A stretch of 64,000 nucleotides of DNA from Lentilactobacillus diolivorans DSM 14421. Its GTDB lineage: Bacteria > Bacillota > Bacilli > Lactobacillales > Lactobacillaceae. The stretch spans positions 1-64,000 of the forward strand of contig NZ_AZEY01000107.1 in NCBI RefSeq assembly GCF_001434255.1, read 5' to 3'. The position numbers were made by a program, and so were the translations under genes. Shown piece after piece: positions 1 to 64,000 of the stretch (positions within the stretch are counted from its first letter, which is position 1; each line of letters opens with the position of its first letter). The notes under the pieces are model-generated. The model saw only the letters and a list, made by a program, of their open reading frames with translations. It searched no databases and was not told the origin of the DNA.

Positions 1-99
1 GAAGCGCCCTACACATTCGTTTGTCGAAAATTTTGTTCAGTTTTCAAAGGTCTACCTTGGTTGCTGAAGCGCTTGTTCATCGCTTGCGACAACTATTTA
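1..99 (-). promoter_or_regulatory. rRNA operon leader, upstream of a 16S gene off the left edge
   Basis: Read on the minus strand this segment carries the CTTTGAAAACTGAACAAA block typical of Firmicutes rRNA leaders and spacers, shortly after the two tandem promoters at 100-217. The 16S rRNA gene itself is not in the window, so its presence to the left is inferred from the leader block and from the promoter strength and arrangement. Confidence 0.75.
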
Positions 100-128
100 A
101 ATATACCATGCTGATCAAGCGGTGTCAA
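100..128 (-). promoter_or_regulatory. rRNA operon promoter P2
   Basis: On the minus strand: TTGACA, a 17-nt spacer, TATATT. This is a near-consensus SigA promoter and the downstream member of a tandem pair, as is usual in front of Firmicutes rRNA operons. Confidence 0.85.
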
Positions 129-188
129 CAAAAAATTTCAAAGAACTAAATTTGCTTGTTGCGCTCACTCACTGAAACAGCATAAATA

Positions 189-217
189 AATATACCGAAA
201 ATCTCGTCGTTCGTCAA
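189..217 (-). promoter_or_regulatory. rRNA operon promoter P1
   Basis: On the minus strand: TTGACG, a 17-nt spacer, TATATT. Its -10 is identical to that of P2 and lies 89 nt upstream of it, which fits a P1/P2 rRNA promoter pair. Confidence 0.85.
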
Positions 218-529
218 GAGAAAATCAGAATTAATTTGAATGAATTCGTAAAAATGCCAATTGGTATAGGCGTAATTATTGATAAAAGTCCGAATAACAA
301 GTCGGATTGTTCTTATAAAACAAGATTTTCGCCATATTGTATGTTTATATCTGCAGTTTTTGTACTATTATGCGAACAAAATTTATGGTATCAGCATTAA
401 AGTTCAGAATTGCTTTGAAACCAATTTTACAAATTTAACGTCTTCAAATCGACAAATTACCAACTCACATTCAAGGATAGACGACTAATCAGCTTTGAAG
501 GAACTGATTACCAAGAAAAATTAAGGGAC
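218..529. other. Intergenic region between ltaS and the rRNA promoters
   Basis: AT-rich. No gene with a ribosome binding site or recognisable product was seen here. The only open frame of note (279-488, plus strand) lacks a convincing ribosome binding site and resembles nothing known to me. Confidence 0.6.
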
Positions 530-567
530 AAAAAAAGCAGCCCATCTTCAAGATAAGACTGCTTTTA
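530..567 (-). terminator. Terminator of the lipoteichoic acid operon
   Basis: Minus strand: AAAAGCAG stem, 18-nt loop region, CTGCTTTT followed by a T run. It lies 27 nt after the ltaS stop codon. Confidence 0.85.
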
Positions 568-593
568 GCATTAAACACAATTAAACTGAACAA

Positions 594-2657
594 TTACTTA
601 AGCTCAGGAGCATCTGTTTTATATAAATTCATCGTGGATTTATTACCATTTTTAGCTTCGATACTTGTTGGTCGTCTTTGATCAGCCTGCTTAAGCTGTT
701 CCATACCCTTGGTGTATTGATAAGTAAAGTCTTTACGATTTACCTTCTTAAACCCTTTAGGGGTGTAAAACCGTAAGAGATCGCCATAGATGACACGATC
801 AGACAACGACAATTCAGTTGTGACGTGGTTTTGAATGCTTGCAATCTGTGCTTTTTGCTTACTATTTGGCTTGAGCAGCTTTCCTGTTTTAGTCAGATAA
901 ACGTTACTCCCCACTTTAGTATAGCGCGGCGTCACAAAATCACCGTTCCGAAATGCAACTCGCTGATCATGTTGTCTAGACAATAAATCAGTTCCAAACT
1001 GAATTGTATTATTGTCCTTGTCACCTAGCAAATGCAACAATGTCGGCAATACATCAATCTCGCCGCCATACGTATGATTAATACCACCCTTTAGCCCAGT
1101 GGCATGAATCATAAATGGGACCTTCTGAAACTGGGCAAGATCATAATCAGTGATAGTCTTTTTATGAAGCAATTGGGCAATCGCTGGACGATGATTGTTA
1201 GATATCCCGTAATGGTCACCATATAGAACAATTACACTGTTTTTCATTAAACCAGTCTTACGTAGGTAATTCATAAACTCCGCAAATGCTTGATCTAAAT
1301 AATGGGCAGTCTGGACGTATGGATCAACTGTTTTGTCTCCCGTTTTAGTAGCAGGAAAATCAGTATTTTGTTTATCCAAGAGATAAGGATAATGATTTGT
1401 TAAAGTAATTAACTTCACGTAGAATGGCTGAGGCAACTGTTGAATGTAATTTGCCGCATCTCTAAAAAAGATCTTATCCTTTAGCCCATAACCAACACTG
1501 TATGATGGTTTTGTCTTATAGTACTGAGAGCTGAAGAAATACTGATAACCCCATGATTTATAAGTGCTGTCACGATTCCAAAAGCTTGGGACATCCCCAT
1601 GAAATGCGGCAGTGGTGTAACCATCCTGGTCTAAGATTGCCGGCGCTGCTTGATACGTATTTTGGCTACCATACGTCACCATGGCTGATCCCTGCGGTAA
1701 TCCATACAAAGAGTTTTCAAGCATCATTTCAGCATCAGATGTTTTTCCTTGGGCAACTTGATGGTAAAAATTATCAAAACTAATCGTATTTCGATTACGG
1801 AAAAACTTATTTAAATGGGGCGTAACTTCTTTACCATCCACTTTATAGTTAATTAGAAATTGTTGAAAACTCTCCAAATGAATAATAAAAACATTTTTAC
1901 CTTTTTCTTTACCAAAGTAAACAGGATTAGGCTTAGCCCGTGAATGATCAAGGTACTTCAAAATACTATCCATATCACTGGCTTTTGCATGTGACCGAGT
2001 GGCAGATTCCTTTTGTGTTTGGTAGGCATTGAAAGCAGCATACTCATTTAGCCCAAGATACTTAACAATATAATTATTATCAAATGTCCGAGTTAACAGC
2101 CCTGTGCGATCGCTATTAGCCAGTCCATATTCACCCACCATCAGAATAATTGAAAGTCCGCTTAATAGAAGCGCATATCTTTTTTTAAACGGTTGCGCAT
2201 CAACTCGAATCACTTTGAAGACCAACAATCCGATTAAGATAAGAATGTCAATAAAGATGAAGAAATCGCTAAAATGAACAATTTCGGCCAAACTTTTACC
2301 AAGATTATTCTGTACATTTCCGCTCCCTTTGATAATTCCAAGAGATAGAAAATCTGAAAATTCTCGATAATACACGATGTTAGCAAAAATCCACACTGTC
2401 TCGAGAAAATCAATTATCATCATCAGCCAGTATGACAAGCGGCCACTAAAATACAATGCAACCCCAAATGTTAATAAGGCTGCGGGAATTGGATTAATGG
2501 CCAAAATGAACTCTTGAAGGCCTCCTTTAACACCAAGTGTAAATTTAGTTTGATAAACAATGTACGTTTTGATACAAAACAGCAATACCGCTAAAAGATA
2601 AAAGCCCAACCTGGTATTTAAGAGATTTGAAATACGATATTTCTTATCAGATATCAT
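594..2657 (-). CDS. ltaS: Lipoteichoic acid synthase LtaS
   Basis: Polymerises the glycerol-phosphate chain of lipoteichoic acid on the outer membrane face, using phosphatidylglycerol as donor. The protein has 687 residues, close to the family length. The first ~190 residues hold about five hydrophobic helices. They are followed by an extracellular alkaline-phosphatase-type sulfatase domain. Visible motifs are HLESFQ (metal-binding Glu near 262), GKTSDAE with the catalytic Thr near 306, and YGDHYG (metal ligands). An upstream in-frame ATG at 2684 exists, but GGAGG sits 8 nt before the ATG at 2657, so that start is used. It is the last gene of an operon with a LafC-like protein and two glycolipid glucosyltransferases, which together make the anchor and the polymer. 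Confidence 0.93.
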   Translation of the reverse strand: MISDKKYRISNLLNTRLGFYLLAVLLFCIKTYIVYQTKFTLGVKGGLQEFILAINPIPAALLTFGVALYFSGRLSYWLMMIIDFLETVWIFANIVYYREFSDFLSLGIIKGSGNVQNNLGKSLAEIVHFSDFFIFIDILILIGLLVFKVIRVDAQPFKKRYALLLSGLSIILMVGEYGLANSDRTGLLTRTFDNNYIVKYLGLNEYAAFNAYQTQKESATRSHAKASDMDSILKYLDHSRAKPNPVYFGKEKGKNVFIIHLESFQQFLINYKVDGKEVTPHLNKFFRNRNTISFDNFYHQVAQGKTSDAEMMLENSLYGLPQGSAMVTYGSQNTYQAAPAILDQDGYTTAAFHGDVPSFWNRDSTYKSWGYQYFFSSQYYKTKPSYSVGYGLKDKIFFRDAANYIQQLPQPFYVKLITLTNHYPYLLDKQNTDFPATKTGDKTVDPYVQTAHYLDQAFAEFMNYLRKTGLMKNSVIVLYGDHYGISNNHRPAIAQLLHKKTITDYDLAQFQKVPFMIHATGLKGGINHTYGGEIDVLPTLLHLLGDKDNNTIQFGTDLLSRQHDQRVAFRNGDFVTPRYTKVGSNVYLTKTGKLLKPNSKQKAQIASIQNHVTTELSLSDRVIYGDLLRFYTPKGFKKVNRKDFTYQYTKGMEQLKQADQRRPTSIEAKNGNKSTMNLYKTDAPELK

Positions 2658-2692
2658 TCTTGTTCCTCCAAAAATGTCCAACAACCGGCAAA

Positions 2693-3721
2693 TTAAGCCT
2701 GCTCATCGGAATCATCAACTTTATCTGGTTTTAATAATAATGCAAAGGCACCAGCAGCCATTCCGAAATAATATGTTATCAACCGCCATAAAATCATTGC
2801 TAAGACTAGTTTGCTGTTACTAGAAATATAGCTGTGGAATAACGATTCAAAGCTAAATTCGGCACCTCCTGAACCACCAGGAATTGGAAATAACGAAATA
2901 ATCATAACAATCATAACGTGCAAACTGACAACCATCACCAGATTCACATTGCTATATCCTAAAGCAAGCATAATGAAATAAGGAATGAGGTAATAAAACA
3001 AAAGTTGGAAAAAGGTGAGGACAACCACTTTTAACAGTAACATGGGCTGTCGGCCGATTCGAACGCTTTCTTCAAACAAATTATCAATTTTGTCATAGAG
3101 CATTTCACGAGTTGTATAAAATTTTTCATCTTTCATAAACCATTTGGCCGGATGAAACAAAACCTTGGTTACTTTTTTTGTGAAAGTCGGCCAATACATA
3201 ATCATCAGCAAACCCACAATAACAAAAAAATGGATCAAAAATCCAAAGAGAACAAACAGTGCCAAGAAATGTAACTTAGTTGCCACATAGTGAAATCCAA
3301 TAAGTAAACTAATGAAAAAATTCACGACGATCATTGCTTGATAAACAACGAATTTCATTAATAAAACCGAGCTGGCGCGGCCACCATCAATCCCAGTCTG
3401 CAACATCACAATCAGTTGACCAGGTTGGCCGCCAGACGAAAATGGTGTAATTCCATTAAACAGCTGCTCCACTAAAGGGACTCGCAATGCGTCTTTAAAG
3501 GTAAAATTTGCGACTCGATTGGACACTAATACCTTGGTGACAACTCCTTCAATCAGTAAATAAACACAGATACACAAAAAGGCAATCAGCAACCACCAGG
3601 GATCAATTGTGAAGAAGTCATGAATCAAGACGCTAAGCTTAATATCTTTCATTGAATACCCAATGATGGCAATTCCAATTAAAACCATCACCATCAAGGT
3701 AATTTTGTTTTTCCGTGACAT
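2693..3721 (-). CDS. lafC: LafC-like membrane protein of the UPF0104 / lysylphosphatidylglycerol-synthase TM family
   Basis: 342-residue polytopic protein with about seven or eight hydrophobic helices and the family-typical segments FNGITPFSSGGQPGQL and FPIPGGSGGAEF. In Listeria a protein of this type (LafC) is encoded with the glycolipid synthases LafA and LafB. Its biochemical role is unsettled, and flipping of glycolipid is one proposal. Its start overlaps the stop of the upstream glycosyltransferase gene by one base, indicating translational coupling. The gene assignment is by context and family. The function is inferred. Confidence 0.8.
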   Translation of the reverse strand: MSRKNKITLMVMVLIGIAIIGYSMKDIKLSVLIHDFFTIDPWWLLIAFLCICVYLLIEGVVTKVLVSNRVANFTFKDALRVPLVEQLFNGITPFSSGGQPGQLIVMLQTGIDGGRASSVLLMKFVVYQAMIVVNFFISLLIGFHYVATKLHFLALFVLFGFLIHFFVIVGLLMIMYWPTFTKKVTKVLFHPAKWFMKDEKFYTTREMLYDKIDNLFEESVRIGRQPMLLLKVVVLTFFQLLFYYLIPYFIMLALGYSNVNLVMVVSLHVMIVMIISLFPIPGGSGGAEFSFESLFHSYISSNSKLVLAMILWRLITYYFGMAAGAFALLLKPDKVDDSDEQA

Positions 3722-4746
3722 TAATAACCTTCCTTAGCCTGTTGATTGTAAAAGTTGAACCAAACTTTTGCTAAATGGTCCTCTGAATACCGTTCACTAG
3801 CAATTACTGTTTGCTGCTGGAGTTTAGCTAATTCGGCTTGATCATTTGTTAATTCCAAAAGGTTACGATTCATCTCACTCACATCTTGAGCCGGCAAATA
3901 ATAACCATCAATAATTGAATGATATAAATCGAGGTCTCGCAACATTACCGGTGTCTCTGTGGCAAATGCTTCCAAAACCGACATTGGGAACAACTCATTA
4001 AATGACGGTAGTAAAAACAAATCTGCCATATTGTAATAATCAACCATCTTTGATCGATCGATAATCCCGGGAAAAGACAAATTGCTCGGGGGATCTTTAA
4101 CAACTTTTTCCAGTTCCCCATATCCTTCAGTAATTCTGCCAAATGAAAAACCGCCAGTCCAAATAAACTGAATTTGCGGATTCTGCTTAGCAAGTTTAAT
4201 AAAGTCTAAAACACCCTTACGCGTTTGAATCTGGCCGCTTCCCAAAACAGTAAACCGATTTTGCTCATACCCGTGATTTTGACGAATTTGTTGTTTAGTT
4301 GCCAAATCAACCGGATAAAATTCCTTTTTACTAACAAAATTGGGAATATATGTGATTTTTTCGGCACTAATACCATACTTCTCCAATTTTGGAATGAATG
4401 AAGGATTAACAACCACGATATGATCCATTCGCTTATAAAATGCAATCACATACTTATACAAAATTCCCTTAAATGGCTGAGGAATCTTCAAACTACCCTC
4501 AAGCGTTTCGGGAATAAAGTGAACATAGCCAATTTTTCGACCCCGCTTTTTTGAAAATGTTGATAAATAAAAAGTCGGGTTAATCGTATGATAGTGACTA
4601 ATATCCGCCGAAGCATAACTGTTAATCTTAATATCCAAGTCGTTGGGAAAGTGTTTTTTTAACATTTTGACTAATTCAAGATAAGCACTGCCCACCCCTT
4701 GTCCTTTCACCTTGTCGGCGGTTGAGAACATATTAATCTTAAGCAT
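3721..4746 (-). CDS. lafB: GT4 glycosyltransferase, LafB/BgsA-like (second glucose of the lipoteichoic acid glycolipid anchor)
   Basis: 341 residues, the usual size of LafB/BgsA. GT-B fold, GT4 family: donor-side region with GSGQIQTRKGVLDF near 170 and the NELFPMSVLEAFATETPV Glu-rich motif near 255, typical of nucleotide-sugar binding in GT4 enzymes. It is expected to add a second glucose to monoglucosyl-diacylglycerol at the cytoplasmic membrane face. AAAGGAG precedes the ATG. It sits 23 nt downstream of the lafA-like gene and overlaps the next gene by one base. The acceptor is inferred from operon context. Confidence 0.82.
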   Translation of the reverse strand: MLKINMFSTADKVKGQGVGSAYLELVKMLKKHFPNDLDIKINSYASADISHYHTINPTFYLSTFSKKRGRKIGYVHFIPETLEGSLKIPQPFKGILYKYVIAFYKRMDHIVVVNPSFIPKLEKYGISAEKITYIPNFVSKKEFYPVDLATKQQIRQNHGYEQNRFTVLGSGQIQTRKGVLDFIKLAKQNPQIQFIWTGGFSFGRITEGYGELEKVVKDPPSNLSFPGIIDRSKMVDYYNMADLFLLPSFNELFPMSVLEAFATETPVMLRDLDLYHSIIDGYYLPAQDVSEMNRNLLELTNDQAELAKLQQQTVIASERYSEDHLAKVWFNFYNQQAKEGY

Positions 4747-4769
4747 ATAAACTCCTTTAACAAACGTAT

Positions 4770-5954
4770 TTATTCAGTGTTGGTTGTGGGATCCTTTTGC
4801 AGTTCCTGTTCTACTTGAACATTGCGATAAAAATCAACGACCCGGTTGGCAAATGTTTCCGACGAAATTGCTTTAAGCTTACGTTTTAGTAATTGCTGGG
4901 CTTGCACTGTGTTGACATCTACCTGCTTAACTAAATAGTTGGTCACAATCGTCACAAATTCAGCTTCATGAGTATAAGTTTGGCCCAGTGTCGGACTACT
5001 AAGCAGATTATTTGTATAATCACTGGCGGTGACTACTACCGGCAATCCGGCCGCCATCGCCTCAATATAGGTCAGCCCTTGAGATTCGGACTCCGATGCC
5101 GAAACAAAGACATTGCAGGCACGATAAAATGCATTAACGTGATCATTGCTGACTTCGCCAGTAAAAATCACATGTTGATCCATTTTGAGCCGATGAACTT
5201 GGCTGATCAAATCTTCTTTGGCAGGGCCATCGCCGACAATCATGAGCTTTGCTGTCGGCACACGCTCAATTATTTTCGGCAATAAATCAACCAATTTAGA
5301 AAGATTTTTTTCATATGCCAATCGACTAATTGACAGCATCATTGGTGTGTCCTTGGCAATATGGTATTTTCCCCTGATATTGGTGGTCATTTTTTTTGAA
5401 TACATCCCAATATCGATCCCAGTTGGAATAATTCTCATTTGGCTATGCACACCATAATCAGTTAATTTATCTAAAACACGATCGCTGGGAGCAATCACAC
5501 CTGAGAGATGATAACAAAATGCTAAAGTTCCTTCTTTAACGTGAACCGGCTTTAATAATTTGCCATTTGCCACATAATGCAAATAATCCTCATACATTGT
5601 GTGATACGTGTGAACACAAGGAATATTTAAATTTTTGGCGACAAACTTGCCAATCATCCCCATCGAAAACTCTGTTTGCGTGTGAACAATATCCAAATTC
5701 AATTCTTTAGCAATTTCGTATGCTTGAAAAAGGCCACGGACTGCAATCCGTCGATCAGTAAATGAGATAAACGGAATACTAGAAAATCTGAAAATATTTT
5801 GTTCATATGTATCTTTATCAACATGGGGATCAGTGGTCGTGAAAATATAGACCTGATGTCCTTGTCGTTCAAGCTCATTTTTAAGTGTCTTGATTGATGT
5901 TGCAACGCCACTCACCTGTGGAAAATAGGTGTCGGTGAAAATTCCAATATTCAC
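4770..5954 (-). CDS. lafA: GT4 glycosyltransferase, LafA/BgsB-like (diacylglycerol glucosyltransferase)
   Basis: 394 residues. It begins MNIGIFTDTYFPQVSGVATS, the N-terminal signature of 1,2-diacylglycerol 3-glucosyltransferases, and carries the GT4 motif SESESQGLTYIEAMAAGLPVV near 285-305. It should transfer glucose from UDP-glucose to diacylglycerol as the first step in making the lipoteichoic acid anchor. The start codon is GTG with GAAAGGGG upstream. It is the first gene of the operon, preceded by a good promoter at 6091-6119 and a leader of about 130 nt. Confidence 0.85.
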   Translation of the reverse strand: MNIGIFTDTYFPQVSGVATSIKTLKNELERQGHQVYIFTTTDPHVDKDTYEQNIFRFSSIPFISFTDRRIAVRGLFQAYEIAKELNLDIVHTQTEFSMGMIGKFVAKNLNIPCVHTYHTMYEDYLHYVANGKLLKPVHVKEGTLAFCYHLSGVIAPSDRVLDKLTDYGVHSQMRIIPTGIDIGMYSKKMTTNIRGKYHIAKDTPMMLSISRLAYEKNLSKLVDLLPKIIERVPTAKLMIVGDGPAKEDLISQVHRLKMDQHVIFTGEVSNDHVNAFYRACNVFVSASESESQGLTYIEAMAAGLPVVVTASDYTNNLLSSPTLGQTYTHEAEFVTIVTNYLVKQVDVNTVQAQQLLKRKLKAISSETFANRVVDFYRNVQVEQELQKDPTTNTE

Positions 5955-6090
5955 GACTAATACCCCTTTCTATTAGTTGTTTCCTTTATGGATGACGACT
6001 ACATGATTGACTCTTGCAGAAAAACCATCCCACATGTGTGCTGACAGCCGAGAATGACACCCGAGCCGAAACACTTACATTATCAAAATT

Positions 6091-6119
6091 ATTATATTTG
6101 TTTAACCGAGCCATTGCAA
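6091..6119 (-). promoter_or_regulatory. Promoter of the lafA-lafB-lafC-ltaS operon
   Basis: Minus strand: TTGCAA, 17-nt spacer, TATAAT. The -10 matches consensus exactly. Confidence 0.75.
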
Positions 6120-6131
6120 ACGGCTTACAAC

Positions 6132-6182
6132 AAAAAAACAAGCCGTCAACAGACCATCCAAAGCCGCTGACAACTCGTTTTT
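6132..6182 (-). terminator. Terminator of ptsHI
   Basis: Minus strand: a 14-bp stem with several G-T pairs (AAACGAGTTGTCAG with TTGACGGCTTGTTT) followed by a T run. It lies about 20 nt after the ptsI stop. Confidence 0.75.
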
Positions 6183-6201
6183 TAAGTTATTTATAAGTCT
6201 A

Positions 6202-7923
6202 CTACTCAGCTTCCAATGCCTGGTGAACATAATGAACAACTTGTTCACTGGTGCTGGCTAAACTAACCGTTCGATTAGCTAATGTGACCATTTCACGAGA
6301 ATCCAGACCCTTGATCAGCGCCCGTGACTTCAAGATTGATGTTGCACTCATTGAAAACTCGTTTAATCCCATTCCAAATAAAATTGGGATGGCAGTTTGA
6401 TCGCCAGCCATTTCACCACACATATAAGCCGGAATCCCATTTTCGTGACATGCATCAATAATTGATTTAATCAATCGCAAAACAGCAGGATTGTACGGTT
6501 GATATAGGTATGAAACCCGCTTATTACCACGGTCAGCTGCCATAACATATTGAATCAAATCATTAGTCCCGATGCTCATGAAATCAACCTCATTAGCGAA
6601 TTGATCCGCTAAAATTGCTGCTGCCGGCACTTCAACCATAATTCCAATTTTGATGTGCCCAACTGCAACATCCGCTGAGATGAGCTGTTGACGTTGCTGC
6701 TCAAGAATATTTTTGGCGCGCTTCAACTCGTTAATAGTTGTAATCATTGGAAACATCACTGAAAGGTCACCAAATGCCGACGCTCGTAAAAGCGCGCGTA
6801 GCTGAACCTTAAAAATATCTGTTCGATCCAAACTCATTCGAATTGCCCGATAGCCAAGAAACGGGTTGGCTTCTTTTGGGGTATCCAAATACGGCAGATC
6901 TTTATCTCCACCAATATCGGCGGTCCGCATAATTACAGGCTTACCCTTCATCTTTTGTAACACGTCTTTATAAGCGCTAAATTGCTCATCTTCAGTTGGC
7001 AGCTGATCAGAATCCATGTATAAAAACTCTGTTCGAAAAAGACCAATCCCCTCCGCACCATTTTCAATTGCTGCGGTCAAATCATCCGGTGTTCCAATGT
7101 TTGCAGCCAAGATTGGATGCTTGCCATCAGAAGAAGTGGTGGTTTGATTCTTAAAAGAAGAAAGTTGGTTTTTTCGATTTCGGTACTTTTTAATTTTATC
7201 TTGATATTGTTTGATCTCATCTTGACGAGGATTAACAATGACATTCCCTGTTAATCCATCAACAATAACGGTATCACCATTTTTTATTTCGGCTAGAGAA
7301 CCTTTAAACCCGACAACAGCTGGAATTTCCAATGTTCGAGACATAATAGCTGAATGCGATGTTCGCCCACCCATATCAGACACAATTCCTTTGACATAGT
7401 TTGGAACAAATTGAGCAGTATTGCTGGGTGTCAAATCGTGAGCAATAATGATTACGCGACGATTAATAAGCGCTGGATCAGTTAACTTAACTCCCAACAA
7501 GTGACTCAAAACACGTTTGGTGACATCATTAATATCGCTAGATCGTTGTCTGATATAATCGTTGTCAGTCATTGAATTAAAGATTTTGATATAACTATCA
7601 GTCACTTCACCAAGTGCTGCTTCAGCGTTAACATGTTCTCGACGAATGACTGTCTCAATCCGGGTTAGTAACTCTGGGTCAGATAAAATAGCAATATGTG
7701 CTTTAAAGACCTCAGCTTCATGTCTACCGAGGTCTTCCAGAGTTCTCTGTTGAATTGTTAGAAGCTCCTCTTTCGAGATATCAATCGCATCGTGAAACCG
7801 ACGAATCTCACGATCAGGATCATCAATTGAGTGCTTCTTAAAAGAAAGATCAGGTTCAGTCAACCGAAATGCAGATGCAATGGCAATTCCGTCACTAGCT
7901 GCGATCCCCTTGTAAGTTGTCAT
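6202..7923 (-). CDS. ptsI: PTS enzyme I (phosphoenolpyruvate-protein phosphotransferase)
   Basis: Cytoplasmic enzyme that takes phosphate from phosphoenolpyruvate and passes it to HPr. 573 residues, the standard length. The swivelling domain holds GGRTSHSAIMSR with the phosphorylated His near 190. The PEP-binding barrel holds GIGLFRTEFLYMD, MFPMI and MSIGTNDLIQY. The C-terminal region has the CGEMAGD motif with the proton-donating Cys. It starts 4 nt after the ptsH stop, so the two genes are co-transcribed and supply phosphate to all PTS sugar transporters. Confidence 0.97.
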   Translation of the reverse strand: MTTYKGIAASDGIAIASAFRLTEPDLSFKKHSIDDPDREIRRFHDAIDISKEELLTIQQRTLEDLGRHEAEVFKAHIAILSDPELLTRIETVIRREHVNAEAALGEVTDSYIKIFNSMTDNDYIRQRSSDINDVTKRVLSHLLGVKLTDPALINRRVIIIAHDLTPSNTAQFVPNYVKGIVSDMGGRTSHSAIMSRTLEIPAVVGFKGSLAEIKNGDTVIVDGLTGNVIVNPRQDEIKQYQDKIKKYRNRKNQLSSFKNQTTTSSDGKHPILAANIGTPDDLTAAIENGAEGIGLFRTEFLYMDSDQLPTEDEQFSAYKDVLQKMKGKPVIMRTADIGGDKDLPYLDTPKEANPFLGYRAIRMSLDRTDIFKVQLRALLRASAFGDLSVMFPMITTINELKRAKNILEQQRQQLISADVAVGHIKIGIMVEVPAAAILADQFANEVDFMSIGTNDLIQYVMAADRGNKRVSYLYQPYNPAVLRLIKSIIDACHENGIPAYMCGEMAGDQTAIPILFGMGLNEFSMSATSILKSRALIKGLDSREMVTLANRTVSLASTSEQVVHYVHQALEAE

Positions 7924-7927
7924 GAAC

Positions 7928-8194
7928 TTAGTCGGTTAGTCCTTCTGCCTTCATCGTTTCAGTGATGGCATCAATTGCCTGCTTCTCATCATCACCGTCT
8001 GCAGTGATTGTAACTGAAGCACTTTGACCAACACCAAGAGACATGACACCCATAATTGATTTAAGATTAACAGACTTTTCTTGATATTCGAGAGTAATAT
8101 CTGCGTTAAATTTACTTGCAGTTTGGACTAGCAAAGTTGCTGGACGTGCATGAATTCCAGTTTCTGCGATAATGTTATACTGACGTTTTTCCAT
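7928..8194 (-). CDS. ptsH: Phosphocarrier protein HPr
   Basis: 88 residues. His15 in GIHARPAT is the site phosphorylated by enzyme I. Ser46 in [11 protein letters not shown] is the site used by HPr kinase, and HPr-Ser-P is the corepressor of CcpA at cre sites such as those found here upstream of pdp and gntK. It is the first gene of the ptsHI operon, with its own promoter at 8279-8307. Confidence 0.97.
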
Positions 8195-8278
8195 GTTAAA
8201 TCATTCTCCTCTGATCGTTTTATAGACTTTGAAATCAAAGATCTCATTCAAAGCTTAAAATTATTCCTTACCCATTTA

Positions 8279-8307
8279 AGAATAGCAATATATCAACGAA
8301 AATACAA
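8279..8307 (-). promoter_or_regulatory. Candidate ptsH promoter
   Basis: Minus strand: TTGTAT, 17-nt spacer, TATTCT, about 85 nt before the ptsH start. A partial cre-like sequence (TGTAAGCGGTTCAT) lies just upstream of the -35. Confidence 0.5.
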
Positions 8308-8335
8308 GCGTTACATGAACCGCTTACAGTTTTTC

Positions 8336-8542
8336 TTAAGAATCATTGCGCTGATCATCACGCTCAAAAATGTAGGTCACCACGCCGCCTTGATCCGCAG
8401 TTCCAATAATTCTTTTTCGTTTATCATAGTTCATAAACGATGATTGAAAATCCATAAACTGTTCTGGTTTGACCACAATTTTATCAATATCACCGGCTTC
8501 GAGCCTTTTTAATTGTTCGGAATAGTCAATTTTGTCTGTCAT
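8336..8542 (-). CDS. Small protein of unknown function upstream of ptsH
   Basis: 68 residues, acidic/basic mixed, no signal peptide or membrane segment. The C-terminal half ends in a predicted beta strand (GGVVTYIFERD). It is a convincing gene because GAAGGAGG stands 6 nt before the ATG. I do not recognise the family. It lies 141 nt upstream of ptsH in the same direction, with a promoter for ptsH between them, so it may be separately transcribed or read through into ptsHI. Confidence 0.65.
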   Translation of the reverse strand: MTDKIDYSEQLKRLEAGDIDKIVVKPEQFMDFQSSFMNYDKRKRIIGTADQGGVVTYIFERDDQRNDS

Positions 8543-9045
8543 TTTTCCTCCTTCGTCTGAAACAAGACTGCAATCTCTTGATCAACCAAAGATTGACAAT
8601 TATTGTAACAAACTGAATGTAACTACTTTAACACCTGATGATGAGACAGCCAATATTTAAATTCAAGCCAATACCAATCTTGATTAACTTTTTCTCTTAT
8701 AAAATAGAGAGAGCATCAGCGATGTCACTTGACCTAACTTATTTTCCAGCCATTGGTAGAAAAGCGAATGGTCAATATGTCTATATCTCTTCTCGACATG
8801 ATTTGCCAGGCAAACTTGGTAGAAGAAGCAATCGTCTTATCATGATATTATTAAGAGATTAAGCAATTTATTGTGATTACTTAGTAGAAGGATTTAAAAT
8901 AAGATCGTTGTATCAGTTAAGAAGAAATTAGTCATTGAATCAATCAGACATCCCTATGAATCCTGCTTTCCTATGTTAACCGGGGCGCCATGATGTTTGG
9001 CTTTCAATGAGACCATTAATTTCATTTCGTGCTGAATGCAATTAC
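8543..9045. other. Long intergenic region between the small gene and clpE
   Basis: About 500 nt without a supportable gene. An open frame at 8638-8862 on the plus strand has no good ribosome binding site. No hairpin or operator other than the clpE signals at its right end was recognised. Confidence 0.5.
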
Positions 9046-9073
9046 TTGATTACCCGTTTTGAAGTTGTATAAT
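9046..9073 (+). promoter_or_regulatory. clpE promoter
   Basis: TTGATT, 16-nt spacer, TATAAT. It is followed within 11 nt by a CtsR operator, and the leader to the clpE ATG is about 90 nt. Confidence 0.75.
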
Positions 9074-9083
9074 AAAATTCAAA

Positions 9084-9100
9084 GGTCAAAGTTGGTCAGT
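9084..9100 (+). promoter_or_regulatory. CtsR operator
   Basis: Direct heptad repeat GGTCAAA-GTT-GGTCAGT, matching the CtsR box (GGTCAAANNNGGTCAAA) at 12 of 14 positions. It overlaps the expected transcription start, so bound CtsR would block clpE until heat or protein stress. Confidence 0.8.
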
Positions 9101-9169
9101 ACTTTTAAAAGAAAGTCCACTATTAAACTGTAACCTTTTATCTCTAAATTTAAAGGAGGAAAGCAATTA

Positions 9170-11392
9170 ATGCTATGTCAAAATTGCCATAAAAATCCAG
9201 CAACCATCCACTTATATACTAATGTGAATGGTCAAAAGCAAACTATTAACCTTTGCCAAAATTGCTATCAACTCCTCTCAAACAAGCAACGTAACACAGG
9301 AGGTGCTCAAAACATGGCTCAAGATCCATTCGGCTTTGGCGGTTTGGACGATATCTTCCGTGCAATGCAAGGCGGAAATGTCGATCCTCAAAACGCCCAA
9401 CAGATCCCACCGACACAACCACAAGGACCACGTAACCCTAATAATCGGCAGCCTGGTCAGGGTGGAAACTCATTACTTGGTCAATACGGAATTAATCTAA
9501 CCCAACTCGCAAGAGAAGGTAAAGTTGATCCTGTTATCGGACGGGATAATGAAATCCGTCGAGTTGTAGAAATTCTTAACAGAAGAACAAAAAACAATCC
9601 AGTTTTGATTGGTGAAGCTGGTGTTGGTAAAACAGCTGTTGTTGAAGGTCTTGCTCAGGAAATTGTCTCAGGTAATGTTCCGTCAAAACTTCAAAACAAG
9701 CAAATCATCCGACTTGATGTTGTCTCACTCGTTCAAGGAACCGGCATTCGAGGTCAATTTGAACAACGAATGCAGCAACTGATTAAAGAAGTGCAGGACA
9801 ATCCTAACATTATTTTATTCATTGATGAAATTCATGAAATCGTTGGTGCCGGTAATGCCGAGGGTGGCATGGACGCAGGCAATGTTTTAAAACCTGCATT
9901 GGCTCGAGGCGAATTTCAATTAATTGGCGCCACAACTTTGAAAGAATACCGTGACATCGAAAAGGATGCTGCATTGGCTCGTCGACTTCAACCTGTTACC
10001 GTTGATGAACCATCCCCTGAAGAAGCTGTTAAAATCTTAAAGGGAATTCAGAAACGATACGAAGACTATCATCATGTCAAGTATACCGATGACGCCATTC
10101 AGGCAGCAGTTAAGTTATCAGATCGTTATATTCAAGACCGATTCTTACCAGATAAGGCCATTGATTTACTTGATGAAGCCGGATCACGTAAGAATTTGAC
10201 TATTAACGTTGTGGATCCTCACACAGTTGATGAGAAAATTCAAAATGCTGAAAAGCAAAAGCAAGCTGCCCTAAAGAGTGAAGATTACGAAAAAGCAGCC
10301 TATTATCGCGACCAAGTAACCAAGTTGGAAAAGAATAAACAAACTAATACTCCTGATTCAGAAGATACGCCAAAAGTAACTGCTGAAGATATGGAAAAGA
10401 TTGTTGAAGAAAAAACTGAAATTCCAGTTGGTGAACTTCAAGCAAAAGAGCAACAACAATTGCGAAATCTTGGCCCTAACCTTGAGAAACACGTTATTGG
10501 TCAAAATGAAGCTGTTGAAAAAGTTGCTCGGGCAATTCGAAGAAACCGAGTTGGTTTTAACGGAACAGGTCGACCAATTGGTTCATTCTTATTTGTTGGC
10601 CCGACTGGTGTTGGTAAAACCGAGTTGGCTAAGCAATTAGCTCGTGAGCTGTTTGGCTCTAAAGATGCAATGATTCGATTTGATATGTCTGAGTACATGG
10701 AACCGCATTCAGTGGCTAAGTTGATCGGTTCACCTCCTGGCTATGTTGGCTATGAAGAAGCTGGTCAATTGACCGAACAAGTTCGGCGTCATCCATACAG
10801 TCTGATTCTCTTGGATGAAGTTGAAAAGGCTCACCCAGACGTCCTTCACATGTTTCTACAAATTCTTGACGACGGTCGTTTAACCGATAGTCAAGGACGG
10901 ACAGTTTCATTTAAGGATACGATCATCATCATGACTAGTAACGCTGGTCAAGGCGATTCGGAAGCTAACGTTGGATTTGGTGCTGCCGCATCCGGCACGA
11001 CTCATTCAATCATTAACAAATTAACCAATTACTTTAAACCTGAACTTTTGAATCGATTCGATGATGTGGTTGAATTCCACTCACTGACCAAGAAAAATCT
11101 TCAGAAGATTGTATCGTTAATGATCGATGATGTTAATAACATGCTTAAACAGCAGGGCTTGTTTATCAATGTTACAGAAAAAGCCAAGGAAAAATTAGTC
11201 GACTTGGGTTATAATCCTGCAATGGGTGCCCGACCGCTTCGAAGAGTTATTCAAGAACAAATCGAGGATAAAGTCGCTGACTTCTACCTTGATCATGAAA
11301 GTGCTGCTAGTTTGACTGCTGATGTTGATAAGGATGGTAACATCATTATCAAAACCGGTCAGCCGGCTAAAGCAACTAAAACTAAAAAGTAA
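9170..11392 (+). CDS. clpE: ATP-dependent Clp protease ATP-binding subunit ClpE
   Basis: 740-residue Hsp100 unfoldase that feeds proteins to ClpP. It starts with a ClpE-specific zinc finger (CQNCHKNP ... CQNCYQ, two CxxC pairs within 35 residues), then a Gln/Pro/Asn-rich linker. AAA domain 1 has Walker [14 protein letters not shown]-type coiled region lies near 355-395 ([13 protein letters not shown]). AAA domain 2 has Walker [10 protein letters not shown], and the C-terminal subdomain carries [18 protein letters not shown] precedes the ATG. It is monocistronic, with a CtsR box upstream and a strong hairpin downstream. Confidence 0.97.
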
Positions 11393-11429
11393 ATCGGAAT
11401 TGTCTTTTTAGATAGTCGATTCTTATTAC

Positions 11430-11472
11430 AAACGGGGCTGGGACAAAAGTAATTTTGTCCCAGTCCCGTTTT
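11430..11472 (+). terminator. clpE terminator, GGGACAAAA type
   Basis: Hairpin CTGGGACAAAA-gtaa-TTTTGTCCCAG extended by CGGG/CCCG, followed by TTTTG. The same GGGACAAAA hairpin design recurs at 16313-16352 and 21375-21410 and, altered, at 28997-29034. Each is joined to the conserved box TCACGATTATTACCGAG (here 11478-11495). Confidence 0.85.
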
Positions 11473-11502
11473 GTGTCATCACGATTATTACCGAGTGAAA
11501 AC

Positions 11503-11549
11503 GTGCGCCAAAAGGCAACTTCCTGCCGAATAACCGCCTTTCGTCCCAC
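11503..11549. repeat. Palindromic intergenic element, short form (copy G)
   Basis: Outer arms GTGCGCCAAAAGGC and GCCTTTCGTCCCAC pair at 11 of 14 positions. Between them only the internal-loop signatures remain (AACTTCCTGCC and GAATAACCGCC). The inner stem present in the 110-bp copies is missing. The element is joined on its left to the clpE terminator through the TCACGATTATTACCGAG box. Confidence 0.65.
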
Positions 11550-11693
11550 TCTCTTTTGCTACAATCATGATGTTTATAAACTAAAAACTATCGCGCCTCA
11601 CTAATATCGATTCCTAAAAAGCATCCCCTGCTATCAATCACCCGATTTCACTTGCTAGGAAGATATTCTCTTTGGCTAACAGCTTGACTCATT

Positions 11694-11704
11694 TATGCTA
11701 TAAT
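11694..11704 (+). promoter_or_regulatory. Extended -10 promoter of the MucBP-like gene
   Basis: TATGCTATAAT, a perfect TRTGN extended -10, 36 nt before the ATG of the next gene. No good -35 is visible at 16-18 nt. Confidence 0.6.
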
Positions 11705-11739
11705 TTTTAGTAGAACGTGTTGATGATGGGGGAAAACGG

Positions 11740-12855
11740 ATGACACTTTTTGACTGGATTAAACAACAATTTCATACACTGACCGTTGATAAAAGTCGGC
11801 CAAAAAGAAATCATCGTGATCACCACCATGATTATCACCAACGAAAACGATTGGTGGATCAGTCTCAAAAGACAAATAATGATCAAAAATCACCATATGC
11901 AATTCAGGCCGATAATCCAGCAACGACACTTCCAGAAATCAAACAGTCAGTTGACCAAGTTTCTCCAGTTACCATGGCTCAATCTCAAGTCACCTTTTTT
12001 TATTTGGACGAAAATCATCAAATCATTAAGTCTCCTGATATTTTAGTTGGTAATCAGGGCGAGTCCTTTCATTTCAAACTACCAAGATTTAAGAATCATT
12101 ATTTAGTGGCAATTGATCATTTTACCAATCATTTTTTAGCTTATGATCAGGACGTTACTCTCCACTTCGCACTTAAAGAGGGACTTCCGGTCATGGTTTA
12201 TACGGTTGATTTCGATACCGGCCAAATACTACAACCAGTCAAAATTATTTCTGATAAAATGTGTCAAAAATACGAGATTACTGCACCAAAAATTGATCAT
12301 TTTCGAGTTATCAACAGTACTGGAAAGAAATATGGCCTTTTCGATAATCGAACCCATGGCATTATTTTTTATTATCGGAAAGAGGACTGGGAAACTGTTC
12401 AACCCGTTGCTTACTTTGTCCGTTTAAACAAGCATCATTTAGTCTTTAACGAGCCCAATGGGTATCAATTAAAAACCGGACTACCTGCCAACATTATTAT
12501 TAAAGTATTCGCTCGAATAGACACATCAAACAACAAAAGCTGGCTCAATATCGGTGGTTTTGAGTGGATAGAAAATCAACATCTCGAACCTAGTGATCCA
12601 CCAATTCATAATTTAATTGCTTCAATGACTAAAACTTCTAGGAATCGGGTGATGTTGACTGGAGCAGTTGACTTTGTACCTGGACAATCAATCAGCACAT
12701 TTGATAAACCCTATGGTAAACAAGCTGGAAAACTGTTAGATGGGACTAAAATCAGCATTATTGCGACCATTGTGGACGACCAAAATTTAATTTGGTACGA
12801 ATTAGAAAATCACCAGGTTATTCCCAAGGGCTATATCAAAATTGACCATGGCTAA
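11740..12855 (+). CDS. Histidine-rich protein with MucBP-like repeats and an SH3-like C-terminus, function unknown
   Basis: 371 residues. Residues ~20-40 are very basic and His-rich (RPKRNHRDHHHDYHQRKR). Three or more beta-rich segments between about 85 and 285 resemble MucBP-type repeats (QVTFFYLDENHQII ..., VMVYTVDFDTGQIL ..., GIIFYYRKEDWETVQP). Residues ~305-365 look like a bacterial SH3/GW-type module (SISTFDKPYGKQAGKLLDGT). MucBP modules normally sit on secreted or wall-anchored adhesins. Here there is no signal peptide, transmembrane helix or LPxTG motif. GGGGG precedes the ATG, and a promoter is at 11694. It appears to be a single-gene unit. Function and location are unknown. Confidence 0.6.
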   Translation: MTLFDWIKQQFHTLTVDKSRPKRNHRDHHHDYHQRKRLVDQSQKTNNDQKSPYAIQADNPATTLPEIKQSVDQVSPVTMAQSQVTFFYLDENHQIIKSPDILVGNQGESFHFKLPRFKNHYLVAIDHFTNHFLAYDQDVTLHFALKEGLPVMVYTVDFDTGQILQPVKIISDKMCQKYEITAPKIDHFRVINSTGKKYGLFDNRTHGIIFYYRKEDWETVQPVAYFVRLNKHHLVFNEPNGYQLKTGLPANIIIKVFARIDTSNNKSWLNIGGFEWIENQHLEPSDPPIHNLIASMTKTSRNRVMLTGAVDFVPGQSISTFDKPYGKQAGKLLDGTKISIIATIVDDQNLIWYELENHQVIPKGYIKIDHG

Positions 12856-12953
12856 AACTTCAAAAATATCATCATTTGGTCTCCAAAATCATATCTAACG
12901 CTGGTACCTGGTCAACTTATGGCTTTACCTCATAATTTTATATCAAAAAAAGA

Positions 12954-13009
12954 GTGACATGAAAAGCAGTTTTCTTATAGCCCGAGAGGCTAAACGCTTT
13001 TCATATCAC
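12954..13009. terminator. Bidirectional terminator that is also a short-form palindromic element (copy H)
   Basis: GTGACATGAAAAGC pairs with GCTTTTCATATCAC, flanked by AAAAAAAGA on the left and TCTTTTTT on the right, so it can terminate both the gene at 11740 and the convergent dipeptidase gene. The right side of the loop has GAGGCTAAACGC, the same signature as in the 110-bp elements, which ties an ordinary-looking terminator to that family. Confidence 0.75.
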
Positions 13010-13061
13010 TCTTTTTTCTAATAATTAAGTACCATCATGCTTACTGACATGATTACTGGTT

Positions 13062-14489
13062 TTACAAATTTTTATCAATATTAAAAGTTAATTTCGATAA
13101 TGTTAGCCCTTTTTCAATCAATTGATGGTTAAAATGCTCCGTTGCAATTCGCATCATTTTGACAACTTCGTGGTTCTGTTGCGTCAAATAATTTGTTAAC
13201 TCTTCGCCCTTTAACCCTTTAGCTTCGTCAATTGCATCTTGAACGTGTCGTCGTAATTTTTCTTTTGAATCAGTTAGGAAATCAATATCATCTTGAATGA
13301 ACTCAGAATAATGTGACTCCACCAGCATTGAAAGCTTACGATACATCCAATAAGCACTCTGGTCATCACAATGGAGTGGTGTCTTGGCGTAGCTCTCATC
13401 AGTGTCATTGGCATTCCCAAAGAATGGGACGTATGGCGAAAATGCCGGTACTCCAAAGCAAAGCCACATAATGGCTGAACTATCGTTGGTCACGTCATTT
13501 CGAATTTGCAAAACATGTGAATTCTGTGTTCGATTCATCGAAATTGGCCTAAATAATGTTTTTGTGTCTTCATTGCCACGGCTAAACGGATCATAAACTG
13601 TTTCATTATAGTGGGAACTCAAAATGTACTCGATATCTTCAACACTAATCTTTTTGCTTGTTCGACAAATGAACGGTAACTCTGAAGAAATCGGCGACTG
13701 TTTAATTTCGGGATTTAAAACTCGTTGACCAAACCAAACCCGCGGCGTATTATAATGACGATCTTTTTCGTTATCTGTTCCAAAAATATGTCGGAAATTA
13801 AAACCGGTTTGATCCGTGTTTAAATGATAATTCTCAACAAATTCTTGAATGCCGTCAGAATACATAAAATTATCAGGATCATTAAAATCAACCTGTTGAA
13901 TCGCAACTTGATTAGCAGTTATGGCATAAGCATCATCAGGAATTCGCTGGGCAACCCAGTGATGGCCAGTCACAATTTCCATGTACCAAACTTCATCTTT
14001 ATCACTGAAGAGAACCGCGTTTCCTTCTGGAGAACCATATTGCTTGATTAGCTTTCCCAGATAAATAACCCCATCTTTGGCAGAATCAATATAGGGCAAT
14101 ACCATTGACTGAAGGGAGTCTTCCGCCAAACCATTTTCAACTAACGGGTCAAAGGCTAACGTCCGTTCATTACCGTAGACACTTTCGGTTGCACTCATGG
14201 CCACATTTTTTTCATTAAAACCACTTTCAGCGTAAACCCCTTCTTTATCAACATCAGCGTTAGGGGTAACTTGATATCGGTATCCTTTCTTGGGAAGTGG
14301 TGCTGTAAACCCATTTTGATTGGATTGCCATGTTCCCTTTTGATTAGAGACAGCGGGTTGAACGAAAAAACGTTGGGGCGTTAATGGCAAAAAAGTATCG
14401 TCGTTTCTGGCAATCATCGTTGACCCATCAATTGAAGCCTTTTTACCGACTAAAACACTTGTACATGCTGATAAATGTTTTGAAACCAT
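13062..14489 (-). CDS. pepD: C69-family dipeptidase
   Basis: 475 residues. Members of peptidase family C69 are N-terminal-nucleophile hydrolases that cleave a wide range of dipeptides in the cytoplasm. The catalytic Cys is Cys9 in LSACTSVLVGKKASIDGS, followed by the expected MIARNDD and later WYMEIVTGHHWVAQRIPDD. A TTG eight codons upstream could also start the frame. The ATG at 14489 is chosen because GAAAGAAGAG lies about 9 nt before it and because the Cys then falls close to the N-terminus as in the family. The stop of prfC is 26 nt upstream. Confidence 0.9.
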   Translation of the reverse strand: MVSKHLSACTSVLVGKKASIDGSTMIARNDDTFLPLTPQRFFVQPAVSNQKGTWQSNQNGFTAPLPKKGYRYQVTPNADVDKEGVYAESGFNEKNVAMSATESVYGNERTLAFDPLVENGLAEDSLQSMVLPYIDSAKDGVIYLGKLIKQYGSPEGNAVLFSDKDEVWYMEIVTGHHWVAQRIPDDAYAITANQVAIQQVDFNDPDNFMYSDGIQEFVENYHLNTDQTGFNFRHIFGTDNEKDRHYNTPRVWFGQRVLNPEIKQSPISSELPFICRTSKKISVEDIEYILSSHYNETVYDPFSRGNEDTKTLFRPISMNRTQNSHVLQIRNDVTNDSSAIMWLCFGVPAFSPYVPFFGNANDTDESYAKTPLHCDDQSAYWMYRKLSMLVESHYSEFIQDDIDFLTDSKEKLRRHVQDAIDEAKGLKGEELTNYLTQQNHEVVKMMRIATEHFNHQLIEKGLTLSKLTFNIDKNL

Positions 14490-14515
14490 TTTATAAATCT
14501 CTTCTTTCAACAAAA

Positions 14516-16090
14516 TTATAATTTAGCAGTTAATGTCACATCAGGATATTTATCTTTAAACCAACGCATAGCAAATTGATTTTCAAATAGAAATAGCGGC
14601 TGATTATGCCGATCTTTAACCAATATATTTCGAGATGAGGACATTTTTTCATCAAGTTGATCAGGATCAATCCAGCGGGCAATTTTATGACCCATCGGTT
14701 CCATATTGACCTCTGAATTATATTCATTTTTCATTCGGAACTGGAAAACTTCAAATTGAAGTTGCCCAACCGCTCCCAAAATATAGTCATTAGTTGTATA
14801 AGAGGTGTACAACTGAACCGCCCCTTCTTGAACCAATTGGTCAATCCCCTTGTGAAACGACTTTTGCTTCATGACGTTTTTGGCGGAAACACGAACGAAC
14901 AGCTCGGGAGTAAATTGTGGCAGCTTTTCAAACTCAACCGGCTGCTTGCCAGTGTAGATCGTATCCCCTATTTGAAAGTTCCCCGTATCATAAAGGCCAA
15001 TAATATCACCAGCCACAGCTGTTTTAACGTTTTCCCGGGTGTTGGCCATAAACTCGGTCACATTTGACAGCCGTAGTTTCTTCTGAGTTCGATAAAGATT
15101 AACGTCCATCCCCTTTTCAAACTCACCAGAACAAATTCGGACAAACGCAATTCGATCACGATGGTTAGGATTCATATTGGCTTGAATTTTAAAAACAAAT
15201 CCAGAAAATTCACTGGCATCTGGATTAATTAAATTTCCTTCTTCAGTCTTATGTGGACTCGGAGCTGGAGCATACTTTAAATAAGCATCGAAGAAGGTCT
15301 TAACCCCAAAATTAACCAGAGCTGATCCGAAGAAAACAGGGGTTAAATCACCAGTAGCAATTTTATCTTCATCAAACTTATTACCGGCCATATCGAGTAA
15401 TTCAACACTATCCTTTGTATCTTGAAATTGGTCATCTTCCGCTAGTTGATCGTCGTTTATGGGATTGTTATTATCATCCAACTTAACCATTTGGCTTTCA
15501 TCGCCATGTTTATACAATTCCACACGATGATTATATCGATCAAAAATACCGGTAAGTGTTTTTCCCATGCCAATTGGCCAATTCATTGGGTATGCTTGAA
15601 TTCCCAAGACACTTTCCAATTCATCAACCAAATCCATAGGATCCCGACCATCACGGTCCAACTTATTCATAAATGTAAAAATTGGGATGCCACGCATTTT
15701 ACAAATTTGAAATAACTTTTTAGTTTGGGGTTCAATCCCTTTAGCCGAATCAATCACCATGACGGCAGAATCAACCGCCATCAAAGTTCGATACGTATCC
15801 TCAGAAAAATCTGCATGTCCTGGGGTATCCAAGATATTAATTCGCTTACCAGCGTAATCAAACTGCATCACCGAACTAGTCACTGAAATACCACGTTTTT
15901 GTTCAATTTCCATCCAATCCGATTTGGCAAAATTTCCGGTCTTCCGGGCTTTAACGGTTCCAGCCTGGCGAACCACCCCACCAAAAAGTAACAGATGTTC
16001 AGTAATCGTTGTTTTACCTGCATCCGGGTGAGAAATAATCGCAAAGGTTCTGCGAGTGCTGTCTTGCGTTTCTAACTGTTGGTTATTCAT
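14516..16090 (-). CDS. prfC: Peptide chain release factor 3
   Basis: 524-residue translational GTPase that recycles RF1 and RF2 from the ribosome after termination. G1 motif SHPDAGKTT near 20, G2 around GISVTSS, G3 DTPGH near 85-90, G4 NKLD near 143. Domains II and III follow and the length is normal. An in-frame ATG at 16123 exists, but GAAAGGAAG stands 7 nt before the ATG at 16090. An extended -10 promoter lies at 16126-16136. Confidence 0.96.
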
Positions 16091-16125
16091 ATTAACTTCC
16101 TTTCGAGCGAGTAAATAACTCATTT

Positions 16126-16136
16126 ATTCTACCATA
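16126..16136 (-). promoter_or_regulatory. Extended -10 promoter of prfC
   Basis: Minus strand TATGGTAGAAT, a TRTGN extended -10, 36 nt before the prfC start. No convincing -35 is visible. Confidence 0.5.
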
Positions 16137-16312
16137 CATGTGAATAGGGCGCACGTTTTGACGCGATATCAATTCGACAACACCCAAGTAACAACAATGC
16201 AGCAAAAAAATGCAAACAACACTTTTCCTTGATTCACGATAAACCAAATGGCATAAAGATTGATTAACTCTCATGTTCGCTGTTTCTCACTCACCAATAA
16301 TGATGATGACAT
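16137..16312. other. Intergenic region with a diverged copy of the conserved terminator-linked box
   Basis: No gene. At 16288-16311 a diverged form of the conserved box, CACTCACCAATAATGATG and so on, precedes the terminator at 16313-16352. This is the same order as at 21352-21410 and, reversed, at 11430-11495. No palindromic element is recognisable next to it here. Confidence 0.5.
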
Positions 16313-16352
16313 AAAAAAGCCGGGACAAAATTGCTTTCGTCTCAGCCCTTTT
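16313..16352 (-). terminator. Terminator of the tagF-like operon, GGGACAAAA type
   Basis: Minus strand: GGGCTGAGACGAAA pairs with TTTTGTCCCGGC and is followed by TTTTTT. It lies about 45 nt after the stop of the tagF-like gene. Confidence 0.8.
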
Positions 16353-16394
16353 ATAATTCCTCAATTAGTACCCAGTATACTTAATCAAGACTGA

Positions 16395-18419
16395 CTAAAC
16401 GCCACTCTCAATCTGATGCATGACATAATTAACAACTTTCAATGAACTTAACCCATCATTAATCGCGCAGAATCGATTATAAAAATTCATAAAGCGTTCA
16501 TTGGCACTCATATCCGGATGAGCTAACGCATGATTAATTTCTGCCAGCAACTCAGTTGAGTTATGGGCAATCTTTCCGGGCAGATCTCGCTCATAATTGA
16601 GATAAAATCCTCGAAGTTCTTCTTTATACAAATGGTAATCATATGGATAAAATAAAATTGGCCGCTTTAAATAAGCATAGTCGAAAAATACAGAAGAATA
16701 ATCAGTAATTAACAAATCGGATACTAAATAAAGATCACTAATATTTGGGTAATCTGAAAAATCGTAAACAAAATCCGAATAATTTGAGATGTCCAATGCG
16801 TTAGATATTAAATAGTGCATCCGTAAAATCAAAACCGTATCATTCCCAAATGATTTTCTAAAATCATCCAAGTCAAAGGGTAATTCAAACGTATATTTTC
16901 CCTTTTCAGCAAATTGATTGTCCCGATATGTGGGCGCATACATGACAACCTTTTTATCCAAAGGAATCCCCAATTTTTCTTTAATCTGTGCTATTTCATC
17001 GGTTTTTGTATTAATCAATTCATCATTTCGCGGGTAGCCAATTTTTAAGATTTGGTTATTGAATCCAAAGGCTGATCGGAAAATCTGAGTGGAATAGTCA
17101 TTTGGCGAGACTAGTGCATCCCAACGATTAGCTTCTCGAACAAAGTTCTTATGATATTTAGCCGTTGTTGTACCGGGCATTGAAACATTTTCAATGTCTA
17201 ATCCCAATTTTTTCAATGGCGTTCCATGCCAGGTTTGAATATAAGTTACATAATTCGGTTTTTTAACCCAAGATGGGAACCGCGCATTACTAATCCAAAA
17301 TTGAGATTTTTCCAATACCCGGACCCATTTTTGAGTTCGCCGAATGACGTATGCAATCTGATTTTCCTTACAAAAAGCTTTTTGTGAGCGGTCAATTGAC
17401 CAAATCATGTTAATCCCAGGATACAGCGTTTGAAATAGCCGATAAATGGCATATGGACTATCACTCACTTGGCGGCCACCAAAGCTTTCAAAGACAATTG
17501 TTGTCCCTTCATAAGGCGAATGACCTGCTTTAAATAAGAAACGCATTCGCGCCAAATTCAGCTTGTCTTGGACTAATCGGCAAACCTCAATCATGCCATG
17601 AGCTTTACCACCCGCTGCGACAACTTTTTGAAGAAGTGAGGCTCCTAAAAACTCCTTAACCAAAATGCCATTATCAAATCGTTTCTCAAGCGTAATCATC
17701 CGATTACCAGGTAATTGAGCCTGAACAGATTGTCCAGCCAGTGAATTGGGGATAATCAAGCGCTGCGTGATTTCTTTACCATTTAACTGGTATTTAATGA
17801 ATAGCTCACCAACCGAGTCTTGAGGAATATCGGTCAACGGAATGGCAACCTTGAACATTCCGGCAAACATCGTTTGAGAGACTGGAAAATCCAATTTACC
17901 ATCGTTAGTCTTATTTCGTAAAATAATTCGTTGATTCTTGATCGGTGTCCCATTAATTTTATTGTAGCCGGTGATTTCAAGGTCTGTATCAGTCAAGTTG
18001 ACCGAATTAATCATAAAATCATCATCAGACTGATGGGTTCTCAGATTGAATAAAGCCATTCCTTGAGCATCACTATTAAATTGATAATAACTGGTCAATT
18101 CTAATTGATGACGATCACTCAGATACTCACTTTCAACCTGAATAACATCTCGTTGAGTTCGACTGTTATTAATCAGAAAGATCTGCCATTCAAATTCCGT
18201 CTGATCTTCGGACTCAAAGTGAAAGTCCTGAGCATTAATGTTAACTCGAATAATATTATGGCTTAAAATTTTTGAAATTGGTTTCATCAATGAAGCTAAA
18301 CTATTTTTCTCAACAAACAGCATATAAGCATGTTCTAATGAGCCAGCTACATCCAACAACTCAAATTCTAAAACTTGAAGCCCCTTTTTTTGATGAACTC
18401 CTGATAGTATCGCTCGCAA
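16395..18419 (-). CDS. tagF: CDP-glycerol glycerophosphotransferase, TagF/TarF family
   Basis: 674 residues. The C-terminal ~380 residues are the teichoic acid polymerase domain, with QTWHGTPLKKLGLDIE, MYAPTYRDNQF, RMHYLI and LVSDLLITDYSSVFFDYAYLKRPI, all characteristic of TagF/TarF/TarL enzymes. They transfer glycerol-phosphate from CDP-glycerol to the growing wall teichoic acid at the inner membrane face. The N-terminal ~280 residues are beta-rich, with repeated short strands, and are not part of the catalytic fold. The start is TTG with AAGGGG 7-8 nt upstream. It lies 12 nt after the unknown gene at 18432. Polymerase versus primase role cannot be told from sequence. Confidence 0.88.
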   Translation of the reverse strand: MRAILSGVHQKKGLQVLEFELLDVAGSLEHAYMLFVEKNSLASLMKPISKILSHNIIRVNINAQDFHFESEDQTEFEWQIFLINNSRTQRDVIQVESEYLSDRHQLELTSYYQFNSDAQGMALFNLRTHQSDDDFMINSVNLTDTDLEITGYNKINGTPIKNQRIILRNKTNDGKLDFPVSQTMFAGMFKVAIPLTDIPQDSVGELFIKYQLNGKEITQRLIIPNSLAGQSVQAQLPGNRMITLEKRFDNGILVKEFLGASLLQKVVAAGGKAHGMIEVCRLVQDKLNLARMRFLFKAGHSPYEGTTIVFESFGGRQVSDSPYAIYRLFQTLYPGINMIWSIDRSQKAFCKENQIAYVIRRTQKWVRVLEKSQFWISNARFPSWVKKPNYVTYIQTWHGTPLKKLGLDIENVSMPGTTTAKYHKNFVREANRWDALVSPNDYSTQIFRSAFGFNNQILKIGYPRNDELINTKTDEIAQIKEKLGIPLDKKVVMYAPTYRDNQFAEKGKYTFELPFDLDDFRKSFGNDTVLILRMHYLISNALDISNYSDFVYDFSDYPNISDLYLVSDLLITDYSSVFFDYAYLKRPILFYPYDYHLYKEELRGFYLNYERDLPGKIAHNSTELLAEINHALAHPDMSANERFMNFYNRFCAINDGLSSLKVVNYVMHQIESGV

Positions 18420-18431
18420 TTCGATTTCCCC

Positions 18432-19280
18432 TTAGTAATTAAAGATTCGTTTTCCTGGTAAGTATTTCGATGCGTCAACAATGTCGTTAATGTCAAGATA
18501 GGTTCTGACGCCCTCAATATCCATATTCATCAATACTTGATGATAAAATGCGTTAATATCATCATATCGATGGTAGTCACTGTACGAAATTGCTTTCGTG
18601 ACAATTGTCTGGCCTTGACCTTCATATAATTTCTGAGCAGCATCGTTCTTCTGACCGGCAATTACAGTAAGCTCTTGAGGTAGAGGAATAACCGAAGTTG
18701 ACGCAATCGCAAAGCTGGATTTCAATGGTGATACGTAGTTGGTAAATCTAAAGATCAAATCGGATTTTGCGTTTAATAGCAGACTTTCTTCAAGAAAATT
18801 GTCAGTAAACTTCTCAATGCCAAATAAATGATTTTGATGATCATAATTGTTAATCTGAATAATCCGGCTATTTTTATCAAAGAAAATAGTATGCAATCTC
18901 GTTTCGTCCTCGGCAAATAAGGTTTCAGCAACAATGTTGCCGTCATGATCAACATAACGAGAAACCTTCAGCTTACCGGAATGTGAGTCGTGGGTGGCCA
19001 AATTTGACACATCAGTCGTTAAATAATCACTATTCTTCAAGGCAACACCGTCGTGATCCGCATATACATCTGCTAATGATATGGTTCGAACACCGTCTAA
19101 ATCAGCTCTTAATCTAAGAAGTTTGATTTCGCGTTCAGCCTGCCAGATTTCGTCAAAATCGGTCATTGCCAACAACACAACAATCTGATAATCATCACTA
19201 ATTAGTGACAATAATTGCTTTAGGAACGTCGGCTTCCGGATTCCTTGAATTGTCGTTACCAAAAAGATTGCTTGTTTCAT
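18432..19280 (-). CDS. Unknown protein encoded between tagD and the tagF-like gene
   Basis: 282 residues, no signal peptide and no membrane helix. It opens MKQAIFLVTTIQGIRKPTFLKQLLSL. Residues ~100-160 consist of short strand-turn-strand units (RYVDHDGNIVAETLF, TIFFDKNSRIIQINNYD) like the N-terminal beta region of TagE/TarE-type glycosyltransferases and of the neighbouring tagF-like protein. The nucleotide-sugar-binding half of a GT4 enzyme is absent, so it may be an accessory or decayed glycosyltransferase. Context (12 nt before tagF, 78 nt after tagD) ties it to wall teichoic acid. The function is not assignable. Confidence 0.6.
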   Translation of the reverse strand: MKQAIFLVTTIQGIRKPTFLKQLLSLISDDYQIVVLLAMTDFDEIWQAEREIKLLRLRADLDGVRTISLADVYADHDGVALKNSDYLTTDVSNLATHDSHSGKLKVSRYVDHDGNIVAETLFAEDETRLHTIFFDKNSRIIQINNYDHQNHLFGIEKFTDNFLEESLLLNAKSDLIFRFTNYVSPLKSSFAIASTSVIPLPQELTVIAGQKNDAAQKLYEGQGQTIVTKAISYSDYHRYDDINAFYHQVLMNMDIEGVRTYLDINDIVDASKYLPGKRIFNY

Positions 19281-19296
19281 CTTTTTCCTCCCATAA

Positions 19297-19346
19297 TAAA
19301 AGAGGACTGGTACAAAACGAATGGTTTTGCTAACAGCCTCTTTTTA
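19297..19346 (-). terminator. Hairpin between tagD and the unknown teichoic acid gene
   Basis: Minus strand: AAAGAGGCTG ... CAGTCCTCTTT with an inner CAAAACC/GTTTTG stem, then TTTT. It lies 12 nt after the tagD stop and just before the ribosome binding site of the next gene, so it may end most transcripts after tagD or act as an attenuator for the two downstream genes. Confidence 0.7.
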
Positions 19347-19358
19347 TTCTCACTATTA

Positions 19359-19769
19359 TTATGCTTCCCAATTTTTGGCGTCAGTAAGCCCCAAATCTTC
19401 TTTAATCTTTGTGGTGGAAATGCCTTCAGTTCTTGGTAAATAAACGACTTCACAATAATCCTTCAAAAAGTCAAATTTACCTTTCCAATCATCACCCATG
19501 ACAAACACATCAATATTGCGTTCTTGGACATCATGAATTTTTTGATCCCAATTAGTTTCAGGAATAACTTCATCCACATATTTAATTGCTTCAAGAATAT
19601 ATTTACGATCTTCGTATGATGTATATGCCTTTTTGCCCTTTTCGGCGTTAAATTCATCTGATGATAAGCAAACCGTCAAATGATCACCAAGCGCTTTAGC
19701 ACGTTTCAACAAACGAACGTGACCCTTGTGGAGCAGGTCAAACGTCCCATACGTAATTACTTTTTTCAT
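19359..19769 (-). CDS. tagD: Glycerol-3-phosphate cytidylyltransferase
   Basis: 136 residues, the family length. It makes CDP-glycerol from CTP and glycerol-3-phosphate, the donor used by the tagF-like enzyme encoded downstream. The nucleotidyltransferase motif HKGH is at residues 14-17, with YGTFDLLH before it, and the C-terminal RTEGISTTKI motif is present. AGGAGAG precedes the ATG. A good promoter is at 19828-19855. Confidence 0.96.
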   Translation of the reverse strand: MKKVITYGTFDLLHKGHVRLLKRAKALGDHLTVCLSSDEFNAEKGKKAYTSYEDRKYILEAIKYVDEVIPETNWDQKIHDVQERNIDVFVMGDDWKGKFDFLKDYCEVVYLPRTEGISTTKIKEDLGLTDAKNWEA

Positions 19770-19827
19770 AAACTCTCCTACTTACTCATTCACTATTATC
19801 TTAAAATTAGAAATAAACACAACTTAA

Positions 19828-19855
19828 ATAGTAGCATAAACAACGGTCACGTCAA
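19828..19855 (-). promoter_or_regulatory. tagD promoter
   Basis: Minus strand: TTGACG, 16-nt spacer ending in TATGC, then TACTAT, so both a -35 and an extended -10 are present. Leader of about 60 nt. Confidence 0.65.
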
Positions 19856-19929
19856 TATTTTTTAAAGAGAATTAAGGAAACAACGACCCAGTCTCTCTAA
19901 TTATCAACACTTTTTTCATTAAATTGCCT

Positions 19930-21039
19930 TCAATCCAATTGATAGATATTCCACATATGGACGACGACAACTTTAACAACCGCATATAACGGGACTGCTA
20001 AGATCATTCCCATTAATCCGGCAATATTACCGGCTGCCAATAAAATGATAATAATCGTAAGCGGATGAATTTGTAACGACTTCCCAATCACATTTGGATA
20101 AACCAAGTTGCCATCAATCTGTTGAACAACAATCACAACAACAATATTATAAACAACGCTTAGCCAGCCACCGTGTGAAAACGACACAATTAATGCCGGG
20201 GCAATTCCAATGTAAGGGCCAATATATGGAATAATATTGCAAATCCCGGCAATAACGCCCAGCAGTAACGCATATGGTATCCCAATTATCAGATATCCAA
20301 TTGCCGTGAAGGTACCCACAAACAAGCATTCGATCATCTGTCCAGAAATATACTTAGAAATTGTCCGACTCATTTCAGAAAGCAATTCCATTGTCTGCTC
20401 GCGATGCTTTTCCGGCAACAGCCGTTTAATGTTTGGTGCCAGCTTATAGCCATCTTTTAACATATAAAACAACACAACCGGCACCGTAACAGCAATAATA
20501 ACGGCATTTGCAGCTACGGAGATAATTCCACCAAGTCCATTAGTAACACCATTAAACAACGCGTTGGCATAGCCACTGATATTCTTTGAAAATTTTTCAC
20601 TCAACGACGTAAAATCAATTTGCTTAAGATATTGCTGAGAATTCATTTCCTTAAACAATTTCTCCATTAGCTTTTGACCGTCATTAACGGCACCGGGAAC
20701 CTGGTTAGCCAAGGTAACAATCTGGTTCGTCAACTTGGGAACAAAAACCGTTGCCAGCAAAATGATAATCCCGACAAACAGCAAGAAAACAAGCGTCACT
20801 GCCCATCCCCTCGAAACATGCTTTTTCCCCAACTTAAGTTTTGTTAATAATCCGACAATTGGATTCAGCATATAGAACAAAATTCCGGCCAACAAGATTG
20901 GAATAAAGATCGTTGAAAAAAAGATTGCAATGGGAGAAAAGAAAAAACCAATCTTGGTACAACCCCAAATAATTGCAACAACGATCAGAATTTCTAAGGA
21001 CCAAAACATCAATGATGAATTTTTTAATCTTTCAAACAT
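19930..21039 (-). CDS. AI-2E family transporter (PerM/YtvI type)
   Basis: 369-residue membrane protein with about seven hydrophobic helices. An N-terminal helical pair is followed by a long amphipathic segment (~120-165), and then by the family block GIPYALLLGVIAGICNIIPYIGPYIG and the C-terminal IIILLAAGNIAGLMGMILAVPLYAV. The family includes TqsA, linked to AI-2 export, but most members have no proven substrate and some act as sodium/proton antiporters. AAGGGA precedes the ATG. Monocistronic. Confidence 0.85.
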   Translation of the reverse strand: MFERLKNSSLMFWSLEILIVVAIIWGCTKIGFFFSPIAIFFSTIFIPILLAGILFYMLNPIVGLLTKLKLGKKHVSRGWAVTLVFLLFVGIIILLATVFVPKLTNQIVTLANQVPGAVNDGQKLMEKLFKEMNSQQYLKQIDFTSLSEKFSKNISGYANALFNGVTNGLGGIISVAANAVIIAVTVPVVLFYMLKDGYKLAPNIKRLLPEKHREQTMELLSEMSRTISKYISGQMIECLFVGTFTAIGYLIIGIPYALLLGVIAGICNIIPYIGPYIGIAPALIVSFSHGGWLSVVYNIVVVIVVQQIDGNLVYPNVIGKSLQIHPLTIIIILLAAGNIAGLMGMILAVPLYAVVKVVVVHMWNIYQLD

Positions 21040-21374
21040 ATGGTTAGTTCCCTTCTGATTTAATCTGTTAGCGTTATTGTAACATAGAGTATGTTATCAG
21101 CAATCTACTCATGACACGTAGAACAACATTTACATCTCAACCTTAGCCATGTTGAAATCGCCCCAAAGCCGTCACGCGCTATCCTTACTAAGCAAGGTTG
21201 CCAAAGACTTTAATCTCTTCTTGGTGACATATCAGGTCACCGTTTCTAAGCAATTAACGTGTCAATCAAACACCAAATAATATTATCTAAAAAAAGCGAG
21301 ACCAAAGGCAGTTAATCTCCAGAATGCAGATGCCCGCTCTCTGTTGCTGCTCACTAATAATCGTGATGACATAA
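21040..21374. other. Intergenic region with a decayed palindromic element (copy J)
   Basis: No gene seen. At 21295-21342 the minus strand reads ATTCTGGAGATTAACTGCC followed by TTTGGTCTCGCT, which is the right-arm signature of the 110-bp elements without its partner arm, so it is a remnant. It is followed by the conserved box (CACTAATAATCGTGATGACA, 21352-21371) and the terminator at 21375-21410. A short inverted repeat GGTGAC-7 nt-GTCACC lies near 21224-21242. Confidence 0.5.
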
Positions 21375-21410
21375 AACGGGACTGGACAAAATTAATTTTG
21401 TCTCAGCCCC
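21375..21410 (-). terminator. Terminator after the DUF402 gene, GGGACAAAA type
   Basis: Minus strand: GGGGCTGAGACAAAATTAAT pairing with the following TTTTGTCCAGTCCC, then TTTTA. It lies 17 nt after the stop of the gene at 21427. Confidence 0.75.
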
Positions 21411-21426
21411 ATTCCTACGGTGATCT

Positions 21427-21978
21427 TCATTTTTTTTGACGAGATAATTCCAAGTAGCGTTCATACCAGATCGCAACAAACTCTTTTGAAAAGGGTCCCT
21501 TCTCGTTATTAATCCAGTCAACAATTATTCTAACGTTTTTCTTCAAAATGTGATCGATTTCTGGACCATAATGCCAGCGTTTACTAAATTCCAGATATTC
21601 ATCAACATCAAGCAATTTTCGCCGACCGTCAGGAAATACCTTGACGTCCAAATCATAGTCGATGTATTTCAGTGCTTCTTTATCCAAAACATATGGAGAT
21701 GCTAAATTACAATAATAAGCAATACCGTCATCGCGGATCATTGCAACCACGTTAAACCAATAATGTTTGTGAAAATAAACTAAGGCGGGTTCTCTTGTAA
21801 CCCAGTGGCGACCATCATCTTCGGTAACCAATGTATGGTTATTACATCCAATCAATGAATTTTCGCCAGTCTTCAGTACCATTGTATCTCGCCAAATACG
21901 GTGTAAGCTGCCATCATGCTTATAGCTTTGAATCGCAATGAAGTCCCCTTCTTTTGGTAATCTTTCCAGTCGTGGCAT
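21427..21978 (-). CDS. DUF402 / YgaC-type nucleoside tri- and diphosphatase
   Basis: 183 residues, standard for the UPF0374 subgroup of DUF402. Typical segments are [51 protein letters not shown] and the acidic [25 protein letters not shown] with metal-binding Asp residues. Characterised homologues in staphylococci hydrolyse nucleoside tri- and diphosphates. The ribosome binding site is weak. It is followed by a terminator and probably forms its own unit. Confidence 0.85.
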
Positions 21979-22072
21979 TTGTAGCTACCCACTTTCTGAT
22001 TAAGCTATTCGCATCGATTGTTGCCAACCCACTGCTCATTATATCAGACGGGGGCCTATTTGCCGAATGATT

Positions 22073-22873
22073 TTAGCTTTCGGACAATTGTGCCAAGACA
22101 GCCTCAATATCATCAATCAAGAACCCCTTTCGATAAAGTGCCTGTTTGGTTTTTTGCTTCTGTTCATAACTATCATATTTGGCATACTTTCGCCAATATT
22201 TTTCGGCCAATTGATTGATGATCTCCTGATCATGGACGACCAATTCAGATGTGTCCACTTCATTCATAATTTCATCAATTAAACTAAAATTAAAGCCGCG
22301 CCGCATCAACAAATTTTTAGTCTTATTTATCGCCATTTTGGCCGAATCGTGCTTATGATGGCTTAACTGTTTTTGGGCAACTTCAGCACCAATTTCAATA
22401 GCAGTCGCTTCTGGATAATATTGAACCAGAGATGCCTCGATCAGGTCGGCTTTAACCCGTTTGTCCTTTAAATGTCGACGAATCCAATCAGGACCGTTTT
22501 TAGCCTCTCTAACAACCGTTCGAACATAACTATCAGCATACTTGCGGTCATCGATTAATCGTTGCCTTCGCAGCTGGGCAATTACTGAATCGATTGCGTT
22601 AGAATCCTCAGTTATTTCAACCAATTTTTCACGAACTTCGTGGTCCGTTCTTAAATGATGCGCCAGGAAATCCAGTGCCCGACTATGTAGTTTAGAAACA
22701 TCATCGGCTTTTTTTAGTTGATTAATGAGTAACTCGTCAACTTCCATCCCTTTAAAAAGCCGATACTTAATCAATACTTCTTCACTTACCGGAAAAGCAT
22801 ACGCACCATCAACATAAACGTTAAACCGGCCCTGTCTTTTTTGAGATTCAATCTTAGTGATCGTTTGAGTCAT
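22073..22873 (-). CDS. recX: Regulatory protein RecX
   Basis: 266 residues, typical of the longer Gram-positive RecX. Tandem three-helix repeats are visible (FLAHHLRTDHEVREKL, QRLIDDRKYADSYVRTVV, GPDWIRRHLKDKRV, and a C-terminal repeat around YRKGFLIDDIEAVL). It binds RecA filaments and limits or modulates recombination. AGGAGG precedes the ATG at the expected distance. It is divergent from the flavodoxin gene, and recA is not in the window. Confidence 0.93.
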   Translation of the reverse strand: MTQTITKIESQKRQGRFNVYVDGAYAFPVSEEVLIKYRLFKGMEVDELLINQLKKADDVSKLHSRALDFLAHHLRTDHEVREKLVEITEDSNAIDSVIAQLRRQRLIDDRKYADSYVRTVVREAKNGPDWIRRHLKDKRVKADLIEASLVQYYPEATAIEIGAEVAQKQLSHHKHDSAKMAINKTKNLLMRRGFNFSLIDEIMNEVDTSELVVHDQEIINQLAEKYWRKYAKYDSYEQKQKTKQALYRKGFLIDDIEAVLAQLSES

Positions 22874-22954
22874 AAAAACCTCCTGGATGTAAATTCACTT
22901 TAGCATGGCAATTTGATATACTAAACACAATATAAGAATCGAGGATGACGAATA

Positions 22955-23404
22955 ATGATAACTGCTCACGTAGTTTTTGCAACAATTACTGGGAACAACG
23001 AAGACGTTGCTGATATTATTACCGAACATTTTGAAGATGCTGGCGTCAAGGTAGCAGAAAGTGAAATTTCACAAACCGACCCATCCGTATTCGAAGATGT
23101 CGATATCTGCGTTGTTTGTCCATATACTTACGATGAAGGTGCTTTACCGGAAGAGGGGCTTGATTTTTACGACGACCTTCAAGAACTGGACTTAAAGGGT
23201 AAAATTTACGGAGTTGCCGGATCCGGTGACACTTTCTACGAAGAATTTTTTAACGTTGCCGTTGATAAATTTGATGCCGCCTTCAAAAAAGCTGGTGCTA
23301 CAAAAGGTGCCGAAGATGTCAAAATCAATTTGGAACCAGATGAAGACGCCATTGAAACTTTAGACAAATTTGCAGAAGAACTGATCAGTAAAGTCCAAAA
23401 ATAA
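22955..23404 (+). CDS. Flavodoxin
   Basis: 149 residues, long-chain flavodoxin size. The phosphate-binding loop is ATITGNNEDVAD near residue 10-20, and FMN-flanking loops CPYTYDEGALPEEG and GSGDTFYEEF follow. The protein is very acidic. It carries electrons at low potential in the cytoplasm; the redox partner is not encoded nearby. It is followed by a terminator at 23419 and then by the repeat array. Confidence 0.92.
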   Translation: MITAHVVFATITGNNEDVADIITEHFEDAGVKVAESEISQTDPSVFEDVDICVVCPYTYDEGALPEEGLDFYDDLQELDLKGKIYGVAGSGDTFYEEFFNVAVDKFDAAFKKAGATKGAEDVKINLEPDEDAIETLDKFAEELISKVQK

Positions 23405-23418
23405 AGCTCATTGTTAAA

Positions 23419-23453
23419 GATTCCAAGCATTGATTATTTTGCTTGGAATTTTC
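23419..23453 (+). terminator. Flavodoxin gene terminator
   Basis: ATTCCAAGC-12 nt-GCTTGGAAT followed by TTTTC, 15 nt after the stop codon. Confidence 0.8.
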
Positions 23454-23544
23454 TGTATCATATGAATCTATTATGCGTCCAAAATACGTCACCGCACAAG
23501 GTCAAGGCTGCTTACCCAAATTCACGTGTCTACCAATCTGAAAC

Positions 23545-23798
23545 GTAATCAAAAAGCAGATTCCTGCCGTGTAAGGCACTTAACCCTAATATTCAAGACC
23601 GGATTCCTTCTGCCTACTTGGCTGAAACGTGATCAAAAAAGCAGATCCCTGCCATATAAGGCACTTAACTCTAATATTCAAGACCGGATTCCTTCTGCCT
23701 ACTTGGCTGAAACGTGATCAAAAAAGCAGATTCCGGCCATATAAGGCACTTAACCCTAATATTCAAGACCGGATTCCTTCTGCCTACTTGGCTGAAAC
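23545..23798. repeat. Three tandem half-units of the palindromic element (array A)
   Basis: Units start at 23545, 23629 and 23714, with a spacing of 84-85 bp. Each carries the left arm GTGATCAAAAAAGC, the loop motif CCCTGCCATATAAGG, the inner left arm GCACTTAACCCTAATATTC, and a linker ending GGCTGAAAC. None has the matching right arm. The first unit is slightly diverged (GTAATC). The complete palindrome follows at 23799. Confidence 0.85.
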
Positions 23799-23910
23799 GT
23801 GATCAAAAAAGCAGATCCCTGCCATATAAAGCACTTAACCCTAATATTCAAGACCGGAATATTAGGGTTAAGTGCTTTATATTCTGGGATCTAACCGCTT
23901 TTTTGATCAC
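23799..23910. repeat. Palindromic intergenic element, long form (copy A)
   Basis: 112-bp imperfect palindrome. Outer arms GTGATCAAAAAAGC/GCTTTTTTGATCAC, second stem GATCCC/GGGATC, inner arms GCACTTAACCCTAATATTC/GAATATTAGGGTTAAGTGC around loop AAGACCG. The unpaired internal motifs are TGCC on the left and TCT plus TAACC on the right. It ends one base before the stop codon of the yihY-like gene and is followed on the plus strand by CTCTATTTT. Confidence 0.9.
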
Positions 23911-23911
23911 T

Positions 23912-24811
23912 CTATTTTCTTTTCCTCAATCGCTTCGCTCTTTTGATGACATTTTCAACCGCATCAGTCTGTTCTTGAACCTTGCCGAGCCTCATTTCTT
24001 GGATGGTTGCATTGATGACACCGCCCAATAACATAATGATTCCAGAAAAGTCTAACCAAAACATCAACACAATAAACGTTCCAATTGTTTTGTAAGCATC
24101 AATTCGGTTGGCAAAAAATTTCAAATATACTGAAAAGCCTTGTGCCAATAACATCAAACCAATCGTGGCAAATAATGCGCCCACCCAAACATATCGAAAT
24201 TTCACTTTCGCAGTTGGCACAAAATAAAACAACAGATTAAGCAACAACCAAACAATTAAAATGGTCGTTGGCCACTTGACCGTTCCAATCAAACTAACAA
24301 TTGAATTGGGAACATGCAATAGCGGCTGCAGCCAATTAAAAATAAATTGACTAAACGCAAATAATAGCATAATCGCCACAACCGCCACCAGTAATACCAG
24401 CATCCAAATGAACGAAATTAATCTGTTTGAGATGGCTGTTTGATCAGCTGCTACCCCATATGTTTTATTAATACTTCGTTGAAAAGCAGCAATTGCTCGA
24501 CTTGCCGACCACACCGTCACAATTAGCCCAACTGATAGCTGACTGGTACCACCACTATGCAGCGTCGAATCAATAATCGGTTCCAACATGGTATAAATGC
24601 GTTCGGGGAAAATTGGCCGTAAATAAACTTCAACATCCTGCGTATTAATTTGCACAAGGTTAAAAACACTTCCAACAACAAATAGAATTGGAAAAATGCA
24701 CATTAATGAATAAAATGCCAAAACAACCGCAGAATCAGACACGTTTCCAGAAGAATAATGACTGATTAGCAGTTTAATAAAACGCTTGGTCTTTTGGAAT
24801 AATGGTTTCAT
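23912..24811 (-). CDS. YihY/BrkB family membrane protein
   Basis: 299 residues with six hydrophobic helices. Family marks are LISHYSSGNVSDSAVVLAFYSLMCIFPILF at the N-terminus, LSVGLIVTVWSASRAIAAFQRSINKTYG, and GTFIVLMFWLDFSGIIMLLGGVINA near the end. The C-terminal tail is basic (VIKRAKRLRKRK). Some relatives were annotated as ribonuclease BN in error. The transport substrate is unknown. Its stop codon is one base from the palindromic element. Confidence 0.87.
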   Translation of the reverse strand: MKPLFQKTKRFIKLLISHYSSGNVSDSAVVLAFYSLMCIFPILFVVGSVFNLVQINTQDVEVYLRPIFPERIYTMLEPIIDSTLHSGGTSQLSVGLIVTVWSASRAIAAFQRSINKTYGVAADQTAISNRLISFIWMLVLLVAVVAIMLLFAFSQFIFNWLQPLLHVPNSIVSLIGTVKWPTTILIVWLLLNLLFYFVPTAKVKFRYVWVGALFATIGLMLLAQGFSVYLKFFANRIDAYKTIGTFIVLMFWLDFSGIIMLLGGVINATIQEMRLGKVQEQTDAVENVIKRAKRLRKRK

Positions 24812-24918
24812 AATTATCTGCTCACTTAATTTTCAAGATTTAAAAACATGGCGTTGTCTCAATTCAAACCAGCCAACCAGCCTACTCAAAATCAATGAGA
24901 TCTAAGCCAAATCTGAAG

Positions 24919-26037
24919 CTACCTATTTTTTATACGGTCCTGAATAGCTTTTAATATCCGCTCGGAAGCATGGCCGTCACCATATGGATTCTTAGCTTCT
25001 GCCATCCGTTGATAGGCTTTAGGATCGTCCAGCAAAGAAATCATTGCCTGTTTCACAATTTTAGGATCTGTCCCCACTAATCGCAAGGTACCGGCCTTAA
25101 TTCCCTCCGGCCGCTCTGTTGTATCCCGAAGAACTAAGACTGGCTTTTTCAAAGAAGGCGCTTCTTCTTGAACACCACCAGAATCTGTCATAATAAAGTA
25201 ACTTCTGGCAGCCATATTATGAAAATCCAAAACGTCAAGCGGCTCAATTAAATGAACTTGTGAAACGCGATCAAAAACCTCATGAGCCACTTTTTGAACA
25301 GCTGGGCTTAAATGAACCGGATAAACCACTTCAACATCCGGGTGTGTTTTAAGAACCTCATTAATTGCCTGAAATGTTCGACGCATCGGTTCACCATGAT
25401 TTTCTCGCCGATGCATCGTCAGTAAAATCATTTTGGAGTCAGCCCTTAGTTCATCAAAAACTGTATGCTGATAGTCAGCAGTAACTGTTTGTTTTAACGC
25501 GTCAATCGCCGTATTTCCAGTAACAAAAATATGGGTCTCCGGATGATTTTCCTTAAGTAAATTATGCTTACTTAAATTAGTTGGTGCAAAATATAAGTCC
25601 GCTAATACGTCAGTTAACTGCCGATTCATTTCTTCAGGATACGGTGATAACTTATTCCAGGTTCTAAGGCCTGCTTCAACATGGCCAATTTCAACTTGAT
25701 GATAAAAAGCGCTCACACTTGCGGCAAACGTCGTTGTGGTATCACCATGAACTAAAATGATATCCGGCCTTTCTTTTTCAATAATTGAATCCAGTGCCGT
25801 AATCACGCGAGTCGTAATATCACTCAAAGTCTGATTCTTCTTCATAATATTCAAATCATAATCTGGTTTAATATGAAAAACAGTCATGACTTGGTCCAAC
25901 ATTTCACGATGTTGAGCCGTCACAACAGTGATCGGTTGAAATTCAGATGACTTTTGTTGCATTAATAAAATAATTGGTGCCATTTTGATGGCCTCGGGAC
26001 GGGTTCCAAAAATAGTCATGACTTTGATTGGCTTCAT
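24919..26037 (-). CDS. mnaA: UDP-N-acetylglucosamine 2-epimerase (non-hydrolysing)
   Basis: 372 residues. Interconverts UDP-GlcNAc and UDP-ManNAc in the cytoplasm. UDP-ManNAc is needed for the linkage unit of wall teichoic acid, whose polymer genes are at 16.4-19.8 kb. It has the family motifs IFGTRPEAIKMAP at the N-terminus, VHGDTTTTFAASVSAFYHQVEIGHVEAGLRT near 95-125, PYPEEMNRQ, and the C-terminal TDSGGVQEEAPSLKKPVLVLRDTTERPE. AAAGGAG precedes the ATG. Single gene. Confidence 0.95.
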   Translation of the reverse strand: MKPIKVMTIFGTRPEAIKMAPIILLMQQKSSEFQPITVVTAQHREMLDQVMTVFHIKPDYDLNIMKKNQTLSDITTRVITALDSIIEKERPDIILVHGDTTTTFAASVSAFYHQVEIGHVEAGLRTWNKLSPYPEEMNRQLTDVLADLYFAPTNLSKHNLLKENHPETHIFVTGNTAIDALKQTVTADYQHTVFDELRADSKMILLTMHRRENHGEPMRRTFQAINEVLKTHPDVEVVYPVHLSPAVQKVAHEVFDRVSQVHLIEPLDVLDFHNMAARSYFIMTDSGGVQEEAPSLKKPVLVLRDTTERPEGIKAGTLRLVGTDPKIVKQAMISLLDDPKAYQRMAEAKNPYGDGHASERILKAIQDRIKNR

Positions 26038-26120
26038 TTAATTTTTTCTCCTTTACATGTCATCATTATAGCAAAAACGACATAAACCTTAACATTGATT
26101 TTATTTTTGCAAAAACAACA

Positions 26121-26131
26121 TATGGTATAAT
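26121..26131 (+). promoter_or_regulatory. Extended -10 promoter of the M29 aminopeptidase gene
   Basis: TATGGTATAAT, a perfect extended -10, 32 nt before the annotated start codon. No good -35 at normal distance. Confidence 0.6.
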
Positions 26132-26163
26132 CTGTTGATGTACATAATCTATTAGAATGGAAG

Positions 26164-27405
26164 GTGGGTAAACTGAACGGCAATTTTGATGAACTACTTC
26201 AAAAATATGCTGACTTACTGACTAAGGTTGGCTTAAATGTGCAACCTAATCAGACAATCATCCTATATGCCAATGTGAGGCAATTTCGGTTAGTCCGGTT
26301 AATCACACACTCAGCGTACATACTTGGTGCCAATGAGGTTATTGTTAAATGGCGCGACTCAATTCTACAAAAAGATTTTCTTTTACACACCACTAATGAT
26401 CGTCTATCGACCCCATACGAATTTGAAAAACTGGCAGCTAAAGAACTAATGGCCAAAAAAGCCAGTCGCTTATCCTTATTATCAGAATCCCCAGCCGAAT
26501 TCGATGGCATTGATTCTAAACGAATTCAAGCTTACCAACAAATGATGACAAAAGTAAAGGTGCCCGTCACAAAAGCCACCATGAATAATCAGATTAGCTG
26601 GGTCGTTGCCGGTGCCGCCGGTCCTGAGTGGGCTCATTTAGTGTATCCAAATTCACCTGTTCATGAAGCGACTGATCAATTATGGCACGCCATTTTTAAG
26701 ATGGCCAGAGTGATCAGTGATGATCCACTATCTGCCTGGCAGTCTCACATCACCTTTCTCAGTGATCGGGCCGACTGGCTAAATCAACAAAGGTTTGATC
26801 AGCTCCATTATTATTCCGATAAAACCGATATCACGGTGGGATTACCCCAGGGCCATATTTGGGAGGCGGCTGGTGCCACAGATTTGGCGGGAAATTTTTT
26901 CATCCCAAATATACCGACAGAAGAAGTGTTTACTGCCCCCGATAATCAGCGAATTAACGGCACGGTTTTCTCAACATTACCACTCAGCAGCAATGGTCAA
27001 CTCATTAAAAATATCAGATTAACTTTTAAAGATGGTAAGGTAATTAATGCAAACGCCTCAACTGGTCAGTCCCTCTTGAGACAACTAATCGATACCGATG
27101 CCGGCTCACGATCCTTAGGTGAAGTGGCACTGGTACCTCAGAATTCACCAATTGCAAAAGCCCAAACAATTTTCTTTAATACCTTGTTTGATGAAAATGC
27201 ATCGGATCACATGGCACTGGGCGCCGCTTACCCATTCAGCGTAAAAAACGGCACTTCTAAAAGCGATGCTGAGCTTACCCAACTCGGGTTAAATCAGTCT
27301 GATATTCATGTTGATTTTATGATGGGGTCAGACGATATGATGATTGATGGTATCACAAAAGATGGCAAACAAGTCCCGATTATGAAGAATGGTAATTGGG
27401 CATAA
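26164..27405 (+). CDS. pepS: M29 family aminopeptidase (PepS/AmpS type)
   Basis: 413 residues, normal for family M29 cobalt/zinc aminopeptidases, which trim peptides in the cytoplasm. Visible are the N-terminal NFDELLQKYADLLTKVGLNV, SWVVAGAAGPEWAHLVYP, DITVGLPQGHIWEAAGATDLAGNFFIPNIPTEEVFTAPD with metal-ligand Glu residues, ALVPQNSPIAKAQTIFFNTLFDENASDHMALG, and HVDFMMGSDDMMIDG. The start is uncertain. The GTG at 26164 is used, but GGAAGG lies only a few bases from it and a rarer codon a little downstream is possible. The N-terminal alignment is unaffected. Confidence 0.9.
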   Translation: MGKLNGNFDELLQKYADLLTKVGLNVQPNQTIILYANVRQFRLVRLITHSAYILGANEVIVKWRDSILQKDFLLHTTNDRLSTPYEFEKLAAKELMAKKASRLSLLSESPAEFDGIDSKRIQAYQQMMTKVKVPVTKATMNNQISWVVAGAAGPEWAHLVYPNSPVHEATDQLWHAIFKMARVISDDPLSAWQSHITFLSDRADWLNQQRFDQLHYYSDKTDITVGLPQGHIWEAAGATDLAGNFFIPNIPTEEVFTAPDNQRINGTVFSTLPLSSNGQLIKNIRLTFKDGKVINANASTGQSLLRQLIDTDAGSRSLGEVALVPQNSPIAKAQTIFFNTLFDENASDHMALGAAYPFSVKNGTSKSDAELTQLGLNQSDIHVDFMMGSDDMMIDGITKDGKQVPIMKNGNWA

Positions 27406-27424
27406 TTTTACTGGAGGACTTATT

Positions 27425-28372
27425 TTGAAAACGATCAGTCTAATTGTTCCTTGTTACAACGAAGAGCCAACGGTTGAACTTTTCTTTAACACAACGGAAA
27501 AGGTTTTTGATAAACTAAACCAAACGCACACTGAACAATTTAAACCGGATTATTTATTTATTAACGATGGCTCTGCGGACAAAACACTGGATATTATGAG
27601 AAAATTAAACGCACAACATCCCGATGAAGTCCACTATATCTCATTCTCACGCAACTTCGGCAAAGAATCAGCATTTGCAGCCGGCCTCAGTAATGCCCAT
27701 GGCGACTATGTCGCGGTCATGGACGTTGACTTACAAGATCCACCTGAGCTATTGCTTCAAATGGTTGACATTTTGGAAGACCCAAAACAAGACTTTGACT
27801 GTGTTGGTTGTGTCCAAACAAGCCGAAAGCAGCGGCATCTTCGGGCTTTCTTATCAGCCAGCTTCTATAAAGTTATTAATAAAATGTCCCGTGTTCAAAT
27901 GAAACAAAACGTTCGTGATTATCGGTTAATGAGCCGAAAGTACGTTGACGCTATTCTCGAACTTCCCGAATACAATCGATTTAGTAAGGGCATTTTCTCT
28001 TGGGTTGGTTTTAATACTAAATATCTCAAATATGAAGGCGTCCCCAGGGCTGCCGGAACCAGCTCATGGTCACTGTTCCAACTGTTCGAGTATTCTTTGG
28101 AAGCCATTGTTGACTTCTCCGATGTTCCATTGAAACTAGCAACATTAGTTGGTGGCGGGATTTGCTTTCTTTCGATCTTCGGCCTATTTTTCGTTGTCAT
28201 CCGGGCCTTGTTCTTTGGAGGGTCAGTCGCTGGCTGGGCCTCATTAGTTTCAATTATTTTATTTCTGAGTGGGGTTCAGTTATTCTGCCTTGGGATTGTC
28301 GGCAAATATATTGGTAAAATCTACTTAGAAACCAAGCATCGGCCAAAATTTGTCATTGCTGAAAGACGTTAA
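27425..28372 (+). CDS. GT2 family glycosyltransferase (GtrB/CsbB-like, polyprenyl-phosphate type)
   Basis: 315 residues. The N-terminal GT-A domain begins ISLIVPCYNEEPTVELFF and has FINDGSADKT, SFSRNFGKESAFAAGL and DVDLQDPPELL (DxD-type motif). Two C-terminal membrane helices lie at about 230-255 and 265-290. Enzymes of this type transfer a sugar to undecaprenyl phosphate. Paired with the GtrA-like protein downstream, it suggests sugar decoration of teichoic acid or another surface polymer. The start is TTG, with CTGGAGGAC 7 nt before it. The frame is open further upstream, overlapping pepS, without a ribosome binding site. Confidence 0.88.
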   Translation: MKTISLIVPCYNEEPTVELFFNTTEKVFDKLNQTHTEQFKPDYLFINDGSADKTLDIMRKLNAQHPDEVHYISFSRNFGKESAFAAGLSNAHGDYVAVMDVDLQDPPELLLQMVDILEDPKQDFDCVGCVQTSRKQRHLRAFLSASFYKVINKMSRVQMKQNVRDYRLMSRKYVDAILELPEYNRFSKGIFSWVGFNTKYLKYEGVPRAAGTSSWSLFQLFEYSLEAIVDFSDVPLKLATLVGGGICFLSIFGLFFVVIRALFFGGSVAGWASLVSIILFLSGVQLFCLGIVGKYIGKIYLETKHRPKFVIAERR

Positions 28373-28376
28373 GCCA

Positions 28377-28796
28377 ATGAAAAAAATAGTTACGCTCTAT
28401 AACCAATACCTCGAAGTCATTTCATATCTTTTTTGGGGTGTCATTACAACTCTTGTTAACCTTGGTGTTTTCGCCGGGTTACACTGGTTCACCAATTGGA
28501 ATTACATGATTAACAATGCCATTGCGTGGTTTATCAGCGTTTTGGTTGCCTATCTATCTAATAAAACGTATGTTTTCCACTCCAAGACTGTGTCAGTCCT
28601 GGATTACCTAAAAGAAATGGCGTCATTTTTTGGTGGTCGTTTACTAGTTTTAGGTCTTGAAATGGTTATCCTATACGTCGGAATTACACTCTTAAGCGGA
28701 AACGAATTGATCGTTAAAATTATCGATAACGTGATTGTGGTTATCGTTAATTATTTCTGGTCAAAATGGGCGGTATTTCAGAATCATGAATCTTAA
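28377..28796 (+). CDS. GtrA-like membrane protein
   Basis: 139 residues with four hydrophobic helices, the GtrA fold (SYLFWGVITTLVNLGVFAGLHW, WFISVLVAYLSNKTYVF, the third around LGLEMVILYVGITLL, and IDNVIVVIVNYFWSKWAVF). GtrA-like proteins are proposed to flip polyprenyl-phosphate sugars across the membrane. Its gene begins 4 nt after the GT2 gene, so the two form a pair. The ribosome binding site is weak (GAAAGACG). A TTG at 28350 is an alternative start. Confidence 0.85.
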   Translation: MKKIVTLYNQYLEVISYLFWGVITTLVNLGVFAGLHWFTNWNYMINNAIAWFISVLVAYLSNKTYVFHSKTVSVLDYLKEMASFFGGRLLVLGLEMVILYVGITLLSGNELIVKIIDNVIVVIVNYFWSKWAVFQNHES

Positions 28797-28838
28797 TGGG
28801 ATAACTTTCCAATCAACAAGTTAAAGGATGGTCTTAAT

Positions 28839-28985
28839 ATGCAACGGTTAAATCGACAAACGCTCAGGAAACGCCGCGAAGAATTTCCTGAAGGCTACTA
28901 TACCCGCAATGACGGTTTCAAGCTGTTGGCAATGTCAGCAATATTAATTGCACTTCTGGTAGTTTGTGCAAAAGCTCTGATGTAA
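28839..28985 (+). CDS. Small single-span membrane protein
   Basis: 48 residues translated directly from the sequence. The N-terminal part is basic (MQRLNRQTLRKRREEF), then PEGYYTRNDGF, then a hydrophobic helix (LLAMSAILIALLVVCAKALM) reaching the C-terminus. AAAGGATGG stands about 10 nt before the ATG. It lies 42 nt after the GtrA-like gene and before a hairpin, so it is probably the third gene of that unit. No family recognised. Confidence 0.55.
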   Translation: MQRLNRQTLRKRREEFPEGYYTRNDGFKLLAMSAILIALLVVCAKALM

Positions 28986-28996
28986 ATAAAGAAATA

Positions 28997-29034
28997 CTGA
29001 GGCTGGGACAATCGTCATTTGTTCCAGCCTCAGT
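28997..29034 (+). terminator. Hairpin of the GGGACA type after the small membrane protein gene
   Basis: TGAGGCTGGGACA pairs with TGTTCCAGCCTCA, a stem of about 13 bp. There is no T run directly after it, so termination may be weak. It is joined through the TCACGATTATTACCGAG box (29049-29065) to the repeat units that follow, the same composite order as after clpE. Confidence 0.65.
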
Positions 29035-29068
29035 TCAGTTCAGTTCAATCACGATTATTACCGAGCAT

Positions 29069-29159
29069 GCTGGACAAGAGGTAACTTTCAGGCGTGTACC
29101 CGAATCAACGAGATATTCAGATTCAGAATATCTCGTTGAACTTGTTACCTAGCAGAAAC
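29069..29159. repeat. Half-unit of the palindromic element (array B)
   Basis: Carries an altered left portion (CAAGAGGTAACTTTCAGGCG), a perfect apical hairpin CAACGAGATATTC-AGATTCA-GAATATCTCGTTG, and the linker GAACTTGTTACCTAGCAGAAAC that also precedes the complete units in arrays A and F. Confidence 0.7.
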
Positions 29160-29271
29160 GTGGGCCAGCAAGCAGACCCCGGCCATACAAGCCCCCTGAC
29201 TTAATATTCCAAAATCGGGAATATCAAGTCAGGGGGCTTATATTCTGGAGTCTAAACACTTGCTGGCCCAC
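29160..29271. repeat. Palindromic intergenic element, long form (copy B)
   Basis: 112 bp. Outer arms GTGGGCCAGCAAG/CTTGCTGGCCCAC and inner arms AAGCCCCCTGACTTAATATT/AATATCAAGTCAGGGGGCTT, both different in sequence from the other copies. The internal motifs CCCCGGCCATA and TATATTCTGGAGTCTAAAC are shared. It lies between convergent genes (small membrane protein, plus; ABC permease, minus) and is followed by CTCTATTT. Confidence 0.9.
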
Positions 29272-29323
29272 TCTATTTATCCGAACAGCGCAGCAGCCAC
29301 CCCACCCCTGCACCTGCTATAAT

Positions 29324-29995
29324 CTAACGAGCTAAAAAGTGTTCTAACTGAGTTTGGCCAACTGTCATCAACCAGCAAAAGAACCAATAGATTACTGCCA
29401 TCATAATGTAAATACTCATGTAATCTTGGTAAGCGCCGGCTACAATTTTTGCATCCATAAACATTTCACTAACCGTGATCATCGCTGCCAGCGACGTACT
29501 TTTGAATAAGTCGAGTAAAATATTGCCCAAAGCAGGAATAGCTATTTGGAATGCCTGTGGGAAAATCACTTTAGCAATTACTTTTCGATATGGCAATCCC
29601 AACGAATAAGCAGCCTCCCACTGGCCAAGATCGACAGCACTAAATGACGACCGAAAAACTTCTGAAACGAACGCACTACAATTAATTGTAAAGGCAATAA
29701 TGGCTGCTGGTAATGCATCTGCACCAAAACCAAAGTAAATAATAAACAGTAGTACCAACATTGGAACGCCCCGCATAAATGAAATAAACGCCCGGGCAGG
29801 CCAGTGAAGTAATTTATAATGACTTAACTGAGCCAGGGTTAAAAACAAGCCCAAGACTAGCGCACAACCAAAACTAACCACCGTTAACCATAACGACATT
29901 GGAAATCCGGCCATAATTTTAGGGATTGAGTGAACAGCTAATGGCGCATTGAAAAAATTTGGAATTGAAAAATATTTAAGAACGTCCAACCACAT
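29324..29995 (-). CDS. Polar amino acid ABC transporter permease (HisM/TcyB family)
   Basis: 223 residues with about five membrane helices. The EAA loop that contacts the ATPase is present (EAAYSLGLPYRKVIAKVIFPQAF). It starts 3 nt after the substrate-binding protein gene. No ATP-binding subunit gene is beside it on either side, so the transporter must borrow an ATPase encoded elsewhere. The substrate is not certain, but the binding protein resembles cystine or polar amino-acid receptors. Confidence 0.88.
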   Translation of the reverse strand: MWLDVLKYFSIPNFFNAPLAVHSIPKIMAGFPMSLWLTVVSFGCALVLGLFLTLAQLSHYKLLHWPARAFISFMRGVPMLVLLFIIYFGFGADALPAAIIAFTINCSAFVSEVFRSSFSAVDLGQWEAAYSLGLPYRKVIAKVIFPQAFQIAIPALGNILLDLFKSTSLAAMITVSEMFMDAKIVAGAYQDYMSIYIMMAVIYWFFCWLMTVGQTQLEHFLAR

Positions 29996-29998
29996 CGC

Positions 29999-30841
29999 CT
30001 ACTTTATCGTGAAAGTCCTTGAAATATGAACTTTAGGCTGCTTGGAAACATCAGCATGATAATATTTTTCTGATAGTTTCTTAAGAGTCCCGTCCTTCTT
30101 CAAAGATGCCAAAGCTTTGTTAACTTGCTTCTGAAGCTTAGTGTTACCCTTCTTCATAACAATTCCACTGCCTTTACCATCTTCATTGGTTCTAAAGTAC
30201 ATATTTGGTAAAATTTTTAACCCATTGTTTGGAACAGCAGCCAACGCCAATTTTTGCAGATAATAATCATTCATAATTAAATCAGTTTTACCACTTTTGA
30301 CATCTTTCATATAAATATCATTGGAAACATTATCATAGTTAACCGGCTTGGCACCCAATTGTTTAGCTAAACGTTGATAGTTGGTACCAGCTTCTCCAGC
30401 TGCTTTCTTTCCTTTAATGTCAGCCCAAGAATGAATCCCTGAATTATCCTTTTTACGAACAATCAGACTATCAAATGAATGTTTATATGGAGTTGATAAG
30501 GTAAATTGCTTCCTGCGAGCAGGTGAAACCGCAAAATCATTGGCGGCCATGTCAGCTTTACCAGACTTAACAGCCGTTAATTGACCATCAACGCTCATTT
30601 CCTTAAATTCAACTTTCCGGCCCATTTTTTTAGCTACATCACGAACAATCTCAACGTCAAATCCAGTTAATTTATTACTCTTTTCATCATGAAACGAAGT
30701 TGGGTACAATGTTCCCGAAGTCGCACAAATCAGTGGCCCCTTTGAACTGGAAGATGATTTTTGACCACACCCTGTTAATATCACAGCAGCTGCCCCAACA
30801 ACGGCAAGTATTCCCAACCAACGAAATTTAAACTTTTTCAT
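29999..30841 (-). CDS. Amino acid ABC transporter substrate-binding lipoprotein
   Basis: 280 residues. A lipoprotein signal peptide with lipobox LTGC ends near Cys25, followed by a Ser-rich linker. The SBP family 3 fold follows: CATSGTLYPTSFHDEKSNKLTGFDVEIVRDVAKKMG, KADMAANDFAVSPARRKQFTLSTPY, GEAGTNYQRLAKQLGA and MNDYYLQKLAL. It is anchored outside the membrane and delivers an amino acid (cystine-like or polar) to the permease encoded 3 nt downstream. GGAGG precedes the ATG, and a strong promoter lies at 30877-30905. Confidence 0.9.
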   Translation of the reverse strand: MKKFKFRWLGILAVVGAAAVILTGCGQKSSSSSKGPLICATSGTLYPTSFHDEKSNKLTGFDVEIVRDVAKKMGRKVEFKEMSVDGQLTAVKSGKADMAANDFAVSPARRKQFTLSTPYKHSFDSLIVRKKDNSGIHSWADIKGKKAAGEAGTNYQRLAKQLGAKPVNYDNVSNDIYMKDVKSGKTDLIMNDYYLQKLALAAVPNNGLKILPNMYFRTNEDGKGSGIVMKKGNTKLQKQVNKALASLKKDGTLKKLSEKYYHADVSKQPKVHISRTFTIK

Positions 30842-30876
30842 TAATGATATCCTCCTTAAATTTAGAAACCAAGACT

Positions 30877-30905
30877 ATTATATGTTGGTGTAACCGATTT
30901 CACAA
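30877..30905 (-). promoter_or_regulatory. Promoter of the amino acid ABC genes
   Basis: Minus strand: TTGTGA, 17-nt spacer, TATAAT, 36 nt before the start codon. The short leader leaves no room for a T-box or riboswitch. Confidence 0.7.
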
Positions 30906-31081
30906 GTGAGGTTGGAAAAACCAATCTTCTGAACCAAGTTTCACAATCAATGGGCTACTCAAAAAGTTATCGGCAACCCACAACGTTCCTGTCTCTTGAC
31001 CATTTTCATCAAAATTTCATTGGCAAATGATCAACCTTAGGACTAAGCTTAATTTAATATGAATTGGAAGAAGATGCTGCT

Positions 31082-32041
31082 TTGAAAGCATTTGTAATTA
31101 GTCATGCTGGTGGCCCGGAACAGCTGCAGCTAAAAGATGTTACCACTCCAAAAGTAAGGGCTGGTTGGAGTCTTGTTAAAATTAAAGGATTTGGAATTAA
31201 CCGTTCTGAAATTTTCACCCGACTGGGTTACTCACCAGTGATTTTTCCACGAATTTTAGGAATTGAAGGTGTTGGGGTGATTGCTGAATCAACTGACCCC
31301 ACTCGGCTTCCGCAAGGTCAAAAAGTAGTATCACTTATGCACGGGATGGGCCGGGAATTTGATGGCAGTTATGCCCAATATGCCCTTTTACCGAATAACA
31401 ATATTTACCCAGTTACCACGCATTTGTCATGGCCGGAATTGGCAGCTATTCCCGAAACCTATTTCACCGCCTATGGCTCATTGCTGGCAATGAAAATTCA
31501 ACAGGCCAATTCATTATTGATCAGAGCTGCCACAAGTGGTGTTGGCATTGCTGCTATGAAATTAGCTAAGGCGATGAACCCAACTATCAACACAACCGGC
31601 AGCACTCGTAGCAAAAATAAATTGGCTCAATTAAAAGCAGTCGGGTTTGATCAATCAATTCTGGATAGCAACCGGTATCTCCAAACTAAATCCCACTTTG
31701 ATTCAATTTTGGAACTTGTTGGCCCGGCAACATTAGTTAATTCACTTCAGCTGCTTAATTCTGGCGGCATTCTTTGTAATACAGGTGAATTGGGTGGGAT
31801 GGATGATCCGAAATGGACGATGAACAATTTTGATCCATTTAAGATCCCTTCTGGTGCCTACCTAACCATCTTCAGTTCAGACACTGTGAACGAAAAAACA
31901 TTTAATGATCTCATTGGTCTAATTGATCGTCATCACATCAACGTTAAACCCACCAAAGTATTTGATTTCGCACATACGCCTAATGCTCAGGCAGCTTTGG
32001 ATCATCCTGATAGTTTTGGCAAAGTTGTCGTGCTAACTTAA
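31082..32041 (+). CDS. Zinc-free quinone oxidoreductase-type dehydrogenase (MDR superfamily)
   Basis: 319 residues. GroES-like N-terminal domain (MKAFVISHAGGPEQLQLKD) and NAD(P)-binding Rossmann domain with LIRAATSGVGIAAMKLAKAMN, which matches the AxxGGVG-type loop of quinone oxidoreductases. No structural-zinc Cys cluster is seen. It likely reduces a quinone or enone with NADPH; the substrate is unknown. The start is TTG with GGAAGAAG 8 nt upstream. The frame extends six codons further without support. Probably monocistronic. Confidence 0.85.
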   Translation: MKAFVISHAGGPEQLQLKDVTTPKVRAGWSLVKIKGFGINRSEIFTRLGYSPVIFPRILGIEGVGVIAESTDPTRLPQGQKVVSLMHGMGREFDGSYAQYALLPNNNIYPVTTHLSWPELAAIPETYFTAYGSLLAMKIQQANSLLIRAATSGVGIAAMKLAKAMNPTINTTGSTRSKNKLAQLKAVGFDQSILDSNRYLQTKSHFDSILELVGPATLVNSLQLLNSGGILCNTGELGGMDDPKWTMNNFDPFKIPSGAYLTIFSSDTVNEKTFNDLIGLIDRHHINVKPTKVFDFAHTPNAQAALDHPDSFGKVVVLT

Positions 32042-32086
32042 TAAATATGCTATTCTAATAAAAATAACTTCGGAGGCCATTCAACC

Positions 32087-32590
32087 ATGACTACTAAAGA
32101 AGACTACATTAGACAATTTCAACTAACACCTCATCCAGAGGGTGGTTGGTATCAACAAATTTACCACAGTGAGGACAAATATTTTGACCTTGAAAGTGGT
32201 GGTCAACGATATCGTTATACATCCATTTATTTTTTACTCGATAGTACCAGCCCTTCCCATTTTCATCGTCTCAACCATGATGAACTGTGGTATTTTCACG
32301 CCGGCCAAGGCATCACAATTCATTGTATTTCGCCTAATGGTCACTACCAAGCCGTTAAATTGGGGCAAAACATTCAATCAGGTGAGCGACTGCAGTTCAA
32401 AGTTCCCAAAGAGACAATTTTTGCGTCAGAAGTCAGCGATTCAAATAGCTTCGGTTTTGTGAGTTGCATGGTTGCACCCGGTTTTGACTATCGTGATTTC
32501 GAACTACTTTCTAAAGAAAAATTATTAGCCAGGTACCCACAACATCGATCGGTGATTGATCGCCTTGCAGTTGACGACACTAACCAGTAG
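32087..32590 (+). CDS. Cupin domain protein (DUF985 family)
   Basis: 167 residues. It begins with FQLTPHPEGGWYQQIYHS, the DUF985 signature, then the cupin barrel with SHFHRLNHDELWYFHAG (metal-ligand His and Glu) and CMVAPGFDYRDFEL at the end. Members are small sugar- or metal-binding cupins without agreed function. CGGAGG precedes the ATG. Confidence 0.88.
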   Translation: MTTKEDYIRQFQLTPHPEGGWYQQIYHSEDKYFDLESGGQRYRYTSIYFLLDSTSPSHFHRLNHDELWYFHAGQGITIHCISPNGHYQAVKLGQNIQSGERLQFKVPKETIFASEVSDSNSFGFVSCMVAPGFDYRDFELLSKEKLLARYPQHRSVIDRLAVDDTNQ

Positions 32591-32616
32591 CCTCGATTAC
32601 TTATTCATTTATAGAC

Positions 32617-32668
32617 AAAAAGGAGCCCTCCAGAACAAAATTATATTGCTCTAGAGGACTCCTTTTTA
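32617..32668. terminator. Bidirectional terminator between the cupin gene and tRNA-Arg
   Basis: AAAAAGGAGCCCTCCAGA ... TCTAGAGGACTCCTTTTT, a long stem with A and T runs on both sides. It can serve the cupin gene on the plus strand and the tRNA on the minus strand. Confidence 0.85.
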
Positions 32669-32717
32669 GTGCAGTCCGTCATCATTAATGATTCTTAAAC
32701 CCGCATGATTCCTTTAC

Positions 32718-32790
32718 TGACCCCACCCGGACTCGAACCGGGATCAACCGCTTAGGAGGCGGGTGCCCTATCCAGTTGTGCTATGGGGCC
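32718..32790 (-). tRNA. tRNA-Arg (anticodon CCT)
   Basis: 73 nt on the minus strand. Acceptor stem GGCCCCA/TGGGGTC, D arm with AACTGGATA loop, anticodon loop CTCCTAA giving anticodon CCT (codon AGG), T stem CCCGG with loop TTCGAGT, discriminator A. CCA is not encoded. It is a lone tRNA between a terminator and the helicase gene. No integrated element or att-like repeat was seen beside it. Confidence 0.95.
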
Positions 32791-32843
32791 AAAAACAAAC
32801 ACAATTTAATTTTCTCATTTATTAGTTAACCTGTAAAGAGAAA

Positions 32844-34136
32844 TTATTTCTGGGTCCGTTTGTAATGCATCCCCTTACGCTTGGAATGTTTGTGCTTGCG
32901 TTTACCTTCATGATGGCCGACCGGCGATTTATGAGAAACAGGTTTTCGACCGTTTGTACGATCATCAGATGATTTTTTGACATTTTTCTTTTGTTTCGCT
33001 TCTGAATCTCCCGTTTCCACTGGGTGACTTGGGCGTGTATCTGAAAGCTGATTCTCATCAAAATAAATCTTTGTTAACTCATAACCATCGCCACGAACTA
33101 ATTGTTTTAAATTTCGCAGATCATGATCATCACCCATATTAATGACTAACCCATCTTGATGCATCCGACCGGTTCTTCCGACTCGATGGACATAAGTCCT
33201 TGGGTCCTTAGGTAAATCAAAATTAATCACAGCCGGTAGTTTAGGGATGTCAATGCCACGGGCCGCAACGTCGGTTGTTAACAGCAGTCGAACTTTTCCC
33301 TTCCGAAAATCCTTCAATGCAGTTTGTCGCGATGTTTGCCGCTGCTCACTCGTCAACTTGGCAGCTTCACGAATGTGATGATGAATCAAAAAGCCAGACA
33401 CTTTCTGTAGCGTATTCATCTGATCAAAGAAAACTAGTGCCTTAAAGTCTTTCATATGCAGGAATCTCAACAACATTAATTCCTTCTTATGGTTTGAAAC
33501 TTCTAATAACCCATGCTTAACATTTCCCTGCGTATCATCAATTTTGGTAACATCAAAAGTCAAAATATCTTGAACAAACCAACGGTTAATATGTGAAAGC
33601 AAATCACTTTTAGTCGCAGAAAAGAATCCCAACGAGGCTGACTCCGGTGCTGAATCAACCAAAGCCCGAATTTCCGGTAACGTTTCTTCACTGAGGAGAT
33701 TATCCGCCTCGTCGATCACAATCGACTGCACTGAATCCAATTTTAGCTTTCCTAAATCAATCAAATTCGTAATCCGGCCAGTCGTACCCACAATCACATT
33801 AGGATGGCTTTTTAAACGGTCAATCTGGCGTTTAATATTCACACCGCCAATCATCCCTTCCACCGAAAGGCCAATCAGCTGCCCCCATTCCAGCAATACC
33901 CGTTGTGTTTGCATTGCCAGCTCTGCAGATGGTTCCAACACCAATAGTGACAAACCATCTTCCGATTTGATTTTTTCAAGAAGCGGCAACGCAAAGGCAA
34001 CCGTTTTGCCTGAACCGGTTGGTGCTAATCCCAACACACTTTTACCCTCAGCTAAAGGTTGATAAACTGCCCTTTGAATTGCGGTAAAATCTTTATATCC
34101 AAGTGCCTTGGCATGTTCTTCAAATTCAGTTATCAA
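32844..34136 (-). CDS. DEAD-box RNA helicase
   Basis: 430 residues. Q motif (YKDFTAIQRAVYQ), motif I APTGSGKTV, motif II DEAD (DEADNLL), motif III SAT, motif VI HRVGRTGR. The C-terminal tail from ~370 is highly basic (KKNVKKSSDDRTNG, HHEGKRKHKHSKRKG) and should bind RNA. Size and tail resemble CshB-type cold-shock helicases acting in RNA decay or ribosome assembly. The start is TTG with CGGAGAAAG upstream. A longer frame would overlap the preceding gene. It lies 16 nt after the oxidoreductase gene. Confidence 0.92.
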   Translation of the reverse strand: MITEFEEHAKALGYKDFTAIQRAVYQPLAEGKSVLGLAPTGSGKTVAFALPLLEKIKSEDGLSLLVLEPSAELAMQTQRVLLEWGQLIGLSVEGMIGGVNIKRQIDRLKSHPNVIVGTTGRITNLIDLGKLKLDSVQSIVIDEADNLLSEETLPEIRALVDSAPESASLGFFSATKSDLLSHINRWFVQDILTFDVTKIDDTQGNVKHGLLEVSNHKKELMLLRFLHMKDFKALVFFDQMNTLQKVSGFLIHHHIREAAKLTSEQRQTSRQTALKDFRKGKVRLLLTTDVAARGIDIPKLPAVINFDLPKDPRTYVHRVGRTGRMHQDGLVINMGDDHDLRNLKQLVRGDGYELTKIYFDENQLSDTRPSHPVETGDSEAKQKKNVKKSSDDRTNGRKPVSHKSPVGHHEGKRKHKHSKRKGMHYKRTQK

Positions 34137-34152
34137 AATTCTTTCTCCGTTC

Positions 34153-35154
34153 TTAATCTTGGTCACCAACAAACGAGATATGTGCATCCTGCCGAAGATT
34201 GAAAAGGAGTTTATTCACATAAACACTCAGTTGACACCAATATGCATAATCTTTTTTATTTTGTTCATTGTTTGGATCATTAATCACGCGGGCAAAATCC
34301 TGGGCTTCAGGTAACATTGGGTTGGCTAATTTTTCACCACTAAGCAAATGCTGTTCCCCACTAGCATCAGTATAAGTTACCTTTTCAATTTCACCGGCAT
34401 CGTCAAGCTGAATAAAATCTTTTAATCCATAAATTTCAGATGGCATCGTTGAATTCGAAATCTTTGAAAAATTCAATGTTACTGTATATTCTGGATATTT
34501 CAAAATAGCCGTTCCCTTGCCATCAACCCCTGTTCGAATCAATTGCGGAAAGTAAGCAACCTCTTCCGGCATTCCAAACAAAGCAACAGCATCATAGGCC
34601 GTATATACGCCCAGGTCTTGAAGGGCACCGCCCGCATATTTTAACGAAAAGACATTTGGTTCTTCGCCACCCAGTACTTTGTCATAACGGGATGAATATT
34701 TTGAATAAGTAAATTCAGCACCTTGGACAATTTTCATTTTTCCAAGTTGATCTTCCATTGCTTGAAAATTAGGCGTGTGAACGTTTCTAGCTCCCTCAAA
34801 AAACAAAACAGAGGGGTGATCGAATAGTAATTCCTGAATTTCAGTCATTTGCTTTTGATTACTAAATGCCGGTTTTTCAACAATGACATTTTTACCGCTT
34901 TCAATGGCTAATTTTGCCTGCTCAAAATGAAGGCTATTCGGAGATGCAATATAAACAGTGTCAAATTTTCCATCCTTGAAGAACTTCTTTAAATCATCAA
35001 AAGTCTCTTTGGCACCATTACCTTTAGCAAAGGACTTTGCAGTCCCCAGTTTTCGGGAATACACACTCACTAGTTCATAAGTCTTAGCCAGCTTGATTGC
35101 GTCAACAAACTGCTGCGTAATCCAATTCGTCCCAATAATCCCTAACTCAATCAT
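34153..35154 (-). CDS. Gfo/Idh/MocA family oxidoreductase
   Basis: 333 residues. N-terminal Rossmann domain (LGIIGTNWITQQFVDAI), SPNSLHFEQAKLAIESGKNVIVEKPAF with the conserved EKP Lys, then the alpha/beta substrate domain (GGALQDLGVYTAYDAVALFG). It oxidises or reduces a sugar or cyclitol with NAD(P). The substrate cannot be told. The ATG at 35154 is taken because GGAAAGGTGG precedes it. It probably forms an operon with the helicase gene. Confidence 0.88.
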   Translation of the reverse strand: MIELGIIGTNWITQQFVDAIKLAKTYELVSVYSRKLGTAKSFAKGNGAKETFDDLKKFFKDGKFDTVYIASPNSLHFEQAKLAIESGKNVIVEKPAFSNQKQMTEIQELLFDHPSVLFFEGARNVHTPNFQAMEDQLGKMKIVQGAEFTYSKYSSRYDKVLGGEEPNVFSLKYAGGALQDLGVYTAYDAVALFGMPEEVAYFPQLIRTGVDGKGTAILKYPEYTVTLNFSKISNSTMPSEIYGLKDFIQLDDAGEIEKVTYTDASGEQHLLSGEKLANPMLPEAQDFARVINDPNNEQNKKDYAYWCQLSVYVNKLLFNLRQDAHISFVGDQD

Positions 35155-35281
35155 TTTAACGACCACCTTTCCTTTAACTGAATTGTAACAAGCTTTTAAC
35201 CAAATGAACACTTGAATTACCCCATATGGTTAACTAAATCCGCTATAATGAGTATCGAATATATTCTAGGGGATGTTTATC

Positions 35282-35662
35282 ATGCGAAAGCGAAGTATCA
35301 TCATTTTTTTAATTTCTTTTTTGATTGGGCTGTTTCATGCGCCTAAGTCAACCAAACGGGACCCGTCAACCGTTGACCCGCTGTTCTTCGCCGGAACATG
35401 GTTCTTTTCGGATCGACGAAATCGAGTTCACAAAATTCAAATTGGCCCAGATTTAAAGTTAACTATTGATGGCGAGAACCTCTCAGCTAAAGTATCGTCA
35501 CTTACCAGATATGAATTATCATACATTGATAAATTTGGCTACAAGCTTGAAATTCGGGGAAATGAAGCAAGGCCAATTAAATTTTACGATGAATCAGAAA
35601 ATGACACCTATGATCTTTACAACGGTAAGAATCAGGCCAAGATGACCGGCCCGGCCAAATAA
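35282..35662 (+). CDS. Small exported or membrane-tethered protein, possibly DUF4828
   Basis: 126 residues. An N-terminal hydrophobic helix (RSIIIFLISFLIGLFH) could be a signal peptide or anchor. The rest is a beta-rich domain of ~95 residues (PLFFAGTWFFSDRRNRVHKIQIGPDLKLTIDG ... YELSYIDKFGYKLEIRG ... YDLYNG). It resembles DUF4828 proteins of lactobacilli as I remember them, which is not certain. AGGGG lies 9 nt before the ATG at 35282. Divergent from the oxidoreductase gene. Confidence 0.7.
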   Translation: MRKRSIIIFLISFLIGLFHAPKSTKRDPSTVDPLFFAGTWFFSDRRNRVHKIQIGPDLKLTIDGENLSAKVSSLTRYELSYIDKFGYKLEIRGNEARPIKFYDESENDTYDLYNGKNQAKMTGPAK

Positions 35663-35693
35663 AACCAATTATTCGAATAACTAATTTGAGATT

Positions 35694-35738
35694 ACAAAGA
35701 TTGAAACAAATAACAAGGTTGCTTCAATCTTTTTTTAC
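35694..35738 (+). terminator. Terminator of the small exported protein gene
   Basis: AAAGATTGAA-14 nt-TTCAATCTTTTTTT, 35 nt after the stop codon, with a strong T run. Confidence 0.88.
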
Positions 35739-35881
35739 GCCCAAAATTTATCGCTTTTCTAAAATGTAGGTGCCTTTATGAGTATTCAATCAAACTGGTT
35801 TTTTAAAATTCTAGCCAGGTTAAGTCCCTTACCCCATGATTTCCAAATCGAATTTTGGGAGAGCTGCTCAACTAAAAACAC
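35739..35881. other. Intergenic spacer before palindromic copy C
   Basis: No gene or conserved motif seen. No half-unit of the repeat precedes this copy. Confidence 0.5.
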
Positions 35882-35990
35882 ATGACACAAGGCAGCCCCC
35901 GGCCATTTAAAGGACTTCCCGCAATATTCTCAAGCCCAGAATATTGCGGGAAGTCCTTTAAATTCTGGAGGCTAACCGCCTTGTGTCGCC
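35882..35990. repeat. Palindromic intergenic element, long form (copy C)
   Basis: 109 bp. Outer arms GACACAAGGC/GCCTTGTGTC, inner arms AGGACTTCCCGCAATATTCT/AGAATATTGCGGGAAGTCCT (perfect 20 bp, extended by AA/TT), loop CAAGCCC. Internal motifs AGCCCCCGGCCATTTA and TAAATTCTGGAGGCTAACC are conserved, and even AGCC/GGCT can pair. It lies between convergent genes and ends 12 nt before the GH25 stop codon. Confidence 0.9.
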
Positions 35991-36002
35991 CTCTGTCTTT
36001 TA

Positions 36003-36776
36003 CTAACTTCCCACCTGCTCATCCAAATACTGATGCCACTGTTTCGTATTTCCGTTAAAGACAGCCATTGGCAAGAAAACAACCTGATGATCCAAGCGAA
36101 AATCCTGCTTATTAGTTGCCTGCAGAAACGTTGCATCTCCATTTGGTCGTCCTAGCTGACCATCAGTTACCCAAAATTGACGTTTGGCACTCGCCTGAAT
36201 TTCAAGACGTGAAAGAATACTGCGCGTTGCTGAAATGACAACTGGACGCTGATAATAACGTCGCATTTTGTGTACTAAGGACCTCATATTCTTACGAGCC
36301 GACTGCCAATGGACTGAGTCTTCGTTATAAGTGCCATAATACTGGATCGTAATACAAATTGGCAAACTACCGGTATTAAACTTTACCTGCCGCACAAAAT
36401 TTTTGAATTGAGCAGTTGGTGAACTGCTAAAACTAAAGTAGTGATAAACGCCAACCGGCAACTGAGAGCCCTGGCTGCGTTGAAAATTGCTTAAAAAACT
36501 ATCATCAGTAAAGGCAGCGCCCTGAGTCGCCTTGATGTATACAAAGCGGACCCCACGATTTTTCAAACTTTCAAAGTCAATATAACCATTATTTTGATTA
36601 ATACTAACACCACGGATTGGGTATTTTTCTAAAATCTGTTTTTGATGCCATCGCCAGGCGTAACCTATCGATCCCAGCACCAGAATCAACAAAAAAATGC
36701 CGAACACAACCTTACGCGTGCGTTTACGTCTTCGGTATGTTTCAGCATATATTGGTTGGATATCTTTACGCTTCAT
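36003..36776 (-). CDS. GH25 lysozyme-fold protein with a degenerate active site
   Basis: 257 residues. A short basic cytoplasmic tail, one membrane helix at ~22-41, then a GH25 domain facing outside. The fold is recognisable from YPIRGVSIN, GVRFVYIKATQGAAFTDDSF, PVGVYHYFSFSSSPTAQ and FWVTDGQLGRPNGDATFLQAT. The expected catalytic acids are not there. The DVS Asp aligns with Ser58, KATEG has become KATQG (Gln85), and the central D-x-E has become Thr143-Ile-Gln145. It is therefore probably a non-hydrolytic peptidoglycan-binding or regulatory protein. The ribosome binding site is weak. It lies 32 nt from the regulator gene upstream in the same direction. Confidence 0.82.
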   Translation of the reverse strand: MKRKDIQPIYAETYRRRKRTRKVVFGIFLLILVLGSIGYAWRWHQKQILEKYPIRGVSINQNNGYIDFESLKNRGVRFVYIKATQGAAFTDDSFLSNFQRSQGSQLPVGVYHYFSFSSSPTAQFKNFVRQVKFNTGSLPICITIQYYGTYNEDSVHWQSARKNMRSLVHKMRRYYQRPVVISATRSILSRLEIQASAKRQFWVTDGQLGRPNGDATFLQATNKQDFRLDHQVVFLPMAVFNGNTKQWHQYLDEQVGS

Positions 36777-36808
36777 CTAAATGGTCATCTCAGTTAGCGC
36801 AGCTTATA

Positions 36809-37654
36809 CTAGCCACGGGTACTTTCAATAATATTTTGAACGTTGCGAATTGTGTCTTCAGTTGCTGGTCCCATTCGAACTGCCGCCATCATAAATAATG
36901 TATCGACGATCGTCATTTGAGCAAGCAATGAATACATCCCTTCAGAGCGATAATTCGATTCATCACTTGAAGAAATAAATGTAATATCACTATGGTTGGC
37001 GAGCGGTGAATCTCGATAACTCGTAATCCCAATAATTGGTACCCGTCGTTTCTTCAACGTTTCGGCAATCTTCAACGTTTGCCGATTCTTGCCAGAATGG
37101 GAAATGACAATTGCACAGTCGTTCTCTCCCAATTTTACAGCTTCCATGAGCTGTACGTCAAAGTCTGGATAATAAAAACAGTCAATTGAAGTTCGTAAGA
37201 ACTTGTGATAACCGTCCAGAGCAACTACCGACGATCCTCCCAAGCCAAACAGTCCCAATCGACGACAATGAATAATTCTTAATACGGAACGGGCAAACTC
37301 CGACTCTTCAATGCCCTCTCTCGTGTCCCTGAGCGCTCTTTGTGAGCTGGTAAAGATCTTATCAGCAATTGTCGACAAAGTGTCGTTAGCGTCTATATCT
37401 TTGAAAATTGGCAGGTTCTGTGGTCGAAGCTGTGTATATGCAAGGGCTAAAGTAAATTCTCGGAAATTATTGTAGCCTAATGTTTTAACTAATCTTGAAA
37501 CAGAAGCCGTTGATGTTTCCGTTACTTCTGCCAAATCCTCAATATTTGCCTCTGAAGCAGCTTGCGAATTCTCAATGACATATTTTGCAATCTTTTTATT
37601 GGTCCTACTTAATTCATCGAATGATTGTTTTAATAATTGAACTGGCGAGCTCAT
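36809..37654 (-). CDS. gntR: RpiR/MurR family regulator of the gluconate genes
   Basis: 281 residues. N-terminal RpiR HTH domain (LSRTNKKIAKYVIENSQAASEANIEDLAEVTETSTASVSRLVKTLGY) and C-terminal SIS sugar-phosphate-binding domain (GLFGLGGSSVVALDG, VISHSGKNRQTLKIAETLKKRRVPIIGITSYRDSPLA). It is divergent from gntK, so it likely senses gluconate-6-phosphate or gluconate and controls gntK-gntP. The ATG at 37654 has AAAGGTG 6 nt upstream. The GTG three codons earlier is less well placed. Confidence 0.88.
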   Translation of the reverse strand: MSSPVQLLKQSFDELSRTNKKIAKYVIENSQAASEANIEDLAEVTETSTASVSRLVKTLGYNNFREFTLALAYTQLRPQNLPIFKDIDANDTLSTIADKIFTSSQRALRDTREGIEESEFARSVLRIIHCRRLGLFGLGGSSVVALDGYHKFLRTSIDCFYYPDFDVQLMEAVKLGENDCAIVISHSGKNRQTLKIAETLKKRRVPIIGITSYRDSPLANHSDITFISSSDESNYRSEGMYSLLAQMTIVDTLFMMAAVRMGPATEDTIRNVQNIIESTRG

Positions 37655-37698
37655 TTTGATCACCTTTCATCTTTCCTATAGAAGCCGAATTCTTTTCA

Positions 37699-37713
37699 TG
37701 TAAATATTTTACA
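37699..37713. promoter_or_regulatory. Candidate operator for the RpiR regulator
   Basis: Perfect inverted repeat TGTAAA-TAT-TTTACA in the divergent region between gntR and gntK, 10 nt upstream of the -35 of the promoter at 37723. The assignment to this regulator is by position only. Confidence 0.45.
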
Positions 37714-37722
37714 ACAAAATAG

Positions 37723-37751
37723 TTGCATTGTGAAACTGTTTTTCATATAAT
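37723..37751 (+). promoter_or_regulatory. Distal promoter upstream of gntK
   Basis: TTGCAT, 17-nt spacer, TATAAT. It would give a leader of about 210 nt before gntK. Confidence 0.6.
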
Positions 37752-37804
37752 AGTTAAACGTTGTGGGCGGTTACATTTGATTATAAAATAATTGTTGCAT
37801 TTGT

Positions 37805-37851
37805 TTGAAGTATATCAGTTAACATGCTAGATTAAATTGGAAGCGGTACCG
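37805..37851 (+). promoter_or_regulatory. Proximal gntK promoter with a cre-like site
   Basis: TTGAAG, 17-nt spacer, TAGATT (37805-37833), then TGGAAGCGGTACCG at 37838-37851, which fits the cre consensus TGNAANCGNTNNCA except in the last base. CcpA bound there would cover the transcription start and repress gluconate use when better sugars are present. Confidence 0.55.
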
Positions 37852-37968
37852 TGTCAGCTCTGAGTTTTGCTTATTTTAAACGATGGATCAGCTATTATTT
37901 TTTAACTAATTAATGTGTTGACCAGCTGCTTTTATTACTAAACCAATCATGGAAGGGAAGTCATATAA

Positions 37969-39549
37969 ATGGATTATACACTAGGTGTTGATATCGGAAC
38001 CACTAGTGTGAAAACGGTTCTCTACGACGTTAAGGGAAAAGTTCATGGTTACGCCAATAATGGTTACCCATTGTACCAAGATACGCCGGATATGGCCGAA
38101 GAAGATCCCGAAGAAATCTTTTCAGCAATGTCTGATGGGATTACCGAGCTCTTAAGAAAAGCCAATCTCAAGCCAGGTGAGTTAAAGGGGGTCGCACTTT
38201 CCTGTGCCATGCACAGTCTCATTTTGTTGGATGATGACTACAAGCCCCTCACCCGCGCCATTACTTGGGGCGATAACCGGGCCGTTAAATATGCTGATGC
38301 ATTAAAAGCCAGCCCGGAAGGAATGGAAATCTACCAACATACCGGAACCCCAATTCATCCAATGACACCGTTGACTAAGCTAATTTGGCTGCGAAACGAT
38401 CACGCCGACTTATTTAACCAGGCTCGTTGGTTCGTTGGGATTAAAGAATATATCCTCCATAAACTATTCGGCGTTTTGAAGGAGGACTATTCAATTGCCA
38501 ATGCAACTGGAATGTTTAATATCTATAACTTGGATTGGGACGATCAAGCCCTAAAGCTTGCCGGAATTTCACGCGATCAACTTCCGGAATTGGTTGACAC
38601 CACATATCAACTAAAAGGGATGCATGAAGAATACGCTAAGGTTCTTGGTATTGATATCAATACGCCATTCATCATCGGAGCCTCCGACGGTCCATTAGCA
38701 AACCTTGGCGTTAACGCCATTCAACCAGGTGTTGTTGCCGTTACAATCGGTACTTCCGGTGCTGTCAGGGTTGTTACTGATAAGCCCCACACTGATCCAA
38801 AGGCCCGAGTATTCTGTTACTACTTGGCCAAAAACATGTGGGTAATTGGTGGTCCGGTTAACAATGGTGGTGTTGTCTTCCGTTGGGTTCGTGATCAGCT
38901 CTGTGCCCCTGAAAAGGTAACTGCAGAACAAATGCACATTGATCCTTATGACTTGTTAACTCAAATTGCAGCCAAAGTCCCTGCTGGTTCTGATGGGTTA
39001 CTGTTCTTCCCGTTCCTGGGTGGTGAACGTGCCCCAATTTGGGATGCTAATGCTCGGGGATCATTCTTTGGTTTAAACCGGACTCACACTCGAGCACACA
39101 TGATCCGAGCTGTTCTTGAAGGAATCGTTTATAACTTATACACCGTTATGCTGGCACTTGAAGAAGTTGTCGGCCGGCCAACCAGTATTCAGGCCAATGG
39201 CGGCTTCGCCCGTTCTGCACTTTGGCGACAAATGTTAACAGATATTTTTGAGCAGGACGTTGCCATTCCAGAAAGCTTTGAAAGTACTGCTTTAGGAGCT
39301 GCCACTTTAGGTATGTATAGCCTAGGATTGATTGACAGTTTGACCGATGTTTCCAAATTTGTCGGGACAACCGTCGTTCACCATCCAAATCCAAAGAACT
39401 TTACTGCTTATCGCGAGCTCATTCCGATTTATATCCGGTTAAGCCGGTCACTTGAACCCGAATATAAGAACATCGCGGATTACCAGCGTCGTCATGAGCA
39501 TGAAGATGAGGCCGCTCAAAAGGACGCTTCCTCCAGTAAAGAACAGTAA
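37969..39549 (+). CDS. gntK: Gluconate kinase (FGGY family)
   Basis: 526 residues. Phosphorylates gluconate to 6-phosphogluconate with ATP, feeding the phosphogluconate/phosphoketolase route. FGGY kinase fold: N-terminal LGVDIGTTSVKTVLYD, SCAMHSLILLDDD, TWGDNRA, the second domain with GASDGPLANLG, TIGTSGAVR, FLGGERAPIWD and QANGGFARSALWRQMLTDIF. The last ~20 residues are charged and low-complexity. GGAAGGGAAG precedes the ATG. The gntP symporter gene follows after 123 nt, which supports gluconate over xylulose as the substrate. Confidence 0.93.
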   Translation: MDYTLGVDIGTTSVKTVLYDVKGKVHGYANNGYPLYQDTPDMAEEDPEEIFSAMSDGITELLRKANLKPGELKGVALSCAMHSLILLDDDYKPLTRAITWGDNRAVKYADALKASPEGMEIYQHTGTPIHPMTPLTKLIWLRNDHADLFNQARWFVGIKEYILHKLFGVLKEDYSIANATGMFNIYNLDWDDQALKLAGISRDQLPELVDTTYQLKGMHEEYAKVLGIDINTPFIIGASDGPLANLGVNAIQPGVVAVTIGTSGAVRVVTDKPHTDPKARVFCYYLAKNMWVIGGPVNNGGVVFRWVRDQLCAPEKVTAEQMHIDPYDLLTQIAAKVPAGSDGLLFFPFLGGERAPIWDANARGSFFGLNRTHTRAHMIRAVLEGIVYNLYTVMLALEEVVGRPTSIQANGGFARSALWRQMLTDIFEQDVAIPESFESTALGAATLGMYSLGLIDSLTDVSKFVGTTVVHHPNPKNFTAYRELIPIYIRLSRSLEPEYKNIADYQRRHEHEDEAAQKDASSSKEQ

Positions 39550-39672
39550 TCTTTTTGGCTAGCAGACTATGGTTAAATTTTCTATGACCAATAATATTGG
39601 GAATTCTAAGCTAAATGGGTCGTTAGTTTATCGTTTAAAATAATTTATAGAAATTGAAAGGGGATCGATAAT

Positions 39673-41028
39673 ATGCAATTAATTGCACTTTTAATTGGAA
39701 TCATTATCTTACTGGTTCTAATTATTCAATTTAAAATTAATACCTTCGTTTCGTTGGTATTAACTGCTGCAATCACCGCGGTTATGCTGGGCATGCCACT
39801 TGGTAAAATTGCGGATTCAATCACTAATGGGATTGGAAGCCAATTAGGTGAACTGTCAATGGTCTTTGGGTTTGGTGCCATGCTTGGCCGACTGGTTTCC
39901 GATTCCGGTGGTGCTTATATGATTGCTCACACCCTGATTAATAAATTTGGTCGCAAGCGGCTGCAAATCGCCGTTATGCTCGCTTCATTTATTTTAGGGA
40001 TTGCGTTATTCTTTGAAGTTGGGATGGTTTTACTGGTTCCAATCGTCTTCGCAATTACTGTTGAGGCTGGCGTTCCAATTCTTTATTTGGGGATTCCAAT
40101 GGCTGCCGCATTGTCAGTTACCCACGGATTCTTGCCGCCTCATCCAGCACCAGTTGCCATCGCGCAAGTCTTGGGAGCAAATGATGGTCGTGTCTTAATT
40201 TTCGGCTTTGTAATTGCTCTAATCGCTGCCTACATTGCCGGTCCGTTGTTCTCAAAGCTCGCCCGCAAGTTCGCTCCGGCTGCTTTTGATCGAAAGGGAA
40301 ACCTTTCTTCAATTGGTGAAGTCAAGGAATACAGTCCTGAAAAGTCACCGTCGTTTGGCTTATCAGTTTTAACTGCTTTGTTCCCTGTTATCTTACTTGC
40401 CATTGCGACAATTTACAAAATGACAGTTAATGGCGGTGCCGAACCTAAGAATCCATCCATGCTTGATTCAATTATTGAATTCATTGGATCACCAAGTATC
40501 GCAATGTTAATTTCATTATTCTTCGCAATGTGGACAATGGGTTGGGCTCGAAAACGAACAACTGCCCAAATTATGGAATCACTTGAAAACGCCGTTAAAT
40601 CAATCGCAATGCTGCTATTAGTTATTGGTGGTGGTGGTGCGTTTAAGCAAGTCCTCATTGATGGTGGTGTTGGTAAAGAAGTTGCTAAAATTTTCTTAGG
40701 CTCGTCAATGTCACCATTAATTCTTGGCTGGTTAATTGCGGTTGTGCTTCGAATTGCCCTTGGATCAGCAACCGTTGCATCATTAACCGCTGCCGGAATT
40801 GTGGCTCCATTAATGGCACAGTCAGGTGTTGATCCTGCTTTAATGGTTCTAGCCATCGGTGCTGGTTCACTTGCCGCATCACATGTTAATGATGCCGGCT
40901 TCTGGATGTTTAGAGAATATTTTGATTTAACAATCAAACAAACATTACAAACATGGACTGTTTTGGAATCGATCATTTCCGTTGTCGGGATTGGCATGGT
41001 TATGATTCTCAACGTCTTCTTCCATTAA
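39673..41028 (+). CDS. gntP: Gluconate:H+ symporter (GntP family)
   Basis: 451 residues, the family length, with about twelve or more hydrophobic helices. Family marks are NGIGSQLGELSMVFGFGAMLGRLVSDSGGA, HGFLPPHPAPVAIA, and near the end AIGAGSLAASHVNDAGFWMFREYF. Imports gluconate with protons for gntK, encoded upstream. AAAGGGG precedes the ATG. Presumably in one operon with gntK. Confidence 0.95.
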   Translation: MQLIALLIGIIILLVLIIQFKINTFVSLVLTAAITAVMLGMPLGKIADSITNGIGSQLGELSMVFGFGAMLGRLVSDSGGAYMIAHTLINKFGRKRLQIAVMLASFILGIALFFEVGMVLLVPIVFAITVEAGVPILYLGIPMAAALSVTHGFLPPHPAPVAIAQVLGANDGRVLIFGFVIALIAAYIAGPLFSKLARKFAPAAFDRKGNLSSIGEVKEYSPEKSPSFGLSVLTALFPVILLAIATIYKMTVNGGAEPKNPSMLDSIIEFIGSPSIAMLISLFFAMWTMGWARKRTTAQIMESLENAVKSIAMLLLVIGGGGAFKQVLIDGGVGKEVAKIFLGSSMSPLILGWLIAVVLRIALGSATVASLTAAGIVAPLMAQSGVDPALMVLAIGAGSLAASHVNDAGFWMFREYFDLTIKQTLQTWTVLESIISVVGIGMVMILNVFFH

Positions 41029-41078
41029 TCATTCGCCATTTATTTAAAATTAATTTAATTCAATAATAAAGAAGCAGA

Positions 41079-41188
41079 GCGGGGCAAAAGGCGTTTAACT
41101 TCCAGAGTGTAATTGGATTATCCGAATATTCTGAACTTGAATATTTGGATAATTCAGTTACACGGCCGGGAGTTGCCTTTTGTCCCGC
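41079..41188. repeat. Palindromic intergenic element, long form, opposite orientation (copy D)
   Basis: 110 bp. Read on the minus strand: outer arms GCGGGACAAAAGGC/GCCTTTTGCCCCGC, then ACTCCCGGCCGTGTAA, inner arms around CAAATATTC-AAGTTCA-GAATATTCG, then TTACACTCTGGAAGTTAAAC. All signatures are present, with the inverse orientation to the other long copies. It lies between convergent gntP and bioY, joined through a box at 41194-41211 (CGCTCGATAACAATCGTG) to the hairpin at 41224. Confidence 0.88.
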
Positions 41189-41223
41189 GTTTTCGCTCGA
41201 TAACAATCGTGTTTACACGAACA

Positions 41224-41262
41224 GAGGATGGGATAAATGACTATTATCCCATCCTCCTTTTA
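41224..41262 (+). terminator. Hairpin linked to palindromic copy D
   Basis: GAGGATGGGATAA ... TTATCCCATCCTC followed by CTTTTATTATT on the plus strand. On the minus strand it lies about 40 nt after the bioY stop, so it may serve bioY as well. Confidence 0.75.
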
Positions 41263-41301
41263 TTATTAATAAAAAAGTGCTAAAAACATAATCTTCTTAG
41301 G

Positions 41302-41841
41302 CTAGCGGGTAGAAACATGCGTCAATGCCTGAACCCGAACCGCAACCAGATAAACAGCGATCGACTTTAACGTATCACCAGGAATAAAGGCCAAATTTGA
41401 GATCAGTGAATTAACCAATGAAATCGGGCTGACTAGCCATAACCAAATTGAGCCAACCAAATCAACAAATAAGACGCCAACCAGCCAAATAACAGCCATC
41501 TTTGACCATGCGCGATTGACAAAGGGCTGTGAAAGACCATATCCCATGATTGAAGGTGCCATTAGCCACCCAAACAGATAACCACCAGTTGGTCCAACAA
41601 AAACAGCCGGCCCCGCTGAACCACCACTTAATACCGGAAAACCAATTAATGCAAGTAACAGGACAAGTGCAACTGCAATGGTTCCTCGTTTTGATCCCAA
41701 CAACGCTCCAGCCAGCATAATTCCCAGATTTTGCATTACCACTGGTACCGGAATGATTCCTAGTGGCAACGGTGGAATCATCCCTAAAATAATAATTGTT
41801 GCAGCAATTAACGATGTTTGAACGATTTCTTTTATTTTCAT
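41302..41841 (-). CDS. bioY: Biotin ECF transporter S component BioY
   Basis: 179 residues, six hydrophobic helices. BioY marks are VVMQNLGIMLAGALLGSKRGTIAVALVLLLALIGFPVLSGG, GPAVFVGPTGGYLFGWLMAP and the C-terminal FIPGDTLKSIAVYLVAVRV. Imports biotin with a shared ECF energy module encoded elsewhere. A BirA box overlaps its promoter (41871-41912), so biotin represses it. The next gene upstream is birA, so uptake and use of biotin are encoded together, close to the biotin-dependent acetyl-CoA carboxylase genes. Confidence 0.95.
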   Translation of the reverse strand: MKIKEIVQTSLIAATIIILGMIPPLPLGIIPVPVVMQNLGIMLAGALLGSKRGTIAVALVLLLALIGFPVLSGGSAGPAVFVGPTGGYLFGWLMAPSIMGYGLSQPFVNRAWSKMAVIWLVGVLFVDLVGSIWLWLVSPISLVNSLISNLAFIPGDTLKSIAVYLVAVRVQALTHVSTR

Positions 41842-41870
41842 TGATAATTATCCCATCATTTATTATTTTA

Positions 41871-41904
41871 ATGGTTAACCAAATTATGAGTTTGGATTAA
41901 CCAT
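41871..41904. promoter_or_regulatory. BirA operator upstream of bioY
   Basis: ATGGTTAACC, 14-nt spacer, GATTAACCAT, an inverted repeat matching the Gram-positive BirA box (arms of the type ATTGTTAACC and GGTTAACAAT) in both arms and in spacing. It overlaps the -10 of the bioY promoter. Confidence 0.8.
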
Positions 41905-41912
41905 GCTATCAA
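41883..41912 (-). promoter_or_regulatory. bioY promoter
   Basis: Minus strand: TTGATA, 18-nt spacer, CATAAT, placed inside the BirA box and directly after the birA stop codon. Confidence 0.65.
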
Positions 41913-41922
41913 AAAAGAATGG

Positions 41923-42915
41923 CTAACCATGATAGCCATTTCCCGGTAAATAAACCTTAGTTACTTCACCACTAGCCACTGTGATTAACTTACCATTTTC
42001 TTCTTGAATCACCAATGCGCCTTCATCATTAAAATGACGTGCAACACCGGTAATGGTTCTTGTCCCCATAACAACCTCAATCTTTTGACCAAGCGTTTCC
42101 GATAGTTCAGAATAGGCTTTTAAAAAGCTGCCCGTTCGATAAGTCTGATACATATAAAAGAAATTATCAATGATACTGGCAACGATTCGATTGCGATCAA
42201 TTTGGCTTTGGATCACAATTGAGCCGGCTTTATGTTTAATATCATCTGGATAATGATTAGAATCAATGTTTAAACCAATACCAACAATCACATTTTCATG
42301 GGATCCATCCTCTAAGCTGGAAATCGTTTCGGTTAAAATGCCCCCACATTTTTTATCATGGGCTAGAATGTCATTAACCCACTTAACCCGAAAATCGACT
42401 TGGGGAAAAAATTGTTTTAATGCCCGAACAACACAAACGGCGGTGCTGGTTGTAATTAAACCAGAATGAATGGTATCCCGATTTTGAATTGGCACAAGTA
42501 TACTCATGTAAATACCACTATGACGAGGTGAATAAAAATGACGCCCCAAGCGGCCATGGCCACTAGTTTGCGTGTCAGTCACAAAAGCCTGGGCACGAGT
42601 CACAACTCGGGAACTGCAAAATTGCTTAGCAAAATCATTAGTTGAAGTTAAGGTGTCAAATGTCTGGACATCAACCGGATACGTTGTCGTGCGATAATGA
42701 TTAATGACTTGAGAATTTAAACATCCAGACTGCTCATAGCAATATCCCAAACCTTTTTTCGTATCAATTTGATGACCACAACGTTCCAGTTTCAAAATAT
42801 TGTTATACACTGCCGGACGACTAATCTTAAACTGCCGGGCAAGTTCATTTCCTGAAACGTAGCGATGGTCGGCCGCTAACAATGCATGTAAAATTTGAGC
42901 CTGATGATCCATCAT
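41923..42915 (-). CDS. birA: Biotin-protein ligase and biotin repressor BirA
   Basis: 330 residues, the bifunctional form. An N-terminal winged-helix domain of ~60 residues (SGNELARQFKISRPAVYNNILKLERCGHQIDTKKGLGY) is followed by the ligase domain with TSGHGRLGRHFYSP (biotin/ATP loop) and KWVNDILAHDKKCGGIL, and a C-terminal SH3-like domain. It attaches biotin to AccB and, when saturated, represses bioY through the box at 41871. The ATG at 42912 is slightly better spaced from AAGGAC than the one at 42915. Confidence 0.95.
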   Translation of the reverse strand: MMDHQAQILHALLAADHRYVSGNELARQFKISRPAVYNNILKLERCGHQIDTKKGLGYCYEQSGCLNSQVINHYRTTTYPVDVQTFDTLTSTNDFAKQFCSSRVVTRAQAFVTDTQTSGHGRLGRHFYSPRHSGIYMSILVPIQNRDTIHSGLITTSTAVCVVRALKQFFPQVDFRVKWVNDILAHDKKCGGILTETISSLEDGSHENVIVGIGLNIDSNHYPDDIKHKAGSIVIQSQIDRNRIVASIIDNFFYMYQTYRTGSFLKAYSELSETLGQKIEVVMGTRTITGVARHFNDEGALVIQEENGKLITVASGEVTKVYLPGNGYHG

Positions 42916-43047
42916 TTGTCCTTACCTCACTCTTAAATCAAGATCCCATTCTTCGTCGATAATCTATTAGTTTTACACATAAGATAAACCAAGGTCGGAA
43001 TTCAAAACCAGAATGCCGAGAACTCGCCGATGTTTCTTAGCCGAAAC
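42916..43047. other. Intergenic region before repeat array E, with a repeat remnant
   Basis: No gene. At 43001-43047 it holds a truncated end of a further repeat unit (TTCAAAACCAGAAT, then the linker GATGTTTCTTAGCCGAAAC), showing the array once extended further left. Confidence 0.6.
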
Positions 43048-43237
43048 GTGATCAAATCAGCAGCTCCCGGCCATATAAGCCGGCCCATCCAATATTCAAA
43101 ACCAGAATATTAGACAGCCTGCCGATGTTTCTTAGCCGAAACGTGATCAAATCAGCAGCTCCCGGCCATATAAGCCAGCCCATCTAATATTCAAAACCAG
43201 AATATTAGACAGCCTGCCAATGTTCCTTAGCGGAAAC
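43048..43237. repeat. Two tandem half-units of the palindromic element (array E)
   Basis: Units start at 43048 and 43143, exactly 95 bp apart. Each has the left arm GTGATCAAATCAGC, AGCTCCCGGCCATATAAG, an inner left arm ending AATATTC, the loop AAAACCA and GAATATT, then diverges into the linker ending TTAGCCGAAAC. Sequence between units is nearly identical, indicating recent duplication. Confidence 0.88.
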
Positions 43238-43347
43238 GTGATCAAATCAGCAGCTCCCGGCCATATAAGCCAGCCCATCTAATATTCAAAACCAGAATAT
43301 TAGATGGGCTGGCTTATATTCTGGGATCTAACCGCTGATTTGATCAC
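43238..43347. repeat. Palindromic intergenic element, long form (copy E)
   Basis: 110 bp. Outer arms GTGATCAAATCAGC/GCTGATTTGATCAC, inner arms GCCAGCCCATCTAATATTC/GAATATTAGATGGGCTGGC around AAAACCA. Internal motifs CCCGGCCATATAA and TTATATTCTGGGATCTAACC. It ends 5 nt before the fabI stop codon, and here both flanking genes are on the minus strand. Confidence 0.92.
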
Positions 43348-43352
43348 TCTCT

Positions 43353-44111
43353 TTAAATAAGATGCACACCCTTATCAACGTAAACCACGTCGCCGGTCAT
43401 TCCAGTTGCCAGATCACTCATCAAAAAGGCAGCCACATTTCCGATTTCGGTTGTTGTAACGCTCTTTTGATCAACGGTTCTCGACTCCGATTCCTTTAAC
43501 AATTCACCATGATGCTTAATGCCGGTAACTGCTAATGTCTTAACCGCACCCGCAGAAATTGCGTTTACTCGAATCCCATTCACCCCTAAATCTGAAGCTA
43601 AATAGCGAACGTTGGCTTCCAAGGCCGCTTTGGCAACACCCATCATATTGTAATTTGGAATGGCCCGAGTTGAACCAAAATAAGTCAAAGTTACAATACT
43701 TGAAGGGTCATTTAGGATTGGTTGTGCATAACGACTCACTGCAATCAATGAGTAGGCACTAATGTTTTGAGCCAAATCGTATCCTTCACGAGTAGTATGT
43801 ACCAGCCCAGACGTCAATGTCTCACGGTCAGCATAAGCGATTGCATGAATCACACCATCAATTTTGCCATACTTATTACCAATCTCTTCGAATGCATTTT
43901 TAATGTTGTCATCATCAGCAACGTCACATTCTACTAATTCTGAATCTTCAGGAACAAATCGTTGTAAGCTCTTCTTAATTCGATCATTTTGATAAGTTAA
44001 AATAACCTTAGCGCCTTGATCAATAATTGCCTGGGTACATCCCCAAGCAATACTGCGTTTATTTGCGACCCCCATGATCACAATTGTTTTTCCATCTAAA
44101 AAGCCACTCAT
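43353..44111 (-). CDS. fabI: Enoyl-ACP reductase FabI
   Basis: 252 residues. NADH-dependent last step of each fatty-acid elongation cycle. SDR fold with GVANKRSIAWG in place of the usual glycine loop, the FabI-type active site Tyr-x6-Lys in YNMMGVAKAAL, and TLTYFGSTRAIPNYN. GGAGG precedes the ATG. It is the last gene of the fab-acc cluster, 28 nt after accA. Confidence 0.96.
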   Translation of the reverse strand: MSGFLDGKTIVIMGVANKRSIAWGCTQAIIDQGAKVILTYQNDRIKKSLQRFVPEDSELVECDVADDDNIKNAFEEIGNKYGKIDGVIHAIAYADRETLTSGLVHTTREGYDLAQNISAYSLIAVSRYAQPILNDPSSIVTLTYFGSTRAIPNYNMMGVAKAALEANVRYLASDLGVNGIRVNAISAGAVKTLAVTGIKHHGELLKESESRTVDQKSVTTTEIGNVAAFLMSDLATGMTGDVVYVDKGVHLI

Positions 44112-44139
44112 TTAATTCGGCCTCCAAATAATTTTTCTT

Positions 44140-44910
44140 TTAAAAATTCCGGTAACGTTGCTCACGTTGGCGTAATAACTCGCCAATCGGTAAATTGGCC
44201 AGTTCATTAAACTGATTTGCCAGAAAGTCACGTAGTGGGCCTAAATTCTCACCAGAGTGGTATTCATGAATAATCTGATCAATAATACCATTTTCTTGTA
44301 ACCATTCTGGTGTTAAATTTAAGGCTTCAGCTGCTTGCTGAACCTTTGATGAATCCTTCCACATGATGCTGGCATAGCCTTCAGGTGACAAAACGGAATA
44401 AATACTATCTTCAAACATAAATACTTTGTCGCCACAGGCAAGCGCAATCGCGCCACCACTACCACCTTCGCCAACAATGATACTAATGTAGGGTACCTTT
44501 AGTTGCATGCCCACTTGTAAGCACTTGGCAATTGCAGAGCCAATACCGTGATATTCAGCATCCACATCCGGCCAAGCGCCAGGCGTATTCACCAGCGCCA
44601 AAATCGGTCGATGGAATTTTTCCGCCTGTTGCATTAATCGAAGCGCTTTACGATAGCCTTCCGGTTCAGGGCTACCGAAATGACGCTTGATATTTTCTTC
44701 CGTATCAGCACCCTTACGAATCCCAACCACTGTAATCGGTACATCCTTTAACAATCCAATGCCACCGATTACTGCTTGATCATCGCCATCAGACCGATCT
44801 CCATGGAGTTCAAAAAAATCAGTTGTCAAACCACGAATGAGTTCATCCGTTGAAATTTTATGACTGTCACGGGCTGCCTGAACACGTTGATAAGCTGTTT
44901 TTTTAGCCAT
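44140..44910 (-). CDS. accA: Acetyl-CoA carboxylase carboxyltransferase subunit alpha
   Basis: 256 residues, the short form of Lactobacillales lacking the long N-terminal extension of the E. coli protein. Crotonase-like fold with GRKGADTEENIKRHFGSPEPEGYRKALRLM-type acyl-CoA region and GEGGSGGAIALACGDKV. With AccD it transfers carboxyl from biotin to acetyl-CoA, making malonyl-CoA. GGGAGG precedes the ATG. Overlaps accD by 8 nt. Confidence 0.95.
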   Translation of the reverse strand: MAKKTAYQRVQAARDSHKISTDELIRGLTTDFFELHGDRSDGDDQAVIGGIGLLKDVPITVVGIRKGADTEENIKRHFGSPEPEGYRKALRLMQQAEKFHRPILALVNTPGAWPDVDAEYHGIGSAIAKCLQVGMQLKVPYISIIVGEGGSGGAIALACGDKVFMFEDSIYSVLSPEGYASIMWKDSSKVQQAAEALNLTPEWLQENGIIDQIIHEYHSGENLGPLRDFLANQFNELANLPIGELLRQREQRYRNF

Positions 44911-45745
44911 GACTAGCCTCCCTCTGATGCAGTCGCAATAATTGAGAGATTGTCTGCTTTAAATTGGTCCGCGGAACAATCGCATCGATAAAGCCGTGAT
45001 CCAAAACAGTTTCAGCCCTTTGAAAATTCTTGGGTGGCTGCTTCATAATTGTTTGTTCAATGACTCGGCGACCAGCAAATCCAACCAAAGCATGAGATTC
45101 GGCTAAAATAATGTCGCCCTGCATTGCAAAACTGGCAGTAACGCCACCAGTCGTTGGATCACAAAGAACCACCAGATAAAACAGTCCGGCTTTGCTGTGA
45201 GCCTCAACAGCCTGGGACACCTTTGCCATTTGCATCAGTGACTTGATCCCTTCCTGCATCCGCGCACCACCAGAAGCCGTAAACATGACAACCGGCAACT
45301 TTTCAGTGGTTGCTTTTTCGAACAATCGAACAATTTTTTCACCAGTGGCACTTCCAAGACTACCCATGATAAAGAATGGGTCCATAATTCCGGCCACCAC
45401 TTTTTGATGATCCAGTGACCCGATTCCAGTCAAGACACTTTCCTTAATTCCGGTTACCTTTTTTGCTTTTGCAATTTTACCCCGATACTTCTTATCGTCA
45501 TATTGGTCGGGAACCGTTACGTCTGCATCCATTTCGTCAAAGGTATCAAACGTAATCTTAGCCCGCCTGCGAGCCGTAATTCGAAAACCAAATCCACAAT
45601 TAGGGCAGGTTCGCTGCTTGCCCATTCTCATCGAAAAAAACGTTGTATGGCAAATTGGGCATTCTTTCATTAAGTTATCGGGGATTTTATCCATTCGCTT
45701 TTTTAATTCATCACGACTGGGCATTTTAAACCGACTTTGCAGCAT
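44903..45745 (-). CDS. accD: Acetyl-CoA carboxylase carboxyltransferase subunit beta
   Basis: 280 residues. N-terminal zinc ribbon with Cys29, Cys32, Cys47 and Cys50, then the carboxyltransferase fold (GSLGSATGEKIVRLFEKA, FTASGGARMQEGI, PTTGGVTASFAMQGD). Partner of AccA. The ATG at 45745 overlaps the accC end by 20 nt and has GAGGGG upstream, indicating coupled translation. Confidence 0.95.
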   Translation of the reverse strand: MLQSRFKMPSRDELKKRMDKIPDNLMKECPICHTTFFSMRMGKQRTCPNCGFGFRITARRRAKITFDTFDEMDADVTVPDQYDDKKYRGKIAKAKKVTGIKESVLTGIGSLDHQKVVAGIMDPFFIMGSLGSATGEKIVRLFEKATTEKLPVVMFTASGGARMQEGIKSLMQMAKVSQAVEAHSKAGLFYLVVLCDPTTGGVTASFAMQGDIILAESHALVGFAGRRVIEQTIMKQPPKNFQRAETVLDHGFIDAIVPRTNLKQTISQLLRLHQREASHG

Positions 45746-47105
45746 TTAATCCCCTCCTACCAGCAAGAACATCATTTTCAATAAAACTAGTTGAGTAGGT
45801 TCCCTGTTTAAATCGATCAGATGTAACCAACTCATATAAAAAGGCTTGATTGGTTATGACACCAGTAATTTCAAGCTCGCTTAACACCCGTTTCATCTTC
45901 GCAATGACCGCATTCCGGTCATTTAAATGAACGATTAATTTAGCGATCATTGAATCATAAAAAGGTGAAATAAAACTGCCGTTGGTCACACCAGCATCAA
46001 TTCGGACACCCAATGACCCATCAGGGAAAAATAAATGGGTAATTTTCCCGGGTTGAGGAGCAAAGTTGTTTTCGGGGTCTTCGGCATTTAATCGACACTC
46101 CAAAGCATGTCCCTTAACAGTCGCATCTGCTTGAACAAAGGGTAATACTTCATTAGCAGCAACGGCTAACTGCCCCTTTACCAGCTCAATGCCGGTAACT
46201 TCTTCGGTAATCGTATGTTCAACCTGAAGACGAGTATTCATTTCCATAAAGTAAAAATGGTGATCGTGATCCATCAGGAATTCGTAGGTCCCAGTATTTG
46301 TATAACCAAGTTTAAGCGTTGCCTTGGCAACAATTTCACCTAATTCCTGACGTTCTTCAGGAGAAATCAAAATACATGGACTTTCTTCAATTACCTTTTG
46401 ATGATTTCGTTGCAGAGAACAATCACGTTCCGGTAAATAGACGACGTGGCCAAAATTATCCGCAATCACCTGCATTTCAACATGTTTGGCATCTCGGATT
46501 AGTTTTTCGACATACATACTATCATCACCAAATGATGCCTTGGCCTCACGTTGGCACTGCTCGAATGAATCACGAAGTTCTTCTGGTCGATCAACCTCAC
46601 GGATACCTTTACCACCACCACCGGCAGCGGATTTCAATAAAACTGGGAAACCAATTTTTTCAGCAATCCGTTCAGCTTGATCAACTGAAGTGACATCACC
46701 CTCGCTACCAGGGATCACTGGAACGCCCGCGGACTTCATTGCCTCTCTGGCGTTAGCCTTGTCACCCATCAGTGAAATCAATTGATGGCTAGGACCAATG
46801 AATTGGATATGACAAGACTCACACATTTCCGCAAACTCAGCATTCTCAGAGAGAAACCCATACCCGGGATGAATGGCTTCACAACCAGTTAAAGTTGCGG
46901 CACTAATAATTTGGGCCATATTTAAATAAGAATCACTCGGCTGGGCACCGCCAATACAGATCGCCTCATCAGCTAAATGAACAAACAAGCTCTCCTTATC
47001 AGCACTGGAATAAACAGCAACTGCTTCAATATTCATGTCATGAAGTGCTCTGATAATTTGCACAGCAATTTCGCCACGATTTGCCACTAATACTTTTTTA
47101 AACAT
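45726..47105 (-). CDS. accC: Biotin carboxylase AccC
   Basis: 459 residues. ATP-grasp enzyme that carboxylates biotin on AccB. N-terminal KVLVANRGEIAVQIIRAL, glycine-rich ATP loop AAGGGGKGIREV, ERDCSLQRNHQKVIEE, MEMNTRLQVEHTITEEVTG. AGAAGGTGAG precedes the ATG. It lies 72 nt after the fabZ2 gene within the cluster. Confidence 0.96.
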   Translation of the reverse strand: MFKKVLVANRGEIAVQIIRALHDMNIEAVAVYSSADKESLFVHLADEAICIGGAQPSDSYLNMAQIISAATLTGCEAIHPGYGFLSENAEFAEMCESCHIQFIGPSHQLISLMGDKANAREAMKSAGVPVIPGSEGDVTSVDQAERIAEKIGFPVLLKSAAGGGGKGIREVDRPEELRDSFEQCQREAKASFGDDSMYVEKLIRDAKHVEMQVIADNFGHVVYLPERDCSLQRNHQKVIEESPCILISPEERQELGEIVAKATLKLGYTNTGTYEFLMDHDHHFYFMEMNTRLQVEHTITEEVTGIELVKGQLAVAANEVLPFVQADATVKGHALECRLNAEDPENNFAPQPGKITHLFFPDGSLGVRIDAGVTNGSFISPFYDSMIAKLIVHLNDRNAVIAKMKRVLSELEITGVITNQAFLYELVTSDRFKQGTYSTSFIENDVLAGRRGLNAAKSV

Positions 47106-47177
47106 ATGCTCACCTTCTTGTACTTAAAAACGTTTTGGAACGCCATTTGGATTCATTCCCGAAATGAGCCAGGTTTC

Positions 47178-47594
47178 TCATTCCACCGCAAATATCAGGT
47201 CGGCCTCACAAATCACTTGACCGTCTCGAATAATCGATCCGTGACCTAATCCAATGTTCATTTTGAGCTTTTTCATTTCCACTTCAAAGATTAACCGGTC
47301 GCCTGGTCGAAAATCATCTTGAAAAGTGGCGTTTTTTATGCCGCCAAAAAGCACATTTTTCCCTTGATATTTTGGTAATGACAGAATGGCAGCAACCCCA
47401 GTCTGAGCCATTGCCTCAATCATAATTGGCCGTGGGACAACTAACCGGTTAACCGGCTGGTTGGCAAAGAACCATTCATTAATGGAAATCAGTTTCACCG
47501 ATCTTGCCTTAACACCTGCTTGAACATCCAAAAAGCGGTCAATCATTTCAAAAGGATAGCGTTGGGGAATCACATCATTTACGTTGGGTGTCAT
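47178..47594 (-). CDS. fabZ2: FabZ-like hotdog protein lacking the catalytic His
   Basis: 138 residues. Second FabZ paralogue of the cluster, between accB and accC. The fold and start motif IPQRYPFEMIDR match FabZ, and Glu60 in IEAMAQTG matches the catalytic acid. The GHFPxxPVMPG motif, present in the paralogue at 52770, is here FFANQPVNRLVVPRP, so the catalytic His is replaced (Asn45 by alignment). It may be a non-catalytic partner of another hotdog subunit or have an altered reaction. It starts 6 nt after accB. Confidence 0.82.
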   Translation of the reverse strand: MTPNVNDVIPQRYPFEMIDRFLDVQAGVKARSVKLISINEWFFANQPVNRLVVPRPIMIEAMAQTGVAAILSLPKYQGKNVLFGGIKNATFQDDFRPGDRLIFEVEMKKLKMNIGLGHGSIIRDGQVICEADLIFAVE

Positions 47595-47600
47595 TATTAT

Positions 47601-48077
47601 CTATCCCTTCTTAACTTGAAACAGTGGTTGATCATACTCAACCATACTGCCATCCTCAACCAAGATATTTGAAATTGTTCCTGAAACATCACTCTTAACT
47701 TCATTGATCATCTTCATTGCTTCAATAACGCAGACAACGTCCCCTTTTTCAACTTTATCGCCCTGCTTTTTAAAGGCAGGCTTATCGGGACTTGGCGCGA
47801 AATAGATAACACCTACCAGCGGTGCTTTAATTTCGGCGACATCAGCTGCCGAATTAACAGCTGGCGTTGTTGATTCATTCTGTGATTGTTTTGACGTCGG
47901 TTTAGGTGCGCTAACAGTGTCATTAGGTGTTGTTAATGTTGGCTCACCTACAACAACTTGGTCACCAGCCTCACGTTTACTCAATGCCAATTTAAAATCA
48001 TCCTGTGTTAACTCAAAGTTTTTGAGTGATGATTTATCAAACTTATCTAATAACCGTTCAATTTCCTTCTCGTCCAT
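47601..48077 (-). CDS. accB: Biotin carboxyl carrier protein of acetyl-CoA carboxylase
   Basis: 158 residues from the ATG at 48077. N-terminal helical part, a Thr/Ser/Pro-rich linker (~50-80), and the C-terminal biotinyl domain with VIEAMKMINEV, whose Lys in MKM is biotinylated by BirA. The start follows the fabF stop by 4 nt, with AAGGGA about 14 nt upstream inside fabF. A longer frame to 48104 would overlap fabF. Confidence 0.93.
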   Translation of the reverse strand: MDEKEIERLLDKFDKSSLKNFELTQDDFKLALSKREAGDQVVVGEPTLTTPNDTVSAPKPTSKQSQNESTTPAVNSAADVAEIKAPLVGVIYFAPSPDKPAFKKQGDKVEKGDVVCVIEAMKMINEVKSDVSGTISNILVEDGSMVEYDQPLFQVKKG

Positions 48078-48081
48078 AACT

Positions 48082-49311
48082 TTAATCACATCCCTTAAAT
48101 GCAATTACAGCGTTGTGTCCTCCAAATCCAAATGAGTTACTGATTGCATAGTTAACAGTTGTTTTCTTATTGGTGTCATCAACTAAATCAACATCACATT
48201 CTTCATCTTGGTTAACAACACCCACATTTACCGGCATTTGGTTTCTTTGGATTGCGCCAATTGTTGCAACAGCCTCAATCGCACCGGCTGCGCCCAATGC
48301 GTGGCCAGTCATCCCTTTGGTACTGCTTACCTTAACATGATCATTCTTTGAGAAGACCGCATTGATTGCCTTGGATTCAGCGCTGTCATTGGCATGAGTA
48401 CTTGTTCCGTGCGCGTTAATATAGTCAACATCAGTGGCATCAATTTCAGCCTCGTCAATGGCCATTTGCATTGCCCGTTTAGCTCCGGTTCCCTCTGGAT
48501 CAGGCGCTGTCATATGGTAAGCATCACTAGTCGTTCCATAACCAACAATCTCAGCAAGAATCTTAGCGCCACGTGCTTTGGCATGGTCATAACTTTCCAA
48601 GACCAGGGTTCCAGAACCTTCACCCATTACAAAACCATTTCGGTCTTTATCAAACGGAATTGACGCTTTCATTGGATCTTCGGTCTTCGATAATGCCGTA
48701 ATTGCAGCAAATCCTGAAATACCAATTTCATTTACTGAAGCTTCAGTTCCGCCTGCAATCATTGCCTCAGCTTTTCCTTCTTTAATATATTCAAAGGCAT
48801 TGCCAATTGCATTAGTCCCTGACGAACAGGCAGTCACAATAGCTTGACTGGTGTTACGGGCTTTGAAGGCAATTGAAATATCACCGGCAGCCATATTAAC
48901 AATGGAATTAGGCACAAAGAGAGGTGATACCCGCTTAGGTCCTTTGTCGTGCATTTTGATGACTTGCTCTTGAATGGTCGTCAAACCACCAATTCCTGAA
49001 CCATAAATAACGCCTAGTTCCTCTGGTTTGATATTGTCTTCATTCAAGCCAGCCATTTCCATCGCTTCGTGAGCACTATATAGCGCGTAATTGACAAACA
49101 GATCATTTCGCTTTGCGGTTTTTCGGTCCAAGCGCTTCATTGCGTCAAAGTCCTTGACTTCACCGGCAACAGAAATTCCAGTTGCTTCTGCATCAAATTT
49201 GGTAATCTTATTAATGCCAACCTTCGAATTTAATAAGTTGGTCAGAAAACTATCAACATCATTTCCGAGTGGGGTAACGGCACCCATTCCAGTAACAACG
49301 ACTCTGTTCAT
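48082..49311 (-). CDS. fabF: 3-oxoacyl-ACP synthase II (FabF)
   Basis: 409 residues. Thiolase fold; elongating condensing enzyme. VTGMGAVTPLGND at the N-terminus, catalytic Cys in VTACSSGTNAIG near 163, His in NAHGTSTHANDSAE near 304 and His in TKGMTGHALGAAG near 341, and C-terminal SFGFGGHNA. AAAGGAG precedes the ATG. Confidence 0.97.
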   Translation of the reverse strand: MNRVVVTGMGAVTPLGNDVDSFLTNLLNSKVGINKITKFDAEATGISVAGEVKDFDAMKRLDRKTAKRNDLFVNYALYSAHEAMEMAGLNEDNIKPEELGVIYGSGIGGLTTIQEQVIKMHDKGPKRVSPLFVPNSIVNMAAGDISIAFKARNTSQAIVTACSSGTNAIGNAFEYIKEGKAEAMIAGGTEASVNEIGISGFAAITALSKTEDPMKASIPFDKDRNGFVMGEGSGTLVLESYDHAKARGAKILAEIVGYGTTSDAYHMTAPDPEGTGAKRAMQMAIDEAEIDATDVDYINAHGTSTHANDSAESKAINAVFSKNDHVKVSSTKGMTGHALGAAGAIEAVATIGAIQRNQMPVNVGVVNQDEECDVDLVDDTNKKTTVNYAISNSFGFGGHNAVIAFKGCD

Positions 49312-49331
49312 GAATTTGTCTCCTTTAGCAA

Positions 49332-50063
49332 TTAAATTGTTAATCCACCATCAACTGTGATGACTTGACCTGTTAAATAACCATTATGCACCAAGAACGA
49401 AACTGCGTCGGCAATTTCATCCGGTCGGCCAAATCGTTTCAACGGAATTTGATCAGTGAATTCTTTTTGACGACGTTCGCTCATTTTTCCAGTCATATCG
49501 GTTTCAATCATTCCCGGAGCAACAGCATTACAACGAATATTACGTAAAGCTCCTTCACGAGCGGCTGTTTTTGTCAAACCGACTAGTCCAGCTTTACTAG
49601 CGGAATAATTAGCCTGCCCAATATTACCATGCAAGCCTGAAATACTGGAAATGTTGACAATGACACCAGAACGACTCTTTTGCATTGACTTCATTGCAAA
49701 CTTGGTCATGTTAAACGCGCCAATTAAATTTGTGTCAATAACTGCCTTAAAATCCGACAGCTTAGTGCGGCTCAATAATTTGTCGCGGTTAATGCCCGCA
49801 TTGTTTACTAAAACATCAATTTGACCATACTTTTCCAGCAAACTGTCAATCATTGCTTGGGCATCATCTTCGTTGGCCACGTCGCCAACCAAATTATCAA
49901 AAGTAACTCCCTGATCACTTAATTGCTGCTTCACATCATCATCTAAAGCATGGTGCGTATTTAAAACAACTGTCATACCATCTTTTGAAAGCCTTTTGGC
50001 AATCGCTAACCCGATCCCCTTTGCGGCACCGGTTACTAAAGCAATTTGTTTTGCTTCACTCAT
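49332..50063 (-). CDS. fabG: 3-oxoacyl-ACP reductase FabG
   Basis: 243 residues. SDR enzyme reducing 3-oxoacyl-ACP with NADPH. TGAAKGIGLAIA cofactor loop, NNAGINRD, catalytic Ser in SSISG and Tyr-x3-Lys in YSASKAG, C-terminal DGGLTI. Its ATG overlaps the fabD stop by one base. Confidence 0.96.
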   Translation of the reverse strand: MSEAKQIALVTGAAKGIGLAIAKRLSKDGMTVVLNTHHALDDDVKQQLSDQGVTFDNLVGDVANEDDAQAMIDSLLEKYGQIDVLVNNAGINRDKLLSRTKLSDFKAVIDTNLIGAFNMTKFAMKSMQKSRSGVIVNISSISGLHGNIGQANYSASKAGLVGLTKTAAREGALRNIRCNAVAPGMIETDMTGKMSERRQKEFTDQIPLKRFGRPDEIADAVSFLVHNGYLTGQVITVDGGLTI

Positions 50064-50977
50064 TATTTCACCAACTTTACATTTGATCTGACATCATTCA
50101 ATGTCTTAACACTATCAATATGTAGTGTGTCAACAGTTGATAATGACTTTGCAAACTTCATCAACGTATCACCCGGACCGATTTCAATCATCGTATCACT
50201 GCCCAAATTGACTAAGGCTTTGAGGCAATCAATAAAATGGGTCGGATTAACCAACTGGTCAACCAGCGTCTGTTTCATATTGGCAACATCAAATTGGGTC
50301 ATTGTTGTATTACTAATAACAGGAAACTTAAACTCATGAAAGTCAACGGTTTGAATTCGATCAGCTAATAAATCACTTGCTTCTTGCATAAACGGAGTAT
50401 GAGAAGCAACCGTCATTTTTAACGGAACAACCCGCTTAATCCCATGTTCATGAAGATAAGTGGTTGCTGCGTCCAAACCGGCCTGTGTACCCCCGATAAC
50501 AATCTGCGAATCGGTATTAAAATTAGCTGGGTAAATATCACCTGCTTGAGCACCAACCCGGCAGGCTTCACGGACTAAATCAGCGTTTGCCTTAAGAACA
50601 GCTGCCATTTTACCCGGATGATCTTTTCCTGCTTTATCCATATAGCGAGAACGATCACGAACCAGCTTTAGCGCATCAGCAAACTGAACACCACGAGCAG
50701 CTATAATTGCGCTATATTCGCCAAGGCTTAATCCAGCAGCGCCCACTGGTGATCCGAATTCTTTTTCAAGAATCCGAAAAATACCGGTACTCATTGCGAC
50801 AATGGCGACCTGGACATTATTGGGATCATCCATAACCTCTGATTTACTCAAATCCATATTAAGTGCGGCAGAAGCTTCCTCAATGGTTTGACGATAAATT
50901 ACCTCTTGTTGGTAAAGGTCCTGCCCCATCTCGGGAAATTGTTTTCCCTGACCGCTAAATAAATAACTTAATCTCAA
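50063..50977 (-). CDS. fabD: Malonyl CoA-ACP transacylase FabD
   Basis: 304 residues. Loads malonate onto ACP. FSGQGKQFPEMG at the N-terminus, catalytic Ser in GLSLGEYSA near 85, His in VASHTPFM near 190. The start codon is TTG with GTAGG upstream. It lies 9 nt after acpP. Confidence 0.95.
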   Translation of the reverse strand: MRLSYLFSGQGKQFPEMGQDLYQQEVIYRQTIEEASAALNMDLSKSEVMDDPNNVQVAIVAMSTGIFRILEKEFGSPVGAAGLSLGEYSAIIAARGVQFADALKLVRDRSRYMDKAGKDHPGKMAAVLKANADLVREACRVGAQAGDIYPANFNTDSQIVIGGTQAGLDAATTYLHEHGIKRVVPLKMTVASHTPFMQEASDLLADRIQTVDFHEFKFPVISNTTMTQFDVANMKQTLVDQLVNPTHFIDCLKALVNLGSDTMIEIGPGDTLMKFAKSLSTVDTLHIDSVKTLNDVRSNVKLVK

Positions 50978-50986
50978 AGTATCAAC

Positions 50987-51229
50987 CTACTTAGTTTGTT
51001 GTTTAAGAACGTAATCTACCAAATCACCAACAGTTTCCATACCTTCGTCAGTTTCAATTTCGATATCATAAGTATCTTCAATTTTGTCAACAACTTCGAA
51101 GATATCCAAACTGTCAAGATCAAGATCATTCTTAAAATTAGTGTCTTCTTTAATTTTGTCTGCATCAACATCCAATTGGTCCACGATAATATCCTTTACC
51201 TTGTTAAATACTTCTTCTTTAGTCATCAT
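50987..51229 (-). CDS. acpP: Acyl carrier protein
   Basis: 80 residues, very acidic. Ser40 in DLDLDSLD is the phosphopantetheine attachment site. TTGGAGG precedes the first of two adjacent ATG codons. It lies 64 nt after fabH, the largest gap in the upstream half of the cluster, so a separate promoter is possible, though none is clear. Confidence 0.97.
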   Translation of the reverse strand: MMTKEEVFNKVKDIIVDQLDVDADKIKEDTNFKNDLDLDSLDIFEVVDKIEDTYDIEIETDEGMETVGDLVDYVLKQQTK

Positions 51230-51293
51230 TAATTTCCTCCAATATAGTTGTTTGTTTTTAATTTGATTAATTAATTTTCTATGAGCAATATCG

Positions 51294-52277
51294 TTAATAA
51301 GTCAGTAACATGGTTCCAACTGTTAAGCCACCACCGAAGCCACTTAACGCAATTGTATCGCCACGTTTGATAATGTTGTGTTTTACTAGCTGATCCAACA
51401 AAATCGGTTCGCTGGCAGCAGCGGTATTCCCAAATTCACCGATGTTAACCGGAAATTTGGTCATTGGCAGCTCGAGTTCATCCGCAATCCGCTCGACAAT
51501 TCGAACGTTCGCTTGATGAAGGACATAGTGGTCAACATCTGTCGGTGCTAATTTAACCACCGATAATGCATGGTTAATCGAATCGGGAACATTCTTAACC
51601 GCGAATTGATAAACACGCCGACCATTCATCTTAAAGAACGGCTTGAATGGTTGGTGATCTGATGAAAATGGTGATGGCTGACCAGTCTTACCAGCCGTTA
51701 AATAGCCACCAAGACTGCCAAGGGTTGTCATACTATCTGCAAGATATGACCCATCAGCAGTTGTCTCGTTCGTAACCAAAACCCCACCGGCACCATCACC
51801 AAACAAAACGGCAGTGGATCGATCAGACCAATCCAAAAGCTTACTTAACGTTTCACCACCAATTAAAATGGCATTCTTTTTATGATCTGCCATCAGCATT
51901 TGCCGAATTAGCTTCAATCCATAAACAAACCCTGAGCAGGCTGCATCAATATCAAACGCCATCGCCTTAGTAGCACCAATGTTTCCTTGCACAGTTGCAC
52001 TGGTAGAAGGTGTTAAATAATCAGGTGACATGGTTGCAACAACGATCAAATCAATATCGTCAGGCTGCAGTTCACTTTGAGCAAGTAGTTGCTGAGCAAC
52101 GCTGGTACAAAGTGAGCTCGTGGTTTCAGTAACGGCAATATGCCGCCGCTTAATGCCCGTTCGCTTAACGATCCACTCATCAGAGGTGTCCATCATCGTT
52201 GAAAGTTCATGATTATCAACAACTCGCTCAGGCACTTGACTCGCCGTAGCTACTATTTTGAAATCTTCAAATTTCAT
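51294..52277 (-). CDS. fabH: 3-oxoacyl-ACP synthase III (FabH)
   Basis: 327 residues. Starts chain synthesis from acetyl-CoA and malonyl-ACP. Catalytic Cys114 in DIDAACSGFVYGL, His in HYVLHQANVRI near 245, Asn in EFGNTAAASEP near 275. Its ATG overlaps the fabT stop codon (ATGA), indicating translational coupling. Confidence 0.97.
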   Translation of the reverse strand: MKFEDFKIVATASQVPERVVDNHELSTMMDTSDEWIVKRTGIKRRHIAVTETTSSLCTSVAQQLLAQSELQPDDIDLIVVATMSPDYLTPSTSATVQGNIGATKAMAFDIDAACSGFVYGLKLIRQMLMADHKKNAILIGGETLSKLLDWSDRSTAVLFGDGAGGVLVTNETTADGSYLADSMTTLGSLGGYLTAGKTGQPSPFSSDHQPFKPFFKMNGRRVYQFAVKNVPDSINHALSVVKLAPTDVDHYVLHQANVRIVERIADELELPMTKFPVNIGEFGNTAAASEPILLDQLVKHNIIKRGDTIALSGFGGGLTVGTMLLTY

Positions 52278-52741
52278 TTTGATGAAACCTCGTCAATAAA
52301 TTTCTCAACGTTAACCAATGCCTGTCGCATCTTTCGAATATCGGATCCGTCAAATCCCTTTAAGCAACTTTCAACCAACTGGCGATGAAACGCATAGTGG
52401 GCGCGATAAAGCAATCTGCCCTTACTCGTCAGCCCAAGGTTGATAATCCGACGGTCCTGTTGGTTAATCATTCGAATGATGTAGCCTTTTTTCTCAAGGT
52501 TATTAAGATTGGCAGTTAACGTCCCTTTACTTAACTTCAAAACACGTGATACTTCTGAAGTTGTTTTCCGATCATGAAGGCCAATTGTATGAATAAGATG
52601 CAATTCTTTTGCAGTGATGTCCTTAAATTGACTCTTTCGAATTTCACTCTCTTCAATTCGCATTATCTGATCATAAATATCTATCAAAGCCTCACTTATG
52701 AAATTGTAATCATCTTTAATTTCATCACTCGTCGAATTCAT
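52274..52741 (-). CDS. fabT: MarR-family regulator FabT
   Basis: 155 residues. Winged-helix MarR domain (AKELHLIHTIGLHDRKTTSEVSRVLKLSKGTLTANLNNLEKKGYIIRMINQQDRRIINLGLT). FabT represses the fab genes when bound with acyl-ACP. It is the second gene of the cluster it should control. Two FabT-type inverted repeats lie upstream of the first gene, at 53265-53281 and 53352-53378. Confidence 0.92.
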   Translation of the reverse strand: MNSTSDEIKDDYNFISEALIDIYDQIMRIEESEIRKSQFKDITAKELHLIHTIGLHDRKTTSEVSRVLKLSKGTLTANLNNLEKKGYIIRMINQQDRRIINLGLTSKGRLLYRAHYAFHRQLVESCLKGFDGSDIRKMRQALVNVEKFIDEVSSK

Positions 52742-52769
52742 TCATTAAATCTCCTCATTCACTCTCGGT

Positions 52770-53216
52770 CTAAATCTTTTTATCTGGATTTGGAACAATG
52801 AACGTTAAGTCGGCGGAACAAGCCACTTTGTCTTCAACTTTGGCAGCGCATTTAACTTTGCCCATGTTGTCACGCTGTTTTTCCATTTCAACATGTAGCT
52901 TCAAAACATCACCCGGACGAACAACTTTTCTGAATTTGGCATTGTCAATGGCACCAAGGTAAGCTGTCTTGCCACGATATTTTTCCGTCTTGAGAATTAA
53001 AATCGAAGCTGCTTGAGCAAGCGACTCGATAATTAATACGCCCGGCATAACTGGATTCCCAGGAAAATGGCCTTGGAAAAATTCCTCGTTAATTGTGACG
53101 TTTTTGGTACAAACGATCGATTCACCCGGATTTAATTCATCGACTTTATCCATAAACAAAATTGGATATCGATTGGGAATTAGATCCATAATTTCAGCTG
53201 CATCTAATACACTCAT
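52770..53216 (-). CDS. fabZ: 3-hydroxyacyl-ACP dehydratase FabZ
   Basis: 148 residues from the ATG at 53216, which has GAAAGGAAG upstream. The frame is open 11 codons further. Hotdog fold, IPNRYPILFMD and the intact active motif GHFPGNPVMPGVLIIESLAQ with catalytic His and Glu. It is the first gene of the fab-acc cluster. In enterococci a paralogue in this position (FabN) also isomerises to make unsaturated fatty acids, which sequence alone cannot decide here. Confidence 0.94.
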   Translation of the reverse strand: MSVLDAAEIMDLIPNRYPILFMDKVDELNPGESIVCTKNVTINEEFFQGHFPGNPVMPGVLIIESLAQAASILILKTEKYRGKTAYLGAIDNAKFRKVVRPGDVLKLHVEMEKQRDNMGKVKCAAKVEDKVACSADLTFIVPNPDKKI

Positions 53217-53264
53217 TGCTTTCTTCCTTTCGGTTGCAAAACTGATCAAGTATCACGCCAGATT

Positions 53265-53281
53265 AATTCGACTTTCGAACT
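53265..53281. promoter_or_regulatory. FabT operator 1, inside the fab promoter
   Basis: Inverted repeat TTCGA-3 nt-TCGAA in AATTCGACTTTCGAACT, resembling the FabT site (AGTTTGATTATCAAATT type). It begins 4 nt after a TTGACA -35 (minus strand, 53286-53291), so a bound repressor would block polymerase. The -10 is poorly defined. Confidence 0.65.
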
Positions 53282-53351
53282 AAATTGTCAAAAAATTTGG
53301 TTGATTTCACTTCATCCATGTCCAAATTTTGAACATCCCACATCATAACCT

Positions 53352-53378
53352 AAAATAGTTTGAAATTCAAACTATTTT
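53352..53378. promoter_or_regulatory. FabT operator 2, upstream of the fab promoter
   Basis: 13-bp perfect inverted arms (AAAATAGTTTGAA and its complement) around a single central base. The core TTTGAAATTCAAA fits the FabT palindrome. It lies about 60 bp upstream of the -35, so looping or cooperative binding with operator 1 is possible. Confidence 0.7.
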
Positions 53379-53413
53379 GGTTAATGGCGTAATAACCGAT
53401 AAAACAAAGAATA

Positions 53414-53440
53414 GAAAAACGCCAAAATAACGGCGTTTTT
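53414..53440 (-). terminator. Terminator after the SPFH gene
   Basis: AAAAACGCC-aaaataa-CGGCGTTTTT, symmetrical and bidirectional. It separates the SPFH unit from the fab operators. Between it and the SPFH stop (53441-53532) nothing else is recognised. Confidence 0.8.
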
Positions 53441-53532
53441 CAAGATCAAAACTTTTTTATGAAGATTTTATGAAGACCACTCAAGAATTTAATTACAATT
53501 CATTCTTTCTAACACAACTCATATATTCTGAA

Positions 53533-54480
53533 TTACTTTTTCTGTTCATTAGAATTTGCCTGGCTGACATCAGAATGCCCGGTATTATCCCATAAAGTCT
53601 TTGTCACTGGAATATTCGCCAAGTCGGTTAAGTTGCTGGGCAACACCACCGTATTATTCTGACCATCAGCTAAGTTTTTGACCGCCTGAATCCCTAAGTA
53701 TTGAATCAAGCGGTCATTTAACTCACTATCATTAATTGATTGATTAACCAATCCAATTTGTTTAGCTTGCGCGGTAGCAACCGTCGTAATTCGATTTGCC
53801 TCAGCCTCGGCTGCAATCTTAACTTGTTGCGCTTGTGCTTTGGCATCAATTTCAATTTGTTGAGCGCGACCTTGGGCAACGGCGATGGTTTGCTGCTTTT
53901 GTCCCTCGGCCTCAGTAATCATCGCTTCTTTATTTCGACTAGCAGTAATTAATTTATTCATTGATTCTTGAACTTCAGTACTTGGTGTAATTTCACCAAT
54001 ATTAATTCGGTCAACCACAACGCCGTAATTTTCTGAAATATCACGAACCTCTTTAAATAGGTTATTGTTGATCGTATTCGTCCCGTTAAGAACATCGTTA
54101 AGATCCATGCCACCGATAATTCCCCGTAAAATTGACTGGCAATCCAGAATGACGCTCTCTTCAGAATTCTCATTTTTATACACGTAGGCTTCAACGTCGC
54201 TGACATGATATTTCAATGACACTTCAGCTTTAATCATAGCATTCTCTTTGGTAATCACTTCAAACGGCTTCATCTGCAACGGCGTTTGCCGCAGAGAAAC
54301 CGTTTGGCGAACACGATAAACAACTGGAAAAACAATATGTAATCCTGGTTGAAGCGATTTAACATAATTACCAAACCGTTCCATCACTTTCACTTCACCA
54401 GAGTGAACAATCACGACCATACTTAATAGTGCCACAATCAAGACAATCAACACCAACACCGTGATAACTGTTGCGAGCAT
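53533..54480 (-). CDS. SPFH/Band 7 membrane protein (stomatin/QmcA-like)
   Basis: 315 residues. One N-terminal membrane helix (~5-25), then the SPFH domain (VVIVHSGEVKVMERFGNYVKSLQPGLHIVFPVVYRV ... RDISENYGVVVDRINIGEI), an Ala/Gln/Glu-rich coiled coil (~185-245, EGQKQQTIAVAQGRAQQIEID) and a disordered tail. Such proteins assemble into large membrane-bound rings and organise membrane proteins or proteases. The start at 54480 is taken because AAAGGAAG lies 9 nt before it. It shares a unit with the NfeD-like gene upstream. Confidence 0.9.
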   Translation of the reverse strand: MLATVITVLVLIVLIVALLSMVVIVHSGEVKVMERFGNYVKSLQPGLHIVFPVVYRVRQTVSLRQTPLQMKPFEVITKENAMIKAEVSLKYHVSDVEAYVYKNENSEESVILDCQSILRGIIGGMDLNDVLNGTNTINNNLFKEVRDISENYGVVVDRINIGEITPSTEVQESMNKLITASRNKEAMITEAEGQKQQTIAVAQGRAQQIEIDAKAQAQQVKIAAEAEANRITTVATAQAKQIGLVNQSINDSELNDRLIQYLGIQAVKNLADGQNNTVVLPSNLTDLANIPVTKTLWDNTGHSDVSQANSNEQKK

Positions 54481-54560
54481 ATCCAACATCTTCCTTTCAT
54501 AAATCATCATTAAATGATGCAGCTGAAATTAATCTAAGGATCAGCAAAGATGCACAATCC

Positions 54561-54800
54561 TCACAGGTCTTGAAAATTGAGGACATTATCCGCATCGATA
54601 GGGATGCCACTAATTTCCCTTGCCAGTAACCGGCTCCCAACGACCTTTTCAACTCGAGCAAATTTTGAATCTTTTAATTTCCCGGTAATCGTATAACTAA
54701 ACGGCATCCCATCGATTTGAGCAAATCCTGTCTTTTGAGCCGGAACCGGAATCAGCCGACCGACCAGCTGCTGATTTAACGATTCATTAATATTGGTCAT
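54561..54800 (-). CDS. Small NfeD-like OB-fold protein, no membrane segments
   Basis: 79 residues. The segment LVGRLIPVPAQKTGFAQIDGMPFSYTITG ... FARVEKVVGSRLLAREI matches in layout the C-terminal OB-fold domain of NfeD proteins, which are usual partners of SPFH proteins. The serine-protease and membrane parts of NfeD are absent. Its position 80 nt before the SPFH gene supports the reading. AAAGGATG lies about 12 nt before the ATG. The family assignment is by pattern and context only. Confidence 0.55.
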   Translation of the reverse strand: MTNINESLNQQLVGRLIPVPAQKTGFAQIDGMPFSYTITGKLKDSKFARVEKVVGSRLLAREISGIPIDADNVLNFQDL

Positions 54801-54976
54801 TAAAACATTTCACATCCTTTCTAATCTATGTACCTTAGGTTACCAGATTTTTCGTTATGTTTCACCGTTAGAATGACCAAATGACCACTAAGTTAAAAAG
54901 ATTAAGAGATGATTTTGATCACTAACCACTTTTTCACATCTCTCATTAGAATCTCAATCAAGTTAATCTGACCAAT

Positions 54977-55026
54977 AAAAAAGTTCTGTCGAATCAGTTA
55001 AAAATCAACTGGTTTGACAGAACTTT
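54977..55026 (-). terminator. Terminator of the deo genes after pdp
   Basis: AAAGTTCTGTC ... GACAGAACTTT with an inner AATCAGTT/AACTGGTT stem, and a T run on the minus strand, 27 nt after the pdp stop. Confidence 0.85.
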
Positions 55027-55052
55027 ATTTTGCAGGTTGTGAAAACAAGTCA

Positions 55053-56372
55053 CTAAACACCTTGTTTTTCTACCCCAATAGTCTCATAAATCAGTTTAGG
55101 CTTTTGGGCTTGTTTGGCAATTTCGATGTTGCCATAGAGAAGTGATTTGATATCATCAACCTTTTTTCGATTACTATAGATAGTTAAGAGTGGCTCACCC
55201 TTTTCAACCGAATCACCGATTTTCTTATTAAGCATGATTCCCACGGCGTAATCCAGCTTATCGTTGGCTTTTTGACGACCACCGCCTAATAACATGCTGG
55301 CAACACCGATCTCATTGGCCACAATCTTGGAGACAACCCCTGATGTTTTAGCAGGTAATGTAATCCGGTATTTGGCTTGTGGCAGGATTTCCTCAGGATC
55401 ATCAATTACCCTTGGGTCGCCGCCTTGGTCTTTAATCATTGCTCGAAAACGTTCAAGTGCCTGACCATTGTGAATAACATCTTCGCATAATTGTTGGCCC
55501 TGCTCAACGGTCGTGGCCTTATTGCCCATAACAGCCATATAACCACCAATAACAACAATTAACTTTTCAAGATCGGCAGGTCCATTTCCTTTCAGTAATT
55601 CAATTGATTCTTGAATTTCCAGTGCATTACCAATGGCTTTACCCAGGGGTTGATTCATATCAGTAATCAAAGCCATGCACTGCATGCCAACTCCTTTACC
55701 AATTCCTACCAAAGCCTCTGCCAATTCACGAGAATCAGCAAGTGTCTTCATGAATGCACCAGCGCCGGTTTTAACATCAATCACTAAAGCATCAGCGCCA
55801 GAAGCAATCTTTTTGCTCATAATCGAACTAGCGATTAATGGAATCGAATCAACGGTGTCGGTAACATCCCGGAGAGCATAAATTTTTTTATCAGCTGGCG
55901 CAATATTACCGGTTGCGCCAATAATCGCAAGCTTGTCTTCCTTAACCTGTTCGATAAAGTCCTGTTCACTAATTTCTACCCGATACCCAGAAATTGCTTC
56001 CAATTTATCTAAAGTACCACCAGTATGCCCCAGTCCACGGCCGGAAATCATTGGGACAGGAATTCCTAAAGCGGCTACCACTGCAGCCAACGGAATACTG
56101 GTTTTATCACCAACACCACCCGTTGAATGCTTGTCTACCTTAACACCAGGAATCTCACTCAAATCGAGATGGTCACCAGAGGTCATCATCGTCATTGTCA
56201 ATGTTGACTGCTCTTTTTCAGTCATTCCCTGGAAGTAAATTGCCATAAGTAAGGCGCTGATTTGATAATCAGGAATATCACCTGAGACAACGCCATCGAC
56301 AAAAAATTGAATTTCTTGTTCAGTCAATTCTTTACCAGAACGCTTATTATGAATCACATCTACCATTCGCAT
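55053..56372 (-). CDS. pdp: Pyrimidine-nucleoside phosphorylase
   Basis: 439 residues. Splits (deoxy)uridine and thymidine into base and (deoxy)ribose-1-phosphate. Family marks are [38 protein letters not shown] (phosphate binding), [16 protein letters not shown], and the C-terminal [16 protein letters not shown] and [23 protein letters not shown]. The ribose phosphate then goes to DeoB, and the deoxy form to DeoC. AAAGGAGG precedes the ATG. A cre site is 20-33 nt upstream. Confidence 0.95.
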
Positions 56373-56391
56373 AAGTTATTTTCCTCCTTTT

Positions 56392-56405
56392 TGCAATCGC
56401 TTACA
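56392..56405 (-). promoter_or_regulatory. Catabolite-responsive element upstream of pdp
   Basis: Minus strand TGTAAGCGATTGCA, an exact match to the cre consensus TGTAANCGNTNNCA. It lies between deoR and pdp, just after a possible promoter (TTGTGA, 17 nt, GATAAA), so CcpA should repress pdp in the presence of preferred sugars. Confidence 0.85.
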
Positions 56406-56471
56406 TTTATCTTTTAAAGAAAACCCGGTCACAATTTGGACGTTGCTTCCGGCCTCTGCTTTTCAATTTAG

Positions 56472-57422
56472 CTAATCATAATCAATTAGTAATTGTGCCA
56501 AGCTTTGATCAATCACAACACTATTCGCATAACCCGCCTTCAGAACTGCATGAACCCCCGCTACTTTGCGATTACCGGTCGCAACCAAAATGGCATGTTC
56601 CTTGACTTTTAAATCATCTAATTGAATCCCAATGGTTCGCTCATCAATCTGCTGATTAACAATCTGGCCGTTACGATCAATGAAACGGGAAAAGACATCC
56701 CCGATTGCTACCTGTTGCAGCTGTTCTTTTTCCTGTTCATTGAAATAACCCAGTTGAAAAATCAACGCTTCTGATCGAACGGTCCCAACAGTAAATAATG
56801 CCACATTGGCTTTCCTGCCCAAATCTAAGATATGCTTAATGTGACGGTCACTTTCGACCATCTCCTTAGTCACCTTATTGTCAAAAATCACTGGCAAGGG
56901 TAAATATTCGGGACGGGTTCGGTAGGCCTTCGCCAACTCATTTGCAGATTCATATGCCCAAGTTTTTTCAGTGGCATAACTCACGCTACCCTTCAATTGG
57001 ACAACTTGGACACCAGATGCATTTTGTTCTTCTATCTGTTTGGTTACCGAATGTACGGTTCTCCCCCAACCAAGTCCAATAATATCACCTGGCTGTACAA
57101 TCGTTGTTAGAAAGTCAGCAGCATATTTGCCCACACTTTCTTGAAATGAAGACAAACCACCATAATTATGCGGAACAACGTGAAAATCGACACCATACTT
57201 GTCACTCAACTGAGTGGCAAGTACTTGGGAATCAACTAATGGATTGACAATCTGGATTCGAACCAGACCATTATCCTTAGCATATTGCAATAAGCGCGAA
57301 ACAGTTGGCCGAGAAACACCAACCCGTTTGGCAATTTCCAGTTGGCTATAATTATTTTGATAATACATTTCAGCCACCTGTAAACTCTGTTTTAATTTTG
57401 CAACGTCTCTAATCTCGGCCAT
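56472..57422 (-). CDS. deoR: Deoxyribonucleoside regulator DeoR (SorC family)
   Basis: 316 residues, as in the Bacillus DeoR, which belongs to the SorC family. N-terminal HTH (QVAEMYYQNNYSQLEIAKRVGVSRPTVSRLLQYAKDNGLVRI) and sugar-phosphate-binding domain (DIIGLGWGRTVHSV, VQLKGSVSY, LFTVGTVRSEALIFQLGYF). It should release DNA on binding deoxyribose-5-phosphate. A matching operator lies upstream of deoC at 60469-60482. AAAGGGAG precedes the ATG. Confidence 0.9.
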   Translation of the reverse strand: MAEIRDVAKLKQSLQVAEMYYQNNYSQLEIAKRVGVSRPTVSRLLQYAKDNGLVRIQIVNPLVDSQVLATQLSDKYGVDFHVVPHNYGGLSSFQESVGKYAADFLTTIVQPGDIIGLGWGRTVHSVTKQIEEQNASGVQVVQLKGSVSYATEKTWAYESANELAKAYRTRPEYLPLPVIFDNKVTKEMVESDRHIKHILDLGRKANVALFTVGTVRSEALIFQLGYFNEQEKEQLQQVAIGDVFSRFIDRNGQIVNQQIDERTIGIQLDDLKVKEHAILVATGNRKVAGVHAVLKAGYANSVVIDQSLAQLLIDYD

Positions 57423-57484
57423 CTATTTCACACTCCCTTTATTCTAAACCATATTTTCTTTTAGCTTTCTCAATCATGAAACAT

Positions 57485-57669
57485 GTGACTAACCAGCTGC
57501 CCCGGGCATATAAGCAGCGCGATCAAATATTCAAAACCAGAATATTCGGACCCGGACTTGCTACCTGGCCGAAACGTGCCCCAACCAGCAGCCTCCGGCC
57601 ATATAAGCAGCGCTATCAAATATTCAAAACCAGAATATTCGGAACCCGGACTTGCTACTTGGCCGAAAC
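57485..57669. repeat. Two tandem half-units of the palindromic element (array F)
   Basis: Units start at 57485 and 57576 (91 and 94 bp spacing to the next unit). Left arms are GTGACTAACCAGC and GTGCCCCAACCAGC, followed by the GGNCATATAAGCAGCGC motif, AATATTC-AAAACCA-GAATATTCGGA, and the linker GACTTGCTACNTGGCCGAAAC. The outer arms differ from each other and only the last unit matches the single right arm. Confidence 0.85.
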
Positions 57670-57779
57670 GTGCGACAACCAGCAGTCCCCGGCCATATAA
57701 GCAGCGCTATCAAATATTCAAAACCAGAATATTCGATACCGCTGCTTATATTCTGGGGACTAACCGCTGGTTGTCGCAC
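57670..57779. repeat. Palindromic intergenic element, long form (copy F)
   Basis: 110 bp. Outer arms GTGCGACAACCAGC/GCTGGTTGTCGCAC (perfect). Inner arms GCAGCGCTATCAAATATTC/GAATATTCGATACCGCTGC carry symmetrical mismatches. Internal motifs CCCCGGCCATATAA and TTATATTCTGGGGACTAACC. It ends 3 nt before the deoD stop codon; both flanking genes are on the minus strand. Confidence 0.92.
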
Positions 57780-57782
57780 TCT

Positions 57783-58490
57783 TTAATTTTGAATCGCCGT
57801 CTCCAACGATAACTTGGCCATTTCATCGAACGATGTTTCTCTTTCCTGCGCCGACAGCTTTTCGCCCGTCAGTAGGTGATCACTAACCGTTAAAATCGTT
57901 AATGCTCGAATATGATGTTTGGCTGCCAACAAATATAGACCCGATGTTTCCATTTCAGTCGCCAAAACACCATAATCAATCAATTGATGAATATCCAATT
58001 CATCATTATAGAATCGGTCGGCGGCAAATATATTACCCACCTTTGTATTAATTCCCATTTTCTCTGCTGTATGATAAGCCGAATCCAGCAGGCCAAAGTC
58101 AGCAATCGGCGAATAATACATTCCCGGGCCAAAGGTATTGGCAATAATTGATGAATCGGTCGTACCAGCTTGGCCGAGAATAACGTCTCTAATTTTAACA
58201 TCCGGGCTCATGCCACCACAACTACCTACCCGATAAATCGTCTTAACCCCATATTCTTTGATTAATTCAGTTGTATAAATTGCCAGCGAAGGGATCCCCA
58301 TTCCGGAACCTTGAATTGACAATCGTTTACCTTTGTACGTTCCGGTATAACCCAGCATATTCCGAACTTGACTGTAACAAACCGGATTTTCTAAATACGT
58401 TTCAGCAATGTATTTAGCTCGTCTTGGATCACCAGGCATTAAAACCGTCTCAGCAATTTCACCAGGCTTTGCGCCAATATGTGTACTCAT
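57783..58490 (-). CDS. deoD: Purine-nucleoside phosphorylase DeoD
   Basis: 235 residues, the hexameric DeoD type. [30 protein letters not shown] at the N-terminus, [25 protein letters not shown] and [29 protein letters not shown]. Splits purine (deoxy)nucleosides to base and pentose-1-phosphate. Overlaps deoB by 4 nt (ATGA). GGAGG precedes the ATG. Confidence 0.96.
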
Positions 58491-59701
58491 TTGATTTCCT
58501 CCGTGTTCTTCAACTCACTTAGAAAACTTGTTCCAATTTGATTCCCTTTAACATTAAAGTTATCCAAAACCGTTGCCCCAAAATCGGCAAATGTCTGCCG
58601 AATCCCAAGACTGCCACCATCACTCATAGACGGTGAATATACCAAAACCGGAACTTGTTCGCGAGTATGATCGGTTCCCTTAAATCCAGGATCATTCCCA
58701 TGGTCTGCCGTAATGATTAATAAATCATCAGCCTTCAATTGATTCAAGACCGTGCCCAATCGCTTATCAAAGTCCATTAAAGCTTTACCAAATCCAATCG
58801 GGTTACGACGATGACCATACATTGCATCAAAATCAACCAGGTTTGTAAAGCAGAATCCGGTGAAGTCTTCAGCCATAACATGATCCACATGATCCATACC
58901 ATCCATATTGCTTTCATTATGATAGCCTTCAGCAATTCCGTGACCGGAAAAGATATCATTAATTTTACCAATTCCAACAGTATGAATACCTGCAGCTTTT
59001 AAATAGTCTAAATCAGTTTGGCCAATTGGTTCCAAAGTAAAATCATGCCGATTGGCTGTTCGAGTAAAATGATCCTTATCCGGCCCAACGTATGGACGAG
59101 CGATGATTCGACCAACCGTATACTCCGGCCCATTAACCAACGAACGCGCATACTCACAGATCCTATAAAGTTCCTTTAGTGGAATGACATCTTCATGAGC
59201 GGCAATTTGTAACACCGAATCACCAGAGGTATAAACGATTAAATCGCCAGTCTTCATTTGTTGTTCCCCAAGTTCAGCAATGATTTTTGTTCCAGATTCT
59301 GGCCGGTTACCAATCACCTTTCGTCCGGAAAACGCTTCTAATTTTTTAATAATATCGGCTGGAAACCCGTTTGGAAAAGTATTTAACGGCTGCTTGACGG
59401 GCAGACCCATCATTTCCCAATGACCATCCATACTATCTTTGCCGGCAGAAATCTCTTGCATTTTCCCGTAATAACCGATTGGTCTTTCAACTTTATTAAC
59501 CCCTTCGATTGGTGTTTTTCTAAGATTTGAAATCCCCAATCTTTGTAGGTTTGGAATTTTTAAATTTCCTTGGTAAGCTTCACCAACATGTCCCAACGTA
59601 TCGGAACCAACATCCCCAAATTTGGCAGCATCCGGTGCTGCACCAGTTCCAACTGAATCCATGACAATACCAAAAATCCGCTTATATTTCTTTGTACTCA
59701 T
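58487..59701 (-). CDS. deoB: Phosphopentomutase
   Basis: 404 residues. Converts (deoxy)ribose-1-phosphate to the 5-phosphate. Alkaline-phosphatase-like metalloenzyme: metal-site motifs [14 protein letters not shown] at the N-terminus, [13 protein letters not shown] near 86-100, [17 protein letters not shown] and [19 protein letters not shown] near the C-terminus. Between deoC (28 nt upstream) and deoD (overlapping). Confidence 0.96.
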
Positions 59702-59729
59702 AAATGTGCCTCCCCTAACGAACAGTATG

Positions 59730-60398
59730 CTAGTTAGCTAAAATTTTAGTTGTCGCACTAACGCCCAATCGACTTGCACCAGCCTTAATCATTGCCAGAG
59801 CTTCTTGCCTTGAATGAATACCACCAGAGGCTTTAACTCCAAGTCGGTCACCAACTGTTTTTCGCATTAACGCAACATCGGCAACTTTGGCACCCGCAGA
59901 ACTAAACCCCGTCGAGGTTTTCACGTAATCTGCTCCTGCTGCTTCTGAATCTTGGCATCCTGCAACAATTTGATCATCATTCAGGTACGACGTCTCAAGA
60001 ATAACTTTCAGTAGTTTACCCTTAGCATGAACCGCAGCGGCAATTGCTTGAATATCATTGATTACAAACCGATTATTTCCACCAATTAACTCACCAATGT
60101 TAATCACCATATCAATCTCTTCGGCACCATCATCAATTGCGGTAATTGCTTCATAAACCTTTGTGGCCGTATTAGTTGCTCCCAATGGAAAGCCCACAAC
60201 CGTAATCGGTTTAACCGCTGTTCCCTTTAATGCCTCGGCAACCAAGGGAATCCAATGAGAATTAACACAAACAGATGCCGTGTTATATTTCACAGCTTCC
60301 TCACAAGTTTCCTTAATATCTGCAGCCGTTGCATTCGGCTTTAAATTCGTATGATCTAAATATTTCGCTAACTGTGCAGTTGTTAATGTCGTGTCCAT
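59730..60398 (-). CDS. deoC: Deoxyribose-phosphate aldolase
   Basis: 222 residues. Splits deoxyribose-5-phosphate into glyceraldehyde-3-phosphate and acetaldehyde. [19 protein letters not shown] at the N-terminus, the [10 protein letters not shown] strand and the Schiff-base Lys in [14 protein letters not shown], then [13 protein letters not shown]. First gene of the deo cluster, behind a promoter and a DeoR operator. AAAGGGG precedes the ATG. Confidence 0.96.
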
Positions 60399-60430
60399 GG
60401 CAATGTAACCCCTTTCATTTTTACAGACTT

Positions 60431-60458
60431 ATCATACAGGATTTTAGAACATATGTAA
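60431..60458 (-). promoter_or_regulatory. deoC promoter
   Basis: Minus strand: TTACAT, 16-nt spacer, TATGAT, 33 nt before the deoC start. Confidence 0.65.
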
Positions 60459-60468
60459 AGCAATACGT

Positions 60469-60482
60469 TGAAATAACGTTCA
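60469..60482. promoter_or_regulatory. DeoR operator
   Basis: Minus strand TGAAC-GTTA-TTTCA, the same half sites and spacing as the Bacillus DeoR site (TGAAC-AAAA-TTTCA). It is directly upstream of the deoC -35. Confidence 0.7.
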
Positions 60483-60510
60483 TCAATGTGAATAAATAAA
60501 CTTTTCCACG

Positions 60511-60557
60511 AAAAAAGAGGCGTTCAAGGCAAACTTACTTTTGTCTTGAACGTCTCT
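60511..60557 (-). terminator. Terminator of the glycine betaine transporter operon
   Basis: Minus strand AGAGACGTTCAAG ... CTTGAACGCCTCT followed by TTTTTT, about 80 nt after the stop of the binding-protein gene. Confidence 0.88.
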
Positions 60558-60637
60558 TGTAATCACAAAAATTCTCTATTAAAATCAGCTTCTAAAGAGA
60601 TGTGATTTCTGATATTGTGCTTGATCGATTCATAGAT

Positions 60638-61543
60638 TTATTTTGCTAAATCACTAATTGAATTAATGTTTTTCATATATTTCGGAACGGCCAGTCCAAC
60701 TTTAGCACCACTTAAATTAGTTCCCAGATCATCAAACTTACCTTTGTAATCTTTATAGTACATTCCTTGAGTCGTTGGCAGCCACGCACAAACCATCCCA
60801 TCAGCTGCATTGGTTGCAATCGATGCCCAAAGCGGCTGAAGTTCCATTGCTTGAATTTCAACTTTATAACCTAGTGAACGCAATACATTAGCAACGAGAT
60901 TGGTTGAGGCAATTTCGGAATCCCAAGCGACATAAGTCAACTTGATGGATTTTCCATGGACATGTTTGATTCCTTTCGTCCATGAATTAACCTGTTGCTT
61001 ATGTTGAGTCATCCAATTCTTAGTTGCCCGTCGTGGATCTTCACCGCTATTAACTTTTAGCATCACAGCTGCCATTTCATCAGGCGTCCAGTGGAATCGG
61101 TTTAACATTTGGTAAGCTTCAGGCTTATCCTTTTTTAATCCCTTACGAACAATCGTATGAATGTCCTCGGTTTTCCCATAAATATTCTTAGGATCCTTTA
61201 GAAACTTCAAATGATAACGATTTACCATCCAATGAGGCGTCCAGGAAGTCACCACAATTGGTTGTTTATTTTTAACATCCTTAGCAAGCGTACTAATCAT
61301 CGCAGCGGTTGAACTGGTTTGAAGCTGCCAATTTCCTTTATTCAACCCGTAAGCTTTCATGACTTTTTGAGTTGTTGTCATCTCACCAGCACCAGCTTCA
61401 ATCCCCGTAATTGTGTAATTGATCTGCTTGCCAACAGGTTCATTGGGATTATATTTGGCAATCGTGCTGGAACAGGCCGAAAGGAGCAACACGGAAAAGA
61501 CCATCGAAATTAATAATAAAAATCGACTAATTGTTTTTTTCAT
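60638..61543 (-). CDS. opuAC: Glycine betaine/proline betaine ABC transporter substrate-binding lipoprotein
   Basis: 301 residues. Signal peptide with lipobox LLSAC (Cys near 24), then the OpuAC fold: INYTITGIEAGAGEMTTTQKVMKAYGL, VTSWTPHWMVNRYHLKFL with Trp residues of the betaine aromatic box, and GMVCAWLPTTQGMYY. Captures compatible solutes outside the membrane. Third gene of the operon after the ATPase and the permease, with a strong terminator after it. Confidence 0.93.
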   Translation of the reverse strand: MKKTISRFLLLISMVFSVLLLSACSSTIAKYNPNEPVGKQINYTITGIEAGAGEMTTTQKVMKAYGLNKGNWQLQTSSTAAMISTLAKDVKNKQPIVVTSWTPHWMVNRYHLKFLKDPKNIYGKTEDIHTIVRKGLKKDKPEAYQMLNRFHWTPDEMAAVMLKVNSGEDPRRATKNWMTQHKQQVNSWTKGIKHVHGKSIKLTYVAWDSEIASTNLVANVLRSLGYKVEIQAMELQPLWASIATNAADGMVCAWLPTTQGMYYKDYKGKFDDLGTNLSGAKVGLAVPKYMKNINSISDLAK

Positions 61544-61555
61544 CGTAACCCCTTT

Positions 61556-62407
61556 CTATGACTTAGGAATTCTACTTCGGTTAATTGCTTGAGTAATTCG
61601 ATCCAAAATAATGGCTAAAATAACAATCGCCAAACCAGCTGCAAAGCCACCACCGGCATCATTTCGGCCAACAGCAAAGTAAACCTTATTTCCAAGTCCC
61701 ATGGCACCGATCATTGACGCGATCACAACCATCGACAGTGACAGCATCATGCTCTGATTCACTCCAGCCATTAAAGTTGATTTAGCTAATGGCAATTGGA
61801 CCTTAAATAACTTCTGCCACCCAGTTGAACCGTATGAATCAGCAGCTTCAATTAGGTCAGCAGGAACTTGTCTAATTCCCAAATTAGTCATCCGAACTGT
61901 GGGGGGCATGGCGAAAATAACAGATGCAATCACACCAGGAACCATCCCAATTCCGAAGAACGCAACGGCAGGAATTAAATAAACGAATGCTGGCATTGTC
62001 TGCATGAAATCAAGAATCGGTTTATTAATCGCTTCAAAAATCTTTGACTTTGCCATCCAGATGCCGAGTGGTACCCCAATGATCAAAGCAATCAGACTAG
62101 ATGTTAAGACTAGCGTCAAGGTTTGCGTCATATCTCGCCAAAAGCCTTGGTTCCAGATATATAGCAGACCAACAATCTCAAAACTAATCAATCCCCAATG
62201 TTTGGTTTTTCGGTTCAACCAATACGTGCCACCAACAACGATGACCATAAACAGCCAAATCGGCAATAGATCAAATACCCATTGGAATCCGTTAATGATC
62301 CCACCAACAAAATTAGTGATCGCATTAAAAAATCCCTCAAAGCCGGCAAGCCAATCGACAAATTTATCAATCCAGCTGGAAACTGGTAACTGTGGAAAAT
62401 TATTCAT
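61556..62407 (-). CDS. opuAB: Glycine betaine/proline betaine ABC transporter permease
   Basis: 283 residues with about seven hydrophobic helices, ProW/OpuAB type. TLTLVLTSSLIALIIGVPLGIWMAKS, DFMQTMPAFVYLIPAVAFFGIGMVPGVIASVIFAMPPTVRMTNLGIRQVPADLIEAADSYG (EAA loop). Forms the channel with OpuAA. The start overlaps the ATPase gene by 8 nt. Confidence 0.95.
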   Translation of the reverse strand: MNNFPQLPVSSWIDKFVDWLAGFEGFFNAITNFVGGIINGFQWVFDLLPIWLFMVIVVGGTYWLNRKTKHWGLISFEIVGLLYIWNQGFWRDMTQTLTLVLTSSLIALIIGVPLGIWMAKSKIFEAINKPILDFMQTMPAFVYLIPAVAFFGIGMVPGVIASVIFAMPPTVRMTNLGIRQVPADLIEAADSYGSTGWQKLFKVQLPLAKSTLMAGVNQSMMLSLSMVVIASMIGAMGLGNKVYFAVGRNDAGGGFAAGLAIVILAIILDRITQAINRSRIPKS

Positions 62408-63599
62408 CTTCGCTCACCTCATTTCCTGAAATAGCACCCAGAACGGCACCTCGAATGATGATTCCCAATAGATGCTTCTGATCATCCACCACGGCATATG
62501 GAATCGGTGTTTGAGAAATTTGTTCCATAATTGTCGTAATCGGCGTATCAGGACCAGTTGTTGGGACATTTTTTTGAACAACTGAATCTAGTTTTGTAAT
62601 TTTTTGTTTAATCAAATCCATTGCATGACTAGCATCAACAGTCCCAACAAATTCACGTTTATTATTAACCACGTAAACCGAAGAAATTTCGTTTTCCAAC
62701 ATCCGACGCATTGCAATTCTTGGCCCATCTTTATCAATATTAACAATGTTTGGCCGAATCATAACATTTGATGCGGTCAGGACCTTTGTTCGATCAACAT
62801 CTTCAATAAATCGTTCAACGTATTCATTCGCCGGCTGAGTCAAAATCTCTTCCGGAGTCCCAGTTTGGACAACTTGACCATCTCGCATAATCATAATCCG
62901 ATCGCCAATTCGCAATGCTTCATTCAAATCATGAGAAATAAAGACAATTGTCTTATGCAAATTTTCTTGAAGATCCAACAATTCGTTCTGCATATCTTTT
63001 CGGTTAAGTGGATCAAGAGCTGAAAATGCCTCGTCCATCAATAAAATTTGCGAGTCATTTGCTAATGCACGGGCAAGTCCAACCCGCTGTTGCATCCCAC
63101 CAGATAATTGAGTTGGATACTGATCATCATAACCATCAAGGCCAACCAGCTCTAAAGCGTCGTGAGCTTTGCTTAGTCTGGTATCCCTATCAACACCCTG
63201 AATTTCTAATCCATAGGCGGTATTATCAATGATTGTTCGGTTTGGAAAAAGGGCAAAATTTTGAAAAACCATGCTCATTTTCTTGCGACGGACTTCGAGT
63301 AATTGTTTTTTACCAAGTGATGTTAAATCTTGACCATCAATTAACACGTGTCCGGATGTTGGCTCAATTAATCGGTTAATCATTCGGATCATTGTTGACT
63401 TACCACTACCTGATAATCCCATGATCACAAAGATTTCACCATCATTGACCTCAAAGTTGGCATCAGTAACACCAACCGTTGCACCAACTGATTTTAAGAT
63501 ATCAGCTTTCGACTTACCAGCCTTTAATAATTCTTGGGCCTTTGGAATTCTTCTTCCAAAAATTTTGGTAAGATGTTGCACTTGTAATTTCGCTGTCAT
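62400..63599 (-). CDS. opuAA: Glycine betaine/proline betaine ABC transporter ATP-binding protein
   Basis: 399 residues. Walker A GLSGSGKST near 60, Q-loop VFQNFALFPN, signature LSGGMQQRVGLARAL near 168, Walker B ILLMDEAFSALD near 190. Two C-terminal CBS domains (~265-390) serve as ionic-strength or cyclic-dinucleotide sensors in OpuA-type systems. GGAGG precedes the ATG. First gene of the operon, presumably induced by osmotic stress. Confidence 0.96.
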   Translation of the reverse strand: MTAKLQVQHLTKIFGRRIPKAQELLKAGKSKADILKSVGATVGVTDANFEVNDGEIFVIMGLSGSGKSTMIRMINRLIEPTSGHVLIDGQDLTSLGKKQLLEVRRKKMSMVFQNFALFPNRTIIDNTAYGLEIQGVDRDTRLSKAHDALELVGLDGYDDQYPTQLSGGMQQRVGLARALANDSQILLMDEAFSALDPLNRKDMQNELLDLQENLHKTIVFISHDLNEALRIGDRIMIMRDGQVVQTGTPEEILTQPANEYVERFIEDVDRTKVLTASNVMIRPNIVNIDKDGPRIAMRRMLENEISSVYVVNNKREFVGTVDASHAMDLIKQKITKLDSVVQKNVPTTGPDTPITTIMEQISQTPIPYAVVDDQKHLLGIIIRGAVLGAISGNEVSEDE

Positions 63600-64000
63600 G
63601 CTTTCCTCCTATCAAAATTCATAGTGACATAACAAAAAACAATTTCAGAATGACACTCCCGGCATGCGGAAATGAAATTTGAATAATTGAATAACAGGAA
63701 TAACTTTAACAAAAAATAGCCACCGTTTCAAATATTTAGTTATTTTATGTTATCAGTTCAATTACAATTTAATGTGTCCAAAAGCCCATGGCATTAAGAA
63801 TCCAGACGTCATTATTAATAATCTATGCCTAAACAGGCATCATAGCGACTAATGGTCTATCTTATGCGGTTTACCCCTAATTATTCAATTTATTTCGAAT
63901 TTAATCTTTTTGACGCTTTAATTTGAATCGAAACTGAAAAATCAGACAAATCATAGTGATTTTCTCAAACTAATTAAAGTCAAATTTTACAATTAGAAAT
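63600..64000. other. Region upstream of the glycine betaine operon
   Basis: 400 nt without a gene, very AT-rich. Candidate minus-strand promoters are visible (TTGAAA-17-TAAAGT and TTGAAC-17-TAAATA between about 63690 and 63770), neither convincing. No riboswitch or repeat unit recognised up to the window edge. Confidence 0.4.

Follow-up and report, generated by a model that had tools for sequence, protein, structure and literature searches.

Dispersed hairpins in Lentilactobacillus and other lactic acid bacteria: a probable EFAR-type mobile repeat family that folds as a single strand of fixed polarity

Judged by their sequences, the dispersed intergenic hairpins in the stretch of Lentilactobacillus diolivorans DSM 14421 analysed here (64,000 nucleotides of contig NZ_AZEY01000107.1, in the following termed the window) are a mobile family that keeps its fold. 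We consider it likely that they form a non-autonomous repeat family of the EFAR type, the hairpin of which must fold single-stranded and in one fixed polarity. The core is a 120-nt hairpin organized as 5'-AGAG-outer arm-bulge GNUU-middle stem-asymmetric internal loop-inner stem-apex-...-CGUUU-3', the internal loop being AGA/GGCC or relatives thereof. Sequence is conserved in the bulge, the internal loop and the flanks, whereas the arms drift and yet remain paired, and the conserved parts behave as recognition features would.

The initial annotation listed eight sites, namely six long palindromes and two short forms, and all of them are found at the positions given. The six long copies are strongly folded (-50 to -83 kcal/mol, either strand), and the motifs described earlier for internal loop, bulge and apex are found along with own-arm pairing in each copy. 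The GTG/CAC ends, given as common to all, occur in four of the six and are missing in the copies at 35882 and 41079. A covariance model built from the six long copies recovers these at E values of 1.5e-26 to 5.5e-30, as follows from its construction, and matches the short forms at 2e-5 and 2e-3. The features are, with the strand being the functional strand as established further below:

11503..11549, minus strand: short form, outer stem kept and inner part lost, second hairpin at 11433-11468
12954..13009, minus strand: short form between convergent ORFs
23538..23910, minus strand: array with a period of 85, composed of full hairpin 23799-23910 and three half-units; located at the stop codon of a YihY/BrkB-family gene (23912-24811, minus)
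29160..29271, minus strand: full hairpin, accompanied by another palindrome at 29079-29151 and a terminator-like hairpin at 28997-29033 (both by eye)
35882..35990, minus strand: full hairpin 3' of a GH25 gene (36003-36776, minus)
41079..41188, plus strand: full hairpin of the GCGGGAC subfamily, about 50 nt downstream of gntP (39673-41028, plus)
41224..41257, plus strand: second hairpin belonging to the 41079 element, terminator-like, with a T-rich stretch 3' of it on the functional strand (both by eye)
43043..43347, minus strand: array of full hairpin 43238-43347 and two half-units, period 95; directly 3' of the fabI stop codon (fabI 43353-44111, minus)
57478..57779, minus strand: array of full hairpin 57670-57779 and two tandem half-units; starts directly 3' of the deoD stop codon (deoD 57783-58490, minus)

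The long copies at 23799, 43238 and 57670 are thus the terminal units of tandem arrays with periods of 85, 95 and 94 bp, respectively, in which all other units consist of the left half and the apex only. These arrays had been overlooked in the initial annotation. The short forms look like internal-deletion derivatives, and the intergenic region that harbors the short form at 11503 carries a full copy in another species (G022).

With a tree-aware null that was constructed within this analysis, 26 of 46 pairs proved significant for 56 sequences and 34 of 46 for 81 sequences, none of them outside the structure, and compensatory change therefore exceeds what phylogeny yields. Covariation is 0.530 as compared to 0.157 after shuffling for 119 copies from the own genome and 0.870 as compared to 0.207 for 85 matches from other genomes, although in the latter set one of five measures, the pairs changed on both sides, did not rise above the shuffles (179/500). 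The ratio of one-sided to two-sided changes moves from 34 to 10 between close copies through 35 to 26 for copies 8-15% apart to 46 to 155 at 15-25%, as predicted by stepwise compensation. Recent plain copying as a full account is ruled out by 17 copies less than 72% alike, in which pairing amounts to 96.5% with the own arm versus 68% with the arms of other copies.

Wobble pairs reveal that it is the complement of the originally drawn strand on which the fold is conserved. On the functional strand, G.U exceeds A.C 3.5- to 6-fold: 216 to 44 in the 119 copies when one model pair in the internal loop (columns 35-112) is omitted and 216 to 140 when it is included, 51 to 14 in 46 dereplicated copies, and 177 to 30 in other genomes. 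Columns 35-112 hold G.T in 96 of the 119 copies in the orientation of the initial annotation; the later structures (A3, A4) leave this pair open and need no exclusion. Mutation bias was rejected as the source of the asymmetry, as G>A and T>C changes are equal in the stems (37 and 38) and unpaired columns show no wobble bias (48 versus 62; Fisher p 6e-5). The selection on a fold postulated earlier is hence borne out by covariation and wobble evidence, in the form of a folded single strand.

Complementary arms could also arise without any selection on the fold if one arm of the hairpin served as template for correction of the other during replication. Traces of such events may be seen in the asymmetric loops at C17:63420, C8:67636, C22:92358 and C6:53645, which have become complementary to the opposite arm, in the converse change at C35:146614 and in the lack of a GGCC-side base in five of the 119 aligned copies. 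Arm correction would, however, erase the asymmetric bulge and internal loop, and these are retained in nearly all 119 copies. Furthermore, two-sided changes make up a minority between close copies, and there is no evident reason why the process should favor G.U over A.C on one strand. It is disfavoured as the sole cause, and we rate it as highly improbable.

Of 123 hairpins read on the functional strand, 92 are preceded by a gene of the same direction. The hairpin starts within -8 to +2 nt of a stop codon in 41 of 121 copies, compared to 42 of 2460 random intergenic positions, and a terminator-like hairpin is found within 300 nt in 29 of 124 cases versus 0 of 124 after mononucleotide shuffling. 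Sequence upstream of the element start is A-rich. Position at the stop codon, terminator-like hairpin and a fold with G.U pairs on the gene-sense strand would all suit a beneficial cis-acting 3'UTR RNA that acts on 3' processing, stability or termination and is maintained locus by locus through selection. A precedent exists in B. cereus, for which PMC3446304 reports repeats in UTRs and a correlation of bcr3 with mRNA half-life. Nevertheless, fold and asymmetry are no less well preserved in the 39 copies that lack a co-directional ORF within 100 nt than in the 80 copies that have one. The G.U:A.C counts are similar in sense (128:28) and other context (88:16), and a context-dependent constraint is not seen. 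Equal asymmetry in both contexts ties the constraint to the element and not to the locus, and since it is equal outside the sense 3'UTR context, the constraint on the fold probably serves propagation of the element. Moreover, the neighboring genes are varied, and for four of the six long copies of the window, no counterpart is present at the corresponding site in any genome with alignable flanks. A 3'UTR RNA maintained for the benefit of its host gene thus appears rather unlikely.

Comparison between species in collinear genomes revealed sites that are filled in one species and empty in others. The site at 35882 is filled in G014 and G022, with different arms, and empty in G016. At the fabI site, the window has three units, S. 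malefermentans and Lev. yonginensis have a single one each, and 16 further records that belong to the genus or are labelled as near to it have none. Half-units are repeated in tandem and their number varies, which together with the filled and empty sites points at a mobile family. In the own genome, close copies reside at unrelated loci and 19 disjoint close pairs are no more than 8% apart. In some cases, one intergenic site is occupied in more than one species, for which descent with drift may offer an alternative explanation. Compensatory change had initially been taken to speak against a mobile repeat, a view that does not hold for copies that are dispersed, polymorphic between species and include close pairs. 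Covariation withstood the refutation proposed in the initial annotation, copying was observed as well, and inspection of five sites by eye showed no clear target duplication.

None of three candidate mobilisers is supported, as their distribution does not follow that of the elements. Y1 transposase is present in 7 of 24 genus genomes, including element-free G023, and absent in the element-rich G004, G006 and G014. RVT_1, present in 8 of 24, and the IS110-type Transposase_20, present in 6 of 24, do not track the elements either. In the window and 40 stretches of the own genome, no autonomous copy was found that would hold an ORF between its two halves, and each of seven 'orphan' right halves is adjoined by a variant left half. 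A SINE-like spread has also been considered, in which a reverse transcriptase acting in trans copies the folded RNA into DNA beside stop codons. It would agree with the strand-specific wobble pairing, the A-rich upstream sequence and the lack of a clear target duplication at the five sites inspected. Yet RVT_1 has no match in the own genome or in the element-rich G004, G005, G006 and G014 and is thus not needed for the present copies, and folding of ssDNA accounts for the same asymmetry. RNA-mediated spread is therefore very doubtful.

For the EFAR-type mobile repeat that we favor, the 120-nt hairpin would have to be folded from single-stranded nucleic acid with a constant polarity, and the folded strand, be it ssDNA or RNA, would be the form recognised by a trans-supplied enzyme that moves the element. 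Insertion may invade or replace the start of the 3' region of a gene, such that the element would become the 3'UTR of its host gene and bring along, in some cases, a second, terminator-like hairpin. Tentatively, it is conceivable that the element is addressed by structure, i.e. that a fold of fixed polarity is moved with any arm sequence and that insertion is coupled to translation stop codons. If this were true, the element would install itself as host-gene 3'UTR across a bacterial order. Covariation and strand evidence together point to a mobile repeat selected as a folded strand. With such folds placed at the stop codons of many ordinary genes, transcript 3' ends and mRNA decay may be influenced by them in bacteria of food and gut. 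The copies, which differ in their arms but share fixed loops, provide a natural test set for finding the reader protein.

The nearest known relative appears to be EFAR/Efa-1 of Enterococcus faecalis. The absence of any named family, as claimed initially, is probably wrong for the Enterococcus branch, which, likened by description, has probably been named already. EFAR, in an account from 2007, is said to be modular, mostly 170 bp in length and composed of two stem-loops; its targets are reportedly stem-loops, with empty sites partly deleted on insertion. Its polymorphic sites reportedly differ between strains, whereas filled and empty sites were seen here between species. Efa-1 has been described as a 163 bp intergenic repeat in 65 (18) copies with a predicted adjacent stem-loop pair (Petrillo et al., 2008; PMC2267715), and EFAR is counted among MITEs in PMC3733652. 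An E. faecalis copy of the present family agrees in length and layout: long and second hairpin together span about 170 nt directly 3' of an annotated stop codon and form two main stem-loops on folding. A second hairpin as in EFAR is present in window subfamilies; many other copies are without it or carry half-units instead. In the sections available, the EFAR/Efa-1 accounts do not deal with covariation, the folded strand, arrays of half-units, a spread across the order or a position at stop codons.

Other systems were compared by description. The BOX elements of Streptococcus (Croucher et al., 2011; PMC3049150) are likewise modular, intergenic, folded and polymorphic and contain a tandem module in variable number. 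There, boxB is repeated between boxA and boxC, which form the remaining fold, while the repeat unit of our family consists of left arm and apex and the right arm pairs with the last unit. Integron attC sites combine variable arms with a conserved structure with extrahelical bases and use of one strand. They resemble our elements in this logic only, as the neighbors here are ordinary genes in conserved order. REP/REPIN elements with RAYT are short palindromes often located behind genes, just as the present ones, but our hairpin is much longer and the distribution of Y1 transposase does not follow that of the elements. The GTAG or CGTC tag of REP (named in the title of PMC3733652) was not seen in the present elements.

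Rfam 15 gave no gathering-score match on the hairpins in the window and 23 loci; matches above gathering (tRNA, group II intron, BsrC) all fell outside the hairpins, and sub-threshold matches on them were mostly to miRNA models. Searches of mostly freely accessible literature yielded no description of this hairpin family in Lactobacillaceae. An Enterococcus repeat known from one species, according to the parts of its accounts at hand, is thereby linked to an order-wide, many-copy family of lactic acid bacteria that is absent from Rfam. Its extent is far wider than previously described for the EFAR type. The eight sites noted in 64 kb are a small part of a family that counts no fewer than 150 full copies in this genome alone. 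Elements occur in 16 of 24 genus genomes and, with up to 18 matches scored per genome, in 46 of 198 sampled Lactobacillales genomes, representing 24 of 54 genera and at least seven labelled families of the order. For distant genera, membership was accepted where bulge, flanks and loops share the family motifs, as seen in 19 of 20 loci, those that could be read, and in further copies that were inspected. Palindromes in L099-L101 were left out as generic hairpins without the family motifs. Outside Lactobacillales, elements were found in three genomes.

All six long copies and both short forms of the palindromic element described in the initial annotation were recovered in the window at their places. 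In the orientation used there, a typical copy runs AAAC-GTG-outer arm-GC-A-middle arm-CC-GGCC-inner arm-AATATTC-7 nt-GAATATT and, after this apex, continues as inner arm-TCT-GG-middle arm-T-AACC-GC-outer arm-CAC-TCT. Three of the six long window copies are the final unit of a tandem array, in which the non-terminal units consist of the left half and the apex followed by a short link, the right half being absent. Judged by motif, 71 of 119 copies from the L. diolivorans genome carry no such half-unit, 24 carry one, 15 two, 8 three and one four. A second, different palindrome (29079-29151; GGTAAC..GTTACC around an ATATTC hairpin) is situated directly upstream of the copy at 29160 and resembles the links between tandem units. 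Four full hairpins stand in tandem with a period of 123 in Lentilactobacillus parakefiri (L106, 8461-8950), a region that appears empty in kefiri (L095) and otakiensis (L148).

The initial annotation had proposed that the stems covary, and this holds beyond phylogeny. Among the 119 own-genome copies, 94.7% of the pair cells are standard pairs (74.2% when shuffled, 29-45% when slid), with a covariation score of 0.530 versus 0.157 for shuffled controls. For 85 matches from other genomes, including four opposite-strand hits that were removed from later counts, the score is 0.870 versus 0.207, while pairs changed on both sides show no excess in this set (45 versus 44.1 shuffled). As both alignments had been fitted to the structure, a plain MAFFT alignment of 56 sequences (A3) was also used. 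RNAalifold finds 46 paired columns in it, with compensatory change in 46 of 46. Under a tree-aware null that follows the principle of R-scape (FastTree tree, parsimony counts redistributed over its branches, 25 simulations), 26 of 46 pairs are significant in A3 and 34 of 46 in an alignment of 81 sequences (A4), and no significant pair lies outside the structure in either. The structure accounts for 37 (A3) and 40 (A4) of the 46 top-ranking column pairs.

Mismatches reveal which strand is folded. In the orientation of the initial annotation, A.C mismatches outnumber G.T by 216 to 44 in 5467 cells of own-genome copies, a count that omits the internal-loop column pair 35-112 (G.T in 96 of 119 copies) and becomes 216 to 140 when it is included; in the A3 and A4 structures these two columns stay unpaired. 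Dereplication does not remove the bias (51 versus 14 in 46 copies; 21 versus 1 in 17 copies), which is also seen among inferred single events (75 versus 30), with G>A as frequent as T>C. Unpaired columns, at 48 versus 62, are without the stem bias (Fisher p 6e-5). On the opposite strand, the 81 sequences from other genomes contain 177 G.U and 30 A.C, the 35 of them less than 70% alike 61 and 14, and A3 minus the own genome 83 and 24. Given this wobble bias in own and other genomes, the folded strand is therefore the complement of that read initially. In L216, L223, L226 and L232, stretches from other genomes, an internal loop CCGAA near 1501-1650 is complementary to the 3' tail UUCGG, by its sequence hinting at a long-range contact; the complementarity is missing in L224, L227, L228 and L304, which are copies of this same type.

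With a covariance model of the six long copies, at least 150 copies are detected in the own genome (scores for 150 of 1420 candidates; worst among the matches listed, E 3e-13), and the left half used by itself as a pattern gives 91 exact matches versus none for a reversed control. The covariance model matches 17 of 41 genomes, namely 16 of the 24 in the genus, counting the own genome, and one in another family. A second model, made from 56 sequences on the strand opposite to the initial reading, has hits at E 1e-6 in 46 of 198 genomes from the order (24 of 54 genera, seven labelled families) and in 4 of 200 across the class, the own genome among the four. The AGAG start, GNUU bulge and CGUUU end are retained in distant copies, except for some in a single genome from outside the order (L242, L245, L248). 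By DNA similarity, a window copy matches 25 plasmid records, 6 of them across at least 80% of the copy (Lactiplantibacillus 10, Loigolactobacillus 7, Ligilactobacillus 6, these partial, and Pediococcus 2), and has no match in the phage collection. For the Enterococcus form, 58 of 69 matching records are from Enterococcus; there are also hits to single plasmid records of E. coli, Pseudomonas and Klebsiella. In the phage collection this form matches 74 records, of which 52 bear the label Listeria phage; those listed, ten in number (H60-H69), are unannotated and could be host DNA.

Rfam 15 holds no matching family for the window hairpins or the 23 loci submitted, its only gathering match in the window being:
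32718-32790, strand -, tRNA gene
The initial statement that no named family resembles the element stands for Rfam, and probably fails for the Enterococcus branch. Efa-1 (PMC2267715) and EFAR, as named in PMC3733652, are like our E. faecalis copy in size, double hairpin and intergenic place; likened by description, Efa-1/EFAR is very probably the E. faecalis branch of the family. BOX (PMC3049150) has a similar architecture with a different module order.

Naive ORF calling around 124 own-genome copies shows an ORF directed towards the CTCT end in 92 of 123, little bias on the other side (64 versus 57) and few divergent regions (11 of 124). In 41 of 121 copies with a located AGAG, an ORF of at least 80 aa stops within -8 to +2 nt, versus 42 of 2460 random intergenic positions on random strands of the same stretches (Fisher p 5e-35). 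Eleven of the 41 stop at +2 with a TAG built with the element's own AG, and five further frames enter the element and terminate at +23, its TTAG. In other genomes, a co-directional ORF lies upstream at 40 of 56 partly redundant loci, and at 24 of the 40 it is within 12 nt. The upstream CDS ends at most 2 nt from the element in an annotated E. faecalis record, and a symporter CDS terminates at it on an annotated L. plantarum plasmid. Own-genome copies are preceded by an A-rich stretch at -8 to -2. The fold is equally constrained in 80 copies with a co-directional ORF at most 100 nt upstream and in 39 others, so the constraint travels with the element, not the locus. Our best reading is that a mobilising machinery would recognise a folded single strand of fixed polarity, RNA or ssDNA. 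EFAR reportedly inserts at the base of terminators; similar insertion could account for the stop-codon position, and the A-rich stretch could be the upstream tract of that terminator. In 29 of 124 copies a hairpin resembling a terminator lies no more than 300 nt downstream, so that part of the elements may come with a terminator of their own. The elements would probably influence host mRNA.

Collinear stretches of three other species contain both filled and empty sites. The copies at 57665, 43233, 23794 and 29155 are absent wherever flanks were alignable (2, 3, 2 and 1 species, respectively). Site 35875 is filled with other arms in two species (G014, G022) and empty in the third (G016). Where the window has the short form at 11498, G022 carries the full element. 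Two sites without a copy in the window are occupied in G014, and at one of these the aligned interval in G022 contains a copy in reverse orientation. No copy was found at the sites compared for 41074 and 12949, though the intervals differ in content or length. Sites filled in at least two species also occur in another comparison, for which the own-genome loci had been picked for their elements. An ISL3-family element, flanked by an apparent short repeat (CTAATATTC/TAATATTC), is inserted in the apex region of a hairpin array on an L. backii plasmid (L306, 1514-3225), and in another genus a group II intron (L217, 1659-2408; Rfam RF00029, RF02004) adjoins two of these hairpins. The fabI site has three units in the window, one in two relatives with identical FabI, a shortened copy in four relatives, and none that could be seen in 15 records of Lentilactobacillus or in a further one bearing the label L. 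kefiranofaciens. The surrounding fabI/acc/birA region (41900-45745) shares 95-99.5% identity with clusters carried by nine plasmids from Loigolactobacillus backii and Pediococcus damnosus associated with beer, and the donor lineage may be near L. diolivorans.
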